Shown piece by piece: positions 1 to 64,000 of a stretch of 64,000 nt of DNA (within the stretch, counting starts at the first letter, position 1; each line of letters begins with the position of its first letter). The stretch lies in NCBI GenBank assembly GCA_903898675.1, contig CAIUGM010000014.1:186001-250000 (forward strand), read 5' to 3'. The notes beneath the pieces were generated by a model. The model saw only the letters and a program-made list of their open reading frames with translations. It had not been told where the DNA came from and searched no databases. Both the position numbers and the translations under genes were made by a program. The DNA comes from an uncultured Verrucomicrobiota bacterium (GTDB lineage Bacteria; Verrucomicrobiota; Verrucomicrobiia; Opitutales; Opitutaceae).

Positions 1-334
1 AGAGCCAGTTCCACGCCAGGCCGGTGACCGCCGTGAAGCCCGACCACCACAGCACCACCCGCAGCAGCACGCGGCGCGGCCCATGCCGGTCGCCCCAGTA
101 GCCGGTGGGAATCTCAAAAAGCGCGTAGGCCAGGGTGAACGCACTGAAAACCCAGCCCATCTGCTCCTTGCTGAGGCCCAGGTCGCCGGCGATGTGCGGT
201 GCGGCCTGCGAGATGCACACGCGGTCGATGTACTGGATGACCGCCAGCGTGATGCCGAACGCCACCACCCAGTAGCGGGCGCGGGTCGGCGGGATCACCT
301 CAGGGGTTCCGGTCGGGCCGGCGGGGTTGACCAT
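1..334 (-). CDS. MFS transporter, N-terminal part only
   Basis: This is the N-terminal 111 residues of a major facilitator superfamily transporter; the gene runs off the left edge. After a short Pro-rich cytoplasmic start the first membrane helix contains [20 protein letters not shown], followed by a loop ([15 protein letters not shown]), a second helix, and the MFS motif A loop [13 protein letters not shown]. The IDR motif in helix 1 and the [12 protein letters not shown] pattern resemble the anion:cation symporter branch, which takes up hexuronates, galactonate or glucarate. The substrate is inferred from that resemblance only. The start is the ATG at 334. No neighbour on the visible side shares its strand closely. 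Confidence 0.8.
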
Positions 335-488
335 GCGGCCTCACGCTAGCAGTAAGACCGCGGATAAATCCAGATGCATCGAACGCCGAGGATCAAGAAA
401 ACGCGGAAGAGCGGAGATTCGGAAAACCCGCCGGCCTCTGCTCCGCGCTTCCGTCCTTTCGCGCTTCCGCGATGGGACGGAAAAAAAC
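335..488. repeat. intergenic stretch with imperfect inverted repeat
   Basis: Between the MFS start and the end of opcA there is no plausible gene. The stretch carries an imperfect inverted repeat: GCGGAAGAGCGGAG near 401-415 pairs with CTCCGCGCTTCCG near 440-453, with the Pro/Gly-coding GCCGG run in the loop. It resembles the dispersed palindromic elements seen elsewhere in the window. It could also serve as a terminator for opcA, but no clear T-tract follows on the minus strand. Confidence 0.35.
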
Positions 489-1454
489 TCAGAAGAACAT
501 CGCCTCGGCCAGCGCCATCTCCGGCTCCAGCAGGCTGGCCCCGACGGTCAGGGTGCTCCGGCCGGTCCCAAGGTCGCCGGTGAAGTCGGCGTGATTCGTG
601 TCCAGGTCCGCCGCCCAGCGAAAAGTCTTCGCCGGATCCGCGTAGCCAAATTCCAGGGAGAAACAGCCGGCGCAGTCGACCGGGATCACGCTGAACGCGA
701 TGCCCTGGGCCGGATCGCCGCCGGAGCGGACCAGGCCCTTTTTCAACCAGAGCAGGAGGCCGCCCGCCTCCCCGGCCCATTGGGCGCGGTGGTGGATGAT
801 GACCCTTTGCAGCCCGCCGACGATGAGCGCCGGCGCGTAGCGGCTGAGGAACTGGCCGATGTTCTGCCGCAGCGGCAGCGTGCGCGTGTAGGCGAGGTCG
901 CGCACGGCGGAAATATTGGGCCACGGGAAGGACAGCGCGTCGGGCGCGACGATGGCGCTGTCGAACATCACGCGCTGGGAGCGCGTGAGCATGTATTGGT
1001 AGGCGCTGAGCCGGTGGCTCGAGGTGAAGCGGTGCGCCCAGTAGTACAACGGGAGGTCGGTGGAGAGGCAGACCGACACCTCGTCCTGCAGAAAAACCCG
1101 GGCCGCCGGCGAATAGCTGAGGGCGACAATCTCGATGCAGCGCGTGTCGTCCTTGGATTTGCCCATGAAGCACTCGCCGTAGATCTTGGCGCGCAGCTCG
1201 ACCGCCCCGTTGTCCTCCCGCATGGGACACAGCACGACGACGCGGCACGGGTAGCGCTGGGCGAAGCGCACCGCGACGCGGAACTGCACCACCGCATCCT
1301 CCGCGGTGGTGGCGAGGCCGAAGTGCAGCACCAGGTTGAGCTGCATGGCCCGCTGCTCGGCCGCCGCGGTGTCGGCCCAGAGCTTCTCGAAGCCGCTGGC
1401 GATGCCCCCAACGGGCACCTCGATTCCGGGCAGGGCTTCAAAGATGGCAGGCAT
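489..1454 (-). CDS. opcA: glucose-6-phosphate dehydrogenase assembly protein OpcA
   Basis: This is an OpcA-type protein of 321 aa, expected to help assemble or redox-activate glucose-6-phosphate dehydrogenase. The identification rests on a central segment typical of the family (AELRAKIYGECFMGKSKDD, then SVCLSTDLPLYYWAH) and on the position just downstream of zwf on the same strand, the usual OpcA context in cyanobacteria, actinobacteria and Opitutaceae. The reading frame is open to 1487, but the ATG at 1454 (MPAIFEALPG) is preferred: it follows a GGA-rich stretch, and the upstream extension falls in repeat-like intergenic sequence. No signal peptide or membrane helix is seen, so it is cytoplasmic. 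Confidence 0.82.
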   Translation of the reverse strand: MPAIFEALPGIEVPVGGIASGFEKLWADTAAAEQRAMQLNLVLHFGLATTAEDAVVQFRVAVRFAQRYPCRVVVLCPMREDNGAVELRAKIYGECFMGKSKDDTRCIEIVALSYSPAARVFLQDEVSVCLSTDLPLYYWAHRFTSSHRLSAYQYMLTRSQRVMFDSAIVAPDALSFPWPNISAVRDLAYTRTLPLRQNIGQFLSRYAPALIVGGLQRVIIHHRAQWAGEAGGLLLWLKKGLVRSGGDPAQGIAFSVIPVDCAGCFSLEFGYADPAKTFRWAADLDTNHADFTGDLGTGRSTLTVGASLLEPEMALAEAMFF

Positions 1455-1464
1455 CGTATAATAA

Positions 1465-1600
1465 AAATTCCAAATCCCGGTGGCCAAATTTCAAAAGAAA
1501 CTCCGATGAGAAAGCCCAGCCCGTAAATCCAAATCAATCCGCCGCGAATTCGTACTCCAGGTCATGATAGTTTTTGAGATTTGGCGATTGGACTTTGGAC
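1465..1600. repeat. dispersed AT-rich inverted repeat between zwf and opcA
   Basis: The spacer between opcA and zwf holds AAATTCCAAATCCCGG-type sequence at about 1474-1490 and a complementary-looking GAGATTTGGCGATTGGAC stretch at about 1576-1596, separated by about 90 bp. Such CCAAAT/ATTTGG-rich pairs recur in verrucomicrobial intergenic regions. Its AT-rich, low-complexity makeup differs sharply from the flanking genes. No coding potential is evident. It may fold into a long imperfect stem between the two cotranscribed genes. Confidence 0.4.
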
Positions 1601-1621
1601 CTTTGCGCGGCAAAGCCGCGC

Positions 1622-3154
1622 TCAGGGTTCCCGCCACGCGTGGCCGTTGGCCGCCAGCAGGGCGTCCGCGGAGGCCGGGCCCCACGAACCGGCGACATAG
1701 CTGTCCATGCCCGTGCGGCCCTGGGCCGCCCAGTGCTCGAGGATCGGGGTGATCAGCTGCCACGAGCGCTCGGTCTCGTCGCCGCGGATGAAAAGGGTGC
1801 CGTCCCCGATCATGGCATCGAGCACGAGGCGCTCGTAGGCCTCGGGGGTGTTGGAACCGAAGGTGGTGGCGTAGCGGAAATTCATCTTCACCGGCTGGGT
1901 CCGCGTCTCGAGGCCGGGCACCTTGGCGTTCAGGATGAGGCTGAGGCCCTCGTCGGGCTGGATCTGGAACGCCAGCGTGTTCGGGGCGGTGTTGAGCTCG
2001 GCAAAAAGGTTGCCCGGGGCGCGCTTGAAGCGGATGGCGATCTCACTCACGCGGCGCGCGAGCCGCTTGCCGGACCGCAGGTAGAACGGCACCCCCTGCC
2101 AGCGCCAGTTGTTGATGCTGAGCCGGATCGCCGCGTAGCTCTCGGTGGCGGACTGCGGCGCGATGTCCTTCTCGGTCAGGTAGCCGGGCACGGCCTTGCC
2201 CGCCACCATGCCGGCGGCGTACTGGGCGCGGGCCACGTCGGGGTGATCGCCGTCGAGCCGCACCGGCTGGATGGCCTTGAGCAGCTTCACCTTCTCGTCG
2301 CGCAGGGACTGCGGGTCAAACGACACGGGCGGCTCCATCGCGGTGAGCGCGAGCAGCTGCATCGTGTGATTCTGGATCATGTCGCGCAGGCAGCCGCTTT
2401 GCTCGTAGTAACCCGCGCGCGAGCCGACGCCGACCTCCTCGGCCACGGTGATCTGCACATGGTCGATGTAGTTGCGGTTCCAGAGCGGCTCGAAAATGGA
2501 GTTGGCGAAACGCTGCACCAGGAGGTCCTGCACGGTTTCCTTGCCGAGGTAGTGATCGATGCGGAACACCTGCTCCTCGGCGAACACCGTGGTCAGTTCC
2601 TGATTCAGCGCCTGGGCGCTGGCCAGGTCGCGCCCGAACGGTTTCTCGATGATGACCTTTGACTGCTGCGGCTGCCGGAGGTGGCGCGAGGCCAGGCCGC
2701 TGCCCCCGAGGTTCTGGATGATGGGGGCGAAAACCGTGGGCGGCGTGGAGATATAGAACAGCGACTGCAGCGGCTGGCCGATGTCCTTTTCCAGGCCGTT
2801 GATCCGCTGGCTGAGCTTCGCGTAGGCCTCCGGCTCGTCGTAGCCGCCGCTGACGTACAGGGTGCGCGGGGCGAGCCGGGCCCAGACGTCCGGGCTCATT
2901 TCCCGGCGGGAGAACTCCTTGATGGCGTCGGCCGCGATCCTTTGAAACTCCTCGTCCGGGATCGGCTTGCGGCCGAAGCCGATGAGGTAGAAATCCGCGG
3001 GCAGCAGGCCGTCATGGGCCAGGTTGTAGATGGCGGGGATCAGCTTGCGGGCGGTGAGGTCGCCCGACGCGCCGAAAATAACAATGACCGTCGGCGGTGA
3101 GCCGCGGTGCTTGCTCAAGCCGTGCAGGAACGGATGACGTGGATCGTCTGCCAT
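1622..3154 (-). CDS. zwf: glucose-6-phosphate 1-dehydrogenase
   Basis: Zwf oxidises glucose 6-phosphate to 6-phosphogluconolactone with NAD(P)+, the first step of the oxidative pentose phosphate pathway, in the cytoplasm. At 510 aa it has the usual length. The N-terminal Rossmann nucleotide-binding motif GASGDLTARKL lies at about residues 27-37 and the active-site motif RIDHYLGKE at about 196-204, with the catalytic His in IDHYLGK. The ATG at 3154 (MADDPRHPF) is preferred to the upstream TTG at 3190. opcA follows on the same strand about 170 bp downstream, supporting a zwf-opcA unit. Confidence 0.97.
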   Translation of the reverse strand: MADDPRHPFLHGLSKHRGSPPTVIVIFGASGDLTARKLIPAIYNLAHDGLLPADFYLIGFGRKPIPDEEFQRIAADAIKEFSRREMSPDVWARLAPRTLYVSGGYDEPEAYAKLSQRINGLEKDIGQPLQSLFYISTPPTVFAPIIQNLGGSGLASRHLRQPQQSKVIIEKPFGRDLASAQALNQELTTVFAEEQVFRIDHYLGKETVQDLLVQRFANSIFEPLWNRNYIDHVQITVAEEVGVGSRAGYYEQSGCLRDMIQNHTMQLLALTAMEPPVSFDPQSLRDEKVKLLKAIQPVRLDGDHPDVARAQYAAGMVAGKAVPGYLTEKDIAPQSATESYAAIRLSINNWRWQGVPFYLRSGKRLARRVSEIAIRFKRAPGNLFAELNTAPNTLAFQIQPDEGLSLILNAKVPGLETRTQPVKMNFRYATTFGSNTPEAYERLVLDAMIGDGTLFIRGDETERSWQLITPILEHWAAQGRTGMDSYVAGSWGPASADALLAANGHAWREP

Positions 3155-3211
3155 GGCGGGGAAAGTCGGCGTGAAGACTGGCTCCCGCAAGTTTTTTATC
3201 CGCGGGGCGTG

Positions 3212-3697
3212 TCACAAACCGCCGGCGACCCCGCCGGGCGGGCCGCTCTGGCGGGTGACGTGGTAACCGTGCGGGAACAGCGCGACATTCTCGAAGTGCA
3301 GCACCTGCGGCGGCAGCCGGCCGCTGTGCGTGACCTCGGCCACGTCGAAGCGGAATGTGCGCGGCGGCGGGTTGAGCTGCGCGAGATAGGCGTGCACCGC
3401 GCGGCGCAGCGCGCGCTTCTTGCGTTCGTCCACCGCGTGGTAGCCCGCCACCAGCGCGCCGGCCGCCCGCGCCTTGACCTCCACGAACACGAGCACGTCG
3501 CCGTCGCGGCACACCAGGTCGATTTCGTCGCGCCGGTCGCGCGGACTGCGCCAGTTGCGCGTCACCACGACGAAACCGTGCCGCGACCGCAGGAAGTCCG
3601 CCGCCGCCTGCTCACCGCGGGCGCCCTCGGCCGCCTCGGCCGTGGGGCCCGGCGGATGCGCGGTTCGGTTCCAGACTGCTTTGAGCCAGCTGAGCAT
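3212..3697 (-). CDS. YraN-family (UPF0102) nuclease-like protein
   Basis: This 161-aa protein has the restriction-endonuclease-like fold of the YraN/UPF0102 family. The hallmarks are GARGEQAAADFLR (conserved Glu), RDEIDLVCRDGDVLVFVEVKAR (the E-D-ExK-type metal site) and the KKRALRRAVHAYL helix. The family averages about 120 aa; the extra length is an N-terminal Ala/Pro-rich segment and a C-terminal tail. The ATG at 3697 (MLSWLKAVWNR) was chosen because upstream sequence overlaps the divergent pilB leader. The role is unproven; a function in DNA repair or recombination is usually assumed. zwf lies 57 bp downstream on the same strand. Confidence 0.85.
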   Translation of the reverse strand: MLSWLKAVWNRTAHPPGPTAEAAEGARGEQAAADFLRSRHGFVVVTRNWRSPRDRRDEIDLVCRDGDVLVFVEVKARAAGALVAGYHAVDERKKRALRRAVHAYLAQLNPPPRTFRFDVAEVTHSGRLPPQVLHFENVALFPHGYHVTRQSGPPGGVAGGL

Positions 3698-3815
3698 TTG
3701 CAAGTTCGCCCTCGACCACGCGAAAAATTGCTCATACAAGCAAGAGCGTTTTTCAATCTCCCGCGTGCGTCCACCCGAGTAACGGCCGGCCGGCGCCCAA
3801 CTTCCCCTTTTTTTC

Positions 3816-6023
3816 ATGGCTACCGCAAGTTCCGCCAATGCCAGCAACCTCACCGGCACCCTGCGCCGGTCGCTGCTCATCAAGGTCATTTCCAAGCCGG
3901 CGCCGAGCCGCGAGGACGTGAACACCGTCATTGAGCTCACCGCGAGCAAGGTGGTCGAGTCGCTGCAGGCCCAGTCCATGACCCTCTACCTCGTCGAGGG
4001 CGGCGAGATCGCCTTCAAGCAGGTCTATTACTCCCCGACCCTCTGGGGCACCGACACGGACAAGGAAATGTCCTTCAAGGAGACCGCGCGGAAACTGCTC
4101 CTCCTCAAGCTGCCGGCCGGCACGGGCAACGTCGGCAAGGTGATCCAGACCGGCGAGCCAATGTTCTTCAGCGGCAAGGGCTCGGACGCCGCCTCGCTGA
4201 AAAACATGAACGTCGGCTTCGAGGTCAACTCGATGCTCACGGTGCCGCTGAAGACCAACATCGTCATCGGCGCCATCCAGGTGCTCAACAAGGAGCCCGC
4301 CGCGGGCACGGGCGGCCAGTTCACCACCAAGGACCTCAGCGTCCTGCGCGAGGTGGCCGAATACTCCTCCACCCTCATCCAGCGCATGCTGGACCCGAAG
4401 TACCAGCTCAGTGCGGATGACACCGCCAAGTTCATCGCCAAGTTCACCGAGCTGCCGCTAATCACCAAGATCGAGGACGTCGAGATCGAGGAGAAGCTGG
4501 TCGAGATCACCGGCGACGCGATCATCCGCCGCGAGGGCATCTTCCCCTGCAAGAAGACCGGCGCGGACACGGTTTCCGTGCTCATGACCAACCCGCTGGA
4601 CTACGCCAAGCGCGAGGCCTTCCAGCAGGCGACCGAGCTCACCATTGACGAGGTCAAGGTCATCCCCGCCAGCCTCCTCGAGACCCTGCTCAAGAAATTC
4701 TTCAAGGACGCCAGCAGCGCCAAGAAGGCGGAGTCAACCGATGTCGATCTCGACGAGGTGACCGACATGATCGGCAACGCCTACGCCGAAGGCTCCACCA
4801 GCGAGGTCAAGGCCTCCGACCTCGAGAGCGAGGATTCCGCCCCGATCATCCAGCTCACCAACCGCATCATCGAGGACGCCTATATCTCCGGTGCCTCCGA
4901 CATCCACATCGAGCCGATGGAAAAGGACCTGCTGGTCCGCTACCGGATAGATGGTGTCTGTGCCGAGAAACTCAGGCTTCCCAAGCAGGTCGCCAACGCC
5001 ATGGTCACCCGCCTGAAGATCATGTGCAACCTGGACATCTCCGAGCGTCGCCTGCCGCAGGACGGACGCATTGTGTTCAAGAAATATACCAAGAAGAACA
5101 TCGACATCGATCTGCGCGTCGCCACCGGCCCGATGAACCACGGGGAGAAGATCGTGATGCGTATTCTGGACAAGCAGAAGTCCACCCTCCCCCTGCCCAT
5201 GCTTGGCTTCTCGGAGGAGAACCTCACCAAGTACCGTGAGTGCGTCCGCCAGCCCTACGGCATGATCTTGCACTGCGGCCCGACCGGCTCGGGCAAGTCC
5301 ATGACCCTTTACTCCGCGCTCGGCGAGGTGAACACGCCTGACGTGAACATCCAGACGGCCGAAGACCCGATCGAGTACACGCTTGCGGGCATCAACCAGA
5401 TGCAGATGAACCGGCAAATCGGCCTCACCTTCGAGCGCGCACTGCGCTGCTACCTCCGCATGGACCCCGATATCATCCTCGTCGGCGAAATCCGCGACAA
5501 GGAAACCGCCCAGATCGCCTGCGAAGCGGCGCTCACCGGTCACTTGCTGGTCTCGACCCTGCACACCAACGACGCGCCCTCGACCGTTTCCCGCATGGGT
5601 GAAATGGGCATTGAGCCCTTCAACATCTCGGCCTCGCTGGTCTGCGTCTGCGCCCAGCGTCTCCTGCGGCGCGTCTGCAAGAACTGCAAGACGAAGTACG
5701 TCGCCGAGGGCCGGGAACACGAGATCCTGAAAAAGGCCCTGGGCGAGGACGGTCCGTTCGAAATCTTCAAGCCCGCCCCCGGCGGCTGCCACATCTGCGG
5801 CGGCAGCGGCTACAAGGGCCGCGTCGGCATTCACGAGCTCATGGTCAACTGCGAGCAGATCGTCGAGGCCATCAACAAGGAGGTTGAGGTCGCCGACCTC
5901 AAGCGCGTCTGCATGAAGAACGGCATGAAGACCCTCCACCAGGACTCGATGCTCAAGGTCAAGATGGGCCTGACCACGATGGAGGACGCCCTCGGCAACG
6001 TGCCGCCGGACCTCATCCTTTGA
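3816..6023 (+). CDS. pilB: GAF-domain PilB/GspE-type secretion ATPase
   Basis: This 735-aa cytoplasmic AAA-type ATPase powers type IV pilus extension or type II secretion. In order: a GAF domain at about residues 25-190 (VNTVIELTASKVVES, then AGTGNVGKVIQTGEP), an MSHEN/T2SSE-N domain at about 210-300, and the ATPase core with Walker A GPTGSGKS (about 488), Walker B IILVGEIRD (about 552), the His-box HLLVSTLHTND, and a four-cysteine zinc loop (VCKNCK about 620; CHICGG about 658). The GAF fusion is unusual for the family and suggests control by a small ligand. No other pilus genes lie nearby. The stop codon sits inside a small perfect hairpin (6012-6030). Confidence 0.93.
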   Translation: MATASSANASNLTGTLRRSLLIKVISKPAPSREDVNTVIELTASKVVESLQAQSMTLYLVEGGEIAFKQVYYSPTLWGTDTDKEMSFKETARKLLLLKLPAGTGNVGKVIQTGEPMFFSGKGSDAASLKNMNVGFEVNSMLTVPLKTNIVIGAIQVLNKEPAAGTGGQFTTKDLSVLREVAEYSSTLIQRMLDPKYQLSADDTAKFIAKFTELPLITKIEDVEIEEKLVEITGDAIIRREGIFPCKKTGADTVSVLMTNPLDYAKREAFQQATELTIDEVKVIPASLLETLLKKFFKDASSAKKAESTDVDLDEVTDMIGNAYAEGSTSEVKASDLESEDSAPIIQLTNRIIEDAYISGASDIHIEPMEKDLLVRYRIDGVCAEKLRLPKQVANAMVTRLKIMCNLDISERRLPQDGRIVFKKYTKKNIDIDLRVATGPMNHGEKIVMRILDKQKSTLPLPMLGFSEENLTKYRECVRQPYGMILHCGPTGSGKSMTLYSALGEVNTPDVNIQTAEDPIEYTLAGINQMQMNRQIGLTFERALRCYLRMDPDIILVGEIRDKETAQIACEAALTGHLLVSTLHTNDAPSTVSRMGEMGIEPFNISASLVCVCAQRLLRRVCKNCKTKYVAEGREHEILKKALGEDGPFEIFKPAPGGCHICGGSGYKGRVGIHELMVNCEQIVEAINKEVEVADLKRVCMKNGMKTLHQDSMLKVKMGLTTMEDALGNVPPDLIL

Positions 6024-6034
6024 GGATGAGCTCG

Positions 6035-6110
6035 CTTTAAGGTTTAAGCTTCAAGTTTCGAACTCGGCTCACTGCTTATCACCTTACCCCTTAAAACTTA
6101 CACCTAACCT
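6035..6110. repeat. dispersed TTTAAGG/CCTTAAA inverted repeat, copy 1
   Basis: Just after pilB, CTTTAAGGTTTAAGCTT at about 6035-6051 is followed by CACCTTACCCCTTAAAACTT at about 6080-6099. The right half closely matches the right arm of the element at 15105-15195 downstream of another gene, so this is a dispersed element. The arms are imperfectly complementary here. It is AT-rich and non-coding, and may act as a 3-prime processing or mRNA-stabilising structure. Confidence 0.6.
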
Positions 6111-6137
6111 CCCCTTTGCCGGCCACTACCCCGGCCG

Positions 6138-6185
6138 GACAAGCAAAGAAGGCGCGATCCGCAAGGGTCGCGCCTTTTGCTTGTC
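6138..6185 (+). terminator. strong hairpin terminator after pilB
   Basis: A long stem forms between GACAAGCAAAGAAGGCGCGA and TCGCGCCTTTTGCTTGTC, with a 10-nt loop and a two-base bulge. The right arm contains a TTTT run. It is nearly symmetrical, so it could terminate transcription in both directions: pilB from the left, and read-through of smc from the right. Confidence 0.8.
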
Positions 6186-6190
6186 GGAGC

Positions 6191-6291
6191 GTTTCAGAAA
6201 GGTGTAGCCGGGGGTCGCTGACCCGGTCCGATTCGTTGCCTCTTCCGCCTTCGTCCGGGGTCAGCGACCCCGGCTACAGTCTTTCTGAAAC
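6191..6291. repeat. 101-bp REP-like inverted repeat
   Basis: The perfect outer arms GTTTCAGAAAG (6191-6201) and CTTTCTGAAAC (6281-6291) enclose near-perfect inner arms built on TAGCCGGGGGTCGCTGACCC and its complement GGGGTCAGCGACCCCGGCTA. The inner palindrome GGGGTCGCTGACCCC recurs inside the smc coding sequence at 7330-7350, so this is a member of a dispersed family and not a unique terminator. Confidence 0.85.
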
Positions 6292-6302
6292 CGCCCTAGA
6301 TC

Positions 6303-6400
6303 CTTGCCCGTCATCCTGAGCGCAGCGAAGGATCCAGCGCAGGGCAACATGGCGCGCGATTCGAACCCATGGATCCTTCGCGATGCTCAGGATGACAAGG
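6303..6400. repeat. inverted repeat with GTCATCCTGAGC arms
   Basis: GTCATCCTGAGCGCAGCGAA (from 6310) pairs with the complementary stretch TTCGCGATGCTCAGGATGAC ending at 6396, and GGATCC flanks both arms internally. This GTCATCCTGAGCG-type sequence is a familiar dispersed bacterial repeat. It lies between the end of smc and the preceding repeat, so three different repeat types are packed into about 370 bp. Confidence 0.8.
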
Positions 6401-6494
6401 CATGTAGGTAGGGGCTCAGGCCGCTTCCACCTTAGCCAAGCGTGGGCTGGCAGGTGCGACGGGCCGCGGACGGTCGGGCGACCGTCCCGCCAGT

Positions 6495-9400
6495 TCACGA
6501 ACCCACCGGCGTGCTGGGCGCGGCGGCGCGCACGGCGTCGGCGATCGTCGGCGGCACAACCTCGACATCGCCCTTGGACTGGTCGAACTTCATCGAGAGG
6601 GTCTTCGAGACCCCGCGCTCCTGCATTGTCACGCCGTAGATCGCATCGGCCGCGGCGATCGTGCTCTTGTTGTGCGTGATGATGATGAACTGCGACTCCT
6701 TCACGAACTGCTTCAGCAGGTTCGTGAAGCGGTGGATGTTCGACTCGTCGAGCGGGGCGTCCAACTCGTCGAGCAAGCAGAACGGCGACGGCTTCACCAT
6801 GTAGAGCGCGAAGAGCAGCGCCACGGCGGTGAGCGTCTTCTGCCCGCCGGAGAGGAGCGTGATGCCCTTGAGCTTGGTGCCCGGGGGCTGGGCCACGATC
6901 TCGATGCCGCTTTCCAGCGGATCCTCGGCGGTCACCAGCTCGATCTCCGCGCGGCCGCCGCCGAAGAGGATCTGGAAGGTGTACGCGAAATTCTTGCGGA
7001 TCTGCTCGAACGTGACCTTGAACTGCTCGAGCGAGGTCTGGTTGATGTCGTCGATCGCCTTCAGCAGCTGCGCCTTCGCGCCGGTGAGATCGTCGCACTG
7101 CGTCTTGAGGAATTCGTAGCGCTGCTTCAGCTCGGAGTACTCCTCGATGGCGACCAGGTTCACCGCGCCCATGGAGCCGATGCGCTGCCGCAGCGCGTCG
7201 ACCTCGGACTTGACCTCATCCCAATTCGTGGCGTCGAGGGCCGCGAAGTCCGCTTCCGTCGCCTCACCTTTGTTCTCTTTCTTTTTCCGGCGCCTGGGCT
7301 CCTTGTGGCCGGCCTCGCTGAGGCCGGTTCCGGGGTCAGCGACCCCGGCTGCAGGTTCCTCGTCCTCATCCAAGTCCAGCTCGCGCAGCCCCTCGGGCTC
7401 TTCGTCGGCGTGCCACAGCAGTTTCTTCCATTCCAGCGCGGCCACCTCGGCCTGGAACTCGCGGGTCACTTCCTCGACGAGGAACTGCGCGCGGGCGCGG
7501 GTCTCGGCCACTTTCACCTCGTGTTTGGAAAGCTCGGCCTGGGCCGAGTCGGCCTCGGCGCGGATGGACGTCAGGCCCTGCTCAAGGGCGGCGATCTCCT
7601 GCTCGACGGTCTGCAGCTCGGCCCGGATTTTCTCCACGTTCTCCTGGGCGACCGCGAGGGTCCGGACAACTTCGCCGGCGCGGCGCGTTTGCTCCGCGGC
7701 CTCGGTTTCCAGCTGCGCGACCTGCTCCGACCAGGTCTCCAGCTCGATCTGGCGCTGGACCAGCAGCTCGTCGAGCTGCCCGCGGCGGCGGCCCATCTCG
7801 CTCAGGCCGCGGTCGAGCACCTCGACCTTCTGCCGGCGCTCGGCCAGCTCGAGCCGGGCCTGCGCCAGGATCTCGCGCTTCTGGTCGCGGCCGAGGCGCT
7901 TCTCGGCAATGCCGGCCTCGGTCGCGGAAATCTTCTGCTTTTGCGCGGTGACCCCGGCCTCGGCCGCGGCCAGCTGCACCTGCGCCTTGGCCAGGCGGGC
8001 CAGGGCCTCGTCGTGGTCGCGCTGGTGGTTGGCCAGGTCGCTCTCGAGCCGGGCGAGCCGGTTGACCGCCTCGCCGTGGGCCCGCTGGGCGTTCTTTTCC
8101 TCGGTCGTGATCGACGCGGCCACCTGCGAGGCGGCGAGCACGTCCTTGCGCTTCTGCTCCAGCGTGGCCTCGGCCTCGACGAGGACCGTGTTCAACTGCT
8201 CGATCAGGGCCCGCTGCTCGTCGTGCGCCTTGGACTCGGCAACGACGGCCTTGCCCGTCTCGCGGAGGTCGACCTCGCGCTGGACGATGCTGTTGGCGGG
8301 CTTCTTGTGGTAGCCGCCGAAAATCAGGCCGCGGCGGTCGACAAGGTCGCCCTTCGCCGTCGCCACCATGAGGAAACTGAACGCGGGGTTTGCCTGCCAG
8401 AATTCCAGGAACGCCGGGAGATCGTCGGCCAGATAGCAGGCCGACAGTACGCTCGCCGCGGGGTGCGACGGATCGAGGTTCGCCACAGCCTCGCTCGCGG
8501 ACCGCAGTCCGGCGGGCAGTGCGGCAGTGGAGACCGGGGAGCCGAAACCCGGGACCTGAAGACACACGCTGCCCACCTGGTCGCCCTCGAGGCGGTTGAG
8601 GATCTTTTGCGCCGTGGCCAGATCGGCGACGGTGATCGCCTCGACCGAGGCCCCGAGGATCGCCTCGAGCGCCTTGGCGTATTCGCCCCGGACCTCCAGG
8701 TCCTTGGTGATGGGCGTGAATTTCTGCTCGCCGAGTTCCGCGGCGAAGCGGCCCTGGAGGAGCGCCTTGGCGCCCTCGCCGAAGCCTTCCCACTTTTCCT
8801 GCAGTTGCTGGAGCAGTTTCAGGCGGGCGGTCTTCTGCGCGAGGCTGCGGTCGATTTCCTGGAGCTTGCGCTGGCCTTCGCGGAAGGCCTGGGTCGCGGC
8901 CTGCAGCGCGGCCTGCGCGGCCTGGGCCTCGTTGCTGCTGCGGCTCTGCTCGGCGCGGGCTTCCTCGACGCGGGCGCGCACCTGGGCGAGCGCCTCGGTG
9001 GCGAGTGCCACGGCCTCGCGCAGCTGGGCGAGTTCGGTGGAGAGCTGGTCAAATTTGTTCTGGCTGGTGCGGGCGTCGACCTCGAGGCCGGAGCTCTCGG
9101 TGCGGTGCCGCGCGACGGCACTCTCGACCTGCAGCAGGTGGAACTTGTCCGCACTGAGCTGCTGTTCCGCCTTGGTGAGCTCGCCCTCGAAGACGGCCAG
9201 CTCGCGGTTGCGGTCCTGGAAGACGGCGTCCGAACTGCCGAGCAGGCTGAGCTGCATCTGCTTGTCCTGCGCGCCGGTGTCCACCTGGGAAGCCAGCTCC
9301 TTGAGCTGCATTTCCAGCTCGGTCAGGTCGTCCCGGCTGGACGCGATGCGCTCGGCCAGGCCGGCGCCCTTCACCTGCGCGAGACCCGCCTGGTTCTCGG

Positions 9401-10298
9401 CCTGTTCCTTCTGGGAACGAAGATCAAAGACTGCCTGCTGGGCGTCCTGCACGCGCTGGTTGAGCGAACTGCGGGCCGCTTTCTTCTCGTCGAGCGAACG
9501 GGTCCGTTCCTCCAACGAGCTGCGGCGGGTGTCGGCATCGCTGCGGAGGGCGGCCACGCGGCCCTCGAAATCAGCCAGCCCGGCGCTCAACTGCGCGTAG
9601 TGGAACCCGCTGTGGGCGAGCGCGAGGTGGCGCAGGCGGAAACTGAGGCGCTTGTACCGCATGGCCTTCGCGGCCTGGCGCTTCAGCGTGCCGATCTGGC
9701 GGGCGACCTCGTTGATGACGTCCGACACGCGCGCCAGGTTCTGCTCGGTCAGGGCGAGCTTGTTCATCGCCTCGCGGCGCTGGCTTTTGTACTTGGTGAT
9801 GCCGGCGGCCTCCTCGAACACCACGCGGCGCTCCTCGGGCTTCGACGACAGGATCTGGTCGATCTGGCCCTGCGCCATGATCGAGTAGCTGGTCCGGCCC
9901 ACGCCGGTGTCCATGAAAAGCTTGTTGATGTCCTTCAGCCGGCAGGGCTGCCCGTTGAAATAATACTCGCCGCCGCCGTCGCGGTTCACCCGGCGCATGA
10001 TCTCGATCTCGTGGAATTCGCTGCCGAGCTGCTTCTCGCAGTCGGTCATGACCAGGGCGACCTCCGAAAACTGCGCCGCCTTGCGGGTGTCGGCGCCCTC
10101 GAAAATCACGTCCTGCATCTTGCCGCCACGGAGGGCCTTGGCGCTCTGTTCGCCCAGCACCCAGCGGATGGCGTCCGCGATGTTGCTCTTGCCGCAGCCG
10201 TTGGGGCCGACGATGGCCGTCACGCCGGGCTCGAAACTGAGGGTGGTATTGTCGGCAAAACTTTTGAAGCCGTGGAGTTTTAGCGCCTTAAGATGCAT
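6495..10298 (-). CDS. smc: chromosome segregation ATPase SMC
   Basis: SMC forms the core of bacterial condensin with ScpA and ScpB and organises and segregates the chromosome. At 1267 aa it is longer than the usual roughly 1180. The N-terminal head opens with [18 protein letters not shown] and has Walker [10 protein letters not shown] at residues 32-40. Long Ala/Glu/Gln-rich coiled coils flank a hinge at about 510-660 ([20 protein letters not shown]). The C-terminal head has the signature LLSGGQKTL (about 1147) and Walker [12 protein letters not shown] (about 1171). An acidic-then-basic insertion at about 970-1010 is encoded partly by a dispersed palindromic repeat (7306-7350). A monocistronic layout is likely. 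Confidence 0.97.
7306..7350. repeat. REP-like double palindrome inside smc
   Basis: Two adjacent palindromes, GGCCGGCCTCGCTGAGGCCGG (7307-7327 region) and CCGGGGTCAGCGACCCCGG (7330-7348), lie within the smc coding sequence. The second is the core of the intergenic element at 6191-6291. It is read in frame on the minus strand as a Gly/Ala/Pro-rich stretch ([15 protein letters not shown]) in a region with no conserved SMC motif, so the protein tolerates it. Confidence 0.8.
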
Positions 10299-10401
10299 TG
10301 AGCTTAAAGCGGCAAACTAGAGGGAGCGCCATTGCCCTCCGCAATGGAAAAAATGACCAAAAGATCGTAGAGAAAATGATAAATACCGGACGATTGACTT
10401 A

Positions 10402-11910
10402 ATGTCGGCTACTGGCTTTCCGGGCCGCTTGCCTACCCCGGCGTCCGGATTATCTAAGTTGGACGTGACCACGACCGCGGACGACAACCCAGCCAGCCAG
10501 ACCAAGCGCTTCATGCCCTGGCTGGTGGCCGTGGCCCTGTTCATGGAGAACCTCGACGCGACCATCGTGAACACCGCGGTGCCGACGATGGCGGCCAACC
10601 TGGAGGTTCAGCCGCTCAGCCTCAAGGCGGTCCTGACCAGCTACACCCTCTGCCTGGCGGTCTTCATCCCGATCAGTGGCTGGATGGCCGATAAATTCGG
10701 GACCAAGCGCGTCTTCACCTGGGCGGTTTCACTGTTCACCCTCGGCTCACTCAGCTGCGGCCTGTCCCTGAGCATCCCCATGCTGGTGGCCTCCCGCGTG
10801 ATCCAGGGCATCGGCGGCGCGATGATGACCCCGGTCGGCCGGCTGGCCCTCGTGCGTACCTTCCCGCGCTCGGAGATGCTGAACGCCATGAACTACGTGG
10901 TCATCCCCGCGCTCATCGGCCCGCTGCTCGGGCCCTTCGTGGGCGGGCTGATCGTCCATTTCCTGCCCTGGCGCACGATCTTCTTCGTCAACCTGCCAAT
11001 GGGCCTGCTCGGGTTGTGGCTCATCAAGCTGCATATGCCGGACTACCGTGACGAGGCCGTGGCCCCGCTCGACCGGATGGGTTTTCTCCTTTTCGGCGGC
11101 GGGATTGCGCTCCTCTCCTACGTCCTCGAGATCTTTGGCGAACACAGCCTGCCGCCCGGGCCCATCCTCGCGTTGCTGGCGGTTTCGTTCGCCTTGCTGG
11201 GTGCCTACTACTGGCACGGCCGGCGGGTCCCGAACCCGGTGATGCGGCTGACCCTGTTTGACACCCGCACCTTCAATGTCGCCGTGCTCGGGGGCATCCT
11301 GACCCGGCTGGGCATCGGGGGCATGCCGTTCCTGCTGCCCCTCCTCTACCAGATTGGCATGGGGTTTCCCGCCTGGCAGGCCGGCCTGCTGACCATGCCG
11401 CAAGCCATCGCCGCGATTACCATGAAGATGATGAGCAAGGGCATCCTCGCCCGCTTTGGCCACCGGCAGGTGCTCATCGCCAACACCGTGCTGTTCGGCG
11501 CAACGATCTGGGTCTTCTCGCTGATCGGCCCGGGCACGCCCATCTGGTGCATTTTGCTCCTGAGCTTTGCCCAGGGGTTCTTCTCCGCGCTCCAGTTCAC
11601 GAGTATGAACACGCTCGTCTATGCGGACATCAGCGACCGTGACGCCAGCATGGCCAACAGCATCGCCAGCACGGCGCAGATGATGGCCCTGAGCTTCGGC
11701 GTGGCCTTTGCGTCCCTGCTGGCCGGCTGGTTCATCGGCCACATCCCGCAGACCGACACGGCCAACTTCGTCCGCGCCCTGCATCATTCGTATCTCGCGC
11801 TGGGCGCCGTGACGATCCTGTCCTCGCTGGTCTTCTGGCGCCTCCAGCCCCACGACGGGGACAACGTCAGCAACCGCGCCGCGTCGCCCGAGGCGGCGGA
11901 AGCCGCGTGA
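10402..11910 (+). CDS. DHA2-family MFS multidrug exporter
   Basis: This 502-aa inner-membrane protein is predicted to be a 14-helix drug:H+ antiporter of the DHA2 (EmrB/QacA) family. Family signs are the first helix with MENLDATIVNTAVPTMA, the loop DKFGTKRVFTW (motif A), the antiporter-like motif GPLLGPFVGG, and helices continuing to about residue 485. The first 35 residues are Pro/Thr-rich and not membrane-embedded; the true start may be an internal codon, but ATG 10402 is the first good one. No EmrA-type membrane fusion protein or regulator is adjacent. The substrate is unknown. Confidence 0.88.
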   Translation: MSATGFPGRLPTPASGLSKLDVTTTADDNPASQTKRFMPWLVAVALFMENLDATIVNTAVPTMAANLEVQPLSLKAVLTSYTLCLAVFIPISGWMADKFGTKRVFTWAVSLFTLGSLSCGLSLSIPMLVASRVIQGIGGAMMTPVGRLALVRTFPRSEMLNAMNYVVIPALIGPLLGPFVGGLIVHFLPWRTIFFVNLPMGLLGLWLIKLHMPDYRDEAVAPLDRMGFLLFGGGIALLSYVLEIFGEHSLPPGPILALLAVSFALLGAYYWHGRRVPNPVMRLTLFDTRTFNVAVLGGILTRLGIGGMPFLLPLLYQIGMGFPAWQAGLLTMPQAIAAITMKMMSKGILARFGHRQVLIANTVLFGATIWVFSLIGPGTPIWCILLLSFAQGFFSALQFTSMNTLVYADISDRDASMANSIASTAQMMALSFGVAFASLLAGWFIGHIPQTDTANFVRALHHSYLALGAVTILSSLVFWRLQPHDGDNVSNRAASPEAAEAA

Positions 11911-11922
11911 GCTGTTTTACCG

Positions 11923-12002
11923 GGTAGCCGCGGTGGAGCGTAGCGACAACGTGGTCGGCCACGTGATCGAAACCACGCTTTCGCAACTCAAGCGCGGCTA
12001 CC
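11923..12002. repeat. 80-bp inverted repeat with GGTAGCCGCG ends
   Basis: Perfect 10-bp ends GGTAGCCGCG (11923-11932) and CGCGGCTACC (11993-12002) bound an interior with a second nested pair around GTGGTCGGCCAC. It sits between the convergent DHA2 exporter and acetyltransferase genes. It resembles the window's other dispersed palindromes and could double as a bidirectional terminator. Confidence 0.65.
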
Positions 12003-12034
12003 ATAAGCAAGTCTGCGTCCCTACCGCCAGCCGC

Positions 12035-12454
12035 TCAATCCCTGACCAGCCGCTTGCCCAGGCTGACCGAACCCTCGACGCTGAAGCCGATGCGCTCGTA
12101 GAAGGCGATCACGCCCCGATTGGTCGGGCGGACCTGCAGGTTGATCTTGGGACAGCCCGCGGCCCTGAGCCGCCGTTCCGCCTCGTCCATCAATGTCTTG
12201 CCCAAGCCACCGCGTTGCCGCGCCGGCTCGACCGCGAGGTAATTGATCCAGCCACGGTGTCCCTCGTAGCCGACCATCACCGTGCCGACGATCCGGCCGT
12301 CGGCTTCGGCGACCAGAAACCACTCGGGGTTCACGCCCAGTTTCCGCGCGATGTCTTTGTGCGGGTCGTTCTGGGGCGCGACGAGGCCGCAGGCCTGCCA
12401 GAGGGCCACGACCGCGGCTTCGTCAGTCGGTTGATACGGACGTATGATGATCAC
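12035..12454 (-). CDS. ypeA: GNAT acetyltransferase, YpeA type
   Basis: This 139-aa protein matches the YpeA branch of GNAT acetyltransferases along its full length: IRPYQPTDEAAVVALWQACGL near the start, NDPHKDIARKL, the beta-strand segment LVAEADGRIVGTVMVGYEGHRG, the acetyl-CoA loop RQRGGLGKTLMDEAE, and the C-terminal FYERIGFSVEGSVSLGKRL. It should transfer an acetyl group from acetyl-CoA to an unknown amine. The GTG at 12454 was chosen because it aligns with the YpeA N-terminus; an upstream TTG at 12484 runs into repeat-like sequence. Confidence 0.88.
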   Translation of the reverse strand: MIIIRPYQPTDEAAVVALWQACGLVAPQNDPHKDIARKLGVNPEWFLVAEADGRIVGTVMVGYEGHRGWINYLAVEPARQRGGLGKTLMDEAERRLRAAGCPKINLQVRPTNRGVIAFYERIGFSVEGSVSLGKRLVRD

Positions 12455-12474
12455 GGGTTCTCTGACAGGCGAAG

Positions 12475-12540
12475 TTGACCACAAATCACACGAATGAACA
12501 CGACCACATCGGTATTCATCCGTGCCATCCGTGGCTAAAC
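12475..12540. repeat. dispersed ATTCGTG-type intergenic repeat
   Basis: The spacer contains GACCACAAATCACACGAATG followed by ATTCATCCGTGCCATCCGTG and a closing GGCTAAA. The two halves are imperfect inverted copies (CACGAATG/CATCCGTG). Similar CACAAAT-ACACGAAT / ATTCGTG-GGTTAA elements are common between genes of Planctomycetes and Verrucomicrobiota. It is non-coding. Confidence 0.6.
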
Positions 12541-12551
12541 CGCCTGGGACA

Positions 12552-13988
12552 TCACTTGTGGTCCCACGGCAGCTTGAGTTTCATTTTCGGGTATTTCCAA
12601 ATCCGGACCACCGAGAACATCTTGCCCGGATTGCAAATGCCGCGCGGATCGAGCGCCCGCTTGACGGCCTGCATCGCCTTCATCTGGGCCGGCCGGTGCT
12701 GGATGCGCAGGAAAGGAGTCTTCGCCAGGCCGATGCCATGCTCGCCGGAAATCGCGCCGCCGAACGCCACGACCGTTTTCATGAGCAATTCCACCGCCGC
12801 CTCGGCCGCCTTGGTCTCGGTGGCATTGTCGCGGTGGTACATGATGTTCACGTGCAGGTTGCCGTCGGCGAGGTGGCCAAAGGTCGGGATGGGCAGCCGG
12901 GACTTGCGCTTCAGGCCGGTCAGGAAGCGGGCAAATTTCTCGTAGTTGCGCATCGGCACCACGATGTCCTCGTTGAGCTTCGCGTCCCCCAGCTCGAACA
13001 TCGCGCCCGAGCACTTGCGGCGGACCTCCCAGAGCTCCTCCACCTCGGCCCGGCTGTGCGCCTCCTTGTAGGCCACCGCGTTGGCCTGCGCCCAGGCCAG
13101 GACGTCGAACTTCAAATCCTCCACCTCGCTCAGCGCCCCAGCGAACTCCAGCAAAATGACCGGCCGGCCGGCCTGGCCGGGGAAAACCGTCTTCCCGGTG
13201 GCGCGCTCGGCGCAGACCACGCTCTCGCGGTCGAGGAATTCGCAGATGGCCGGCTGCAGCCGGGCGCGGAAAAGAACCCGGGCCGACTTGAGGGCACTGA
13301 CCTCGTCCTTGAACGCCGTGAGCAGCGTCCAGCGCGCCGCGGGTTGCGGGATGAGCTTCAGCACCGCGCCGGTCACGATGCCCAGCATGCCCTCGCTGCC
13401 GATCCACAGGTCGCGCAGGTTGAAGCCCGCGGCAAATTTCTTGGTCGCCGTCCCCCACTCCACGTACTCGCCGGTCGGCAGGAAACCGCGCAGGGCGATG
13501 ACGAAGTCGCGCGTCACCCCGTACTTGCCCCCGTGCATGCCGCCGGCGTTGCACGCGATGTTGCCGCCGATCGTGCAGTATTCCTTGGAGGATGGATCGG
13601 GCGGATAGAACCAGCCTTTCTTGGCCGCGGCGCGCTGGATGTCGCCGGTCTTGGCGCCGGCGCCGACGTGCGCCATGCCGGCGTCGGCGTCGATGGTGAT
13701 CTTGTTCAGCCGGAGCATGTCGATCACCCAGCCACCGCGGACCGGTGCCGCCGAGCCCATCAGGGTCGTACCGCGACCGCGGACGGTCACAGGCACGCGA
13801 TACTGGTTGGCCAGTTCCAGTACCACGCCGATTTCCTTTTCCTGCCGTGGGGTGATGACCGCCTCGGGCATGAAGGAAATCTTGCTGCTGTCGAAGGAGG
13901 CCGCCCACAGCCCCTTGGGCGACGTGTCGACGGATGAGCCGAGACGTTTCTTCAGCTGTCGGGTGACAAGGGCATGCTTCGCTATCAT
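12552..13988 (-). CDS. glcD: FAD-binding 2-hydroxyacid oxidase, GlcD family
   Basis: This 478-aa flavoprotein belongs to the GlcD/D-lactate dehydrogenase group of the VAO/PCMH family. An FAD-binding PCMH domain occupies about residues 40-220 (PVTVRGRGTTLMGSAAPVRGG, then CTIGGNIACNAGGMHGGKYG), and a FAD-oxidase C domain follows with the metal/substrate motifs FGHLADGNLHVNIMYH and GGAISGEHGIGLAK. It oxidises glycolate, D-lactate or a related 2-hydroxyacid. GlcE and GlcF partners are absent, so it may act alone or with a distant electron acceptor. It is divergent from a D-2-hydroxyacid dehydrogenase gene, which suggests shared metabolism. Confidence 0.88.
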   Translation of the reverse strand: MIAKHALVTRQLKKRLGSSVDTSPKGLWAASFDSSKISFMPEAVITPRQEKEIGVVLELANQYRVPVTVRGRGTTLMGSAAPVRGGWVIDMLRLNKITIDADAGMAHVGAGAKTGDIQRAAAKKGWFYPPDPSSKEYCTIGGNIACNAGGMHGGKYGVTRDFVIALRGFLPTGEYVEWGTATKKFAAGFNLRDLWIGSEGMLGIVTGAVLKLIPQPAARWTLLTAFKDEVSALKSARVLFRARLQPAICEFLDRESVVCAERATGKTVFPGQAGRPVILLEFAGALSEVEDLKFDVLAWAQANAVAYKEAHSRAEVEELWEVRRKCSGAMFELGDAKLNEDIVVPMRNYEKFARFLTGLKRKSRLPIPTFGHLADGNLHVNIMYHRDNATETKAAEAAVELLMKTVVAFGGAISGEHGIGLAKTPFLRIQHRPAQMKAMQAVKRALDPRGICNPGKMFSVVRIWKYPKMKLKLPWDHK

Positions 13989-14151
13989 GTAGGAGCGTGT
14001 TTACAGGCGATCAGGGGCCGGCTGCAAGCAGGCACCGCAAGTGTTCCGGAACATTGCCGACGACCATCGCCCGATACACTTTGCGGCTGAGGGCACGCCA
14101 AGTTTCGCTTTGAACGCCGTCCGCAGTCCTGTTGTATGGCTCCTACCCTTC

Positions 14152-15111
14152 ATGACCCGCGTCCTCCTCACGACCACCTCCTTCCAAGACACGCCTGGCA
14201 TCCATCACGAGATGCTGGCGAAGACCGGCTTCGAAATCGTCCGGGAACGCGGGCCACTCTCCGAGGCCCGCATGCTCGAACTCGCCGGCCAGTTCGACGC
14301 CTACCTCTGTGGCGACGATGCCCTGACGCGCGCCGTCATCGCGAAATCCCTGCCCCGCCTGAAGGTCATCAGCAAATACGGCATCGGCCTCGACAAGATC
14401 GACGTCGCCGCCGCGACCGAACTCAAGGTGCCGGTGCTCTTCACGCCCGGGGTCAACCACACCACGGTGGCCGAGCACACCTTCGCCCTGCTCCTCGCGT
14501 CCGTCCGCCACCTCGTGGTCGAGGCCAACCACACCGCCGCAGGACGCTGGACGCGGATCACCGGCTCAGAGCTTTACGGCAAGACCCTGGCGATCGTCGG
14601 GTTTGGCCGCATCGGCAAGGAGGTCGCCATCCGCGCGCATGCCTTCGGCCTGAAGCTCGTCGGCTACGGCAATTACTGGGATGAAACCTTTGCCCATCAC
14701 TATGGCATCGAGCGCATCGAGGATTTCGCCGACGTCCTTCGTCGCGCCGACGTCATCTCATTGCACACCAAGCTCACCCCGCAGACGAAGCACCTGATCA
14801 ACGCCCACAATATCGGCCTGCTCAAGCCCGGCGCCGTGATCGTCAATTGCGCCCGGGGCGAGATCGTCGAGCTCGCCCCGCTCGTCGCGGCGCTGAAGTC
14901 CCCCAAGCCCCTCGCCTACGCCGCCGACGTCCTCGACCAGGAGCCGCCGCCCGCCGACCACCCGCTGCTCGGCCTGCCGAACGTGATCATCACCCCGCAC
15001 ATCGGCTCCCGCACCCATGAGAGCGTCCAGCGCCAGGCCAGCTGCGCCGTGGAGAACCTGACGCTGTTCCTTGCCGGCAAAAAGCCGATCGCGCAGGCAA
15101 ATGAGGTTTAA
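14152..15111 (+). CDS. D-isomer-specific 2-hydroxyacid dehydrogenase
   Basis: This 319-aa NAD(H)-dependent dehydrogenase of the PGDH/hydroxypyruvate reductase family interconverts a 2-oxo acid and its hydroxyacid. Visible features: the Rossmann motif IVGFGRIGKEVAIRA (about residues 147-161), the catalytic Arg in VIVNCARGEIVE, Glu in ADVLDQEPPP, and His in NVIITPHIGSRTHES. The ATG at 14152 (MTRVLLTTTSF) fits the family start; the frame is open further upstream without family likeness, and no clear Shine-Dalgarno is seen. It lies upstream of an Ldh2-family gene, and its stop codon falls inside an inverted repeat. Confidence 0.92.
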   Translation: MTRVLLTTTSFQDTPGIHHEMLAKTGFEIVRERGPLSEARMLELAGQFDAYLCGDDALTRAVIAKSLPRLKVISKYGIGLDKIDVAAATELKVPVLFTPGVNHTTVAEHTFALLLASVRHLVVEANHTAAGRWTRITGSELYGKTLAIVGFGRIGKEVAIRAHAFGLKLVGYGNYWDETFAHHYGIERIEDFADVLRRADVISLHTKLTPQTKHLINAHNIGLLKPGAVIVNCARGEIVELAPLVAALKSPKPLAYAADVLDQEPPPADHPLLGLPNVIITPHIGSRTHESVQRQASCAVENLTLFLAGKKPIAQANEV

Positions 15112-15195
15112 GGGGTAAGCTTTAGGTTATAAGGCCCGACCGAGAACCAACCACCAGCGCCACCCTTACACCTTACCCCTTAAACCTTACACCTA
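15105..15195. repeat. dispersed TTTAAGGGGTAAG inverted repeat, copy 2
   Basis: Perfect 15-bp arms GGTTTAAGGGGTAAG (15105-15119) and CTTACCCCTTAAACC (15172-15186) lie about 52 nt apart. The left arm contains the TAA stop of the preceding gene. The right part (ACCTTACCCCTTAAA, then CTTACACCTA) nearly repeats the element after pilB at 6080-6105. It lies in the 91-bp spacer between two plus-strand genes and could attenuate or process their shared transcript. Confidence 0.8.
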
Positions 15196-15202
15196 GTATT
15201 TC

Positions 15203-16300
15203 ATGTCCGAACAATTCTTCATCGTCCCCGAGCAGCAGCACAACGCCCTCATCGCCGCCGCCTACCAGCACCGCGGCTTCCACGCCGACGAGGCGGCCGA
15301 GGGCGCGCGCTTCTGCGCCGAGGCCTCGCGGCACGGCATCCGGACCCACAACGGCATCAAGGCCCTGCATCTCGATCACCTCTTCGGCTCCGGGTCGAAG
15401 GGCTGCGTGCCCGGCGCGCAGATCGAGGAGAAGCCGTCGCGCTTCGCCGCTGCGAAGGTCTGGAACGCCAACAAGAAACTCGGCCAGGCCACCGCCTACC
15501 GCGCCATGGCCGAGGCCATCCGCCTCGCCGACCAGTACGGCGTCGGCACCGTTTCGGTGGACAACGCCTTCCACTACCTCTGGGGCGGCGGCTACGTGAT
15601 GGATGCCGCCAAGCGGGGCTACATCGCCTACACCAACTGCACGGCCGCGCTGGCGGAGGTCGTGCCTTTCGGCGGCAAGTTCCCGACACTCGGCACCAAC
15701 CCGCACTCGTGGGGTTTCCCCACCACTGACGCGGTCGGTTACCCGATAGTGATCGACTGGGCGACGTCCGTCGTCGCCATGGGCCGCGTGCAGCAGCTCA
15801 AGCGCGAGGGCAAGCCGCTCCCGCCGCTCGCCGCGGTGGACAAGGACGGCAATCCGACCACGGACCCGAACCTCGCGGTGTCGCTCCTGCCCTTCGGCGC
15901 ACACAAGGGTTACGGGCTTTCCCTGATCAACGAGCTCGTCGGCGGCTTCGTCGGCGGCTCGCTGCCCACGATCCGCAACCGCTGGGCCCAGGCGGAGGGC
16001 GACAAGGGCACGTGCGTCTTCTTCTTTCAGGTGATCCACCCGGAGGCCCTGAGCGGCGGGGCGTTTGCCAAGGGCCGGAACCAGCAGCAGAACGTCAAGG
16101 CGGTCATCGCCGACGTCCTCGGCCATGGCAACGAAAAGGCCATGCTCCCCGGCCAGCTCGAAGCCACGTGGGCAAAGCACACCGCGGCCGCCCGCGGCCT
16201 CCTCTTCAGCAAGGCCGAGGTCGAGGCCTTCAACGAACTCGCCACCGAGGCCCGGCAGCCGCTTTGGTCGATCGAGTCGTTCAAGACGGTCGCGATCTGA
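15203..16300 (+). CDS. Ldh2-family malate/L-lactate (sulfolactate-type) dehydrogenase
   Basis: This 365-aa NAD(P)-dependent oxidoreductase belongs to the Ldh2 family (MDH type 2, YiaK, AllD, ComC), which lacks a classical Rossmann fold. Family marks are the catalytic His region ASRHGIRTHNG, the segment KKLGQATAYRAMAEAIRLA, SVDNAFHYLWGG, and GTNPHSWGFPT. Substrates in the family include malate, lactate, ureidoglycolate and sulfolactate. The order D-2-hydroxyacid dehydrogenase then Ldh2 enzyme recalls pairs that interconvert hydroxyacid enantiomers; this is inference. Confidence 0.9.
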   Translation: MSEQFFIVPEQQHNALIAAAYQHRGFHADEAAEGARFCAEASRHGIRTHNGIKALHLDHLFGSGSKGCVPGAQIEEKPSRFAAAKVWNANKKLGQATAYRAMAEAIRLADQYGVGTVSVDNAFHYLWGGGYVMDAAKRGYIAYTNCTAALAEVVPFGGKFPTLGTNPHSWGFPTTDAVGYPIVIDWATSVVAMGRVQQLKREGKPLPPLAAVDKDGNPTTDPNLAVSLLPFGAHKGYGLSLINELVGGFVGGSLPTIRNRWAQAEGDKGTCVFFFQVIHPEALSGGAFAKGRNQQQNVKAVIADVLGHGNEKAMLPGQLEATWAKHTAAARGLLFSKAEVEAFNELATEARQPLWSIESFKTVAI

Positions 16301-16350
16301 GCAGCCGATATTCAGGTCGTGCAAGATACCTAGCCGCGGGGCTGGGATGC

Positions 16351-17967
16351 TCAAAACTCCACTTCGACCCGGTCGCCCGAACTGTGCGCGATCTCAAGCA
16401 CGCCACCATTCGTTAATTGCCGCCAAGTCCAGTATTCCCCCGCCGCATTCGCCTTCTCGCCCAGACTGGTCCGGTCCACGGTCACTGCCGATGGCTTGCG
16501 GGGCAGTCGCAGGACTTCGTGCGAGGCCTGGTCATATGTGACATAGGCCACCCTTTGCTGGCTGTATTTAACCATCTGTATAACAGAGCTCGTGCGCAAC
16601 AGATGAGGCTTTGCCGGGCAAAGTTCGGGGTCAGCGGCCATAGCCCGCACAAAATGCCGCATAAAGTCACCATAACCATCGCTCCACCAGATTTCGTAGG
16701 TTTCAGGATTGGGCCACCGATTTTTGCCATCGAGATCGACCGCGTACGTGCACCAGTTTAACTGGCGGATGGCTTCCGGCACCCGGCTGCGGTCGCCGGT
16801 CAGTTCGGCGTAGCGCAGTTCGATGGAAGCATGGCGGGCCGTGTGGCTTTGGCCCTGCATTTTGTAGATGGTTTGCTCCCCGATAACCTTGAGACCGTAT
16901 TGCGCCCAGCCCTCAAGGGCCAGGTTTTGGACCACCCAATCCTGGATGTGCCGGACTTTTTCAGGGCCGTCCGTTACCCAGTCAGGATGATCCAAAATGA
17001 ACCAGGCCATCAGCCCGGCGTTGATCTCCGTATCGGACCAGGAAGTGATGTCTTCGAAAAAGGGGCCCCACCGATTGTTGGCCAGCGGGTAAGCCTTGAG
17101 CCAGTCCGATATCATCGCAAAGGCCGCCCGGTAACGTTTAGGGTCACCGGCCCCGAGGGATTCCAGACTTTGGAAAAGACGCAGGGTCCCGGTCCAGTTG
17201 GTGGTATAGCCCGAGGGAATCGGGCTCACGCCGTCCTTGCCCAAAATGTACCCGACCTCGCCGGTGGCGGTGTTGACCTTGAATGGCAGGGGCGAGTGAT
17301 CGGCATCACCTTTGGCGGTGTGCACGGCCAGCGTGTCCGCAATCTCCATGGCCCTTTGCAAGTAACGTTTTTCTCCTGTTTTCCGATACAGCACCGTCAG
17401 TTCGAAACCGAAATCCCCCGCCTTGTCCGGCTGCGTGAATCCCTTGCCCAGGACCAGGTCGCCATCGTAGACCGGCAGCAGCTCGGTGTTGCAGGGGTAA
17501 GGCAGGTTTGGCCACGCACAATCGGGACCGGAGAAGCCCCACTTGATGTACCAGTCCGCCTGGAATTTCATGTTCGCCAGGACCGCGGGATCGCCCGCGT
17601 AGTCATAGTAGAGGTTAAAGGATGAAAGCATCATCGCGAACTGGCCACCGCCGATACCCAGGTCCGCCGGATCCTGGGTGCGGAACAACAGGTACAGGGG
17701 CGGAAAACGGATGCCAAATCGTTGGCTGAAATTACTCTCCTTGCGCATCCAATAGCCGGGGATGTTACTCCAATATTTCCAGGTCAGCCCGAGAATCTCA
17801 TCGTAGGCCTCGGCCGGATCGGTGTGGTTCCAGGGTATGATTTGCTGATGCGCGTCGGTCCGGATCGGATGGTAGCCTAAAACCTCCCCTTGGTTTTGAC
17901 CGGCGACTCGCGTGCAGGCCAGATTTAGCGTGACCCAAAGTAGAGCAAAGCACGCGGTGTTTTTCAT
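16351..17967 (-). CDS. secreted six-hairpin-like protein, family unclear
   Basis: This 538-aa protein has a signal peptide (MKNTACFALLWVTLNLACTRVAG) and an all-helical layout with recurring Trp/Tyr-rich helices (ADWYIKWGFSGPD, LQRAMEIADTLAVH, DEINAGLMAWFILDHPDW-like segments), as in (alpha/alpha)6 glycosidases or lyases. A C-terminal beta-rich domain is suggested by the last 100 residues. No specific GH family could be assigned. It ends 51 bp from the convergent Ldh2 gene. Its codon use looks less GC-biased than its neighbours, which hints at later acquisition. Export points to extracellular glycan handling, but it sits about 3 kb from the sugar locus, beyond the mobile debris. Confidence 0.7.
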   Translation of the reverse strand: MKNTACFALLWVTLNLACTRVAGQNQGEVLGYHPIRTDAHQQIIPWNHTDPAEAYDEILGLTWKYWSNIPGYWMRKESNFSQRFGIRFPPLYLLFRTQDPADLGIGGGQFAMMLSSFNLYYDYAGDPAVLANMKFQADWYIKWGFSGPDCAWPNLPYPCNTELLPVYDGDLVLGKGFTQPDKAGDFGFELTVLYRKTGEKRYLQRAMEIADTLAVHTAKGDADHSPLPFKVNTATGEVGYILGKDGVSPIPSGYTTNWTGTLRLFQSLESLGAGDPKRYRAAFAMISDWLKAYPLANNRWGPFFEDITSWSDTEINAGLMAWFILDHPDWVTDGPEKVRHIQDWVVQNLALEGWAQYGLKVIGEQTIYKMQGQSHTARHASIELRYAELTGDRSRVPEAIRQLNWCTYAVDLDGKNRWPNPETYEIWWSDGYGDFMRHFVRAMAADPELCPAKPHLLRTSSVIQMVKYSQQRVAYVTYDQASHEVLRLPRKPSAVTVDRTSLGEKANAAGEYWTWRQLTNGGVLEIAHSSGDRVEVEF

Positions 17968-18310
17968 GAGTGGATTCAGTTATTTCCGGGCGCCAGAAGC
18001 CGGTCGCGTGAGGTGGTTGCTCGTTTGGATTTTGCCATTGAGTTGGCTTGATTGCTTGCGCGCCTGTCCCGACTACAGCCAATGGCATTGTTGGCGTCAG
18101 CGACGGATGCAAGTCCATGCCCGCTTAAGCCAATCCAAGTTTGGTAATCGCGTTTACCGTGAACGCGGATGGTCAGGTACAGACTGCAACCCAGGAATGG
18201 CCGCGGCATCAGCGAAAGACCCTCCGGGCAAGCCCCGAGGCATTGCTGCGAACGGTAGGAGCGGCTGCCTGGGCAACCCGGTTGCGCCAGCTGCGCCCAA
18301 GGCATAAGCC
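17968..18310. other. 343-bp spacer without a recognisable gene
   Basis: Short frames exist on both strands, but none has a domain, a credible start or consistent codon use. The plus strand near 18150-18200 contains a phrase that would read as TVNADGQVQTAT, which may be decayed coding sequence. The space should hold the promoter of the secreted protein that starts at 17967. The 63-bp sugar-locus promoter element is absent. Confidence 0.4.
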
Positions 18311-18709
18311 TCACCACGAGATCTTAAACGCGATGGGGATATAAAGGATCCGCTGGATCTTGACGGTGAATTTCTTGCCCTTGAATTCGGTCACCCCGGT
18401 GCCGGCCACCAAGGGAACCGCTTCGGTTTTCGGCGTGAGCGCATCCCGGGTCAGTCCACCCGAGCCACGTCCGTCCGTCACGGTGATTCCGGGTAGAACG
18501 AGCACCTCCGGCGCGACATCCAGGGGAGCGGCACTTGCGGCCGGTTGCGGTTCAGGATCGCCCTTGCGAAACCCGGCCAGGATGGCGTCCTTGATATGCT
18601 TGGAAAACACCTGCTTGTCAGCCGCCGCGGCCTCCTCGGCCAGCAGCAGCCCGCCGGGGAGGAAGACGACGACTGCTAACGAAAATGCCAGGACGCGGGG
18701 AATGGCCAT
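18311..18709 (-). CDS. small secreted protein of unknown function
   Basis: This 132-aa protein begins with a clear signal peptide (MAIPRVLAFSLAVVVFLPGGLLLAEEAAA). The rest is a low-complexity Ala/Pro linker (PEPQPAASAAPLDVAPEV) between a helical DKQVFSKHIKDAILAGFRKG segment and a C-terminal beta-like FKGKKFTVKIQRILYIPIAFKI. I do not recognise a family. The start at 18709 places the signal peptide at the N-terminus. A hairpin lies about 100 bp upstream. It has no operon partner. Confidence 0.6.
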   Translation of the reverse strand: MAIPRVLAFSLAVVVFLPGGLLLAEEAAAADKQVFSKHIKDAILAGFRKGDPEPQPAASAAPLDVAPEVLVLPGITVTDGRGSGGLTRDALTPKTEAVPLVAGTGVTEFKGKKFTVKIQRILYIPIAFKISW

Positions 18710-18803
18710 ATCATGCCGATCGTTGGAGCTGTCTCTGACCCCGCAAAGCCCAGATTGTGCCCGGACGCCGGTATTTGCGCTTACTTTGACGCCCCTAAGC
18801 AAA

Positions 18804-18826
18804 AGACCCAGCGAGTAGCTGGGTCT
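18804..18826 (-). terminator. hairpin with 9-bp perfect stem
   Basis: AGACCCAGC (18804-18812) and GCTGGGTCT (18818-18826) form a perfect 9-bp stem with a 5-nt loop. Read on the minus strand it is followed by TTTTGCTTA, fitting an intrinsic terminator for leftward transcription entering from the mobile segment. A second small hairpin, GCCGG-GAATT-CCGGC, lies about 10 bp further right. No minus-strand gene directly to its right was recognised. Confidence 0.55.
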
Positions 18827-18969
18827 GGTTGTGATTCGCCGGGAATTCCGGCTCTAAGTTGGTGCCCTCACGGGGAAGTCATTTTACTTCTTTTCCCTCT
18901 GAGAGGTGATGGGAGTTATATGGTAAAAACAGGGCTTGTTTTCCTGAGATTTCCTGAGGACCTTAGGCA

Positions 18970-19605
18970 ATGGCAAAGAAGGACTGGCCCCGGAAGGTAA
19001 AGGTCGGGAACGTGACCGTCACTATCTATCGCATCGCCCATGGAGCCGCGAGGGGCGGGTTTGTCTACGAGCTTTACTACCGGGAAGGCGGCGTATCCCG
19101 GAAACAGCAGTTCACGGACATCGATGAGGCCGACCGGGAGGCCCGACTGGTGGCCACTAAACTAAATAGCGGCCAAGTCGCAGCGTCGGGGATGACCAAG
19201 ACTGATCGGGATGAGCTGGACGCGATTCGCCGAATGACCGGGGACACCCCTGCCTTGGCCGCGGTGCGGGAGTGGAAAAAGGCGGCGGAGCTCACGAGTG
19301 GCAATGTTTTGGTTGCGGCCGAATCCTGGGTGGCCCGGAACCAAAGGAAATTCGACCCGATTAAGGCCGAGGACGCAGTTGTCAGATTTATCAAGGAAAC
19401 GGACGCCCGCGGGGCTCAGGGATCCAGGACCTACGGGGCGAAGCTAGCACCACTTAAGGCCTACCATACGGCTTTACAGCCGATAGGCCCAAACGCCCGC
19501 TCTTCCGTTTTCTGGCCGGCACCAAACAGTAAACGACTTCGAACCCCATTGCCCGGGCAATTTTCCGGAGCTTGCCGATGGATATGGTTTCCGCGTTTTC
19601 CCTGA
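18970..19605 (+). pseudogene. integrase N-terminal fragment without catalytic domain
   Basis: The first 160 or so residues resemble the arm-binding and SAM-like core-binding part of a phage-type tyrosine integrase. A beta-rich start (VGNVTVTIYRIAHGAARGGFVYELYYREGG) is followed by helices with a DEADREARLVATKLNSG-like linker and TPALAAVREWKKAAEL. The likeness ends near SRTYGAKLAPLKAYH (about 19465); the remaining 45 residues are antisense to an XRE-type gene remnant. The catalytic half with the R-H-R-H-Y residues is missing, so the gene is broken, probably by the recombination that brought in the HTH fragment. ATG 18970 has a nearby AGG. Confidence 0.6.
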
Positions 19606-19703
19606 ACTCCATTTGAGACAAGCTTTGCTGCGTCCTGCCGCAGGACGCGGGCCACATCGCGCTAATCCAAACCCAGGGCCTGGCGGATGCGGCGTAACTG
19701 GAA
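19454..19703 (-). pseudogene. frameshifted XRE-family HTH gene remnant
   Basis: Joining two minus-strand frames gives LRRIRQALGLD-stop-RDVARVLRQDAAKLV followed, one frame over, by SQMEFRENAETISIGKLRKI and RAMGFEVVYCLVPARKR. This reads as a Cro/C1-type HTH resembling the mobile mystery protein A group (compare the usual TISLxTLRxAAEALDCxLVYALVP ending). The coding line is interrupted by an in-frame TAG at 19662-19664 and a frameshift near 19625. It overlaps the 3-prime end of the integrase fragment on the other strand. It is non-functional as written unless recoding occurs. Confidence 0.6.
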
Positions 19704-19725
19704 CGGCTCGGCCCGCCCGACGCGG

Positions 19726-19857
19726 TCAGCTATACGTTACAGATTCGGTTTTTCCCGGTCGAGGAAGGCGAGAAGAGCTTGCCCGGGTCCAGTGGGCTTT
19801 TTGCGAGGCGTTGTTCGAGTTACCATCCAGATCGAAGACGATGACATCGTAGCTCAT
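19726..19857 (-). pseudogene. possible HAD-phosphatase N-terminal remnant
   Basis: A 43-codon frame begins MSYDVIVFDLDG, identical in style to the N-terminal catalytic motif of HAD-superfamily phosphatases (DxDx). The likeness stops right after DLDG, where T/V-L would be expected. The rest (NSNNASQKAHWTRASSSRLP) has no family look. It may be a recombination scar that captured the first codons of a HAD gene, or chance. Confidence 0.2.
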
Positions 19858-19911
19858 TCTACCCGGGGTGGGACCACAGAATCCACAGTACACATGATCT
19901 ATTTTGGAAAC

Positions 19912-19927
19912 GGGGTTGTACAACCCC
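19912..19927. promoter_or_regulatory. perfect 16-bp palindrome
   Basis: GGGGTTGTACAACCCC is a perfect 16-bp palindrome in the otherwise non-coding 19.86-20.08 kb stretch of the mobile segment. Its size and symmetry suit a repressor operator or a recombination site. A second palindromic stem, CACGCGA-gcga-TCGCGTG, lies at 20032-20049. No gene starts directly beside either, so function is unassigned. Confidence 0.4.
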
Positions 19928-20084
19928 ATCTATTTCCACTCTGAGCGCTCCTACCCTGTTCACTCCCCCACCCGCCACCTTGACGTAGCCGCTACCTGTA
20001 TTCTAGTTACTTCGCCAGGGCGTCGTTGCGCCACGCGAGCGATCGCGTGAAGGCACCTAGCTGTACACTACTCCCGAGGTGACG

Positions 20085-20792
20085 TTACGCCACTTTTGTT
20101 GTCCTCCGGAGGATTGAGGCATCCAAGGCGGGCACCGGTTTCGGCATGCTCACCAAAGATGTACGGGCGACACGCACTTTTCGCGTGAAGTCGCACTTCG
20201 CGATCGCCGCCATCACCTCGTCCTCGTCGGCCTCCAGGTATTTCTGGGTGACGGCCACGTCGCTGTGATTTAGGGCTGCCTTTAAAATCATGATGTCGTT
20301 GCCGCTGTTCTTGTAGACTTTCCGGGCCCAGGTCTTGCGCAGGGTGTGCGTGCCAAGCCTTCCGTCGTCCTCGATGGCTGCTGCTGCAAATGCCGCGTGC
20401 ATGATGCGCCGGGCACTTTCCCGGGTGAGTGGGCGCAGGTTGCCGGCACCGTCGGACTCCCGGCTGATGAAGAGGGGCATGTCGGGGCTTAATACCATGC
20501 GCCGGCGGAGCCAACTCAGGTACGACTCAAGTGCCGCATGCAGCTCCGGGAGGACTGGGATCCAGCGGGTGCGGCCGTAGCCACCCTTCATGTTTCTCGG
20601 GGCCACGCCAATCTTGCTGACCAGTTCCCCATGGCGGAGGACGGAGCCAACCGTGAGCGAGAGGATTTCTGAGATACGGAAGCCAGTGAACCACTGGGCC
20701 GTGACCAGGGCGCGATCGCGTGGGGGCAACTCGCGGACCACCGAGAGCAGCATTCTTTCTTCGAGGGGAGTGAGGGAGCGTCTTCCAGCCAT
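20085..20792 (-). CDS. catalytic-domain-only tyrosine recombinase
   Basis: This 235-aa protein contains the full catalytic domain of a tyrosine recombinase: Arg I in TAQWFTGFRISEILSL, the H-x-x-R box GTHTLRKTWARK, the second His in ALNHSDVAVTQKYLEAD, and the nucleophilic Tyr in QKYLEAD. No SAM-like core-binding domain precedes it when the ATG at 20792 (MAGRRSLTPLEE) is used; the frame upstream translates repeat DNA. Minimal recombinases of this kind include FimB/FimE-type inversion enzymes. A 9-bp inverted repeat (20797-20819) abuts the start and a 40-bp dyad lies 69 bp upstream. It may act on the surrounding mobile segment. Confidence 0.85.
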   Translation of the reverse strand: MAGRRSLTPLEERMLLSVVRELPPRDRALVTAQWFTGFRISEILSLTVGSVLRHGELVSKIGVAPRNMKGGYGRTRWIPVLPELHAALESYLSWLRRRMVLSPDMPLFISRESDGAGNLRPLTRESARRIMHAAFAAAAIEDDGRLGTHTLRKTWARKVYKNSGNDIMILKAALNHSDVAVTQKYLEADEDEVMAAIAKCDFTRKVRVARTSLVSMPKPVPALDASILRRTTKVA

Positions 20793-20796
20793 GCCC

Positions 20797-20819
20797 CAAG
20801 ATGGCAGCCCGCCATCTTG
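20797..20819. promoter_or_regulatory. inverted repeat abutting the recombinase start codon
   Basis: CAAGATGGC (20797-20805) and GCCATCTTG (20811-20819) are perfect 9-bp arms with a 5-nt loop. They lie directly upstream of the minus-strand ATG at 20792. In the mRNA this hairpin would sit over the ribosome-binding region and could reduce translation; on DNA it could be an operator. Confidence 0.55.
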
Positions 20820-20860
20820 CCCTACCCCACCCGCCCATGACCCGCGACCACTCCGTCTCC

Positions 20861-20900
20861 AATTATCGCAAACAGGATAATTATCCCATTTACGATAATT
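20861..20900. promoter_or_regulatory. 40-bp dyad of four AATTATCS/SGATAATT half-sites
   Basis: The half-sites are AATTATCG (20861-20868), the central palindrome GGATAATTATCC (20875-20886) and CGATAATT (20893-20900). Both outer sites are exactly 6 nt from the centre. The outer arms extend to a 12-bp inverted repeat of TTTRCGATAATT. The AT-rich block stands out in GC-rich surroundings and lies 69-108 bp upstream of the recombinase gene. It could be an autoregulatory operator or a recombination site bound by the recombinase. Confidence 0.7.
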
Positions 20901-21044
20901 CCCCGCAGCACCCTTTACCCCGTCCAGCCGGTCCCCTGCCCCCGTCCGCGGCACGCCACCCCAGTGTGGCGTTAGTCCCATTAGGCAACACCTGCCCGGG
21001 CGAAGGCCCCCGCTTACTCGGATTGGTTAGCCTTAGCATCAGGC

Positions 21045-22472
21045 CTAGCACACTTTGATCACCTCGAGCCCAAGCAATTGACCCAGTTTGCTCAACCGGT
21101 CGGCAGCATGCCCTACGCCGACCGCACAATGGTGTGCCGGCCCATGGGAATTCCAGCGGTTGACGAACTCGCGCGCGCCACAGGCGAAGCGGTACCGGCT
21201 GTTGGTGTTGCCGATTTCCAGGATCGGGCCGGGCACCGATTCCGCCTCTGCGTAAAGCAGCGCCAGTTTGCCCTCGGCTTCGATAACCGACAAGAGCGTC
21301 ACCGGGCCGTGCTTGACTGACATCTCCACGGAGACACCGCGGCCGACCTTGCCGTGGTAAACCTTGAGCGGTCGCACCTTGGTTCTTCCCTGGGCGATGG
21401 CGATATGACCGGGGCCGTCGTGGCCCATCAGCACAACGTCATCCTTGAAATCTATCGCGTAGTATTCAGTGAAGGACCCGCCGATGCCAAACAGGTCCAT
21501 GATCTTCATGGCCTGGACATTCTTGACCTCATATTCACCTGCCACCGGCACACCCCGCGCGGTCAGCAGCGAAGTCCCCAGGATGATGGATGCCATGGTT
21601 GCTTCATTTTCCGGTACTCCGGTGCCCTTATAGTAATAAGCCAGCGACCCGAGGTCGTAGTCGGCCACGAGACGGTCGAGCGCGACCGAAGTGCGCGCCG
21701 CCTCCATGAGATCCTCGATGGAACACTCCGGCCGGATTTCGAACTTGCCGAGAAATTGTTTCAGCCGTTGCTCGACTTCACCAGACGGCACACTGCGCCG
21801 GCGGGCGGTCAGCTCATCCATTTCGAGATGCTCGATGTGAGTACCAAAAGTGACCGCGTGCCGGGTGACATCGGAATGAATGTCGAGCATACCGCTGTAA
21901 TAGTGCCCCATCAAACCCAGGCGGTTGCCAAACATCCCAGCCGCCACCTTCGCGGCCTCCACCCAGGCCTCCACCTCGCGCCAGCACGCAGGATCATCAG
22001 TGAGCATCCCAGTGATCTGGTGGAAGCGCACTCCCGCCCGCTTAAAAACGTTGGCGATCTCTGGCACCGGGCAAGCCCCACAGCTGGCCAACCATTCACC
22101 CGTCATCAAGGTCCGGTCGGTCAGGGCGTTAAACCGCGCGTAGTCGATCGCCTGGCCGGGCACGAGGTTCAGCACGATCACCGGGACCTTGGCCCGCAGC
22201 ACGACCGGCAACACGGTTGACGAAAGGGCGTAAGTGGTAGCATGGAGGAAGATCAGGTCGACATCCGCGACCCGGAATTCACGCCCGGCGGCAAATGCGC
22301 GCACCGGGTTGTCCACCAGTCCCAGATTAACGATCTCCACATCCGGGCGGCTGAGATTGGCGGCAACAATCCCCTGGTAGCCTTCCAGTTTTTCTCTCAA
22401 GCCGCTGAATTGCGGCCAGTATGCCTCCAGCCCGATGCCGAACAAGCCTACGCGCAGGGTTTTTGTTTTCAT
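21045..22472 (-). CDS. L-fucose/L-arabinose isomerase family protein
   Basis: This 475-aa cytoplasmic protein resembles the L-fucose/L-arabinose isomerase fold family. It has an N-terminal Rossmann-like domain (RVGLFGIGLEAYWPQFSGLRE, as in AraA-type sequences), then VDLIFLHATTYALSSTVLP, a middle domain, and a C-terminal region with CGAREFVNRWNSHGPAHHCAVG, whose His cluster fits the metal-dependent active site. It probably interconverts an aldose and a ketose (L-fucose, L-rhamnose or L-arabinose). The ATG at 22472 was chosen because the upstream extension overlaps rhaT. It is the last gene of the leftward operon starting near 29.2 kb. Confidence 0.82.
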   Translation of the reverse strand: MKTKTLRVGLFGIGLEAYWPQFSGLREKLEGYQGIVAANLSRPDVEIVNLGLVDNPVRAFAAGREFRVADVDLIFLHATTYALSSTVLPVVLRAKVPVIVLNLVPGQAIDYARFNALTDRTLMTGEWLASCGACPVPEIANVFKRAGVRFHQITGMLTDDPACWREVEAWVEAAKVAAGMFGNRLGLMGHYYSGMLDIHSDVTRHAVTFGTHIEHLEMDELTARRRSVPSGEVEQRLKQFLGKFEIRPECSIEDLMEAARTSVALDRLVADYDLGSLAYYYKGTGVPENEATMASIILGTSLLTARGVPVAGEYEVKNVQAMKIMDLFGIGGSFTEYYAIDFKDDVVLMGHDGPGHIAIAQGRTKVRPLKVYHGKVGRGVSVEMSVKHGPVTLLSVIEAEGKLALLYAEAESVPGPILEIGNTNSRYRFACGAREFVNRWNSHGPAHHCAVGVGHAADRLSKLGQLLGLEVIKVC

Positions 22473-22521
22473 GGGGAAGATATCCAGAGGGTGGCGTAGG
22501 CCTGTCGACTGCGCGCGGGCG

Positions 22522-23691
22522 CTAGCGTCCGGCGCCCGCCTTAAGGTAGGTGCCAAAGCCGATGATGATCGTGGAGCAAATCAGGGCGGCAAGGCCGGCG
22601 GCGATGATCCCGAGCGTCCGTTTGCTGGCCCCGCGCCACTCGTGCAGGATCCAACCCCACATCGTGCTGAAGAGAATTATACTCGCCATGTGCAGCGTCC
22701 AGGAGGCGAAACCGAATTTACCCATCTGGGTCTCGCCCATCGTGTAGAAGAAAAACTGGAAGTACCAGATCGTCCCGGCCAGCGCCGAGAAGAAGTAGTT
22801 GCCCAAGATCGGTACCTGGGATTCCAACGCGGGACCACCCGCCGGACGCGCAAGAGTTGCGCCCGGTCCCTCCCCCGCCCGACCCGGAATGACAGCGGCG
22901 GGCCGATCCGCGGTGGCGAAATACTGGGAGCCCGTCCGGTTGCGGATATTGAGGATCACGCACCAGATGAAATTGGTGGTAAAACCACCGAGGAGCACGA
23001 CGACCAACTTGGGCAGTCCGGTCCAAATGGGACTGGTGCCCGCAGCCCGGGAAGCCTCGCCAATCGGATTGCCGGCCGTCAGCGCAAAAGCAAAGCAGGC
23101 GCTCATGGCCCCCGAGAAAGTCGCGACCAGGAGACCTTTCCGGAAGTTGAACTCCGCGATGGCCGCCTGCTTGTCGGCGGCGGCCATTTCCCGTTCCTTC
23201 GCCAGACCCGCGAGCGCCGAGAGGGCGATGCCCAGCAGGCAAACCCCCACACCCGCCAGCGTGACTTGACCAGCCGTGGTGGAGGCGATCTGCCGCAGTG
23301 TTTCCGGGACCGGGATGCCCGGCAAAAGCGACTTGAACCAGGGTGGCAACAGCGTGCCGAGCGCCGCGCAATAGCCGAGGGCCACTCCCATGCCGAGCGA
23401 CATGCCGAGGTAGCGCATCGTGAGGCCAAAAGTCAGCCCGCCGAAACCCCACATCATCCCGAAAAAATACGTCCACCAGAGGGTACCGCCTGACTGGCGT
23501 AGCAAAACGCCGATGAGGTCACGAGTCATCGTCCCGGCAAATAGCCCGGGCATGATGATCCAGGAAAAGAACCCGCCAACCAGCCAGTAGGTTTCCCAGG
23601 ACCATTTCCGGACGCCGCGGTACGGCACATAGAAGGACCCGGCGGCCAAGCCGCCAGCCCAGTGAAAGATTACGCCTAAAAATGGATTCAT
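22522..23691 (-). CDS. rhaT: L-rhamnose:H+ symporter RhaT
   Basis: This 389-aa, roughly 10-helix inner-membrane protein imports L-rhamnose with protons. Conserved RhaT segments are FHWAGGLAAGSFYVPYRGVRKWSWETYW, GLTMRYLGMSLGMGVALGY (both conspicuous in E. coli RhaT), EFNFRKGLLVATFSGAMSACF and WYFQFFFYTMG. The E. coli protein is 344 aa. The excess is largely a Gly/Pro/Ala-rich loop at about residues 258-290 whose DNA looks like an inserted intergenic repeat. It lies in an operon with sugar isomerases, a mutarotase and fucP. Confidence 0.95.
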   Translation of the reverse strand: MNPFLGVIFHWAGGLAAGSFYVPYRGVRKWSWETYWLVGGFFSWIIMPGLFAGTMTRDLIGVLLRQSGGTLWWTYFFGMMWGFGGLTFGLTMRYLGMSLGMGVALGYCAALGTLLPPWFKSLLPGIPVPETLRQIASTTAGQVTLAGVGVCLLGIALSALAGLAKEREMAAADKQAAIAEFNFRKGLLVATFSGAMSACFAFALTAGNPIGEASRAAGTSPIWTGLPKLVVVLLGGFTTNFIWCVILNIRNRTGSQYFATADRPAAVIPGRAGEGPGATLARPAGGPALESQVPILGNYFFSALAGTIWYFQFFFYTMGETQMGKFGFASWTLHMASIILFSTMWGWILHEWRGASKRTLGIIAAGLAALICSTIIIGFGTYLKAGAGR

Positions 23692-23740
23692 ACGGAGGAA
23701 TTGAATGACAAGGCTCGGGGCAGATTGGCCGGGGGAAGCC

Positions 23741-24130
23741 TCAGGCGGATTCGATGATCAGATTGGCATAGGGGGTCGTGTCGCCAGTTCGAATCAAGCC
23801 GATGGCCCCCGGTACCAGCGCCTTGAACTCAGCGTGCGGCTTGAACTCGACCGGGATTCCGGCCAGCGCGGCATTCAGGTTCGCCCATTTTTCGGCGGGG
23901 TTATGCACCCGGAATTCCTGCGCGAGCAACGCCCGCCCGATGACAAAATTGGGCCGGATGGCCTCGAGCACCTGTCGGACCGTCGGAACGTCGTCGACCA
24001 GCGAAAGGTCCACCGTCTCAAGGTGGGGCCAGTAGGGAAACCCCCGATCGGCGATGACAAGCGTGTTCGTGTGACGGATCCGGGCGAGCAGGCTCAGCAG
24101 AGCCGGATTCAGAAGGCCGGTTTTAATCAT
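23741..24130 (-). CDS. RbsD/FucU-family sugar mutarotase
   Basis: This 129-aa protein matches the RbsD/FucU fold, which speeds pyranose/furanose or anomer interconversion of ribose or L-fucose. Signs are IKTGLLNPALLSLLARIRHTNTLVIADRG (the catalytic His-x-Asp region near residues 20-28), VPTVRQVLEAIRP, HAEFKALV and the C-terminal IRTGDTTPYANLII. The surrounding L-fucose/L-rhamnose transporters favour an L-fucose or related 6-deoxysugar substrate. Start ATG 24130 aligns with the family N-terminus. Confidence 0.88.
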   Translation of the reverse strand: MIKTGLLNPALLSLLARIRHTNTLVIADRGFPYWPHLETVDLSLVDDVPTVRQVLEAIRPNFVIGRALLAQEFRVHNPAEKWANLNAALAGIPVEFKPHAEFKALVPGAIGLIRTGDTTPYANLIIESA

Positions 24131-24230
24131 CGTTAGAAGTCCCCGGCGCAAAGGTTGGCGTTAAGCGGATCGGACAAGGGCATTGGGCGGATCAGTCGGC
24201 CTGGCAGTGGAAAACCTTGGGGCCCGCGGA

Positions 24231-25571
24231 TCAATGACCCGGGTGGACCGTCGCGTCGTGAACGCCCGCGGTGTGACTCAGACGCGACCAACTGAAACCA
24301 TAACTGGCGACCACCAGGAAACAGGCCAGGGGCACCGCAAAGCTGACGGACATGTTATACTGGTCGCCCAGATAGCCCATGAATTTAGGCATGATGGCCC
24401 CGCCCATAATGGCCATCACGATGAAGGCCGATGCCCTCTTCGCCTGCGAACCTAGACCATGAATGCCGAGGGCGAAGATGGTCGGGAACATGATCGACAT
24501 GAAAAAGAAGCTGAGGAAAACCGCGCCGACGGAGATCCAGCCGAGCTTCAGCACCACGAGCGCACAGAGGACTACATTCACGGCGCCGTAGATGCCCAGG
24601 GCGAGCGGCGCAGAAAGCTTTCTCAAGATGATTGCTCCGCTAAAACGACCGGCCAGAAAAAGACCGAACCCCGCGACCCCGAGGAGGCGGCTCGCGCCCT
24701 GTTCGTTGATAAAATAATCGTTCCCTCTCAGCGCCGCGCCGCCTTGGAGAAACCAGCTGTTCACCGCCCCGGATGAAATGGCCGGCACCTCACTCACCAC
24801 ATAGTTGATGAAGAAGCTGAAAATCCCCGCCTGGGCGGCAACGTAGCCAAACTGCGCCACCAGGGCCCCGGTGAAATGCCGCTGCGACCAGAGTGACACG
24901 CCCGGCTTCGCGGGCCCCGCCGCGTCCGGCGTCGTTTCGCCTTCCGGGATCAGGTCCGGAATCGCGGCAAAGGCGAAGACCACCGCCAGCACCAGCACGA
25001 TCACGGCCACCGCCACATACGGAACATAAAGCTGCCCGTGCGCGACCTCCGTGCCGGCCTTCGAGTAGAAGAACGCCCCGCCCACGATCGGACCCAAAAT
25101 CCAGCCGACGCCGTTGAAGGATTGCGCCAGATTAATCCGCGCGGCCGCGAAATGCCTCGGGCCTAGGACCGTGGTGTAAGGGTTGGCGACCGTCTCGAGA
25201 ATGGTCAGGCCCATCGAGATCAGGCAGACCCCGAGCAAAAAGGCCCAGAAGGACCCGATGTGCGTCGCCGGCACGAACCAAAATCCTCCCAGCGAAACCG
25301 CGAGCAGGCCGGCGATGATGCCGCCCTTGTAGCCGAAGCGGCGCGCCAGCAATCCGGCCGGCAGCGCCATCAGGAAGTAGCCCAGGTAGTGGGCGAACTG
25401 CACCCACGCCGATTGCGCCTTGGAAAGATGCAGGTAATCCTGGAAATGCTTGTCCATGACATCGATCATGCCGTTGCAGAATCCCCAGAGGAGAAACAGC
25501 GTGGTCATCAGGAAAAAGGTCACAATGTGACTTTTCCCGTCCGCGGTCTTGAAGAGGCTTTCGGTCGTCAT
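24231..25571 (-). CDS. fucP: L-fucose:H+ symporter FucP
   Basis: This 446-aa 12-helix MFS protein of the FHS family carries FucP hallmarks: FFLMTTLFLLWGFCNGMIDVMDKHFQ, QSAWVQFAHYLGYFLMALPAGLLARRFGYK, GLTILETVANPYTTVLGP and the ARINLAQSFNGVGWILGP segment. It should import L-fucose with H+. Direct neighbours are an RbsD/FucU-type mutarotase downstream and a beta-helix enzyme upstream, with only 4 bp between FucP start and that gene's stop. It is part of the leftward deoxysugar operon. Confidence 0.95.
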   Translation of the reverse strand: MTTESLFKTADGKSHIVTFFLMTTLFLLWGFCNGMIDVMDKHFQDYLHLSKAQSAWVQFAHYLGYFLMALPAGLLARRFGYKGGIIAGLLAVSLGGFWFVPATHIGSFWAFLLGVCLISMGLTILETVANPYTTVLGPRHFAAARINLAQSFNGVGWILGPIVGGAFFYSKAGTEVAHGQLYVPYVAVAVIVLVLAVVFAFAAIPDLIPEGETTPDAAGPAKPGVSLWSQRHFTGALVAQFGYVAAQAGIFSFFINYVVSEVPAISSGAVNSWFLQGGAALRGNDYFINEQGASRLLGVAGFGLFLAGRFSGAIILRKLSAPLALGIYGAVNVVLCALVVLKLGWISVGAVFLSFFFMSIMFPTIFALGIHGLGSQAKRASAFIVMAIMGGAIMPKFMGYLGDQYNMSVSFAVPLACFLVVASYGFSWSRLSHTAGVHDATVHPGH

Positions 25572-25575
25572 AAAT

Positions 25576-27981
25576 TCAATGGGTTGAAGGTTCGGCCTTG
25601 GTCGGGATTGCCGGATGGTCGAGCAAGGGGACGGTCACATCCCTCTGCTCGCGGCGGACGCCCAGGCGCAGGTTGCGATTGGGTACGGCCGCCTGAATCA
25701 GGCGCTGCAGATCCTCCGGCGTTCGCACGGCCTGGCCGTCGAGGGAGTAAATGACATCGCCCTCGCGCAGCCCGGCCTGGGTCGCCGCGGCGTGGCCCGG
25801 GGCATCGATCAGCACGACCCCGCCAGCCTCTGCGGAAATGCCGAACGCGGAATATTCCTCGCCCTGCAAGGCCCGGAGGGTGGCGCCGAGCCAGGTGAAC
25901 CGCGGGACACTGGCCGCCTCGCTGAAATGCCGCAGCCGGGGAATCAGGGGCCGCGGCGCCCGGGCGCGCAGCTTGGCCGGCCGCACCCCAAACTCATCCA
26001 TGGGAAAGTTCTGGAAGCCCAGGCCCAGCACCGGAGAGTCGGCCGCCAGCGTAAAATTTCCGGCCGCGGCATCGACGAACGCCACAGACTCGACAAAGGA
26101 ATGCAAGTCCGCCCCGTTCGCCCGGAAGGCATCGCGATCCGCCGCGTTGGTGGTGAAAAAATTGCGGTCGATTTCGCTGCCCCACCGGCCCGTTCCCATC
26201 AGGCCCGGCCGATACCGCCCCATCACGATGTTCCCCACGAAGGTGTCCCCGCTGTTCGGATACCACACGTGGAGGTGCAGCGAATTGTTGACGATGATGT
26301 TGTTCCAGACATGGCGGTGGAAGCCCTCGCGCAGCTTCAGGCCCCCGCCCAGCAGGAGGTTGTTGTAGATCCGAAAATTGCTGGATCCGTCATCCAGATC
26401 GATGTCCCAGCCATGGTCGCACCGCCACCGGTTGTTGCGGATGATGACCGGTTCCGCGGCATCCAGCAGGGCGAGCGCGGGCAGTTCACCCTCCGGGGCG
26501 TCCCGCAGCTGCCAGTAGCGATCGCGGCCCCAGGAATTGAAACTGCCGTGGTCACCCGTCTCGAGCACCGTGTCGAAGACATCACAACCCTCGATCAGAT
26601 GCCCGCCCCAGGTGCCGTCACCGAGATTGATGCCCGCGCGCGGCACGCCGCTGATGGTGCAGTGCCGGACGGTGATCCGCCGCGCCATGGAGATCTCCAC
26701 TCCCGCCACCTGCTTTTCGACCCGGCCGATTCCGGTGATCAGGCAGTCCTCAACGACGCAGTCCTCGGGGTATTCGTCGGTGCGCGCACCCGGCGTGCGG
26801 TCGATGTCGGCATAGGCCGCCCGCTGTTCGTAATCGAACAACGGACTGCGCACCGCCGCGGGATCACCGACAAACACGACGCCGCTGGCGCCGGCCTGGC
26901 GGATGTCGCAGGCCCGAATGGAAACCCGTCGATTGTACCGGCTGACGCAGATCGCATTGCCGCCCACGGCCTCGAACATGCAGTCTTCAATCCGGCAATC
27001 CTCCGCCCCCTCCACCAACAGGGCGCCGCCGCGATAAATCCGCCAGTCGCTCCGCAGCAGCGGCTCACGGGTCTCCATGAAGGTGCGGCTCACGTTCTGG
27101 AAGATGAAGCCCGAGAACCCGAGACCTCCGACCGGTCTCGCCGCCGTGCCCCGCAGGACGATCAGTCCGTTCAGGCGGTCAAGTTCGACCCGCGCCTGCG
27201 AAAGATCAGCTCCGGCCGGGGGATAGAAATAGAGCAGATGCTTCTGGCGGTCCTGATACCACTCACCCGGGGCATCAAGCTCCTCGCGGATATTTTCCAC
27301 ATACCGATACTGGTCGTGCATGCCCATGGGCCGGTTGTTTTGCCAGCCCCCTTCGTAACGGAGTGTGCCGTCGGCGTTCTTGCCGGTAATGACATATTGA
27401 TAACCGCCCCAGAGATACTTGTGCATGGCGTGGATGTAGCCGCCGGCCGGTTCCGACCAGCGACTGACCCGTTCCGGGCTGATGGCATCAGCGGCGAAGC
27501 CGCCATACACTGCGATCCCAGGATCAAGGTTGGGATAGCGGGCCATCGGCTGGAGCGCGCCGTCCAGGAACAATTCGTCATAAACCGCCTCGCCGGCCAG
27601 CGGAGCGGCGTAAATTCCGCCGGAAGCCGGCCGCCATTCGGCCGCCAGCCGGGTGGCGCCGCTGAGCACCACCTTCTGCCCGGCGGCGGCCCGGTACAAC
27701 ACGGGGGCGAGCACCGAGCCCGAGTCCTCGGCCGAGAACACCACCGTCGAGTCCAGGTAGTACACTCCCGAGGCGAAATTCACCACAATCGCCTCCCGGC
27801 CGAGTTTCCCGGAAGCCCGGACGCCATCCCGGGCGCCAGCCAAGGTGGCCCAAGGCCGCTCGATTGTTCCCGCGTTGCGATCATCGCCTTTGGGCGCCAC
27901 AAAATAATTTGCGGCCGGCAGAATTGTCACCGCCCCTAGAGCCAGCCAGAGACGAAGCCCAAGCTTGAATTGCGCCTTCAT
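25576..27981 (-). CDS. secreted right-handed beta-helix protein with C-terminal PDZ domain (GH141-like)
   Basis: This 801-aa protein has a signal peptide (KLGLRLWLALGAVTILPAA) followed by ANYFVAPKGDDRNAGTIERPWATL, the typical entry to a right-handed parallel beta-helix of the DUF1565/GH141-like type. Repeated short strands follow (CRIEDCMFEAVGGNAICV, CVVEDCLITGIG, ITVRHCTISGVPRAGINLG, FRIYNNLLLGGG). The last about 95 residues form a PDZ-like domain (GVVLIDAPGHAAATQAGLREGDVIYSLDGQ). GH141 includes alpha-L-fucosidases acting on rhamnogalacturonan II and xylanases; assignment here is by resemblance. Operon position between sugar isomerase and fucP fits a fucose-releasing role. Confidence 0.78.
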   Translation of the reverse strand: MKAQFKLGLRLWLALGAVTILPAANYFVAPKGDDRNAGTIERPWATLAGARDGVRASGKLGREAIVVNFASGVYYLDSTVVFSAEDSGSVLAPVLYRAAAGQKVVLSGATRLAAEWRPASGGIYAAPLAGEAVYDELFLDGALQPMARYPNLDPGIAVYGGFAADAISPERVSRWSEPAGGYIHAMHKYLWGGYQYVITGKNADGTLRYEGGWQNNRPMGMHDQYRYVENIREELDAPGEWYQDRQKHLLYFYPPAGADLSQARVELDRLNGLIVLRGTAARPVGGLGFSGFIFQNVSRTFMETREPLLRSDWRIYRGGALLVEGAEDCRIEDCMFEAVGGNAICVSRYNRRVSIRACDIRQAGASGVVFVGDPAAVRSPLFDYEQRAAYADIDRTPGARTDEYPEDCVVEDCLITGIGRVEKQVAGVEISMARRITVRHCTISGVPRAGINLGDGTWGGHLIEGCDVFDTVLETGDHGSFNSWGRDRYWQLRDAPEGELPALALLDAAEPVIIRNNRWRCDHGWDIDLDDGSSNFRIYNNLLLGGGLKLREGFHRHVWNNIIVNNSLHLHVWYPNSGDTFVGNIVMGRYRPGLMGTGRWGSEIDRNFFTTNAADRDAFRANGADLHSFVESVAFVDAAAGNFTLAADSPVLGLGFQNFPMDEFGVRPAKLRARAPRPLIPRLRHFSEAASVPRFTWLGATLRALQGEEYSAFGISAEAGGVVLIDAPGHAAATQAGLREGDVIYSLDGQAVRTPEDLQRLIQAAVPNRNLRLGVRREQRDVTVPLLDHPAIPTKAEPSTH

Positions 27982-28112
27982 AAAAACGATTTGGACAAAG
28001 CAGCCCACCACGACCTTAACGGTGACGAGGATTGATCGAATAACCGGGAGTTTCCTTCCGCCCGGCCTGGCATGCGCAATCAAGTTGGGTGGCCGGTAAA
28101 TCCCAAACCGGC

Positions 28113-29156
28113 TCAGTTGGCCGCGAGCAGGTGTCTCAGCGTGTAGAGTTCGAGGGCCTCGTAATCCCGCGCGTCGCGGAGTTGTTGCACCAGTTTGCGG
28201 TCATAGGTGTGCACCTTCTCGACGAGCAGGAGGAAAAGCTCGCGGCTCGACTTCAGGTGCTGCGTCACGGGACTGCCCCGCTGGGTACGGAAGGCCTTGA
28301 CGTCAAGGCCAACAAATTCGCCATTTTTTCCATAACCGTTGTCTTCCAGCACGAGGACCTGGTTGAACGCGGCCCGGAGATTCACTGCGCCAAAATTCTT
28401 GTCCTGGTCATATTTCAACCCGTTCTGATCGTTGAGGTGAACACTGCCGAGCTTGTCGTGGGCCAGGCAAAACGCCATCTCGTCGCTCGGATCCAGCCCG
28501 GCGAGAATCGCGTGCGCGCTTTCGATCAGGGCCTTGACGCGCTTGGGGGCCTGGGAGGCGTAGGCCAGTGCAATCGCGTGGCCGGCGGTGGGGACGTACG
28601 CGAGATCGGTGGGTTCGTTCGGCTTGGGTTCGATCCAGATTTCGATCTGATGGTCGTAGGTCAGTATGTTGTCGACCAGCTCAAGCAGGCGCTCATAAGC
28701 CAGCTTGGCATCCTTGGCCTCCCGGATGTAGCTGCCTTCGCGGGCCAGCCAGAGTACAATCGCCTTGGACCCAATGGCCCGCGCAATGTCGACGCAAACC
28801 CGGGTGCGATCCCAAGCGTAGGCCCGGTCGGCCGCGCTGTTTGAGGTATAGCCGCCATCAATCGTCTGCTCCGCAAACCACAGCCGCGGGGCGACAAACT
28901 CCGGCACCAAGCCTTGATTATTCAGCATGCGACCGACCTCACCGGCCTTCTGCAGCGCCTGCGCGGTCGTGAGCTTGGCCAGGTCCGGGACAACGTCGTC
29001 GTCATGGAACTGCACACCGTCAAAGCCCATCGCCTTGTACAGCGCATACTTGCCTTCGTGCGGATAGGCCGGGCGCACTTCCGGACCGAAAGGGTCAGCA
29101 CCTTCGCTGATATTCCAGGGTCCAAATGAAAAACGATAGGAAGACTGCATGGACAT
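28113..29156 (-). CDS. xylose-isomerase-like sugar isomerase
   Basis: This 347-aa TIM-barrel protein resembles class I xylose isomerases. It has RFSFGPWNISEGADPFGPEV at the start, the catalytic His motif DGVQFHDDDVVPD, metal-ligand region IWIEPKPNEP, HDKLGSVHLNDQN, and the closing RDYEALELYTL. It is shorter than standard XylA (about 390-440). First gene of the leftward operon that carries fucP and rhaT, it may isomerise D-xylose, L-rhamnose or another sugar. A 62-bp promoter element ends 46 bp upstream of the start. Confidence 0.88.
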   Translation of the reverse strand: MSMQSSYRFSFGPWNISEGADPFGPEVRPAYPHEGKYALYKAMGFDGVQFHDDDVVPDLAKLTTAQALQKAGEVGRMLNNQGLVPEFVAPRLWFAEQTIDGGYTSNSAADRAYAWDRTRVCVDIARAIGSKAIVLWLAREGSYIREAKDAKLAYERLLELVDNILTYDHQIEIWIEPKPNEPTDLAYVPTAGHAIALAYASQAPKRVKALIESAHAILAGLDPSDEMAFCLAHDKLGSVHLNDQNGLKYDQDKNFGAVNLRAAFNQVLVLEDNGYGKNGEFVGLDVKAFRTQRGSPVTQHLKSSRELFLLLVEKVHTYDRKLVQQLRDARDYEALELYTLRHLLAAN

Positions 29157-29201
29157 AAAAGAAACGGGGGGTAAGGGGAATAAAACCGACTCGGATTAAT
29201 C

Positions 29202-29263
29202 TTCGCACAATCCCGTCCGTGGTTCTACACCAATTGTCTCGGAAACTGCGTTAAAAGTCTCGC
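29202..29263 (-). promoter_or_regulatory. sugar-locus promoter element, copy A
   Basis: Read on the minus strand: GCGAGACTTTT, then GCAGTTTCCGAGACAATT, GTGTAGAACC and finally ATTGTGCGAAG, which ends 46 bp from the xylose-isomerase-like start codon. The spacing from GACAATT to TTGTGCGAA is 21 nt, as in copies B, C, E and F. It is expected to drive the operon running to 21045. Confidence 0.8.
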
Positions 29264-29476
29264 GGGAAGTGTCTTCGATTTACCGGATCGTTACAGGCGG
29301 CAGTACCATTTTTTGCACCCAAAATGGGCCGCGGATGAGTGTGACACTCCTTGGATCCGCGCTGGTCGCGGGGCAATTTTCCCACTGGCCCGAATCGACT
29401 AATTGCCGGGCTGAGGACCGGGCATCATCCGTCAGTCCCCATTGCGGCCGGTGGCAAAAACACTCCGCGCAAAAGC
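29264..29476. other. non-coding remainder between promoter A and GH78
   Basis: Apart from promoter copy A, the 320-bp gap between the isomerase gene and the end of the GH78 gene shows no gene. No clear terminator for GH78 transcripts was found, so read-through from GH78 into the isomerase operon is possible. Confidence 0.4.
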
Positions 29477-31903
29477 TCACGGAAATACCAGCGTCTGCTC
29501 GCCCGGGTGCAGCGGCGCACTCTGCCCCTGCCAGACAAAGACTCCCGTGAGGTCCGCCGGCAGGATGATCTTCGCACTGAGTCCGCCCTGGCTCCTCCGC
29601 AAAGCCACGCCGATGTCGCCCTTCGGGTGCGGCAGAGAGCCCTCCGCGTGCTGCAAATGACCCAGGTGCGGCTCAATCCGCACCGTCGCGAAACCCGGCG
29701 ACGCCGGCTCGATCCCGAGGACGGTGGCGATCAATTCGTAAATCGGTGAAGCGCTCCACGCGTGACAGTCCGACCGGGTCGGCTCCGGCTGCTCGGCAAA
29801 GGTCGTCAGGCCCAACGCCAGCATGTCATGCCATGGTCCCAACATCGCGAGATACTCGTCACCCAGTCCCACCTGTTTCATCGCCCGCAAAAGATAGAAC
29901 CGAAAATAAGTGGTGCATTGGGTCAGCGAGCGGTCGGCCGCCACGCGTTGCATCAGGTCGCGCGCCGCCGCTCCCTCGATCGCCCCGGAAAGAACCGCGA
30001 GCACATTGGCGTGCTGGCTGAAGTTCCTCTTCTCCGCCGTGTCGGCGAACATCCGGCGCTTTTTATCCCAGCAGAGGCGCACGACGCTTTCGCGGAGTCC
30101 GGCCGCCACTTGCTCATAATGGCGCGCCTGGTCTTCGCGCCCCAAGGCGCGACAGACCTCCGCCGCGTGTCGGAGCGTCATCGCCAGCTGCAGGGACACG
30201 ACGCCGGAGCCACCTTCCTGCACCCCCTCGGGCGCACCGCGGTTCCCGTCCTGCTCGCTCCCGACCCATTCCTTGGCCCAATCGACAAAGGTCCAGAACG
30301 ACAGCGGCCCGAGCAGGCCGGTCTGCGGGTCGATCCGCCGCTCAAACCAGGCCAGCGCGTCACCCATGCCGGTCAGGCGGGCCCGGAGGAAGGCGTCATC
30401 CTGGCGATGCCACCAGTAATCGTGGATCATCTCGACCCAGAACAGGGCGAACGTGTTGATCAACTGCGGCGTGGCCGACGGATAGCGGCTCTGCGTCATG
30501 CCGTCAGGCAGCCGCGAATGGTCGAAGAGCTCGATCGCGTTTCGCATCAGCCGGTCGTCGCCCGCCGCATAAAGTGAAATCAAACTCTGGATCCGGGTAT
30601 CGCCCACGTACTGCAGCTGCTCGTAGTAAGGACAGTCGGTATAGGTCTCGAAGGCGCACAGCCGCGCGGTCCGCCAGCCCACCTGCCAGATCCGGGCCAG
30701 CTCGGGATCGTCGCTGGTGAAGGTGGCGCGCTGCTGCAACGGGTACGCGGTAAAAATTCCCTGCAAATCTTCCACCACCAGGGCTTCTTCGCCCGTCTCC
30801 ACCGCCAGCTGCAGGTAGCGGTAGGTGCGGAAATCCAGCGGCGCGAAAAGCCGGCGGGCCCCGCCATCCGGATGAAATTCATCCGTGCGCCCAAGGAGTT
30901 CGCGCCCGGCGATATCGTCCCGGTTGCCCTTCAACCCCTTTTGATCGAACAAGGCCTCGGCATAGGCGAGCGTCACCCGGCCACCCCGGCCGCCGCTCAC
31001 CGTCAGTTGCGGAAAGGCGCTGGTCTCAAATCCCTGGTCCAGCAGCACCGTCGCCTTCGTGTGCGCCGGCACTGTCAGCGGCGCCGTCCCCTCGACAAAA
31101 CCCGCCGCGGGCTGGACGCCACTGGAACGCCGCACCCGGGCGAGCCGCTGCGGCGTTTCCTCCATCAGGGGAATCGACCGCGGGGTGAGCCACCAGCTCA
31201 CCTCCGAACCCCAGCCATGCGGGGTGCCCTGCTCAAGCACCCGGGCCGCGGGCCAGGCCGAGTCATTGAAGCCGGCCGCCGACCAACCCCACGGGTGCCG
31301 CGCGGCGTCCACGCGGTCGCCCGGACCCGTGACAATGTACGTCTGAAGTCGCGCCCGGTCGGGCGGGATGGGCTGGTAGGCGTCGTCCCGGTTGGCCTTC
31401 CAGGTTTCATTCGTATCCACGAAATCCTCCGCCGCCGTGTCGCCCTGCAATAGAAAACCGGTCTGCCGGCTCATGATCGCATACGGCGCCTCCTCCCCAT
31501 AACTCCAGACCTGCGCGGCGAGCACATTGGTCCCCTCGCGCAACCACGGCGCGAGGTCGACGCTGTCGTAGCGCCAGTACATGGGATCGCTCCGCTGCGG
31601 GCCGAAACCGACCGAGTGCCCGTTGACAAAAAGCCGGTAACGCGCGTCACCCGTAACGTGGACCACGAAGTGCTCCGGCCGGCGGACCAGGTCGAACCGC
31701 TTGCGAAAGAGATAAACCCCGTAGCCGTTCTTGGGCGCGTCCGGCAGCGCAATCCAACTGGCCGGCCACCGTTCGGCCACCAGCCGCGCCGCCGGAGCGG
31801 GCAGACCGCTGCCGGCGTGGTCCGCGAACGGCGCGGACACCACCGGAACGGTCAGGGTAAGCAGGAAAAGAAAGGACAACCAGCCGCGGGGTAGCGTGTT
31901 CAT
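29477..31903 (-). CDS. GH78 alpha-L-rhamnosidase, secreted
   Basis: This 808-aa enzyme has a signal peptide (LSFLFLLTLTVPVVSA) followed by beta-domains (RLFVNGHSVGFGPQRSDPMYWRYDSVDLAPWLREGTNVLA) and an (alpha/alpha)6 catalytic domain with the GH78 motif DCPYYEQLQYVGDTRIQ, where the acidic residues lie, WVEMIHDYWWHRQDDAF, and the late TRSDCHAWSASPIYEL His. It should cleave alpha-L-rhamnose from rhamnogalacturonan or glycosides outside the cytoplasm. Promoter copy B lies 44 bp upstream. It is divergent from the DeoR operon and free of the leftward operon behind promoter A. Confidence 0.93.
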   Translation of the reverse strand: MNTLPRGWLSFLFLLTLTVPVVSAPFADHAGSGLPAPAARLVAERWPASWIALPDAPKNGYGVYLFRKRFDLVRRPEHFVVHVTGDARYRLFVNGHSVGFGPQRSDPMYWRYDSVDLAPWLREGTNVLAAQVWSYGEEAPYAIMSRQTGFLLQGDTAAEDFVDTNETWKANRDDAYQPIPPDRARLQTYIVTGPGDRVDAARHPWGWSAAGFNDSAWPAARVLEQGTPHGWGSEVSWWLTPRSIPLMEETPQRLARVRRSSGVQPAAGFVEGTAPLTVPAHTKATVLLDQGFETSAFPQLTVSGGRGGRVTLAYAEALFDQKGLKGNRDDIAGRELLGRTDEFHPDGGARRLFAPLDFRTYRYLQLAVETGEEALVVEDLQGIFTAYPLQQRATFTSDDPELARIWQVGWRTARLCAFETYTDCPYYEQLQYVGDTRIQSLISLYAAGDDRLMRNAIELFDHSRLPDGMTQSRYPSATPQLINTFALFWVEMIHDYWWHRQDDAFLRARLTGMGDALAWFERRIDPQTGLLGPLSFWTFVDWAKEWVGSEQDGNRGAPEGVQEGGSGVVSLQLAMTLRHAAEVCRALGREDQARHYEQVAAGLRESVVRLCWDKKRRMFADTAEKRNFSQHANVLAVLSGAIEGAAARDLMQRVAADRSLTQCTTYFRFYLLRAMKQVGLGDEYLAMLGPWHDMLALGLTTFAEQPEPTRSDCHAWSASPIYELIATVLGIEPASPGFATVRIEPHLGHLQHAEGSLPHPKGDIGVALRRSQGGLSAKIILPADLTGVFVWQGQSAPLHPGEQTLVFP

Positions 31904-31946
31904 GGGGTAGGTCAGGCGGAGGGGAAGAAGCCGCCGGGACCAAACC

Positions 31947-32009
31947 TTCGCACAATGCCGGCCCTGATTCTACACGGATTGTCTCGGAAGCTGCGTGGAA
32001 TGTCTCACG
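31947..32009 (-). promoter_or_regulatory. sugar-locus promoter element, copy B
   Basis: This is the best-conserved copy. On the minus strand: CGTGAGACATTCCACGCAGC, then TTCCGAGACAATCCG, GTGTAGAATC and ATTGTGCGAAGG. The two GAGACA boxes are 21 bp apart, and TAGAAT could serve as a -10 hexamer. It ends 44 bp from the GH78 start codon, and the other side faces the deoR gene. Confidence 0.85.
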
Positions 32010-32070
32010 TCGGGCGAACCCGGGTTTCGGGCCTGGCTTGGGATCGGGCGGGACAACCGGGTGAGCGTTT

Positions 32071-32088
32071 ATGCGCGTTATGCGCGTT
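32071..32088 (+). promoter_or_regulatory. tandem ATGCGCGTT direct repeat upstream of deoR
   Basis: ATGCGCGTT occurs twice head to tail (32071-32079, 32080-32088) and is preceded by GCGTTT. The pair lies 50 bp before the DeoR start. DeoR-family repressors often bind direct repeats near their own promoter, so this is a candidate autoregulatory operator. Confidence 0.5.
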
Positions 32089-32137
32089 TCAGCAGGTTTC
32101 GATTGAACTCCGGAAACGACCCCGCTTGCCTCGGCGC

Positions 32138-32905
32138 ATGCTTGGCCCCGAGCGACACCGTGCGATTCTCAATTTTCTGGCAAAGAGCGGCAGTGCCTCC
32201 AACAGCGCCCTGGGGACCCAGCTGCGCATTTCGCAAGCCACGCTGCGCCGTGATCTGGCGGTCCTGGCTGAGCGCGGACTGCTCAAGCGCACCCACGGGG
32301 GAATCCTGAATGTCGATTTCGGTCTCAGGGACATCTCCTTCCCGCAAAAAGCAACGAAGGCCGCCACGGTCAAAGCCCGCCTGGCGATTGCGACTGCCGC
32401 CCTCCTGCCGTCGGCAGGCACGGTTTTCATCGACAGCGGCACCACCTGCCTGGAAGTGGGCCGCGCCTTGCTCGACCGCCCGCTGCTCAACCTCTACACC
32501 AATTCGGTTCCCCTGCTCGCCCTGGGCGCAACCGCCCGGGGCAAGCTGACCTCGGTGGGCGGCGAACTCCGCCCGGTTAGCATGGCCCTGACCGGCTCGC
32601 TCGCGCAGAGCTGGCTTGAGCACCTGCACTTCGACGCCGTCGTGGTCGGGTGTTCCGGGATTGTCGAGGCCAAGGGTCCCGCGACCACCGAATTCTCGGA
32701 GGCATCCGTCAAGGTCGAGGCGCTGCGCCGCGCCCGGCTCCGCATTTTGGTCGCGCACGGCGAAAAATGGGACGGTCCGGCCGCCATCGTCTTCGCCCCG
32801 TGGTCGTCATTCACCCACCTCGTGACCAACCGCCCGCTGTCCCGCGCCCAACGGACCGCGCTGCATTCGGCTGGGGTCAAACTCGTCAATCCTTCCTCCC
32901 CATGA
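32138..32905 (+). CDS. DeoR-family transcriptional regulator
   Basis: This 255-aa regulator has an N-terminal DeoR winged helix (RHRAILNFLAKSGSASNSAL, ISQATLRRDLAVLAERGLLKRTHGG) and a C-terminal DeoRC sugar-phosphate sensor with the FIDSGTTCLEVGRAL phosphate-binding signature and FDAVVVGCSGI. It is likely a repressor released by a phosphorylated deoxysugar intermediate. ATG 32138 (MLGPERHR) fits the family start; the frame is open to 31955 but the extension overlaps promoter B. Its TGA overlaps the aldolase ATG by 4 bp (ATGA), so the two are translationally coupled. Confidence 0.93.
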   Translation: MLGPERHRAILNFLAKSGSASNSALGTQLRISQATLRRDLAVLAERGLLKRTHGGILNVDFGLRDISFPQKATKAATVKARLAIATAALLPSAGTVFIDSGTTCLEVGRALLDRPLLNLYTNSVPLLALGATARGKLTSVGGELRPVSMALTGSLAQSWLEHLHFDAVVVGCSGIVEAKGPATTEFSEASVKVEALRRARLRILVAHGEKWDGPAAIVFAPWSSFTHLVTNRPLSRAQRTALHSAGVKLVNPSSP

Positions 32906-33732
32906 AAACCGCCCGCCTCAACCGTCTCTTCAACCCGCAGACCCACCGCTGCTTCGACGTGGCCATCGATCATGGCTTCTTCAACGAAGCCTCGTTCCTT
33001 TCCGGCATCGAGGACATCGCAAAAGCCGTGCGGACCCTGACCGATGCCGCACCGGACGCGATCCAGCTGACCGTCGGCCAGGCGGGCCACCTGCAAAGCC
33101 AGCCGGTGCGGCCCAAGCCGGCCCTGGTTTTGCGCACCGATGTGGCCAATGTCTATGGCTCCCAGTTGCCCCGGCATCTCTTCTCGCGCCTGATTGAGGA
33201 ACCGGTCTTGCAGGCGGTCCGGCTTGATGCCACCTGCGTGGTGGTGAATCTGTTCCGGATCCCGGACCAGCCGGAACTCGCTGATCAATGCATCCAGAAC
33301 ATTCTGCGCCTGAAGCCCCAATGCGACCACTATGGGGTACCGCTCATGATCGAGCCCCTCGTCTTCCAGCCAAACACCAAGGCCGGGGGGTACATGGTTG
33401 ACGGTGATCCGGCGAAAATCATCCCGCTGGTGCGCCAAGCGGTTGAACTCGGCGCCGACATCATCAAGGCGGATCCCACGGATGATGTGACGATCTATCA
33501 CAAGGTGGTGGAGATCGCCGGCGGCATTCCGGTGCTGGTCCGCGGCGGCGGGCGCGCCCCCGAGTTTGAGATCCTGAAGCGCACCCAGGCGCTCATGGCG
33601 CAAGGTGCCGCCGGCATCGTCTATGGTCGCAACATCATCCAGCACCCGCAACCCGCCAAGATCACGCGGGCCCTGATGGCGGTCGTCCATGAGGGCGCCT
33701 CGGTGGCGGACGCGCTGAAGCTGCTCAACTGA
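32902..33732 (+). CDS. DhnA/FbaB-type class I aldolase
   Basis: This 276-aa TIM-barrel belongs to the DeoC/FbaB/LacD (DhnA) aldolase superfamily, which uses a Schiff-base Lys. Visible segments are HRCFDVAIDHGFF, PLMIEPLVF, the candidate catalytic Lys in ELGADIIKADPTDD, VLVRGGGRAP and AAGIVYGRNIIQHP. In this operon it is a candidate for cleaving a phosphorylated 6-deoxyketose (rhamnulose- or fuculose-1-phosphate) to DHAP and lactaldehyde, a job usually done by class II RhaD/FucA; this is inference. Start overlaps the deoR stop. Confidence 0.88.
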   Translation: MKTARLNRLFNPQTHRCFDVAIDHGFFNEASFLSGIEDIAKAVRTLTDAAPDAIQLTVGQAGHLQSQPVRPKPALVLRTDVANVYGSQLPRHLFSRLIEEPVLQAVRLDATCVVVNLFRIPDQPELADQCIQNILRLKPQCDHYGVPLMIEPLVFQPNTKAGGYMVDGDPAKIIPLVRQAVELGADIIKADPTDDVTIYHKVVEIAGGIPVLVRGGGRAPEFEILKRTQALMAQGAAGIVYGRNIIQHPQPAKITRALMAVVHEGASVADALKLLN

Positions 33733-33759
33733 CCAACCCCCACCCTCTGCCCGCCCGCC

Positions 33760-34896
33760 ATGAATACGAATGTCCAGTTACCCGTCCGCGTCGCCGTCAT
33801 TGGCGCGGGACTCATGGGCCGCGAAGTGGCCAGCGCCTTCGGGCGTTGGTTCGCCCTCCTCGACTGCCCCGTGAAGCCGGAGTTGGTCGGTGTTTGTGAC
33901 GTCAGCGCCGGCGCGCTCGATTGGTTCCGCCAAGCACCCGGGGTACGCTATTTTGAAACGGACCACCGCGCCCTGCTCGCCCATCCCGACATCGATGTCG
34001 TCTATGTCGCCGTGCCGCACCACCTCCATGAGGAGATTTATCTCGACGTGCTCCGCGCCGGCAAGGACCTGCTGGCCGAAAAACCCTTCGGGATCAACCT
34101 GGCCGCGGCGACCAAGATCCGGGACGAGGCCCAGCGCCTGCAACGATTCGTGCGCGTGTCCTCGGAATTCCCGTTTCTTCCGGCCGTCCAGCGCATCATC
34201 GCCCTCGCGCGTGCGGGCAACATCGGCCGGCCGCTCAGCGCGCGATGCGCGTTCCTGCATTGCAGTGATCTCGATCCGCAGAAGCCGGCGAACTGGAAGC
34301 GGCAGAATAAATTCTGCGGCGAGGCCGGGGTGATGAACGACCTCGGCATGCACGTGGCCCATGTCCCCTTGCGGCTGGGTTGGAACCCGACGTCGGTTTT
34401 CGCCCGGCTCCAGAAAGTTTACCTGACGCGCCCGGACGGCAAGGGCGGCCAGGTGAACTGCGACACCTGGGACAACGCCTCGCTCTTTTGCTCGGCGCAG
34501 ATCGGCGGCGAGTCGATCCCGCTGACCCTGGAAATGAAACGCCTGGCTCCCACCGAGACGAATACCTGGGAGCTGGAACTGCTGGGGACCGACAGTGGCG
34601 CCCGCTATTCGACGAAGGAACCCAAGACGCTCTGGCTCTACCACCGCGGCAAGGATCAGTGGTGGCAGAAGACCGACCTGGGTTTCGCCATGCCCTTCAA
34701 GACCATTACCGGCGGGATTTTCGAACCCGGGTTTCCTGATATCCTGATGCAGATGTGGGCCGCCTACCTGGCCGAGCGGGCCGGCCTGCTGGGCGAGCGA
34801 TTCGGCTGTGCCACCCCGGACGAGGCAGTCACCCAGCATAAGATCTGGGCGGCGGCCCTCGCTTCCCACTCCAGTCAGCGGGCAGTTGTGCCCTAA
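33760..34896 (+). CDS. Gfo/Idh/MocA-family oxidoreductase
   Basis: This 378-aa NAD(P)-dependent dehydrogenase opens with the Rossmann motif VRVAVIGAGLMGREVASAF and has the family EKP motif in DLLAEKPFGINLAAA, with a substrate-domain segment GEAGVMNDLGMHVAHVPLRLGW that contains the usual catalytic His region. It would oxidise a sugar or sugar derivative. It lies between the aldolase and the PfkB kinase, 27 bp after the former, so it may feed or drain the same deoxysugar pathway. The substrate cannot be told from sequence. Confidence 0.9.
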   Translation: MNTNVQLPVRVAVIGAGLMGREVASAFGRWFALLDCPVKPELVGVCDVSAGALDWFRQAPGVRYFETDHRALLAHPDIDVVYVAVPHHLHEEIYLDVLRAGKDLLAEKPFGINLAAATKIRDEAQRLQRFVRVSSEFPFLPAVQRIIALARAGNIGRPLSARCAFLHCSDLDPQKPANWKRQNKFCGEAGVMNDLGMHVAHVPLRLGWNPTSVFARLQKVYLTRPDGKGGQVNCDTWDNASLFCSAQIGGESIPLTLEMKRLAPTETNTWELELLGTDSGARYSTKEPKTLWLYHRGKDQWWQKTDLGFAMPFKTITGGIFEPGFPDILMQMWAAYLAERAGLLGERFGCATPDEAVTQHKIWAAALASHSSQRAVVP

Positions 34897-34988
34897 GCCA
34901 ACATGCGTGCCTTGATCATCAGTCCGTTTCATGGCGCCAAGTCCTGGCGTATCCTGTCCGAAAAGATTGGCCGTCTTCTTTCTGAATC

Positions 34989-36011
34989 ATGAGCAAGCCC
35001 CAGGGAATCATCGCGGGGGGAAATTGGATCGTCGACCACGTCAAGGTCATCGATGCCTGGCCGCCACAGGACGCCCTGGCCAACATCCTGAGCCAATCGC
35101 AAGGCAACGGTGGCTCGCCCTACAATATCCTGAAAAACCTGGCCAAGCTTGGGGCCGCCTTTCCACTTCGGGCGGTCGGCTTGGTCGGGGATGACCCGGA
35201 CGGCAGCTTCATCCTCGCCGATTGCCGCCAGCACGGCATCGATACCACGCAGCTTCGCGCCACCACCCTTGCCGCTACCAGCTACACGGATGTGATGACG
35301 GTGCGCGGCAACGGCCGGAGGACCTTTTTCCATCAACGCGGAGCCAATGCACAACTGTCGCCGGAAAACTTCCTCTTCCCGGCAAACCACGCGCGGCATC
35401 TTCACCTGGGATACGCTTTGCTGCTCGATACCCTCGACCAGATCGGCCCGGGTGGCATGCCCGCCCTGGGTGAGGTTTTGGCCCGCGCCCGCGTTCACGG
35501 GCTGAGCACATCGCTCGATTGTGTCAGTGAGAACAGCGATCGTTTCGCGACGGTCATCATCCCCGTCCTGCCGGCCGTCGATGTCCTCTTCGTCAATGAT
35601 TTCGAGGCGGAGAAACTGACCGGCCTGGCGCTCGGCCGGGGCCCCCGGCTTAACCGACCCTTGGTTGAGGAGGCCGGCCAACGGCTGATCGCCTTGGGCG
35701 TGAAGGAATGGGCCATCATCCATTTTCCGGAAGGAACCTGCGCCTGTTCCAGCCACGGCGACAGGGTATGGCGCCCGGCCCTGAACGTTCCGGAATCCCT
35801 CATTGCGGGCGCGGCCGGCGCGGGCGACGCCTTTGCCGCCGGCGTACTCTACGGCCTGCATGAAGCCTGGCCGATAAGCCGGTGCCTGTCGCTCGGGGTT
35901 TGCACGGCGGCGGCTTCTCTCCGGGAGGTTACCTGCTCGGATGGCGTACGCCCCCTGTCTGAATGCCTCCAGTTGGCGGACCAATGGGGCTTCCGCGACT
36001 TTGCCCCGTAA
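34989..36011 (+). CDS. PfkB-family carbohydrate kinase
   Basis: This 340-aa ribokinase-fold kinase has the substrate region IIAGGNWIVDHVKVIDAWP and NGGSPYNILKNLAKLGA, followed by GLVGDDPDG, and the C-terminal PfkB signature with anion hole and catalytic Asp, IAGAAGAGDAFAAGVLYGLHE. It probably phosphorylates a ketose produced by the locus isomerases. No FGGY-type RhaB or FucK kinase occurs in the window, so this is the best kinase candidate for L-rhamnulose or L-fuculose. rhaM follows 25 bp downstream. Confidence 0.92.
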   Translation: MSKPQGIIAGGNWIVDHVKVIDAWPPQDALANILSQSQGNGGSPYNILKNLAKLGAAFPLRAVGLVGDDPDGSFILADCRQHGIDTTQLRATTLAATSYTDVMTVRGNGRRTFFHQRGANAQLSPENFLFPANHARHLHLGYALLLDTLDQIGPGGMPALGEVLARARVHGLSTSLDCVSENSDRFATVIIPVLPAVDVLFVNDFEAEKLTGLALGRGPRLNRPLVEEAGQRLIALGVKEWAIIHFPEGTCACSSHGDRVWRPALNVPESLIAGAAGAGDAFAAGVLYGLHEAWPISRCLSLGVCTAAASLREVTCSDGVRPLSECLQLADQWGFRDFAP

Positions 36012-36035
36012 AATCAGCGCAGTTTATCTTAGCCA

Positions 36036-36383
36036 ATGGACCCCTCTTCCCTTGCCTCGCCGTCCAGGCGGATTCGCAAAGCTTTCGTGATGGCTGTCAA
36101 TCCCGGCCAAGCAGACGAATACGCCCGCCGCCACAATCCCATCTGGCCCGAGCTCGCGAGCGTGCTCAAGGAGCATGGCGCGCACAACTACTCCATTTTC
36201 TATCACCCGACGACCCGGCAGCTGTTCGCCTACGTTGAGGTGGAGGACGAAGCCCGCTGGGCCGCGGTGGGCCGCACTCCCGTTTGCCGGCAATGGTGGG
36301 AACATATGAGCGAGATCATGCCTTCTAACGAGGACCTGAGTCCCGCCAGCGCAAAATTAAACGAGGTTTTCTATCTCGCCTAG
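36036..36383 (+). CDS. rhaM: L-rhamnose mutarotase RhaM
   Basis: This 115-aa protein interconverts the anomers of L-rhamnose. It is strikingly close to E. coli RhaM in key stretches: [40 protein letters not shown] (with the catalytic His), [35 protein letters not shown] and LNEVFYLA. The first about 12 residues are an extra Ser/Pro-rich tail. It anchors the operon in L-rhamnose metabolism. Confidence 0.95.
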
Positions 36384-36408
36384 GCCGCGAAACTTAACCC
36401 CAAACCCC

Positions 36409-38817
36409 ATGACCATGAATACCCCCGGCTTAATTCGACTTCTGCTCATCAGTGCTTGCCTGAACAATCTGCTCGGCGCAGCGGAGATGCAATTCACCAG
36501 CCCGGCCTCCGCTCCCACCGAACCCCTGAGCCTTTGGTATCGTCAGCCGGCCGCCCAGTGGACGGATGCGCTGCCGATCGGCAACGGCCGCATCAGCGCG
36601 ATGGTGTTCGGCGGCGTGAACCGCGAACACCTGCAACTCAACGAAGGCACCCTGTGGGCCGGCGGCCCGTACGATCCGGTGAATCCGGAGGCCAAGGCGG
36701 CGCTCCCGGAGGTTCGCCGGCTGATTTTCGCGGGGAAATTTGCCGAGGGCGCGACCCTCATCAGCGCGAAGGTCCTGGCCAAGCCGCTCAAGCAGATGCC
36801 GTATGAAACCGCGGGCGACCTGTTCCTGGATTTTCCGGCGCAGACGGCCGTGGAACAGTATCGCCGCGACCTGAACCTCGACACCGGTGTCGCCACCACC
36901 ACCTTTAAAGCCAACGGCGTGACGTTTACCCGCGAAGCGTTCAGCAGCGCGGTGGATCAGGTGATCGTCTACCACCTCACCGCCGACCAGCCGGGGCAAA
37001 TATCCTTCACCGCCGGCCTGACCACGCCCCAGCAGGCGCAGGTCACGGTTGAATCCGGTGACACGCTGGTCCTGAACGGGGTGAACGGCGCCGCCAACGG
37101 CATCGCCGGCGCGCTGACGTTCCAGGCCCGGGTAAAAATCCTTCAGGACGGCGGCCAGGCCACGGCCACGGGGCAGACGGTTAGCGTGAGCCACGCCGAC
37201 TCGGTCACCCTCGTCCTCGCCCTCGCAACCAGCTACAAGAACTATCAGGATGTCAGCGGCAATCCTGAGGCCATCGTGACGGGCCGGATCGCAGCCGCGC
37301 TAAACCCGACGCCGGCCCGGCCGGCCGCGAGCAAAGGCAACCGGTATGCGGCATTGCTGCCCGCCCATGTCGCCGATCACCAGCAATTGTTCCGCCGGGT
37401 CGCCTTCAGCCTGGGCGAATCCGCGGCGACAGACCGACCAACCGACGAGCGCATCGCGCATTTCGCCACCGGCCGGGATCCGCAGCTCGCGGTGTTGTAT
37501 TATCAATTTGGCCGCTACCTGTTGATCGCCTCTTCGCGCGCCGGCGGCCAACCGGCAACGCTGCAGGGTCTCTGGAACGATTCCATGACGCCGCCGTGGG
37601 ACAGCAAATACACCGTCAATATCAATACCGAGATGAACTACTGGCCCGCCGAAGCCGCCAATCTCGGCGAGTGCGTCGAACCGCTCCAGGCGATGATCGA
37701 GGATTTGAGCCACAGCGGCGCGCGCACCGCCCAGGTCATGTACGGCGCCCGCGGCTGGGTGGTGCACCACAACACCGACCTGTGGCGCGCGTCCGCGCCG
37801 ATTGACGGCCCGCTCTGGGGCATGTGGCCGACGGGCGGGGCGTGGTTGTGCCAGACGCTGTGGGAGCACTACCTGTTCAACCGCGACCGGGTCTATCTGC
37901 AGCAGATTTATCCGCTGCTCAAGGGCTCGGCCCTCTTTTTCATCGATACCCTCGTGGAGGATCCAGCCACGCACTACCTCGTGACGAATCCCTCGCTCTC
38001 ACCGGAAAACTCGCATACCCCCGGCCAGAACAATTGCGCCGGACCGACGATGGACATGCAGATCATCCGCGACCTGTTTGCCGAATGCGTCACGGCGGCG
38101 GAAACGCTGGGCACCGACCCGGAATTCCGGGCCCAGGTCACCGCCGCCAGGGCGCGGCTCGCGCCGTCGAAGATCGGCCAGGCCGGCCAACTGCAGGAAT
38201 GGCAGCAAGACTGGGACATGGCGGCGCCGGAGCTCCATCACCGCCACGTGTCGCATCTCTACGGGCTTTACCCGAGCGCGCAGATCGGCGTGAACACGAC
38301 GCCCGCCCTCGCCGCGGCCGCGAAGAAATCGCTGGAGATCCGCGGTGACGAGGCCACGGGCTGGGGCATGGGCTGGCGGTTGAACCTATGGGCCCGGCTG
38401 CACGAGGGCGACCACGCGTACAAAATCCTGACCCTGTTGCTCAGCCCCGCCGGCGGCGACGGCGTCCAATACGCCGCGGGTGGCGGCGGGGTTTATCCAA
38501 ACCTGTTTGACGCGCATCCGCCGTTCCAGATCGACGGCAACTTCGGCGGTGCGGCCGGCATCATGGAAATGGTGCTGCAGAGCCAGAACGACGAAATCCA
38601 ATTCCTGCCGGCACTGCCGAAGGCCTGGCCGGACGGAAACTTCAAGGGCCTGCGCGCCCGCGGCGGGTTTGAAGTGGACCTGGCCTGGCACGACGGGAAA
38701 TTGACTTCCGCCACGGTGCGCTCGGTTACCGGCCATGCCGCCCACCTGCGCTACGGAGCCGTGAAGAAGGATATCGAACTCAAGCCCGGGCAAAGCTTCC
38801 AGTGGGATGGAAAATGA
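36409..38817 (+). CDS. GH95 alpha-L-fucosidase, secreted
   Basis: This 802-aa enzyme has a signal peptide (TPGLIRLLLISACLNNLLGAA) and the full GH95 layout. The N-terminal beta-domain carries LWYRQPAAQWTDALPIGNGR and NEGTLWAGGPYDPVNPEA. The (alpha/alpha)6 domain carries GLWNDSMTPPWDSKYTVNIN, NTEMNYWPAEAANLGEC, WVVHHNTDLWRASAPIDG and the late DGNFGGAAGIMEMVLQS. GH95 removes alpha-1,2-linked L-fucose (and in some members L-galactose) from xyloglucan and related glycans. Its stop overlaps the start of the next gene (ATGA), showing tight coupling. Confidence 0.95.
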   Translation: MTMNTPGLIRLLLISACLNNLLGAAEMQFTSPASAPTEPLSLWYRQPAAQWTDALPIGNGRISAMVFGGVNREHLQLNEGTLWAGGPYDPVNPEAKAALPEVRRLIFAGKFAEGATLISAKVLAKPLKQMPYETAGDLFLDFPAQTAVEQYRRDLNLDTGVATTTFKANGVTFTREAFSSAVDQVIVYHLTADQPGQISFTAGLTTPQQAQVTVESGDTLVLNGVNGAANGIAGALTFQARVKILQDGGQATATGQTVSVSHADSVTLVLALATSYKNYQDVSGNPEAIVTGRIAAALNPTPARPAASKGNRYAALLPAHVADHQQLFRRVAFSLGESAATDRPTDERIAHFATGRDPQLAVLYYQFGRYLLIASSRAGGQPATLQGLWNDSMTPPWDSKYTVNINTEMNYWPAEAANLGECVEPLQAMIEDLSHSGARTAQVMYGARGWVVHHNTDLWRASAPIDGPLWGMWPTGGAWLCQTLWEHYLFNRDRVYLQQIYPLLKGSALFFIDTLVEDPATHYLVTNPSLSPENSHTPGQNNCAGPTMDMQIIRDLFAECVTAAETLGTDPEFRAQVTAARARLAPSKIGQAGQLQEWQQDWDMAAPELHHRHVSHLYGLYPSAQIGVNTTPALAAAAKKSLEIRGDEATGWGMGWRLNLWARLHEGDHAYKILTLLLSPAGGDGVQYAAGGGGVYPNLFDAHPPFQIDGNFGGAAGIMEMVLQSQNDEIQFLPALPKAWPDGNFKGLRARGGFEVDLAWHDGKLTSATVRSVTGHAAHLRYGAVKKDIELKPGQSFQWDGK

Positions 38818-40862
38818 AAACCGTCACCACCCTCGTCGCAGCTGCCATGTTCGCGGCCCTGGCCGCCGGCGCCGACCGGGAATATTTTGTCTCGCCCGAT
38901 GGGTCGGAGACCAATCCCGGCACTGAGCACCGGCCCTTCCGAACCCTGGCCCAGGCCCGGGATGCCGTGCGGGCGGCCATTCCCACCATGTCCGGCAATA
39001 TCATCGTGACCATCGCGGCCGGCATCTACCCGGTGGCCGACCCGCTGGTTTTTGGCCCCCAGGATTCCGCGTCCGGAGCCTACCGGATCGTGTATCGTGC
39101 CGCCCCGGGGGCGAAACCGGTTTTGACCGGGGGGATTTCCGTGACCGGCTGGCAGCCTTACAAGGACGACATCTGGCAGGCGCCATTGCATCGCGATCGG
39201 AAACTCCGCGCCCTCTACGTGAACGACCGGCGCGCGTTCATGGCCCATACCGAAACCAAGGTTCAAGCCCGGGGCGGTTGGGGCACCTTCACGGTGACCG
39301 CCGGCCAGGCGCCGTGGGCCTGGCAAAGCGGCACGGCGGCTGACGGGATCAAATACCATCTCTCGGACCTGCCCAAGATCGTGCGCAACCCAACCGACGT
39401 GGAAATCGAAAACGAAACGACCTGGAACGCCAATTTTGTCGGCGTGCGCGAGATCACCACCGACGGGAGCGACTATATCTTCAAGCTCCAGCAACCCTAC
39501 GGCGCCATCGCCCAGCAGGTGGGCTGGGCGGCCGGCCTGACGCTCGACAGCCGGCAGATCATCCATAATGCGTTTGAGCTCCTGGACCAGCCGGGTGAGT
39601 TCTATTTCGATCGCGCCGCACAGACTGTCTACTACATCCCGCGTCCCGGCGAGGACCTGCGGACGGCCACCGTCATGGTTCCGGCCACGGAAACCCTGAT
39701 CAAACTCCTGGGCCGGGCGCCGGCGCAACCCGTGCGCAACCTCACCTTCGAGGGACTGACGTTCGCCTACACCGACTACAATCTGCTGGACGTAGCCGGT
39801 TCCCATGGCGTGGCCACCCTGCAAACCGCCACGGTCTACACGGCCTTCGCCAATCCCAACTGGCACCTGGATGTTTATCGCGCCTTCGACGTCCTGCCGG
39901 GCGCCATCGAAGCCGACGCCATCGAAGGGGTGGAATTCACCCGCAACACCGTAATCCACACCGGTTGCGAGGGACTGGTGCTGGGCAACGCCATCCAGGA
40001 TACGCGCGTGGTGGGCAACGTCATCCGCGACACCGGCGGCAGCGCCATCAGCCTCGGACATCCGCAGCACGTCTATGAGAACGATCCGCCGGACTTGAAA
40101 TACCCAACCGGGGCGGGCATCGAACACGAGAAGTTCCCCGCCGGGACGGAGTCCATCCCGCGCCGCGTGCTGATTGCGAATAATTTCCTCCCTGAGGATG
40201 CCGCACTCTTCAGCGGCCACACCATCATCACGGTCTTCCTGGCCAACGCGGTGACCATTGAGCACAACTGGATTCCCAATGCGCCCTATTCCGCCATCAA
40301 CGTCGGCTGGGGCTGGTGTGATTTCGACGGTTCGCCCGTGGCGGTGAGTCCGCAATGGGGCGTCGGTTCGCGCCCGGCCGTGTTTCCCGGCCGGCCCACG
40401 ACGGTCGCCGGCAACAATCGCATTCACGCCAACCGCGTGGAGAATTCCGTCTCTGTGCTGCATGATGCCGGCGCCATCTATACCCTGGGCAACCAACCGG
40501 GCACCGTGATCGACGGCAACTATGTTCGCCGGACAGAAAAGGGCATCTACACGGATGAAGGGTCGGCCGGGATTATCTCCCATGATAATGTCGTCCAATC
40601 ACCGTATACGGCGGCGCATTGGGCGGATAATTTTGGGCGCAAGCACAACATCACCATCGACCGTTATTTCGTCACGGAGGACAAGTTCACGGTCGCCGCG
40701 CCGGATTGCGCCGTAACCAACACGGTGTTGTGTCCGGCCGGCGCATGGCCGGCCGAGGCCCGGGCCATCATCAACGCCAGCGGACTGGAGCCCGCCTGGC
40801 GCAGCATTGTTCCGGCGGATTGGAAGCCGGCGCCGGAAGGCGTGGATCCTGCCGGCAAGTGA
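38814..40862 (+). CDS. secreted right-handed beta-helix enzyme, GH141-like
   Basis: This 682-aa protein has a signal peptide (MKTVTTLVAAAMFAALAAGA) and then DREYFVSPDGSETNPGTEHR, a beta-domain (GISVTGWQPYKDDIWQAPL), and beta-helix coils (FTRNTVIHTGCEGLVLGNA, TRVVGNVIRDTGGSAISLG, VIDGNYVRRTEKGIYTDEG). The layout matches GH141-like proteins, which include a fucosidase acting on rhamnogalacturonan II. It is a paralogue in layout of the 25.6-28 kb protein but lacks the PDZ tail. Start ATG 38814 overlaps the GH95 stop. Confidence 0.8.
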   Translation: MKTVTTLVAAAMFAALAAGADREYFVSPDGSETNPGTEHRPFRTLAQARDAVRAAIPTMSGNIIVTIAAGIYPVADPLVFGPQDSASGAYRIVYRAAPGAKPVLTGGISVTGWQPYKDDIWQAPLHRDRKLRALYVNDRRAFMAHTETKVQARGGWGTFTVTAGQAPWAWQSGTAADGIKYHLSDLPKIVRNPTDVEIENETTWNANFVGVREITTDGSDYIFKLQQPYGAIAQQVGWAAGLTLDSRQIIHNAFELLDQPGEFYFDRAAQTVYYIPRPGEDLRTATVMVPATETLIKLLGRAPAQPVRNLTFEGLTFAYTDYNLLDVAGSHGVATLQTATVYTAFANPNWHLDVYRAFDVLPGAIEADAIEGVEFTRNTVIHTGCEGLVLGNAIQDTRVVGNVIRDTGGSAISLGHPQHVYENDPPDLKYPTGAGIEHEKFPAGTESIPRRVLIANNFLPEDAALFSGHTIITVFLANAVTIEHNWIPNAPYSAINVGWGWCDFDGSPVAVSPQWGVGSRPAVFPGRPTTVAGNNRIHANRVENSVSVLHDAGAIYTLGNQPGTVIDGNYVRRTEKGIYTDEGSAGIISHDNVVQSPYTAAHWADNFGRKHNITIDRYFVTEDKFTVAAPDCAVTNTVLCPAGAWPAEARAIINASGLEPAWRSIVPADWKPAPEGVDPAGK

Positions 40863-40890
40863 TCGCAAAGCCCATTGAAGCAGGCCCCGC

Positions 40891-42264
40891 ATGAAAATCG
40901 CTACCCCCGCCAAGCCGCTGCCGTTCCTTGAACGAATCAGCTATTCCTCGAGTGACGCCGCCGGCCAGCTGGTTTTCTGCGTCATCTCTTTCTACATTGC
41001 CAAATTCTACACCGATGTGGCGGGATTGCCCGCGGCGACGGCCGCGACGATCCTGCTGGTTGCGCGCATGGTGGACGCAGTGGACGCGCCGGTCTGGGGC
41101 ATCGTCTTCGACCAGACCCACAGTCGGTGGGGCCGGAGCCGGCCGTGGTTTCTTTGGCTCTGTTTTCCGTTCGCGCTCTTCGGGGTGCTGACGTTTCTGA
41201 CGCCCGATCTCAGCCCGACCGCCAAGGCGCTTTACTCCGGCGGAACCTACATGATCTGCAGCATCCTCTACACGGGCATTAACACCCCGGTCACCTCCAT
41301 CCTTTCGGCCCTCACTGCCAATCCCCGGGAGCGCGTGGTGCTGACGACTTACCGGATGTTCGGCTCCAAGGCCGGCGTGCTGCTGGTCAATGCCACGGCG
41401 TGGCCGCTGATCACGTGGCTCGGCCACGGCAACGACAAGGTCGGCTTCATGCGCGCCATGCCGATTTTTGCGACGGGATCCGTGATCCTTTACCTGATCG
41501 CCTTCCGCAACCTCAAGGAGATCGTACAGGAGAAGCCAAAGCCCCTGCGCATCCGGGAGGGATTTGGCGCCATCAAGGGGAATTGGCCGTGGATCATTAT
41601 CTTCACCAGCTGCCTCTTTTTCTGGATCGCCTTCATCGCCCGCATTTCGATGGTCCCTTATTATTTCGAATACACCTGGCACCGGAAGGACCTCGTTCCG
41701 CTGGCGAACAGCCTGGACGTCGTTTCGCTCGCGGGGATTTTCCTGTTGCCCTGGCTTTGCCGGTGGACGTCCAAGGCGAACATCTGGGCCTGGGGGCTGG
41801 CCGGATCCGTCCTGAGCCAGTTGCTGGTTTACGCCGGCGGGACGGCGCATTCGCTCCCCCTGGTTTTTGCCGGCTGGGTGGCGGGCATTCTCACCAGTGG
41901 CGTCGCCCTGGCCCTGCCGTTCTCGCTGCTGGCTGACAGCGTCGATTACGGCGAGTGGAAATCGGGCATCCGCGCGGCCGGCTTGTTGACCGCCCTCGGC
42001 GCGGCCTTTTGCGTCAAGGCGGGCAGCGGAGTCGGCGGGGCCCTGCCCTTGTGGATTTTGAGTGCGACCGGCTACGTGCCCAATGCGGAACAGTCCGCCC
42101 AGGCGCTGGAGGGGATCGCGCTGGGCTTCATCTGGATTCCTGCGCTCTTCTACGCCCTCGCGACCGTGCCGGTGTTGTTTTACCGGAAATTCGAGCTGCT
42201 GGAACCAAGGATTCACGCCGAACTGGCCGCGCGCCGTGCCGCCGGGTCCTCGTCCACTCCCTGA
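40891..42264 (+). CDS. GPH-family (MelB-type) oligosaccharide symporter
   Basis: This 457-aa 12-helix transporter belongs to the glycoside-pentoside-hexuronide:cation symporters. Signs are LERISYSSSDAAGQLVFCVI in helix 1, ARMVDAVDAPVWGIVFDQTHSRWGRSRPW (motif A with DP/GRSRPW), TANPRERVVLTTYRMFGS and ADSVDYGEWKSGIRAAGL. It lies directly before a GH31 enzyme without signal peptide, suggesting import of a small xylose- or glucose-containing oligosaccharide that is then cut in the cytoplasm. Confidence 0.92.
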   Translation: MKIATPAKPLPFLERISYSSSDAAGQLVFCVISFYIAKFYTDVAGLPAATAATILLVARMVDAVDAPVWGIVFDQTHSRWGRSRPWFLWLCFPFALFGVLTFLTPDLSPTAKALYSGGTYMICSILYTGINTPVTSILSALTANPRERVVLTTYRMFGSKAGVLLVNATAWPLITWLGHGNDKVGFMRAMPIFATGSVILYLIAFRNLKEIVQEKPKPLRIREGFGAIKGNWPWIIIFTSCLFFWIAFIARISMVPYYFEYTWHRKDLVPLANSLDVVSLAGIFLLPWLCRWTSKANIWAWGLAGSVLSQLLVYAGGTAHSLPLVFAGWVAGILTSGVALALPFSLLADSVDYGEWKSGIRAAGLLTALGAAFCVKAGSGVGGALPLWILSATGYVPNAEQSAQALEGIALGFIWIPALFYALATVPVLFYRKFELLEPRIHAELAARRAAGSSSTP

Positions 42265-42269
42265 AAAAA

Positions 42270-44771
42270 ATGCCATCCACTCCCCCGCCTACCTACACGC
42301 TGGAAAGCAACGATGGCTCGGTGATTTTTGCCTCCGGGAAGAAACGCCTGCGCATCGCCTTTGTCACCGCCGCCATCGCCCGCATCACGCTGACCGAAGA
42401 CAAGCCGTTCCAAACCAAGCCGAGCCTCATCGTCACCGCGCCTGATCGATTCACCGGCTACACGCTGCACGAGGACGTAGACTTCACGATTACCACCCCG
42501 GCCCTGCAACTGGTCATCAACCGGGCCACCGGCGCCATCCGTTATCTGGATGCGTCCGGCCGACTCCTGCTGGCCGAGCCGGCCCGCGGCGGCAAATGGC
42601 TGACCGCCAAAAAAGTGACCCGCAACGTCTTCAATCAAAACACCCGGATCGCCGCCAAGGAAAGCATTGACGGGGCGCGCGCCATCGCGACGGATTTCCA
42701 GACGGTCCCCGACGGAGAGGCCTTTGAAGCGAGACTGGAGTTTGTCTTTGCCCCGGATGAAGCCCTGTTCGGACTCGGTTCCCACGAGGAAGGCTACGGC
42801 AACCTGCGGGGAAAATCCCGCGAACTGTACCAGCAGAACATGAAGATCGTCCTGCCGTATTTCGTTTCCACGCGTCATTACGGCCTGCTGCTGGATTGCT
42901 GCTCGCTGATGACCTTCCACGACGACGCACTCGGTTCCTACTGGTGGGCCGACGTGGTGGACGAACTCGACTATTACTTTATTCAGGGCGCGACGTTCGA
43001 CGACCTCACGCGCGGATATCACGCGCTGACGGGCCGGCCGCCGATGCTGCCGAAGTGGGCCTTCGGGTTCGCGCAATCGAAGGAACGGTACGTCAATGCG
43101 GCGGAGGTGACCGACATTGTGCGCGAATACCGCCGCCGCCGGATCCCGCTCGATCTGGTGGTGCTCGACTGGAAATCGTGGCCGGACGGACCTTGCTTCG
43201 GTCAGAAATCATTTGATCCCGTCCGCTTTGCCGATCCCGCCGGGTTCACCCGCGGCTTGCACGAGCTGGGCGCTCGGCTCATGATTTCGATCTGGCCGAT
43301 CATGACCAACGACGGCCCGAACCACCAGGAGCTGCTGTCGCGCGGTCTCATGCTGGGCAACCAGTCCACCGTTGACGCGTTCAACCCGGAAGCCCGCGCC
43401 GTGTACTGGGAGCAGGCCCGCCGCGGGCTTTTTGCGCACGGTATCGATGCGTGGTGGTGCGATTGCACCGAGCCGTTCGAGGCGGACTGGTCCGGCGCGG
43501 TCAAGCCCGAGCCCCACCAGCGTCTGCTCATCAACACGGAGGCGGCCAAAAAATACCTCGATCAGCGCCTGATCAACGCCTACTCGCTGCACCATGCCCG
43601 GGGCATCTACGAAGGCCAGCGCCTGGCCACCAGTGAAAAGCGGGTCGTGAATCTGACGCGCTCGGCCTACGCCGGCCAGCATCGCTACAGCACCATCTCG
43701 TGGAACGGCGACATCTGCGCCACCTGGGAGGCGTTGCGCCGGTGCATCCCGGAAGGCCTCAACTTCTGCGCCGCCGGCGAGCCGTATTGGACGGTGGATA
43801 TCGGCGCGTTTTTCATCAAGAAGGACCCGACGCTCTGGTTTTGGAGCGGCGACTATGACGAGGGCTGCCGGGGACTGACCGACTTCAACGCCCGGACCCC
43901 CGACCCGCAGGACACCGGCTGCCGCGATCTCGGTTACCATGAACTCTACACCCGCTGGATGCAGTACGGCGCATTCCTGCCCATGTTCCGCTCGCACGGC
44001 ACGGATGCCGCCCGCGAGATCTGGCGCTTCGGCGAGGCGGGCAACCCGTTTTACGACACCATCGCCCAAACCATTCACCTGCGCTACCGGCTGCTGCCCT
44101 ATATCTACTCGCTCGCCGGGCAGGTCACGCTCAACAGCTACACGCTCCTGCGCGCCGTCGCTTTGGACTATCCCGATGACCCCGCGACGCACACGCTCAC
44201 CGACCAATTCCTGTTCGGCCCCGCGCTGCTGGTCAGTCCCGTGACGACCCCGATGTATTACGGCCGTCACTCCACGCCACTCCTCGGCGTGCCGAAAAAC
44301 CGCGCCGTCTATCTGCCCGCGGGCCACGACTGGTTTGATTTTTGGACCGGGGTCAAACACGCCGGCGGAGCGACGATCACCGCCGATGCTCCGCTCGAAA
44401 AGATTCCGCTGCTGGTGCGCGCCGGCTCGATCATCCCGCTCGGTCCGCCGCTACAACACACCGGAGAAAAGCCCGCCGACCCGCTGGAGCTGCGGGTCTA
44501 TCGGGGTGCGGACGGGACGTTCACCCTCTACGAGGACGAGGGCGACAATTACAACTATGAGCACGGGGCCTTTGCGACCATCCGGTTGGACTGGAATGAT
44601 CGGACGCAGACCTTGACCATCGCCCCCCGGCAGGGCTCGTTTCCCGGCATGTTGCGGGAGCGAACGATCCGGGTGGTCGGCGTGTCCGCTGAAGCCAGTG
44701 GCGGGATCGAGGAGGCCATTCCAGCCGTTGAACTCTGCTATACGGGCGACGAACTGACGATCAGGCTTTAG
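42270..44771 (+). CDS. GH31 alpha-xylosidase/alpha-glucosidase, cytoplasmic
   Basis: This 833-aa enzyme has a beta-sandwich N-domain (SNDGSVIFASGKKRLRIAFV) and a TIM barrel with GH31 motifs: LVVLDWKSWPD, nucleophile Asp in WWCDCTEPFEADW, acid/base Asp in YSTISWNGDICATWEALRR, and MQYGAFLPMFRSHGTD. The sequence style is nearer to YicI-type alpha-xylosidases. No signal peptide is seen. The ATG at 42270, 5 bp after the symporter gene, was chosen; the frame extends upstream inside that gene. It is probably the last gene of the deoR operon and fits xyloglucan side-chain turnover. Confidence 0.93.
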   Translation: MPSTPPPTYTLESNDGSVIFASGKKRLRIAFVTAAIARITLTEDKPFQTKPSLIVTAPDRFTGYTLHEDVDFTITTPALQLVINRATGAIRYLDASGRLLLAEPARGGKWLTAKKVTRNVFNQNTRIAAKESIDGARAIATDFQTVPDGEAFEARLEFVFAPDEALFGLGSHEEGYGNLRGKSRELYQQNMKIVLPYFVSTRHYGLLLDCCSLMTFHDDALGSYWWADVVDELDYYFIQGATFDDLTRGYHALTGRPPMLPKWAFGFAQSKERYVNAAEVTDIVREYRRRRIPLDLVVLDWKSWPDGPCFGQKSFDPVRFADPAGFTRGLHELGARLMISIWPIMTNDGPNHQELLSRGLMLGNQSTVDAFNPEARAVYWEQARRGLFAHGIDAWWCDCTEPFEADWSGAVKPEPHQRLLINTEAAKKYLDQRLINAYSLHHARGIYEGQRLATSEKRVVNLTRSAYAGQHRYSTISWNGDICATWEALRRCIPEGLNFCAAGEPYWTVDIGAFFIKKDPTLWFWSGDYDEGCRGLTDFNARTPDPQDTGCRDLGYHELYTRWMQYGAFLPMFRSHGTDAAREIWRFGEAGNPFYDTIAQTIHLRYRLLPYIYSLAGQVTLNSYTLLRAVALDYPDDPATHTLTDQFLFGPALLVSPVTTPMYYGRHSTPLLGVPKNRAVYLPAGHDWFDFWTGVKHAGGATITADAPLEKIPLLVRAGSIIPLGPPLQHTGEKPADPLELRVYRGADGTFTLYEDEGDNYNYEHGAFATIRLDWNDRTQTLTIAPRQGSFPGMLRERTIRVVGVSAEASGGIEEAIPAVELCYTGDELTIRL

Positions 44772-44843
44772 CGCGGGCTTAGTGATCTTGCCGCGTGCTG
44801 GAGGCGGGTGGCGTCGGGGTTAGAATAGGCGAAAGCAAGCCCG

Positions 44844-44906
44844 CGTGAGACATTCGATGCGCGTTCCGAGACAATCGGCATAGAAACATTGGGCGCTTTA
44901 GGTAAG
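44844..44906 (+). promoter_or_regulatory. sugar-locus promoter element, copy D
   Basis: CGTGAGACATTCGATGCGCG is followed by TTCCGAGACAATCGGCATAG and AAACATTGGG. GAGAC boxes are 21 bp apart. The last box is degenerate (TTAGGTAAG instead of TTGTGCGAA) but keeps the 21-nt spacing. It sits after the GH31 gene and faces GH29, which would otherwise lack a promoter. Confidence 0.75.
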
Positions 44907-45053
44907 AATTGGAACGTGTCGATTTACCCCGGTCGTCCGAAGGCTCGCATTGCAAAGCAAGCGGCCGATTTTCTATCCTTTGAGCCTCCGCGCATCGGCG
45001 AACGGGCGATCGCATCGGACTGGACGGGCCTGCCGTGGGTCAACTTTCATTCC

Positions 45054-46751
45054 GTGAATCCAGCGTATCGCCCGCTCCCGTTGATTCTTGGAGCGATCCT
45101 TTTATGCCGCGCCCCTGCACTCCTTGCGGGCGACCCGTTCTCCATCCCCGAGAACCTGATTCCGGCCGTCCTCGTCAACACTTCCGCCGAGCCCGTGGCG
45201 CCGGGGAGATTTGCGCCAACCTGGGCGTCCCTCGGGCAGTACGAGGCACCCGAATGGTTCCGGGACGCGAAGTTCGGCCTGTTTGCCGCGTGGGGGCCGC
45301 AGTGCGAACCGGAGGACGGCGACTGGTACGCCCGCAACATGTACTTTCAAGGCAGCGGGCAGAATGTCTACCACACCGAGCGTTACGGGCCGCCCTCCCA
45401 GATCGGGTTCAAGGACATCATCCGCCGCTGGCAGGCCGAGCACTGGGACCCGGACAAGTTGCTCGCGCTCTACCAGCGGGCCGGCGCCCAATACTTTTTT
45501 GCCATGGCCAACCACCATGACAATTTTGACCTGTGGGCCAGCAAGTACCAGCCGTGGAACTCGGTCCGGATCGGCCCAAAAAAGGACCTGATCGCCGGCT
45601 GGGCCAAGGCGGCGCGGGCCCACGGACTTCGCTTCGGGGTCACCGTCCACGCGTCGCACGCCTGGACCTGGTACGAGCCGTCCCAGGGCTCGGACAATTC
45701 GGGTCCGCTCCATGGGGTGCCCTACGACGGCAAGCTCACGAAAAAAGAGGGCAAGGGCCAGTGGTGGGATGGCCTCGACCCACAGGACCTTTACGCCCAA
45801 AACCATCCGCCGAGCAGCGATTTCAGGGAGGCGGTTACCATGGGCTACCTGTGGAACTGGGGTAACGGCGCGATTCAACCCGACCAGGCCTATTGCGACC
45901 GGTTCTACAACCGGGTGATGGACCTCATCAACACCTACGACCCCGACCTGCTGTACTTCGACGACAACGCCCTGCCCCTCTGGCCGGTGAGCGATGCGGG
46001 CCTCAAGCTGGCGGCGCACTTCTACAATCGCAACAGTGCCGAGCATGGGGGAAAGCTGGAAGGCGTGCTTTTCGGGAAGCGTTTGACCGAAGCCGAAAGC
46101 CACGCGATGACCTGGAACATCGAGCGCGGACGGAGCAGCAAGATTGAGCCGCGGCCATGGCAGTCCGAGACCTGCATCGGGGACTGGCATTACAAGCGCT
46201 CCCTTTACGAGCAGCATGCCTACAAGACGGCCCAGACGGTGCTCCAGGTCCTGGCTGACGTCGTCAGCAAGAACGGCAACCTGATGCTCAATATTCCTGT
46301 CCGGGGCGACGGGACGATTGACGACCAGGAGATGGCCATCGTCGAGGGTATCGCCGGATGGATGGACGTGAACCGCGAGTGCATCTTTGGCACACGCCCG
46401 TGGACGATCTGCGGCGAGGGTCCGTCGCTTGCGCCGCCGGAGAGCACGGGGGGACAGGCCTTCAACGAAGGCTTGGGCCAGCCCTACACCGGCGAAGATG
46501 TCCGGTTCACCACCAAGGGCTCAACGCTCTATGCCATCCTCCTGGCGCGGCCCGAGGGCGAAAGCGCCATCATCAGGTCGCTGGCCGTGGGCGCACCGGA
46601 GCTGGGCCGGCGAACAATCACCGGCGTGGCGCTGCTCGGGGCGAAGGGAGCCGTCACCTGGTCGCAGGGCGCGCAGGGCCTGCGGGTCTCACTGCCGGCG
46701 ACTTTGGCTGCCGCATACCCGGTCGTACTCCGGATCGACGGTGCACTTTAG
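45054..46751 (+). CDS. GH29-family alpha-L-fucosidase, secreted
   Basis: With GTG 45054 as start this is a 565-aa secreted protein (NPAYRPLPLILGAILLCRAPALLAG). The GH29 barrel shows EAPEWFRDAKFGLFAAWGPQ, EHWDPDKLLALYQRAGAQYF, ANHHDNFDLWASKYQPWN and the nucleophile segment YDPDLLYFDDNALP. A C-terminal beta-domain follows VSKNGNLMLNIPVRGDGTID. The usual GH29 opening reads W-G rather than A-W-G. The frame is open from a TTG at 44889, but that falls inside promoter copy D, so it is rejected. The gene's stop overlaps the convergent esterase stop by 4 bp. Confidence 0.9.
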   Translation: MNPAYRPLPLILGAILLCRAPALLAGDPFSIPENLIPAVLVNTSAEPVAPGRFAPTWASLGQYEAPEWFRDAKFGLFAAWGPQCEPEDGDWYARNMYFQGSGQNVYHTERYGPPSQIGFKDIIRRWQAEHWDPDKLLALYQRAGAQYFFAMANHHDNFDLWASKYQPWNSVRIGPKKDLIAGWAKAARAHGLRFGVTVHASHAWTWYEPSQGSDNSGPLHGVPYDGKLTKKEGKGQWWDGLDPQDLYAQNHPPSSDFREAVTMGYLWNWGNGAIQPDQAYCDRFYNRVMDLINTYDPDLLYFDDNALPLWPVSDAGLKLAAHFYNRNSAEHGGKLEGVLFGKRLTEAESHAMTWNIERGRSSKIEPRPWQSETCIGDWHYKRSLYEQHAYKTAQTVLQVLADVVSKNGNLMLNIPVRGDGTIDDQEMAIVEGIAGWMDVNRECIFGTRPWTICGEGPSLAPPESTGGQAFNEGLGQPYTGEDVRFTTKGSTLYAILLARPEGESAIIRSLAVGAPELGRRTITGVALLGAKGAVTWSQGAQGLRVSLPATLAAAYPVVLRIDGAL

Positions 46752-47707
46752 GGCGTGGCTCTTGCCGGGCGGTCGAGGAAGCCCGAGAATCGCATCCACT
46801 CCTCGGCCCGGGCCGGCCAGGCCGTCACCGGGCTTGCGTCAGGCCTTAAACCAAAGCCGTGGCCCCCTTTTGGGAAAACCGTGAGTGCGCAAGGAACGCC
46901 GGCCTGCTTGAGCGCCCATCCGTAGGCCAGGATGTTCTCGACGTGGACCTCGTCATCCTCGGCCATCGCCATAAACGTCGGCGGCGTGGCTGGCGTGACC
47001 GCGACCTCCGGGACCAGCGCGGAGAGATTTTTTTCGGCCACCAGGTAGGCGGGATAAATCAGAATCTGAAACGCGGGTCGGCAGGGTTCATCATCCGAGC
47101 TGTCGACGTGCCCGTAGGTCCGCGCCGCGGCATTCGCCGCAAGCACGGCGCAGAGGTTGCCGCCGGCGGAGAAGCCCAGGACGCCGACCCGCTTGGGATC
47201 GATGCCCCACTCCGCCGCATGTGCCCGAACAATTCCCATCGCCCGCTGCGCGTCTTGCAGCGGCGCGGCGTATCGCGGCCGCCCCTCGCGCTGGGGCACC
47301 CGGTACCGGACGAGGATACCGGTGACCCCGATCGAATTCAGCCATGAGCAGACCTCGGTGCCCTCGAGGTCAATGGCCAGCGCGTTGTAGCCGCCGCCGG
47401 GGAATACCACCATCGCGGCCCCGGTGCGGAGGTTGGCAGCCGGGCGATAGAGGGTAAGGGTGGGTTCGGAAATGTGGTCGATGATCCGGATCGGCCTCCC
47501 CGCGACATTGCGCGTCCAAGGGTGGCCGATTTCATCGTTCTTGGCCGCGCCGGCGCTCTCACCCGGAGCGGTGCCAGGCCATAGGTTGGCGGTAACCGGC
47601 TGAGCCCGGGCGGGCAAAAAGACTAAGATGAATAACAGGAAAATGTTCCTGACCCTAAGGTTTATGGACCAAAACACGGACGCCGGCTGGGGCGAAGTCG
47701 ATTTCAT
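46748..47707 (-). CDS. secreted alpha/beta-hydrolase (BD-FAE/acetylxylan esterase-like)
   Basis: This 319-aa protein has a signal sequence (NIFLLFILVFLPARAQP) and an alpha/beta-hydrolase fold of the carbohydrate-esterase type: oxyanion segment VVFPGGGYNALAIDLEG, nucleophile GFSAGGNLCAVLAAN, acid AEDDEVHVENILAYG and His GGHGFGLRP. Such enzymes remove acetyl or feruloyl groups from plant polysaccharides. Start ATG 47707 (MKSTSPQPAS) places a hydrophobic signal; upstream codons lack it. It is convergent with GH29. Confidence 0.85.
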   Translation of the reverse strand: MKSTSPQPASVFWSINLRVRNIFLLFILVFLPARAQPVTANLWPGTAPGESAGAAKNDEIGHPWTRNVAGRPIRIIDHISEPTLTLYRPAANLRTGAAMVVFPGGGYNALAIDLEGTEVCSWLNSIGVTGILVRYRVPQREGRPRYAAPLQDAQRAMGIVRAHAAEWGIDPKRVGVLGFSAGGNLCAVLAANAAARTYGHVDSSDDEPCRPAFQILIYPAYLVAEKNLSALVPEVAVTPATPPTFMAMAEDDEVHVENILAYGWALKQAGVPCALTVFPKGGHGFGLRPDASPVTAWPARAEEWMRFSGFLDRPARATP

Positions 47708-47986
47708 ATTCAGGTTGCGCGGGGAGACGATGGAGGATTCTGCGATTTGACCGGCCCGAAGCTGAACCTCGCTCCGGCGCCGCCGCTTCCCGCCGGGGGA
47801 AATCCCCAAGCAGACTCCCGGGGCGGAACGATGTCGTTGAAAACCGCCCCACATTTACCGGCTAACTTGGTCCCGTGCCGCATCGTACTAGTTTGGAGTG
47901 TTTGAATTAATCTGGCTGCCGCGCTTGAGTTTGCGTTGCGAGCGCCGGAAGCGCGAACCCAGCCACCGCGCTGATCACGTCAGGGC

Positions 47987-48889
47987 TCATGCGCAAACCA
48001 AGCGGGACGCCATCAGATTGCCGAATTGTGGCTGGCCGCCCAGCGTGATTATTTCGCCGAACATGAATCCAGCCACCGTCTCCGCGCCGGTGGCGAAGGG
48101 CGCGGCGAGCAAACTGCGCAAGCCGGCGCACCCGAAGACCAGCGCCTTGGGCTTCGCACAAAACGCGCTGAGTCTTTCTGCCGCCGCCGCCCGCGACACC
48201 GTGCGCAAAAGCAGCTGACCGTCCGCTGGCAGATTCGCTCCGCTTTGCAGGTATTCCCCCGCGAAGGCGCAGTGCAGGTTGCGCCCGCTCAAGTCCGACC
48301 AGGTGATGGATTCGCAATCCCGGGAGTCCCGTCCGTAACCAGCCTGCAGCGCGCGAAAGACGCTGGCTGCCGTTTGCCATTCCTTCTCCGTCCCGCGCCG
48401 CAAATGCGTCACGGTGCGCGGCCCGTCCGCCATAAACTGCCAGGCGGAGCCGATGACCTCATGTACATTCAAGGTTTCCGTCCGCCAGGAACCGCCCGTG
48501 AGCAACAACACCGCCACGTCCTCCGCCGCGGGCAGGAGATCGCCGCGGGCCTGAGCGGGGCCCCGCGCCACCGCGCCGCCGGCGACGGGCACCGCGGGAA
48601 ACAATCCCGACCATTGGCGCAAGAAATCCTCGGCGCCAGTACCGCCGCTGAACAGGACGACCGCCGCCCGTGGCACAAACGGGAGCTGGCGGAGCTGCCC
48701 GAGTACGCCGGTAAAGCTGCCGGTCACCACTTCGCCGGGGAAACGCTGCGGAGTGAAAACCGCGCCCGCGTATTGTGGATCGCTCCAGACGCCTGATGCG
48801 GAGAAACCGTGGGACGCACCACCAAAGATCATCCCATCATCAGTGGGCGCGTTGCCCGGATTCCAGAGCGAAAGCAGCCAGTTCTTCAT
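47987..48889 (-). CDS. FIST-domain sensory protein
   Basis: This 300-aa cytoplasmic protein resembles FIST N and C domains, thought to bind small ligands such as amino acids. The C-terminal signature is CAGLRSLLAAPFATGAETVAGF, followed by MFGEIITLGG; the N-terminal half has the FIST-like GMIFGGASHGFSASG and AAVVLFSGGTGAEDF. It begins 18 bp downstream of the GH3 gene on the same strand and could be cotranscribed with it, though it lacks any link to sugars. Spacer 47708-47986 shows no gene. Confidence 0.75.
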   Translation of the reverse strand: MKNWLLSLWNPGNAPTDDGMIFGGASHGFSASGVWSDPQYAGAVFTPQRFPGEVVTGSFTGVLGQLRQLPFVPRAAVVLFSGGTGAEDFLRQWSGLFPAVPVAGGAVARGPAQARGDLLPAAEDVAVLLLTGGSWRTETLNVHEVIGSAWQFMADGPRTVTHLRRGTEKEWQTAASVFRALQAGYGRDSRDCESITWSDLSGRNLHCAFAGEYLQSGANLPADGQLLLRTVSRAAAAERLSAFCAKPKALVFGCAGLRSLLAAPFATGAETVAGFMFGEIITLGGQPQFGNLMASRLVCA

Positions 48890-48907
48890 GTCGTCATCCC
48901 CACGAAC

Positions 48908-51900
48908 TTATGGGGTTTTACCCTGACTGACTGGCGCCGGGGCGGGAATCGCCGGATAAACCTCGAACTCGTACAACGCAACGCCCCGGTCGTTGGCCGG
49001 CTCGCTCGAGTTCAGGCGCACATAACGCGCGCGGCCGGACACGGCCAGGTCGTTGACTCCGCCAAAGCCATCCGTCGTGGCATAAATGTCGGTCCAGGTG
49101 TTGCCGTCGGTCGAGAACTGCAGGCGGTAGCTGCGGCTGAAGGCCGCGTGACCATAACCGCTGTCCTTCCAATCGCCGCTCTGCCAGTCGAGTCGGATGC
49201 GCGCGATGTCCCGCACCGAGCCGAGATCAACGCTCAGCCATTGCGCGGCGTCTTTCTGCGAAGTCCAATGCGATCGCGGGTCGCCATCAAACGCCGCCGC
49301 GGCGGTGTTGGTGGAATCAACGGAGGAAGCGGAGGCCGATTGATTCAAGGCGAGGTTGTTGGTACCACAAAGCGTCACCCGGTCCACCTGGATCCAGTTG
49401 AGGTTAAAGCCGCCGGCGAGCACTTCGAGGCGCAGCGCCCGGCTGCCGGTGCCGCCGGCGATCGGCACCTCCGGCAACGAGATGGTCTGCCAGTTCTCCC
49501 AGCCGCCGGTCTTGGGTATGGTCACCGTCCCGAGCACAAGACCATCGAGTCGCACGCGGAGTAGACCGCCGCCGGCCGGCGATGCCACCCGGAAGCCCAG
49601 GTGGTAAATCGCCGACTCATCCGGCACGTTCACCGTGTATTCCAGCCAGTCACCGGAATTGATCCAGGCGACCAGGTGGCCGCCGCCCGCATCGTCCGCC
49701 CGCTCAAGGCCGACATCCTCATCCGTCCGATAAACCCCGCCCGGGTTTCCGACCGTGCTCTTGGCGTAAGCGACGCCCTCGCCGCCGAGGTCGTAATTCT
49801 CCGCTTCGATCCGCCCGGGCAAAACGGGCACGGCACCGCCGAACGGGCGTTGCGGCTGCGCATAAACCTCAAACTCGTTCAGCACGTAGCCCGCTCCCGG
49901 CAAAGCTGGCTGCATTGCCGTCAGCCGAACATAACGCGCCCGGCCGGAAACCAGAATATCGTCCAACCCTCCCCCACCCTGCGTGGTTTCATAAACCGTC
50001 TTCCACTGCTGTGCATCCGCGGAAATCTCCAGCGCCCAGCGCACGGCGTAGTCGGTGCCCCATTGCAGGCGGACCCGGGAGAGATCCTTCACGAGGCCCA
50101 GATCCACCATGGCCCACTGGCGCCCGCCCGCGGCCGAACTCCAACCCGTGGCGGGATTGCCGTCCACCATCGGCGCGGCGTCCGCACCGGATGAAACCGT
50201 GACGGCCCGATGCAACGCCGCATTGGCAAGGTCGCTCGAGGGCACGGCATTCACCGGGAACGAAGCCGTGAGGCGCAAGTCACGCGCGGAAGCGCCGATG
50301 GAGACATTGAAAGTACCGGGCGCAACCACCCAGCCGCGCGCGGTGGCGTCCCAATTCGCCAGGTCCTGCCAGTCGAGATCAAAGGTCACATGCCGCACTT
50401 CGCCCGGCTGCAGGCGCAGCTTCTGGAAGCCCTTGAGGAGTTTCGGCGGTTCGCCGGCCTTGGCCGGGAAGCCGAGATAGAGCTGTGCCACCTCGGTGCC
50501 CGGACGCGCACCGGTATTGGCCAAATCGAAGCCGATCCGCACCTGGCCCGAGGGACTGACTGCACCCACGGTCAGGTTGCGGTAAGCAAAGGTCGTGTAG
50601 GAAAGACCGTGGCCGAAGGGAAAGCGGGGCGTGACCCCGTTCGCATCATACCAGCGGTAGCCGATCTCCAGGCCTTCCGCATAAGCAACGCGGCCGCTGA
50701 CCCCGGGAAACTGGGCGGGCGTTTTTGCCGGAACCTCACCGGCGGCGGCCGGGATGGTCACGGGCAGGCGGCCGGTTGGTTCCGCGTCACCGAACAGCAC
50801 GTCGGCGAGGGCATTGCCGTTTTCCTGCCCGGGATACCACGGCACCAAAATGGCGGGGACTTCCGCTGCCCATGGCATGAGGGTGGCGGAAGAACAATAA
50901 ACCACGACGACGGTGTGCGGATTCACGGCAACGACGGCGCGGATCAGTTCGTCCTGCTTGCCGGGCAACGCCAGGCTCGTTCGGTCCGTGCCTTCGCCCG
51001 TCCGTTCACCCACGCAGACCACGGCAAGGTCGGACACTTTTGCGAGGGCTACGGCGGCGGGAATGTTATCCTCACCCTGACTGTAACGCACGGTAACGCC
51101 GGGACCGGCTCGACGGGTAATGCCGGCCATCGGCGAGATGTCGTAGGGCAGCGGAACGCTGCCGGAGCCCAGACCGGTGGAGATGGGCTTCTCGCTGCCG
51201 GCCGCGCCAAGAACCGCGATGCTCTTGATGGACCCGGCCCGCAGCGGCAGCAGCGAGTCCTTGTTTTGGAGCAGGACGGTTCCGGCCGCGGCGGCCTCGC
51301 GCGCAAACTGCTGGTGGACGGGAGTGGTTACCGGGGCATTGATATTCCCGGTGGTAGGATTGTCGAAGTCACCGAGCCGAAACATCGTGGTCAGGATGCG
51401 CCGGACCATGCCATCGAGGTCGGAGGCCGGGACTTGGCCCCGCGCGAGGGCGGCGCCGAGCGGCTCGCTCGTGAAACCTCCATTGTACATGTCCATGTCC
51501 AGGCCGTTATTCGCGGCCGCGACGGTGCCAAAGTACGCATCCCAGTCGCTCATGACGAAACCGTCGTAGCCCCAGAGTTTCTTGACGGTGGCATTGAGCG
51601 CCGGGGACTCGCCGGCGAACCGGCCGTTGACGCGGTTGTAGGCCGACATCATCGCGCCGGCACCCGCGTTCACCGCGGCGCGAAACGGGGCATAGTAAAT
51701 TTCCTGCCGCGTGCGTTCATCCACCGCCGCGTTCGCCAGCCAGCGGTCGGTCTCCTGGTCGTTGCAGACGAAGTGCTTGATGGTCGCGAACACACCCTGG
51801 CTCTGGATGCCCTGCACCCCCGCGGCCGCCATCACGGCCGCGAGATAGGGATCCTCGCCATAGCCTTCAAAATTACGCCCGTTCTCGTAGACGCGGGCCA

Positions 51901-52342
51901 TGTTCATGTTCGGCCCGAGAAGTCCCTGTCCGCCCTTCCCGCGCTCTTCCTTGCCGATGTAGGTTCCATATTGCCGCATCAGCGCGGCGTCCCAGCTGGC
52001 TGCGATCGTGATCGGCGCCGGAAAGGCGGTCACCTCGGTGTTCCAGTCGCCCGCACCACCCGGTCCGTCCTGAAAACCCAGCGCCGGAATGCCCAGCCGT
52101 TTGTTGCCGGGTATATTTCCGATATACGGCACGCCCGCTCCACTGATCATGGTGATTTTTTCGGCCTGGGTCATCTCGGCCAGGAGTGCGTCCGCCCGCT
52201 GGGCCGCCGTGAGTGCCTGGTTGGTCCAAACCTGGGCCGGCAGCCGGATTGCCAGCCCCAGTCCGCATAGGGCCAGGACCAGCAAAACGGCGAAGTGGGG
52301 GGAAGAATGACGGACAGGTTGCGGGTCAGGGTAATTTTTCAC
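48908..52342 (-). CDS. large secreted GH3 beta-glycosidase with three carbohydrate-binding domains
   Basis: This 1144-aa enzyme has a signal peptide (FAVLLVLALCGLGLAIRLPA) and a GH3 N domain with FQDGPGGAGDW, KHFVCNDQETDR and the nucleophile Asp in GYDGFVMSDWDAYFG. A GH3 C domain (GAAGSEKPISTG) and a fibronectin-type domain follow. Then come an F5/8-type C domain (about 704-826, SSGADAAPMVDGNPATGWSS), a CBM6-like domain (about 847-987, GRIEAENYDLGGEG) and a second F5/8 domain (about 999-1127, SSVDSTNTAAAAFDGDP). It is a beta-glucosidase or beta-xylosidase; the binding domains imply insoluble glycan. Confidence 0.93.
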   Translation of the reverse strand: MKNYPDPQPVRHSSPHFAVLLVLALCGLGLAIRLPAQVWTNQALTAAQRADALLAEMTQAEKITMISGAGVPYIGNIPGNKRLGIPALGFQDGPGGAGDWNTEVTAFPAPITIAASWDAALMRQYGTYIGKEERGKGGQGLLGPNMNMARVYENGRNFEGYGEDPYLAAVMAAAGVQGIQSQGVFATIKHFVCNDQETDRWLANAAVDERTRQEIYYAPFRAAVNAGAGAMMSAYNRVNGRFAGESPALNATVKKLWGYDGFVMSDWDAYFGTVAAANNGLDMDMYNGGFTSEPLGAALARGQVPASDLDGMVRRILTTMFRLGDFDNPTTGNINAPVTTPVHQQFAREAAAAGTVLLQNKDSLLPLRAGSIKSIAVLGAAGSEKPISTGLGSGSVPLPYDISPMAGITRRAGPGVTVRYSQGEDNIPAAVALAKVSDLAVVCVGERTGEGTDRTSLALPGKQDELIRAVVAVNPHTVVVVYCSSATLMPWAAEVPAILVPWYPGQENGNALADVLFGDAEPTGRLPVTIPAAAGEVPAKTPAQFPGVSGRVAYAEGLEIGYRWYDANGVTPRFPFGHGLSYTTFAYRNLTVGAVSPSGQVRIGFDLANTGARPGTEVAQLYLGFPAKAGEPPKLLKGFQKLRLQPGEVRHVTFDLDWQDLANWDATARGWVVAPGTFNVSIGASARDLRLTASFPVNAVPSSDLANAALHRAVTVSSGADAAPMVDGNPATGWSSAAGGRQWAMVDLGLVKDLSRVRLQWGTDYAVRWALEISADAQQWKTVYETTQGGGGLDDILVSGRARYVRLTAMQPALPGAGYVLNEFEVYAQPQRPFGGAVPVLPGRIEAENYDLGGEGVAYAKSTVGNPGGVYRTDEDVGLERADDAGGGHLVAWINSGDWLEYTVNVPDESAIYHLGFRVASPAGGGLLRVRLDGLVLGTVTIPKTGGWENWQTISLPEVPIAGGTGSRALRLEVLAGGFNLNWIQVDRVTLCGTNNLALNQSASASSVDSTNTAAAAFDGDPRSHWTSQKDAAQWLSVDLGSVRDIARIRLDWQSGDWKDSGYGHAAFSRSYRLQFSTDGNTWTDIYATTDGFGGVNDLAVSGRARYVRLNSSEPANDRGVALYEFEVYPAIPAPAPVSQGKTP

Positions 52343-52411
52343 GGATGGGAGTTCAGGGTTAACTGATTCAAAAATTCCAAACCCTGGCCCGGTCGGGCCT
52401 GAGTCGGCGGG

Positions 52412-54664
52412 CTATTTCACCACCAAAATGCCTTTCTGCCGGATGTCCTGGCTCGATGCACCGAGCTGAACGTTGATCTGCCCGGGTTCCATCACCCAGC
52501 CGGTGTCTTTCCAGAACTTGAGCTGCTCCCGGCTCAGTGTGAAACTGACGGTGGTTGTTTCACCCGGCTGCAGGGTGACGCGACGGAAACCCTCCAGTTG
52601 CTTCGCCGGTCGCTTGAGCGAGGTGTAATCCTGGTGAATATAAAGCTGCACCACTTCGTCACCCGCCCGCGCGCCGGTGTTCTTGACGATCACGGAGACC
52701 GTCGCGGTCTGGTCGGGCGAGATGACCGCCGGCTCGATCTTGAGACCGGAGTAGTCGAACGCGGTGTAGCTCAGGCCGAAGCCGAACGGATACAACGGGG
52801 CATTGGGCGACTGATAGTAACCCATCGGCCCGGTGAAGACCGGATGGTTATAGTAGCACGGAATCTGCCCGACATTGCGCGGGAAGGTGACCGAAAGCCG
52901 GCCGCCGGGATTTACTTTGCCGAACAGCACCTCTGCCACCGCGGTGCCAGCGGACTGGCCGAGATACCAGCTCTCGACAATCGCCGGGACGTGATCGTTG
53001 ATCCAATTGATGGTGAGCGGCGCGCCGTTTTCCAGCACCACTACCACCGGTTTGCCCGTGGCCTGCATTGCCTCCACGAGCTTTTGCTGGCCGCCCACCA
53101 GGTCGAGGTTGTCGCGGTCCAGATTTTCCCCCGCCTGGTCGCGCGTCTGGCCCACGACGGCGATGATCACATCGGCCTGGGCGGCGGCGGCCACGGCGGC
53201 CGGGAGCCGCGTCATCGATTCGTTCTCCACTTCGCAGCCGGGTTCATAGCCGACCGCAGTGCCGGGGCCGACGGCCGCCTTCAGTCCGTCCACCATATTC
53301 ACATAAAACTTGGGGTGACTGGTGGAATAGCCGCCCAGATTCTGCCGCGTCGCCAGCGGACCCACGACCAGGATGTTTTTGAGCTTGGCCGGATCCAGTG
53401 GCAGCAGGTTGTGCTGATTCTTGAGCAGCACGATGGCTTTTTCGGCCGCCCGCAGCGCGAGCGCATCGTGCGCCGGATCGTTCAACACTGCCTGGTAATC
53501 GGGGCGGCGCGCGCTCGCCGGCGTGGTGAATTTTCCCTCGGCGATGAGTTTGGCAAACATGTCCTCCGGCCCGGTGTGATTGAGTATGGCCTGCTTGGTT
53601 TCATCCAGCGGCCCGTTATTGGTCCCCGTGGCAACCAGGCCGAGCAAGCGGAGCTTGAGCGTGAGTACCCGCCGCACCGCGCGGTCGATCTCAGTCACGG
53701 AAACCCGGCCGTTCTTGATCGCGTCGGGCAATCCCTTGTAGAGATCCCCGACCAATTCCATGTCCACGCCCGCCTTGAAGGCGCGAATCGCCGCGTCCGC
53801 GGGACTCGTGGCGTAAAGATGCGCCCAATCTTCCGCCAGACTGTAGACCTTGGGAATATCCCCCATGTCCGAGATGACGAAGCCGTCGAAGCCCCATTCC
53901 TTCCGCAGGACTTCGTCGAGCAGCCACGAGTTGACGTGGCAGGGCACCCCGTTGAGGGCATGGTGGGCGGGCATCACGGCGCCGAGGTGCGCCTCCTTCA
54001 CCGCCGCCTCGAACGGCGGGAAATAAATCTCGCGCAGCACACGCTCGGAGGTCTCAAAATCCTCGCCGTTCTGCCCCGCATAGGGTTCGCCATCGGCCAC
54101 GAAGTGCTTGGCCGTGGCGATGATCTTGTCCGGACCGTAGCGGTTCGCACCCGTGCCCTGCATGCCGTTGATGTAGGCCACGCCGCTCCGGCTGACGTGA
54201 TATGGATCCTCGCCGTAGGATTCCTCCACGCGACCCCAGCGCGGATCGCGGGCCAGACCCAGCATCGGGGTGAAGGCCTGGCCGATCCCGAGCGCCCGCG
54301 CCTCGCGTGCACCGGTCGCGGCGATCTGCTCCATCAGGTCCGGATCCCACATCGCGCCCATGGCGATCGCCTGCGGAAAGCAAGTCGCACCGTCGCTCAA
54401 CACGCCGTGCAGCAGCTCACAGGTCTCGAGATCGGGAATGCCCAGGCGCGGCACGCCATTGGGCTGGTAGGCGAGCAGTTGGAGAACCTTTTCCTCGAGC
54501 GTCATCCGCGCTATCAACCCGTCCACCTCGGCTGCCAGCTGTTGGGGTGGGACTTGGTGCGGCGGCACCGGCGGGTTGGCCTGGGCTCGCGCGGATACGC
54601 CGGCCAGGGGGATGAGCAGCGCGAGCGTCGCGCAACGGAGGCTGGCCTGAAATTGGATTGGCAT
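52412..54664 (-). CDS. secreted GH3 beta-glycosidase
   Basis: This 750-aa enzyme has a signal peptide (SLRCATLALLIPLAGVSARA) and a complete GH3 plan without extra modules: MTLEEKVLQLLAYQPNG, FPQAIAMGAMWDPDL, PRWGRVEESYGEDPY, KHFVADGEPYAGQNG, nucleophile Asp in GFDGFVISDMGDIP, then a C domain and a terminal fibronectin-like domain (LSREQLKFWKDTGWV). It is a beta-glucosidase or beta-xylosidase. The paralogous GH3 gene follows at 52342, 69 bp on, and a GH95-like gene precedes it by 35 bp, so all three are probably one transcript. Confidence 0.93.
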   Translation of the reverse strand: MPIQFQASLRCATLALLIPLAGVSARAQANPPVPPHQVPPQQLAAEVDGLIARMTLEEKVLQLLAYQPNGVPRLGIPDLETCELLHGVLSDGATCFPQAIAMGAMWDPDLMEQIAATGAREARALGIGQAFTPMLGLARDPRWGRVEESYGEDPYHVSRSGVAYINGMQGTGANRYGPDKIIATAKHFVADGEPYAGQNGEDFETSERVLREIYFPPFEAAVKEAHLGAVMPAHHALNGVPCHVNSWLLDEVLRKEWGFDGFVISDMGDIPKVYSLAEDWAHLYATSPADAAIRAFKAGVDMELVGDLYKGLPDAIKNGRVSVTEIDRAVRRVLTLKLRLLGLVATGTNNGPLDETKQAILNHTGPEDMFAKLIAEGKFTTPASARRPDYQAVLNDPAHDALALRAAEKAIVLLKNQHNLLPLDPAKLKNILVVGPLATRQNLGGYSTSHPKFYVNMVDGLKAAVGPGTAVGYEPGCEVENESMTRLPAAVAAAAQADVIIAVVGQTRDQAGENLDRDNLDLVGGQQKLVEAMQATGKPVVVVLENGAPLTINWINDHVPAIVESWYLGQSAGTAVAEVLFGKVNPGGRLSVTFPRNVGQIPCYYNHPVFTGPMGYYQSPNAPLYPFGFGLSYTAFDYSGLKIEPAVISPDQTATVSVIVKNTGARAGDEVVQLYIHQDYTSLKRPAKQLEGFRRVTLQPGETTTVSFTLSREQLKFWKDTGWVMEPGQINVQLGASSQDIRQKGILVVK

Positions 54665-54699
54665 CGTGAGATTGGTTTAAGGCGACAACTGCCGGCGAA

Positions 54700-57204
54700 T
54701 CAGAGGACGGGCAGCGGCTGCCCTTTCGGCACCAGCGTTACCGTGTCGCCCACGGTCGTGGTGATAACGAGCAGCGGGCCGGAGACCGTGCCCACATTTT
54801 TGCCATTCCGGTAAAGCGAAATTTCCGTCTGGTCCCAGGGATTATTCACCCGGCAGGAACCGCCCTTGCGTGATTGGATTTCGACATAGGCGACCCGGCC
54901 GTTCTGCAGTGAGGCGCTGATAACAAACGCATCGCGCGCCGCCAGGCTAAACCGCGCATCCCATTCCCGTGGCCAGGAGGGGAACAGAGTGTTGACCGGC
55001 TCCTTGCCCGGGGCCGGCGGAACGCTCTGCAGCAGGGAAAGGTGCAGGACCTGCGAGGCCATGCCCAGGCGCTCGCATTCAATTGCGCCCGGCCCTTCGT
55101 CCAGCCCCAGCCGATTGCGCAACACCCCGATGCTCCATTCACCCCGGCCGGTATAATCCAATGAAGCGGCGTGCTCGCGCGTCTGCACGAGGGCCGGCAG
55201 CATGTGCCTGATCGCCTCGGTCAGACCGAGGTTGCAGGCCGCGATCGGCACCCGCGAAAACGTGGCCCCCTTCTTCATTTCGGACATGCCTTTGGCCAGC
55301 TGGCGGTTGAATTCCGCCAGTACCCGGTCGTGCAGTTCCCGGTTGTCGGTGCCAAACGCGCACAAGTCGTAATACTCCGCCGGCTCGAGCGCGGGCGGAA
55401 CCGGCGCCAGATTATCCAGCATCTCCTGCCAAAGCGGACGCATCTCGGCGTCCACCCCGAGAATCTCGGAGGCCCGGATCGCCAGGGGAAACATCTCGTG
55501 CATCGCCGACAGTTCCTCCGGCGTGTCATCGGTGCCCCAATCGCTCTCATGATTGTTCACGTGATGAATGTGGTATTTTCCGTCGGCGCCCTTGGTGACA
55601 TTCGGATAGTTGCGATAGAACTCGGCGGCGCCCCGGATGACCGGATAGCCCTGCGCCCGCAGCCACGCCTCGTCGAGCGAATAGGCGTAATGCAGCCAGT
55701 ACACATAGGCGATCTTCGCCATGCCCGAATTGATGTGTGACGTCCAGGCCACGGGGCCAAGTTCCCCGGTAAGCTGCTCGTTCCGGGCGTCGGGCAGAAT
55801 CCGCCAGTTCCAGCGGCTGTCCATGCCGCTCTTGCCCCGCGCGTAGCTCATGAACTCCGCGGAACGGTCCTTCCACGGCTTCTGCCCAAGATAGAGCGCG
55901 CGCATGTCCGCCGCCACGCCCTCGGGCAGATCCTCCAGACCGTCGAACCAGCAGGTCTCGGGGATCCAAATCCCCTGGCTGCCCCACTGCTGGCGGGCGG
56001 CGAGCGCAAACGAGTCGAGGATCCGGTTGTAAGTCTTAAATACCGGGGCCAGCAATTCCGGCCGGTTGGCCGGCTCCAGGTAGTTGAAATAGGTTCCCTG
56101 GTTGTTCCACCAATACTCCGATCCCCATTCACGCAAATCGCCATTCGAACCCCAGAGCATCCCACAGTAGCGCGGCATGTAGTCGCCCCGGGAACACGAA
56201 CCCATGATGTACAGGAAAAAGGTGTAGTTCGCCTCGATCTCGTCGGCCACGCCGTCGGCACTGTGCAGCTGCACAAACGACTTCGACCAGTAGTCGCTCC
56301 ACCAGCGACGATTGTCGGCCAGCAAATCATCGAATGGCCGGCTCGCCGCCGCCTCCAGCTGCTTCAACGCGAGAGCGGCAACATCAATCTTCGGATCATA
56401 ACTGACCGCACTCGCCATCAGGGTGGTGAATTTTCCCTGCCCCGGTGCCACGGAGAGCCGCACCGTCAATTCATTGTAGTAGCTCGCCTTGGTCTTCCGT
56501 CCGGTCACGCCAATCGCCACGGCCGAGGCGCTGTAGAAATCCCCCTCGCGGAACTCCTGGACCAAAATGATGCGGCCATCGCGGATTTCCAGCCGCGACT
56601 CGGCGGTATGCGCGTTAGTTTTTACCTGCGTGGCGTGACGGCTTAAGAGCTCGTAGCTTTTCTGCGGCACATAATCCATGGCGTAGCGCAGCATGCGGAG
56701 GTCGATGTTCACCGCCGCCGGATGATCGCGCCGATCGTCCGTCTCGACGGCGATCACGTCGCCGTCGTTCCAGGCGAGCGTGCGGGATGTGACGCCATTG
56801 CCCGTCACTGTGGTCAGGCCGTCATTGACCGACAAGTGCTGCTTGAACGCGCTGCCCGTGAAAATACCGTCGCCATAATCCTCCAGGCTCATGTCGACAT
56901 AGCCGCAGCCGCTGGAATAAGCATTGTTACCGAGCGGAAAACTCCGGCTGTTCTTACCCATGCAGAACAGATCCACCCGGTTGATCTGGAAGTGAAGGGC
57001 GGCCGGCGTGGTCCAGACGAGCGTCCCCGTGCGCCCGTTGCCAAGGGGCGTGCCTTCCACGCTTTGGGCCACCGGCGTGGGGTAGTTCAGGTCCGCCCGG
57101 GCGACCAGTTTCTCCTGGTCCGCCTTGGACAGGCTGCCGGCCTGAACCGGGGCGATCGCGAGCGCAAGCAAGGCAAACCCGAGGGGCCATGGGTATTTTT
57201 TCAT
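54700..57204 (-). CDS. secreted GH95-like six-hairpin glycosidase
   Basis: This 834-aa protein has a signal peptide (KYPWPLGFALLALAIAPVQA). Its opening resembles GH95 (SVEGTPLGNGRTGTLVW), and its helical domain contains YCGMLWGSNGDLREWGSEYW, WNNQGTYFNYLEPANRPELL and NNHESDWGTDDTPEELSAM, in which acidic residues could be catalytic. The usual GH95 NTEMNYWP segment is absent in that form, so it may belong to a sister or uncharacterised family. The ATG at 57204 fits the signal peptide. Promoter copy C lies 122 bp upstream. Confidence 0.75.
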   Translation of the reverse strand: MKKYPWPLGFALLALAIAPVQAGSLSKADQEKLVARADLNYPTPVAQSVEGTPLGNGRTGTLVWTTPAALHFQINRVDLFCMGKNSRSFPLGNNAYSSGCGYVDMSLEDYGDGIFTGSAFKQHLSVNDGLTTVTGNGVTSRTLAWNDGDVIAVETDDRRDHPAAVNIDLRMLRYAMDYVPQKSYELLSRHATQVKTNAHTAESRLEIRDGRIILVQEFREGDFYSASAVAIGVTGRKTKASYYNELTVRLSVAPGQGKFTTLMASAVSYDPKIDVAALALKQLEAAASRPFDDLLADNRRWWSDYWSKSFVQLHSADGVADEIEANYTFFLYIMGSCSRGDYMPRYCGMLWGSNGDLREWGSEYWWNNQGTYFNYLEPANRPELLAPVFKTYNRILDSFALAARQQWGSQGIWIPETCWFDGLEDLPEGVAADMRALYLGQKPWKDRSAEFMSYARGKSGMDSRWNWRILPDARNEQLTGELGPVAWTSHINSGMAKIAYVYWLHYAYSLDEAWLRAQGYPVIRGAAEFYRNYPNVTKGADGKYHIHHVNNHESDWGTDDTPEELSAMHEMFPLAIRASEILGVDAEMRPLWQEMLDNLAPVPPALEPAEYYDLCAFGTDNRELHDRVLAEFNRQLAKGMSEMKKGATFSRVPIAACNLGLTEAIRHMLPALVQTREHAASLDYTGRGEWSIGVLRNRLGLDEGPGAIECERLGMASQVLHLSLLQSVPPAPGKEPVNTLFPSWPREWDARFSLAARDAFVISASLQNGRVAYVEIQSRKGGSCRVNNPWDQTEISLYRNGKNVGTVSGPLLVITTTVGDTVTLVPKGQPLPVL

Positions 57205-57325
57205 AGAAAGCGGACGGTCATGAGTGGCGCGCAGCCACCTGCTTGAGCAAATGCGCAACAGGCCGGGCAGGCAGACGTTTCGGGCTGGCTCATTCGGGGT
57301 AGAAAGGGGCTCAGACAGGACCAAT

Positions 57326-57388
57326 GTCGCAGAATACCACCGTTCGCACTACATCCTTTATCTCGGAAGCTGCGTGGAACATCTCAAA
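57326..57388 (-). promoter_or_regulatory. sugar-locus promoter element, copy C
   Basis: On the minus strand: TTTGAGATGTTCCACGCAGC, TTCCGAGATAAAGG, ATGTAGTGC and ATTCTGCGACA. The upstream half (TTCCACGCAGCTTCCGAGA) is conserved; the downstream half is degenerate. The 21-nt spacing between the GATAAAG and TTCTGCGAC boxes is kept. It drives the GH95-like/GH3/GH3 run and lies back to back with copy E. Confidence 0.75.
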
Positions 57389-57426
57389 TAGCGATTCATC
57401 CGCGGAATGCGGGTGGAAGTTTTTAC

Positions 57427-57489
57427 CGTGAGATCATCAGTGCCGAATTCGCGACAATCGACGTAGCACTTCGGACTCGTTTGTGCGAA
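57427..57489 (+). promoter_or_regulatory. sugar-locus promoter element, copy E
   Basis: CGTGAGATCATCAGTGCCG is followed by AATTCGCGACAATCGACG, TAGCACTTCG and TTTGTGCGAAAC. GAGAT and GCGAC boxes are 21 bp apart, and the GACAATC to TTGTGCGAA spacing is 21 nt. It faces the beta-propeller gene starting at 57618, 129 bp away, and is 38 bp from copy C on the opposite strand. Confidence 0.8.
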
Positions 57490-57617
57490 ACTGCCGCTGC
57501 CTCGAATAATTCCCCAACCCCGTTTCGTCAGGCCCAAGGCCGTCGCCTTCGCGGCCCACCGTTTCGTCCCTACCGTCCCATCGGCCCCGGGCAACGTGGC
57601 CAGGCTTGATCCATCCC

Positions 57618-58736
57618 ATGTACCCCAAACTTGTCTGGTTGATCCGAACCCTGCTCGCACTCGCCTTGCCGGCACTCGCGACTGCATTGTCCGCCGCCCC
57701 GGACGGTTGGAACGTACCCGTGGGCGCCAAGCTCGCAGGGCTGCAACTCTTCGATGGCTGGACCGATCCGCGGGAAGTGAGCGGGGACGTGAACGCCCCC
57801 GGCTGGCCCGATTCGTCGTACATTCTGGGCACGGCCGCCAAGGGCTACGAACTCCACTACAGCTATTGCCGCTATGACTTCGAGGACCGCACGCTCCGGC
57901 GCAAGCTGAACGATGTGGGTCAGCGCAGGGCGGGCCAGCTTTACCCCGCCTTCAATCTCTACAAGGCCACAGTAAAAAACGGTGCATGGGTGTCGGAGCG
58001 ATTGCCGTTTAATCCCCCGGGCCCGCTGGATTATGGCGCCGGCGGCATGGCCGAAGGCGGTTCACCCTATGTTTTTGTGCGCTTCGACAAGCCGGCCCCC
58101 GGCATGAAGCACGCCAGTGCCACGATCCTCGAGGTCTGGCGGGATGCGGCCGGCCAATGGGGCACGCCCGTCGAACTCCCGTACCCGGTGAACACCCAAT
58201 GCGTCCAGGACAACCCGACGCTTTCGGCCGACGGTCTGACGCTGTATTTTGACTCGGACCGGAAGGATGCCGCCGGGACGGAGTGGAAGCCGCGGAACGG
58301 GCGGTTGTTCAACGGCAACCGCACAATTTATGTCAGCCATTATCGCGAGGGACGCTGGAGTGACCCGGTGGCGGTGGCCGGGGCGCCGAACAACGCGGGC
58401 ACATCGAACATGCAGCCCTTTTTATCGGTGGATGGGCTCAGTCTGTATTGGACCGGACACGACCGCGGATCGCCGGCGATCAATTGTTTTTACCGCGCGA
58501 CGCTGCAACCGGATGGAAGTTTCCAGTCGCCCGTGCTGGTCGCGGAACCCACGCCGGTCGGTCCCGGCATGGACGGCAAGGTCATCGCCCTGGGGGAGAG
58601 TTCGGTCTCGGCCGATGGCGAACTGCTGGCCTTCGTCTTCGTGCGGGCGAGAATTACGGGGAAAAATCCGCCGGTCATCGGTCCGGCGGACAAAATCGAG
58701 ATCGGCATCGCCCTCGCCCGCCGGATTCATCCCTGA
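57618..58736 (+). CDS. secreted beta-propeller (PD40/TolB-like) protein
   Basis: This 372-aa protein has a signal peptide (YPKLVWLIRTLLALALPALATALSA-type start) and at least three PD40/WD-type blades: CVQDNPTLSADGLTLYFDSD, SNMQPFLSVDGLSLYWTGHD and GESSVSADGELLAFVFV. No catalytic motif is seen. It may bind glycan or be a protein partner of the exported enzymes. The start is ATG 57618, with TTG 57606 upstream rejected. It stands alone between promoter copies E and F. Confidence 0.7.
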   Translation: MYPKLVWLIRTLLALALPALATALSAAPDGWNVPVGAKLAGLQLFDGWTDPREVSGDVNAPGWPDSSYILGTAAKGYELHYSYCRYDFEDRTLRRKLNDVGQRRAGQLYPAFNLYKATVKNGAWVSERLPFNPPGPLDYGAGGMAEGGSPYVFVRFDKPAPGMKHASATILEVWRDAAGQWGTPVELPYPVNTQCVQDNPTLSADGLTLYFDSDRKDAAGTEWKPRNGRLFNGNRTIYVSHYREGRWSDPVAVAGAPNNAGTSNMQPFLSVDGLSLYWTGHDRGSPAINCFYRATLQPDGSFQSPVLVAEPTPVGPGMDGKVIALGESSVSADGELLAFVFVRARITGKNPPVIGPADKIEIGIALARRIHP

Positions 58737-58750
58737 ACGCCCGAAATCCG

Positions 58751-58813
58751 GGTGAGATTTTTCACGCAGCTTTCGCCACAATCGGTGTAGCACCAACGGC
58801 CGCCTTGTGCGAA
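58751..58813 (+). promoter_or_regulatory. sugar-locus promoter element, copy F
   Basis: GGTGAGATTTTTCACGCAGC is followed by TTTCGCCACAATCGGTG, TAGCACC and CTTGTGCGAAGC. The GAGAT box is 21 bp from the GCCACAATC box, which is 21 nt from TTGTGCGAA. It lies right after the beta-propeller gene and faces the second GH78 gene, 184 bp downstream. Confidence 0.8.
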
Positions 58814-58996
58814 GCTCCCCACGCCGCTTTCAACCCCCAACCCCGTTTCCTCCAAGTCCAGGCAATCCGCCCGGCAAGGCGATCGCCTGGCTGTCTGGAA
58901 ACAAACCCCGGTGAACCACCGGCTGCTCCCACCGAAGTGCACTGCGAGACTGCGGCCCGGTTTTCAACCGCCAGTCGAATCCATCCGCGCAATCCC

Positions 58997-61900
58997 ATGA
59001 GCCCCAAACACCCCTGGATGACAATTTCCCTGCTGCCTTTCGCGCTGCTGGCCTTCGCGGCCGATTTGCGGGCGGCCACGGTCGCGCGGCTGCGCTGCGA
59101 ATATGAGCAAAATCCGGCCGGGATCGACGTCCTTCAGCCGCAATTGAGCTGGAATCTGAATTCCGCCGCGCGCGGCGACCGCCAGACCGCCTACCAAATC
59201 CTGGTGGCCTCCACTCCCGGACAGCTCAAGGTGGACCGCGGCGATCTTTGGGACAGCGGCAAAGTGGCCTCTGATGAAAGCGTGCACGTGGCCTACGCCG
59301 GCACTCCGCTCACGTCGCGCAAGGAATGTTTCTGGAAGGTGAGGGTGTGGGACCAGAACGACCAACCCTCGGACTGGAGCGCCGGCGCCTCGTGGACGAT
59401 GGGGTTGCTGCAACCGGCCGACTGGACCGCGGAATGGATCACGGCGTCACGCTGGTACACGCCGACCGCCTTGCGACCGCCCGGCCTCATCGTGGCTCTC
59501 GGCGGCTGGGCCGATGTGGACCTGGGCGCAGAGTTCCCGATTGATTCCATCCGGCTTTATTTCTCCGATCCCGCCACCGCGCCCAAGCGGTTCAAAATCC
59601 TCGGTGCGGACGAATTGCAGTTTCTTCATCCCCGGGTACTCGTGGATGAATCAGGGGCGGATTATCACCCGACGGGAACGGGGCCGCAGGAGTTCGTGCT
59701 GCACGGGGTCAAGGCCCGGCGCATCCGGCTCTGGGTCACCAACCCGTCCGACCCGCGCGCCCCGCAATCGTGGCCAGTCCACGACGGGCCGGTTGATGCA
59801 CCCGTCCAGTTCACGGTGCGGCAGATGGAGGTCATGTCGGGCGGTAAAAATGTGGCCCTGATGCGGCCGACGCGGGAACTCGGCACCCAGTGGAATTCCG
59901 GCCACACGGTCTTTCTGGTGGACGGCATGCCCTCGGCCGGCGAAGGCGATCAGGCGCCGCCGGACGCGTGTCCCACCCCGACGGCCCCGCTGCTCCGCAA
60001 GGCCTTTACCGTTTCACAGCCGGTCACGCGCGCCACGCTCTACGTCGCCGCGCTCGGCATGGCCGACGTGACCGTCAACGGCCGCCCCGTGACGGACGAC
60101 GTGCTGGGACCGCCCTTCACCGACTACACGAAGCGGACGGTTTACCTCACCCGTGATATCACGCCACTGGTCGCCGCCGGGGAAAACGTCATCGGCGTCA
60201 CGCTGGGCAACGGATTTTTCAACCCACCCAGCCGAGGCTTTGGCGAACGCCACGCCGGCAACGGGCCGCCGCGGGTCTTGCTCCAGACCGAGATCGAATT
60301 CGCGGACGGCAGCCGCCAGGTGATCAACTCGGATGCCTCCTGGAAATGGTCGCGGAGTGAAATCACCTACAACGATGTCTTCACCCAGTATGCCGAAGAT
60401 CGCCATGCAGCCAGACCCGGCTGGGATCTGCCTCACTACGCTGACGCCGATTGGCGCGGGGTGGCGATCACGACGTCGTTGGGCGGGAAACTCACTGCCC
60501 GGCTCGGGCCGCCGATCCGCGTGGTGGAAGAACTCAAGGCGGACCGGGTCGAGGGCAACCACGCCTATTTCAAGACCCTGACCGCCGGCTGGCCGCAGGT
60601 CAAAATCAACGGTCACGCCGGACAGGTGATCAAACTCATCGGTCACGCGCCCGCCTACGACGCGCCACCGCTGACCTTTGTGCTCGCCGCCGACGGACCG
60701 GCCGTGCTGCAGCCGCGCTTCATGTATCTCTCGGGCCCACTCGACCTTGAGGTGCAGGGGCTGACGGAACCGCTGGCGGCGGAGGCCGTGAAGATTCTGA
60801 TCGCCCACGCCGATTTGAAACCGGCCGGCACCTTTGCCACCTCCAATCCCTGGTTGAACGAACTCCACGACGTCGACCTGCGCACCCACCTCAACTACGA
60901 CGGTGACCAACCGATGGACCCGATGCGGGAGAAAGAGGGTTGGACGCAGGACGCGCAGAACATGTTTGAGACGGCAGCGTACTTGACCGATGTGGCCGGC
61001 TTCTACCGGAAATGGTCGCAAGACTTCGCCGACGGCCAGGACGAATCGGGTTATCTCAGCTCGGTGCTGCCGCTCGTAGGCCGGCAGGAATACGGCTGGA
61101 ACTCGCCTTGGTGGAGCGGCGTCGTGGTTTTGCTGCCCTGGCAGCATTACCAATTCTATGGCGACCGCCGGATGCTGGCCGAGAGCTACGAGCCGATGCG
61201 CCGTTATGTGGATTTTCTCACCCGGCTCACCGCCAGCGGCTCGGTGCGCAGCTGGGATGATTATCCGTACGTGAACACGGGCAACCCCGACTCACCCGAG
61301 GCGAAAGCGGGCATCCTGAGCTGGCTCGGGGCCGGCGACTGGCAGAATCCCTTTGGCAACCGGCTGATCGTGCCCGCTCCGCTCATGGACATGCCCGCGT
61401 GGTCGTATTATGCGAACATCGTCAGTCAGACGGCGACCATACTGGGCAAGTCGGAGGACGCGGCGAAATACGCCGCCCTCGCGGCGGAGGTGAAGGATCG
61501 CTTCAACCGGCTATACCTCAATCCCGTGACCGGTCTCTACAACAACCAGGCGGACTGCCAGACCACCCAGGTACTTCCGCTGGCGCTGGGCCTCGTGCCG
61601 CCAGAGCAGCGCCCCTTGACCCACCAACGGTTGATTGAAGCGATTCATGGCCGCAAGGATCACCACGGGACCAGTTTTGTCAGCCTGCCCTGGCTGTTGC
61701 ATGTGCTGATCGACAGCCGCGACACCGCCCTCGCCAACAAGATCGTGAATCAACAGGACTTTCCCGGCTGGAAAACCCTGATGCATGACGGCGTCTTCGC
61801 CGAAGGCTGGGACGGCAGCAATGCGCAGATGCCGTCCTGCGGCGGCGCGATCGGCCTGTGGCTCTATCAATCCGTCCTCGGCATCATCCCCGATCCGGCG

Positions 61901-62239
61901 GGACCGGGCTTCAAGCAATTCATGATCGCCCCGCAACCCGACCCGGCCAGCGGCCTGACCTGGGCGCGCGGCAGCTACGAATCCATCCATGGAACCATCG
62001 TGAGCGACTGGCAAATCGAGGGCGGTCAGTTTACCCTGCGGGCCACCATTCCGGCCAACACGACCGCGACGGTTTTCATTCCCACGGCCAACGAAAACTC
62101 CGTGAAGGAATCCGGGCAACCGGCCGGCCACGCCGGGAACGTGAAGTTTCTGCGTCTGGAAAACGGCACTGCCGTTTATGCCGTCGGTTCCGGCACCTAT
62201 ATGTTCACCGCCGACGCGCCCGTCGCAAAAACCAATTGA
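58997..62239 (+). CDS. large secreted GH78 alpha-L-rhamnosidase
   Basis: This 1080-aa enzyme has a signal peptide (WMTISLLPFALLAFAADLRA) and GH78 domains: an N-terminal Ig-like domain (ATVARLRCEYEQNPAGIDV, PQLSWNLNS), an inserted F5/8-like segment (ADVDLGAEFPIDSIRLYFSD), beta-domains (ATLYVAALGMADVTVNGRPV) and the helical domain with DPMREKEGWTQDAQNMFETA, where the acidic catalytic residues lie, and GRQEYGWNSPWWSGVVVL. It cleaves terminal alpha-L-rhamnose. ATG 58997 gives a signal peptide; the frame extends into the preceding gene. It is followed at 33 bp by a lipoprotein esterase. Confidence 0.93.
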   Translation: MSPKHPWMTISLLPFALLAFAADLRAATVARLRCEYEQNPAGIDVLQPQLSWNLNSAARGDRQTAYQILVASTPGQLKVDRGDLWDSGKVASDESVHVAYAGTPLTSRKECFWKVRVWDQNDQPSDWSAGASWTMGLLQPADWTAEWITASRWYTPTALRPPGLIVALGGWADVDLGAEFPIDSIRLYFSDPATAPKRFKILGADELQFLHPRVLVDESGADYHPTGTGPQEFVLHGVKARRIRLWVTNPSDPRAPQSWPVHDGPVDAPVQFTVRQMEVMSGGKNVALMRPTRELGTQWNSGHTVFLVDGMPSAGEGDQAPPDACPTPTAPLLRKAFTVSQPVTRATLYVAALGMADVTVNGRPVTDDVLGPPFTDYTKRTVYLTRDITPLVAAGENVIGVTLGNGFFNPPSRGFGERHAGNGPPRVLLQTEIEFADGSRQVINSDASWKWSRSEITYNDVFTQYAEDRHAARPGWDLPHYADADWRGVAITTSLGGKLTARLGPPIRVVEELKADRVEGNHAYFKTLTAGWPQVKINGHAGQVIKLIGHAPAYDAPPLTFVLAADGPAVLQPRFMYLSGPLDLEVQGLTEPLAAEAVKILIAHADLKPAGTFATSNPWLNELHDVDLRTHLNYDGDQPMDPMREKEGWTQDAQNMFETAAYLTDVAGFYRKWSQDFADGQDESGYLSSVLPLVGRQEYGWNSPWWSGVVVLLPWQHYQFYGDRRMLAESYEPMRRYVDFLTRLTASGSVRSWDDYPYVNTGNPDSPEAKAGILSWLGAGDWQNPFGNRLIVPAPLMDMPAWSYYANIVSQTATILGKSEDAAKYAALAAEVKDRFNRLYLNPVTGLYNNQADCQTTQVLPLALGLVPPEQRPLTHQRLIEAIHGRKDHHGTSFVSLPWLLHVLIDSRDTALANKIVNQQDFPGWKTLMHDGVFAEGWDGSNAQMPSCGGAIGLWLYQSVLGIIPDPAGPGFKQFMIAPQPDPASGLTWARGSYESIHGTIVSDWQIEGGQFTLRATIPANTTATVFIPTANENSVKESGQPAGHAGNVKFLRLENGTAVYAVGSGTYMFTADAPVAKTN

Positions 62240-62271
62240 ACCGCCCAAATGATTTCTAACCCACCCATCCG

Positions 62272-64000
62272 ATGAAATTTCAAACAATGCACGCCACGCT
62301 GGCTCTCGCCCCGGCCGGGTTCATGTTTGCCACCGGATTGTTGCTCGGGGGGTGCGCCCACCTCGCGACCAGCGCGGTGCCGGTCGCGCCCGCACCCGTC
62401 AGCGTGCAGGTTGCCGATTGGAACGGCTACCTGAAGCAAACGTTTGTGATCAACGGTCAGCCCGCGTATGTGGTCGTGCCCAAGATCGCCGCGCCGGGCA
62501 AACCGTGGATCTGGCGCACTTCGTTTCCCGACTATCAGCCCGTGGTCGATCTGGAACTGGTCCGCCAAGGCTGGCACATCGGCTATATTGAAATCCTCGA
62601 CCTGCTCGGGGCCGATCCGGCACTGGACTTGATGGACCGGTTTTATGCGCAAGTCCGGTCGCAATGGGGGCTGGCCGAAAAAATGGCGCTCGAGCCCTGC
62701 AGTCGCGGCGGCCTGCCTGCCTACCGCTATGCGGCCCGGCATCCCGAGCGGATCGCCTGCCTCTACGGCGATGTCCCCGTCATGGATTTCAAGAGCTGGC
62801 CGCTGCAATGGCCGGAGGCCAAGGCCACCGAATGGCCGAAAATCCTGCGGGCTTATGGTTTCAAGAATGACGCCGAAGCCATGGCCTATCAGAATAATCC
62901 GATCGACCAGCTCGCGCCCATCGCGCACGCCAAGATTCCCCTCCGTCATGTCATCTGCCTGAACGACCAGGTGGTGCCGCCGGAGCAAAATACGCTGGAG
63001 GCCAAGCGGCGCCTGCAAGCATTGGGCAGCGACCTTGAGGTGGTGTCGGTCAAGGCGAGCAACGATTCCTGGGGCCATCATTTTCCGTACCCCGATGTCT
63101 TTGGCTCGGTCCGCTTCGTGATGGACCACTCCGCCGTGCTGCCGGCCGGACACGAGTATTTCCAATTGCGCGACGGCCTCGCCAATTCCGCGGCCAAGTT
63201 CACGCGGGAAAAGCGCGGTCGCGTGGTGTTTTACGGGGGCTCGATCACCTTCAACCCGGGCTGGCGCGACGAGTTGATGCATTACCTTCAGCAAAGGTTC
63301 CCGGAAACCCGGTTTGACTTCGTCGCTTCAGGAATCCCCTCCCTCGGCTCGGTACCGCACGCGTTCCGGCTGGAGCACGACGTGTTGTCCGGCGGCCCGG
63401 TTGACCTGATCTTCGTCGAGGCCGCGGTCAATGACCACAACTACGACACCTACCCCAACCGGGCGGAACTCGCGCTGCGCGGCATGGAGGGAGTCGTGCG
63501 TCACCTGCGCCAGGTGAATCCGATGACAGACATCGTCGAGATGCACTTTGTCCACGACGAACACCTGCGGATTTTCAAGACCGGGCAGATCCCCTACACC
63601 ATTGCCGCCCACGAGAGGGTGGCCGTGCAGTACGGCTGCCCATCGCTGGACCTGGCGCGCGAGGTCAGCGACCGCATCGACGCGCACGAATTCACCTGGG
63701 CCGGGGATTTCCGCGACATCCATCCCTCGCCCTACGGCCAGCAGCTCTACGCCAACAGCATCACACGCATGCTGGACGCCGCCTGGACCACGCCGGGGGC
63801 GCCACACCCGCACGCCCTGCCGGAGACGGTCGATCCTCTGAGTTATTTCAACGGCCGCTTCGGCCGGCTGACGGAGGCACGTCTGCTCCGCGGCTTCACG
63901 CTTGATCCGGACTGGAAGCCAACCGACGACCGGCCGACCCGCGATGGCTTTGTGCACGTGCCGACGCTGGTCGGTTCCGAGCCGGGGGCGGAGTTCGAAT
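62272..64000 (+). CDS. two-domain esterase lipoprotein (alpha/beta-hydrolase plus SGNH), cut by window end
   Basis: The frame stays open to the window end (576 codons). It begins with a lipoprotein signal (MFATGLLLGGCAHLATS, lipobox LGGC). Residues about 45-300 form an alpha/beta-hydrolase: nucleophile LEPCSRGGLPAYRY, acid LNDQVVPPEQ and His WGHHFPYP. From about residue 305 a SGNH/GDSL domain follows: block I VVFYGGSITFNPGWRD, block III VDLIFVEAAVNDHN and DIHPSPYGQQLY with Asp-His. It would deacylate pectic or xylan-type glycans on the cell surface. It begins 33 bp after GH78 on the same strand. Confidence 0.8.
   Translation, partial: MKFQTMHATLALAPAGFMFATGLLLGGCAHLATSAVPVAPAPVSVQVADWNGYLKQTFVINGQPAYVVVPKIAAPGKPWIWRTSFPDYQPVVDLELVRQGWHIGYIEILDLLGADPALDLMDRFYAQVRSQWGLAEKMALEPCSRGGLPAYRYAARHPERIACLYGDVPVMDFKSWPLQWPEAKATEWPKILRAYGFKNDAEAMAYQNNPIDQLAPIAHAKIPLRHVICLNDQVVPPEQNTLEAKRRLQALGSDLEVVSVKASNDSWGHHFPYPDVFGSVRFVMDHSAVLPAGHEYFQLRDGLANSAAKFTREKRGRVVFYGGSITFNPGWRDELMHYLQQRFPETRFDFVASGIPSLGSVPHAFRLEHDVLSGGPVDLIFVEAAVNDHNYDTYPNRAELALRGMEGVVRHLRQVNPMTDIVEMHFVHDEHLRIFKTGQIPYTIAAHERVAVQYGCPSLDLAREVSDRIDAHEFTWAGDFRDIHPSPYGQQLYANSITRMLDAAWTTPGAPHPHALPETVDPLSYFNGRFGRLTEARLLRGFTLDPDWKPTDDRPTRDGFVHVPTLVGSEPGAEFE

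Follow-up and report, generated by a model that had tools for sequence, protein, structure and literature searches.

The repeated element described here is very probably an activator-dependent promoter of the AraC/XylS tandem-site type, read by the AraC-family protein at C14:265673-266593. Ten copies occur in the genome, all within C14:215,183-275,723; six lie in the window, the whole 64,000-nucleotide stretch of DNA that was analysed, and four just to its right (Table 1). Computation established the ten sites and their geometry, and showed that in many genera regulator and site occur together and lie next to each other.

The six copies in the window are real and far above chance. They had been placed by the first-pass annotation at positions and on strands that hold up, and all six align without a gap. 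Each copy, when left out and scored against a matrix from the other five, exceeded the window mean by 7.2-10.1 SD, outranked by just four or five positions, no more than the number of training copies. With the six-copy matrix, the lowest copy scored 68.7 and the best other position of the 64-kb window -9.3, and a matrix scan of the window agreed that 1-18 kb holds no copy. The layout is conserved as described, but the length of 62-63 bp was an underestimate: each element spans about 64-67 bp, because the conserved block extends to a T at position 67 (identical in 10/10 copies).

The four further copies, detected by a genome-wide model search, had been missed because they lie beyond the window edge. 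No eleventh copy was found in the 3.52-Mb assembly (model R1, E≤10), nor were further copies in the 124 kb around the ten (model R2; eleventh match, E 7.7), and a model search of 20 genomes of the same genus returned none. That further members would turn up elsewhere in the genome is not borne out by the genome scan, which puts all ten sites on one 60-kb stretch; the promoter regulon is local, not genome-wide.

Table 1. Element copies, predicted parts of copy 1 and associated genes. Plain numbers are window positions.
Feature	Coordinates	Strand	Remarks
Copy 1	29199..29265	-	Upstream of isomerase gene 28113-29156; tandem AraC-type site and extended -10
Copy 1, predicted distal activator site	29246..29262	-	Element positions 4-20; column conservation; putative role
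Copy 1, predicted proximal activator site	29223..29241	-	Positions 25-43; overlaps predicted -35 (39-44, placed by spacing)
Copy 1, predicted extended -10	29199..29207	-	Positions 59-67, TG-n-nAnnnT; A63 and T67 invariant in 28-site alignment
Copy 2	31944..32010	-	Upstream of GH78 29477-31903
Copy 3	44843..44909	+	Upstream of GH29 ORF 44889-46751; TTGTGCGAA box degenerate
Copy 4	57323..57389	-	Upstream of GH95-like/DUF5703 gene, ORF 54700-57324
Copy 5	57426..57492	+	Upstream of PD40 beta-propeller gene 57606-58736
Copy 6	58750..58816	+	Upstream of second GH78, encoded in a part of ORF 58448-62239
Further copy	C14:259483-259549	-	Genome-wide model search
Copy 8	C14:265399-265465	-	Genome-wide model search
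Further copy	C14:267755-267821	+	Genome-wide model search
Further copy	C14:275650-275716	+	Genome-wide model search
Xylose-isomerase-like protein	28113..29156	-	Target found with site in many genera
DeoR-family regulator	31955..32905	+	Coding part begins downstream of ORF start; rival regulator, judged unlikely
AraC-family protein	C14:265673-266593	-	Outside window; adjoins copy 8

Column conservation among the ten copies reveals two GAGA(C/T) sites in direct repeat at a spacing of 21 bp. The distance from GACAATC to TTGTGCGAA is 21 nt in all six window copies and, since the ten align without a gap, is common to all ten. The letters of the boxes vary in two copies: the copy at 44843+ has TTTAGGTAA for TTGTGCGAA, and the copy at 57389- has TTCTGCGAC in place of TTGTGCGAA and GATAAAG in place of GACAATC. 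A direct-repeat shift of 21 was the best of 40 shifts in the genome's own ten sites (z 3.3) and was reached by 0/2000 column permutations, both for these ten and for all 28 aligned sites. In nine g42 sites the 21-bp repeat falls outside the four best shifts, and in the other nine sites it ranks second. The second boxes are not the same (GTGCCA versus GCGTAG in other genomes). A dyad reading, with inverted arms TTCCGAGACAATC and GATTGTGCGAA, was rejected; inverted-shift scores were unremarkable, and sites of other genomes do not conserve the arms.

Downstream of the two sites, A63 and T67 are identical in 28/28 aligned sites. Most g42 sites carry TAAAAT or TAGAAT at the -10 place, and the -10 is one base off the own-copy spacing in 8/28 aligned rows. 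Outside the aligned set the -10 is less clear: the pattern nAnnnT occurs there, give or take one base, in 11/17 further class sites (2/17 and 3/17 at two control places) and in 2/5 named-contig sites (0/5 and 1/5 at control places). The earlier view of the element as a promoter is upheld, in that the copies read as putative activator-dependent promoters with an extended -10 (TGnnAnnnT). An overlap of the proximal site with the -35 would fit the geometry if the predicted -10 occupies positions 62-67.

Each copy is oriented toward a gene, as had been noted, and many targets are indeed deoxysugar/glycan genes (GH78, GH29, GH95-like, and FucP-like and RhaT transporters). The ten copies have as targets the isomerase, three GH78 genes, GH29, two GH95-like genes, the beta-propeller, a TonB receptor and a cytochrome-like protein, and the regulated genes would serve the use of complex sugars, probably ones rich in fucose and rhamnose. 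In copy 1, 42 nt separate position 67 from the ATG of the isomerase, whose orthologues carry the site in other genera too; its closest solved relatives are xylose isomerases, which is too little to name its sugar. The true start of the GH29 ORF behind copy 3 is probably further downstream. Copies 4 and 5 stand back to back, 36 bp apart, and copy 4 perhaps also serves the GH3 genes behind the GH95-like gene, to judge the operon extent by gene order.

With regard to the regulator, the best candidate is the protein encoded by the sole AraC-family gene of the stretch (one of nine PF12833 genes in the genome), which lies upstream of copy 8 at a distance of about 200 bp. It has a C-terminal HTH_18 domain (PF12833, 77.6 bits; curated cut-off 33.6) and an N-terminal cupin/AraC_binding region (PF07883, 29.7 bits, cut-off 27.2; PF02311, 26.0, cut-off 21.1). 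Orthologues are mostly 43-57% identical, and the cut-offs for a strong orthologue (E 1e-50 and 1e-75) were placed at gaps visible in the tables. Recognition helices look alike among orthologues and unlike those of weaker relatives (n=5 usable weak rows, the rest being in a wrong frame or strand), but that of G187 differs too, and they were given no weight.

Across genomes, regulator and element go together, in counts that include related genomes, which are not independent: among 322 genomes of the order, the element is present in 19/20 that bear an orthologue and in 8/302 others (six of the eight in genus g42), and among 295 genomes of the class in 19/21 and 6/274, respectively. Without G000, G242 and G092, the element occurs in 16/18 orthologue-bearing class genomes. 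Of the 16 class genomes that did not contribute to the model, 14 carry a divergent site at 43-123 bp from where the araC match starts, and in 15 a site directly precedes the orthologue of the copy-1 isomerase. At named-contig loci outside the training set, a site adjoins araC in 5/7, and in 0/5 controls (E≤1). The own ten predict the orthologue sites just partly, since the site was the top match in 11/18 orthologue loci with the full matrix, and with the two sites alone the top match exceeded all shuffles in 3/18 (controls, 0/12).

The loci that count as misses were inspected one by one. In G318 araC is cut at a contig end, and in G526 the contig stops 107 bp beyond the araC match. In G397 a pair of GAGAT boxes with 21-bp spacing is present but goes unscored by the model. 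Matches near araC are weak in L088 (E 0.04) and partial in L086 (E 1.6); with filters off, the control loci L110 (E 0.011) and L111 (E 0.27) give weak matches.

The co-occurrence tests on regulators covered the local AraC-family gene and the local DeoR gene. The latter is divergent from copy 2 and sits amid sugar genes, and the element could be its operator, with the DeoR-family protein repressing until a sugar phosphate accumulates. This is very unlikely: relatives of the protein and the element occur together in just 3/18 genomes (Fisher p 0.18), on which ground DeoR was rejected as the binder, whereas the araC orthologue has its adjoining site in most of the left-out genomes. A scan of the stretch found no element directed at the deoR-led unit, nor one directed at the araC gene. 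Somewhat less improbable, but still unlikely, is that the AraC gene is a passenger and the element is read by another regulator encoded elsewhere, such as a LacI-type protein or an alternative sigma factor; against this stand the adjacency and co-occurrence of araC in many genera and, going by the excerpted part of PMC4514859, the suitability of tandem non-palindromic 21-bp sites for AraC-type proteins.

Two further readings dispense with DNA-binding sites or with regulation altogether, and both are highly improbable. The element lies shortly 5′ of start codons and is followed by a pyrimidine-rich tract, as an RNA leader element (riboswitch or attenuator) might, but seven copies yield no consensus structure (0 pairs) and the window has no Rfam match at gathering score (0 matches). 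In addition, the ATG lies 7-13 nt past position 67 in 9/15 class isomerase promoters, which leaves no space for a promoter downstream of the element, and an RNA leader would therefore need its own promoter upstream of it. A mobile, MITE-like repeat with no regulatory role would agree with the likeness of the spacer between site and -10 among the ten copies (50% pairwise versus 26% for random flank pieces), and the cassettes may descend from copying because these spacers are also alike. However, all ten copies are oriented to genes with constant spacing, the genome-wide search found no copy outside the stretch, and the same gene keeps its site across genera.

For the AraC-family activator, the mechanism that we infer extends to binding, activation rather than repression, the transcription start, operon extents and the inducer. 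Two AraC-type monomers would bind the two direct sites, spaced 21 bp or two helical turns, each comprising a GAGA(C/T) box and a second box about 10 bp on. The proximal site would overlap the -35, and the bound dimer would recruit RNA polymerase to the extended -10 (TG-n-nAnnnT) about 20 bp further on. If position 74 is close to the transcription start, the two sites occupy about -70 to -54 and -49 to -33. The cupin domain probably senses a sugar or a breakdown product, and the induced regulator would turn on ten promoters across 60 kb, and with them the isomerase, transporters, GH78/GH29/GH95-like/GH3 hydrolases, the TonB receptor and a cytochrome-like/DUF1501 cluster.

As to origin, the G+C of the cluster (0.635) hardly departs from that of its flanks (0.646 and 0.650) and gives no sign of transfer. 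At the left edge, ORF 16351-17967 has a match in G000 only (1/21), matches nothing in Pfam and is perhaps no gene at all; the right-edge photolyase has a match in 16/21. No empty site was established from these two edge ORFs. It is conceivable, and we suggest it tentatively, that a module of old standing in the class, made up of AraC regulator, tandem-site promoter and isomerase (the isomerase mRNA being nearly leaderless in many species), expanded here as a promoter cassette of about 64 bp was copied in front of unrelated genes. The outcome would be a self-contained regulon of ten promoters whose regulator, sites and targets could travel together.

The analysis yields a named candidate regulator with its predicted binding motif, together with a promoter model and a list of targets, all of which hold in many genera. 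A single protein and a single reporter therefore suffice to test the regulation, and the pairing of regulator and switch is directly testable since the two recur together in many related bacteria. In uncultured genomes, the motif can also serve to locate target genes.

The fucose/rhamnose loci described for marine Verrucomicrobiota (PMC8857213) resemble the present stretch in their fucP and rhaT transporters, isomerases, and GH29, GH78 and GH141 genes; in the main text of that paper, the words 'AraC' and 'promoter' have 0 occurrences each. The literature searches brought up no paper that explains how such sugar-gene clusters are turned on in this bacterial group. In E. coli, RhaS and RhaR are AraC-family activators of L-rhamnose genes, and RhaS sites are inverted repeats. 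The candidate likewise belongs to the AraC family, but it reaches 51.2 bits with the NCBIfam RhaS model (cut-off 288) and the sites of the element are direct.

The regulon is new, and the promoter type (AraC/XylS tandem-site) is already known. At pBAD, the AraC half-sites araI1-I2 are directly repeated; they lie upstream of the -35 and overlap it. The element has similar direct half-sites, the proximal one of which would overlap the predicted -35; the candidate, unlike AraC, is no equivalog (NCBIfam AraC model, 52.6 bits; cut-off 208). The XylS and polymerase sites are reportedly overlapping as well, according to the title of one study. AraC half-site sequences are given in the excerpt of PMC4514859, which also describes the XylS/Pm sites of the Pseudomonas TOL plasmid as TGCA-N6-GGNTA-N6 twice, direct, a 21-bp period, and an extract of PMC5481539 has a box A and a box B in each. 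The element shares with XylS/Pm two direct sites of 21-bp period with two boxes each. On the other hand, the TGCA-N6-GGNTA boxes are absent from its conserved positions, which hold GAGAC and GYG-type boxes instead, its regulator is another one, and ten sites in one stretch take the place of one promoter.

The first-pass annotation had placed six promoter-type elements in the window; all six were found where it put them, and they align with one another without gaps over 64 bp. In leave-one-out scoring every copy lies 7.2-10.1 SD over the window mean, with only 4 or 5 positions ranking higher, and a matrix from all six gives the copies at least 68.7 and the seventh-best position in the 64 kb -9.3. 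The genome scan that the annotation had suggested was run with a sequence-only model built from seven copies (R1) on the whole assembly (3,519,022 bases, 40 contigs), and returned ten matches (each E <= 4.2e-12), all in one stretch of the contig. The suggested scan of related genomes came back nearly empty: among 38 genomes (own, 20 same-genus, 4 same-family, 13 same-order), R1 sites occurred only in the own genome (G000), bar two partial matches in G028 (E 0.02-0.05).

Element copies, genes faced and neighbouring features (window coordinates unless a contig or locus is named; C14, contig CAIUGM010000014.1, on which the window occupies 186,001-250,000)
Feature	Position	Genes
All ten matches	C14:215,183-275,723	
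Copy 1		xylose-isomerase-like protein (28113-29156(-)), then beta-helix/PDZ protein, FucP-like transporter, RhaT, arabinose-isomerase-C protein
Copy 2		GH78
Copy 3		GH29
Copy 4	57323-57492 (with copy 5)	GH95-like/DUF5703, then GH3 genes
Copy 5	57323-57492 (with copy 4)	PD40 propeller
Copy 6		GH78, then GDSL and SASA esterases
Copy 7		GH95-like, then GH3
Copy 8		TonB receptor, GH29, DUF6786
Copy 9		PSCyt1/PSCyt2/PSD1 protein (target, L068:2033-5281), DUF1501, NHL, cytochrome-like protein
Copy 10		GH78, then DUF5597 gene
araC	C14:265673-266593(-)	AraC-family regulator
Unit lacking the element	about 32100-44771	deoR-aldolase-oxidoreductase-kinase-GH95-GH141-transporter-GH31
Phage-type integrase	20085-20981	at left end of sugar genes

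Each copy is oriented toward its gene, and operon membership behind the copies is inferred from gene order; the FucP-like transporter scores slightly below its cut-off (275 vs 280.4 bits). The distance from element position 67 to a plausible start codon, picked by hand, is about 40-220 nt (for copy 3, anywhere between 6 and 144 nt). Copies 4 and 5 stand back to back with 36 bp between them, as a divergent promoter pair. The element is absent from the deoR-led unit, which may be under the control of its own DeoR regulator, and from the pfkB-araC unit. ARAGORN found no tRNA genes in the window.

The ten copies are strongly conserved at positions 4-43 and 56-67, with pairwise identities of 0.72 (distal site, 4-20), 0.77 (proximal site, 25-43), 0.50 (spacer) and 0.72 (-10), dropping outside to 0.27 upstream and 0.36 and 0.27 downstream. 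Positions 4-24 resemble 25-45: a shift of 21 is the top of 40 shifts, its score being matched by none of 2000 column permutations, both in the own ten copies and in all 28 aligned sites, of which the other 18 were taken from 13 further genomes. It lies outside the four best shifts in the nine sites from one comparison genus (g42) and ranks second in the remaining nine. The g42 sites share the layout, mostly end in TAAAAT or TAGAAT and often have TG-n in front. A63 and T67 are invariant in the alignment, in which the spacer is off by one base in eight rows. Outside the alignment, nAnnnT occurs within one base of the -10 place in 11 of 17 sites (two control places, 2/17 and 3/17) and in 2 of 5 further sites (0/5 and 1/5). 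Given this -10 placement, the TTGTGCGAA of the first-pass annotation would be the upstream part of the predicted extended -10 (59-67); its GTAGAA would form the proximal site's second box, at the overlap with the predicted -35 (39-44).

Among nine PF12833 genes of the own genome, one, the candidate regulator gene araC, lies within the element stretch, and copy 8 follows it about 200 bp downstream on that strand; the closest named relative of the regulator (72%) is from an Opitutaceae MAG. In the order set (322 genomes), orthologues at E <= 1e-50 were found in 20 (identity 43-50%; G187, 32%), and sites detected by a second model (R2) in 19 of these 20 vs 8 of 302 others, six of the 8 in g42 (Fisher p 2e-23; by genus, 6/6 vs 1/89). 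This test is partly circular, because the training sites of R2 came from G000 and 13 orthologue genomes and had been picked up no more than 20 kb from araC. Circularity is smaller at class level: 21 of 295 genomes have an orthologue at E <= 1e-75, 19 with a site, and leaving out G000 and G242 (training) and G092 (its genus in training), the site occurs in 16 of 18 orthologue genomes vs 6 of 274 without (p 1e-19). Looser cut-offs gave 22/52 (order, E <= 1e-30) and 20/25 (class, E <= 1e-40). Both scans used Infernal's stricter filters.

The site is divergent from araC, 43-123 bp from the araC match start, in 14 of the 16 class genomes; in G381 it is 1.8 kb away and in G507 on a different contig. 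In 15 of the 16 (exception, G519) it lies directly upstream of the orthologue of the copy-1 isomerase (62-76% identity). In a third test, on named genome contigs, a site adjoins araC at five of seven orthologue loci (Opitutaceae STC_40 and MAGs labelled Chthoniobacter, Pedosphaera, Chthoniobacteraceae and Spartobacteria) and at none of five controls at E <= 1. Four of the five sites face the isomerase and the Pedosphaera site a CotH gene; none is identical to a class-set site, and some genomes may underlie both collections. The isomerase occurs at E <= 1e-160 in 18 order genomes, 17 of them (all but G326) on the strong-orthologue list, with fragments in G137 and G246 (both listed) and in G286. 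A 54% relative is present in G281 and G327, which have neither a strong araC orthologue nor a site at E 0.01.

In g42, as at copy 9, R2 sites are found in front of PSCyt/PSD-type genes (L073, L080) and of a DUF1501 gene (L077), and the gene behind the L081 site resembles by look that of L080; these cytochrome-like proteins may be members of the same regulon.

Copies 1 and 8 are 86% alike, and the genes that they face are unrelated. The similar spacer among the ten own copies suggests that promoter cassettes were copied within the stretch, shared constraint being the alternative.

The isomerase ATG lies 7-13 nt past position 67 in 9 of 15 class-set promoters (one by eye). The core promoter is therefore expected to lie inside the element, and those nine mRNAs to be nearly leaderless. 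At seven g42 loci (L048, L050, L051, L053, L054, L059, L060) only 10-12 nt separate site end and isomerase start codon, and the mRNA is probably nearly leaderless there too. Since the sites lie upstream of and overlap the predicted -35, the regulator would be expected to activate rather than repress. On binding its ligand it would fill both sites and recruit RNA polymerase, in the manner that PMC5481539 describes for XylS at Pm.

The regulator falls outside the AraC and RhaS equivalogs, and no description of this regulon or motif in Verrucomicrobiota turned up in searches of open-licence PMC papers, including excerpts of PMC8857213. The proposed kind of element, the AraC/XylS tandem-site promoter, is a known one. 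Counted out by us on the sequences given in PMC4514859, the sites of XylS and MekR have a 21-bp period, equal to that of the element.
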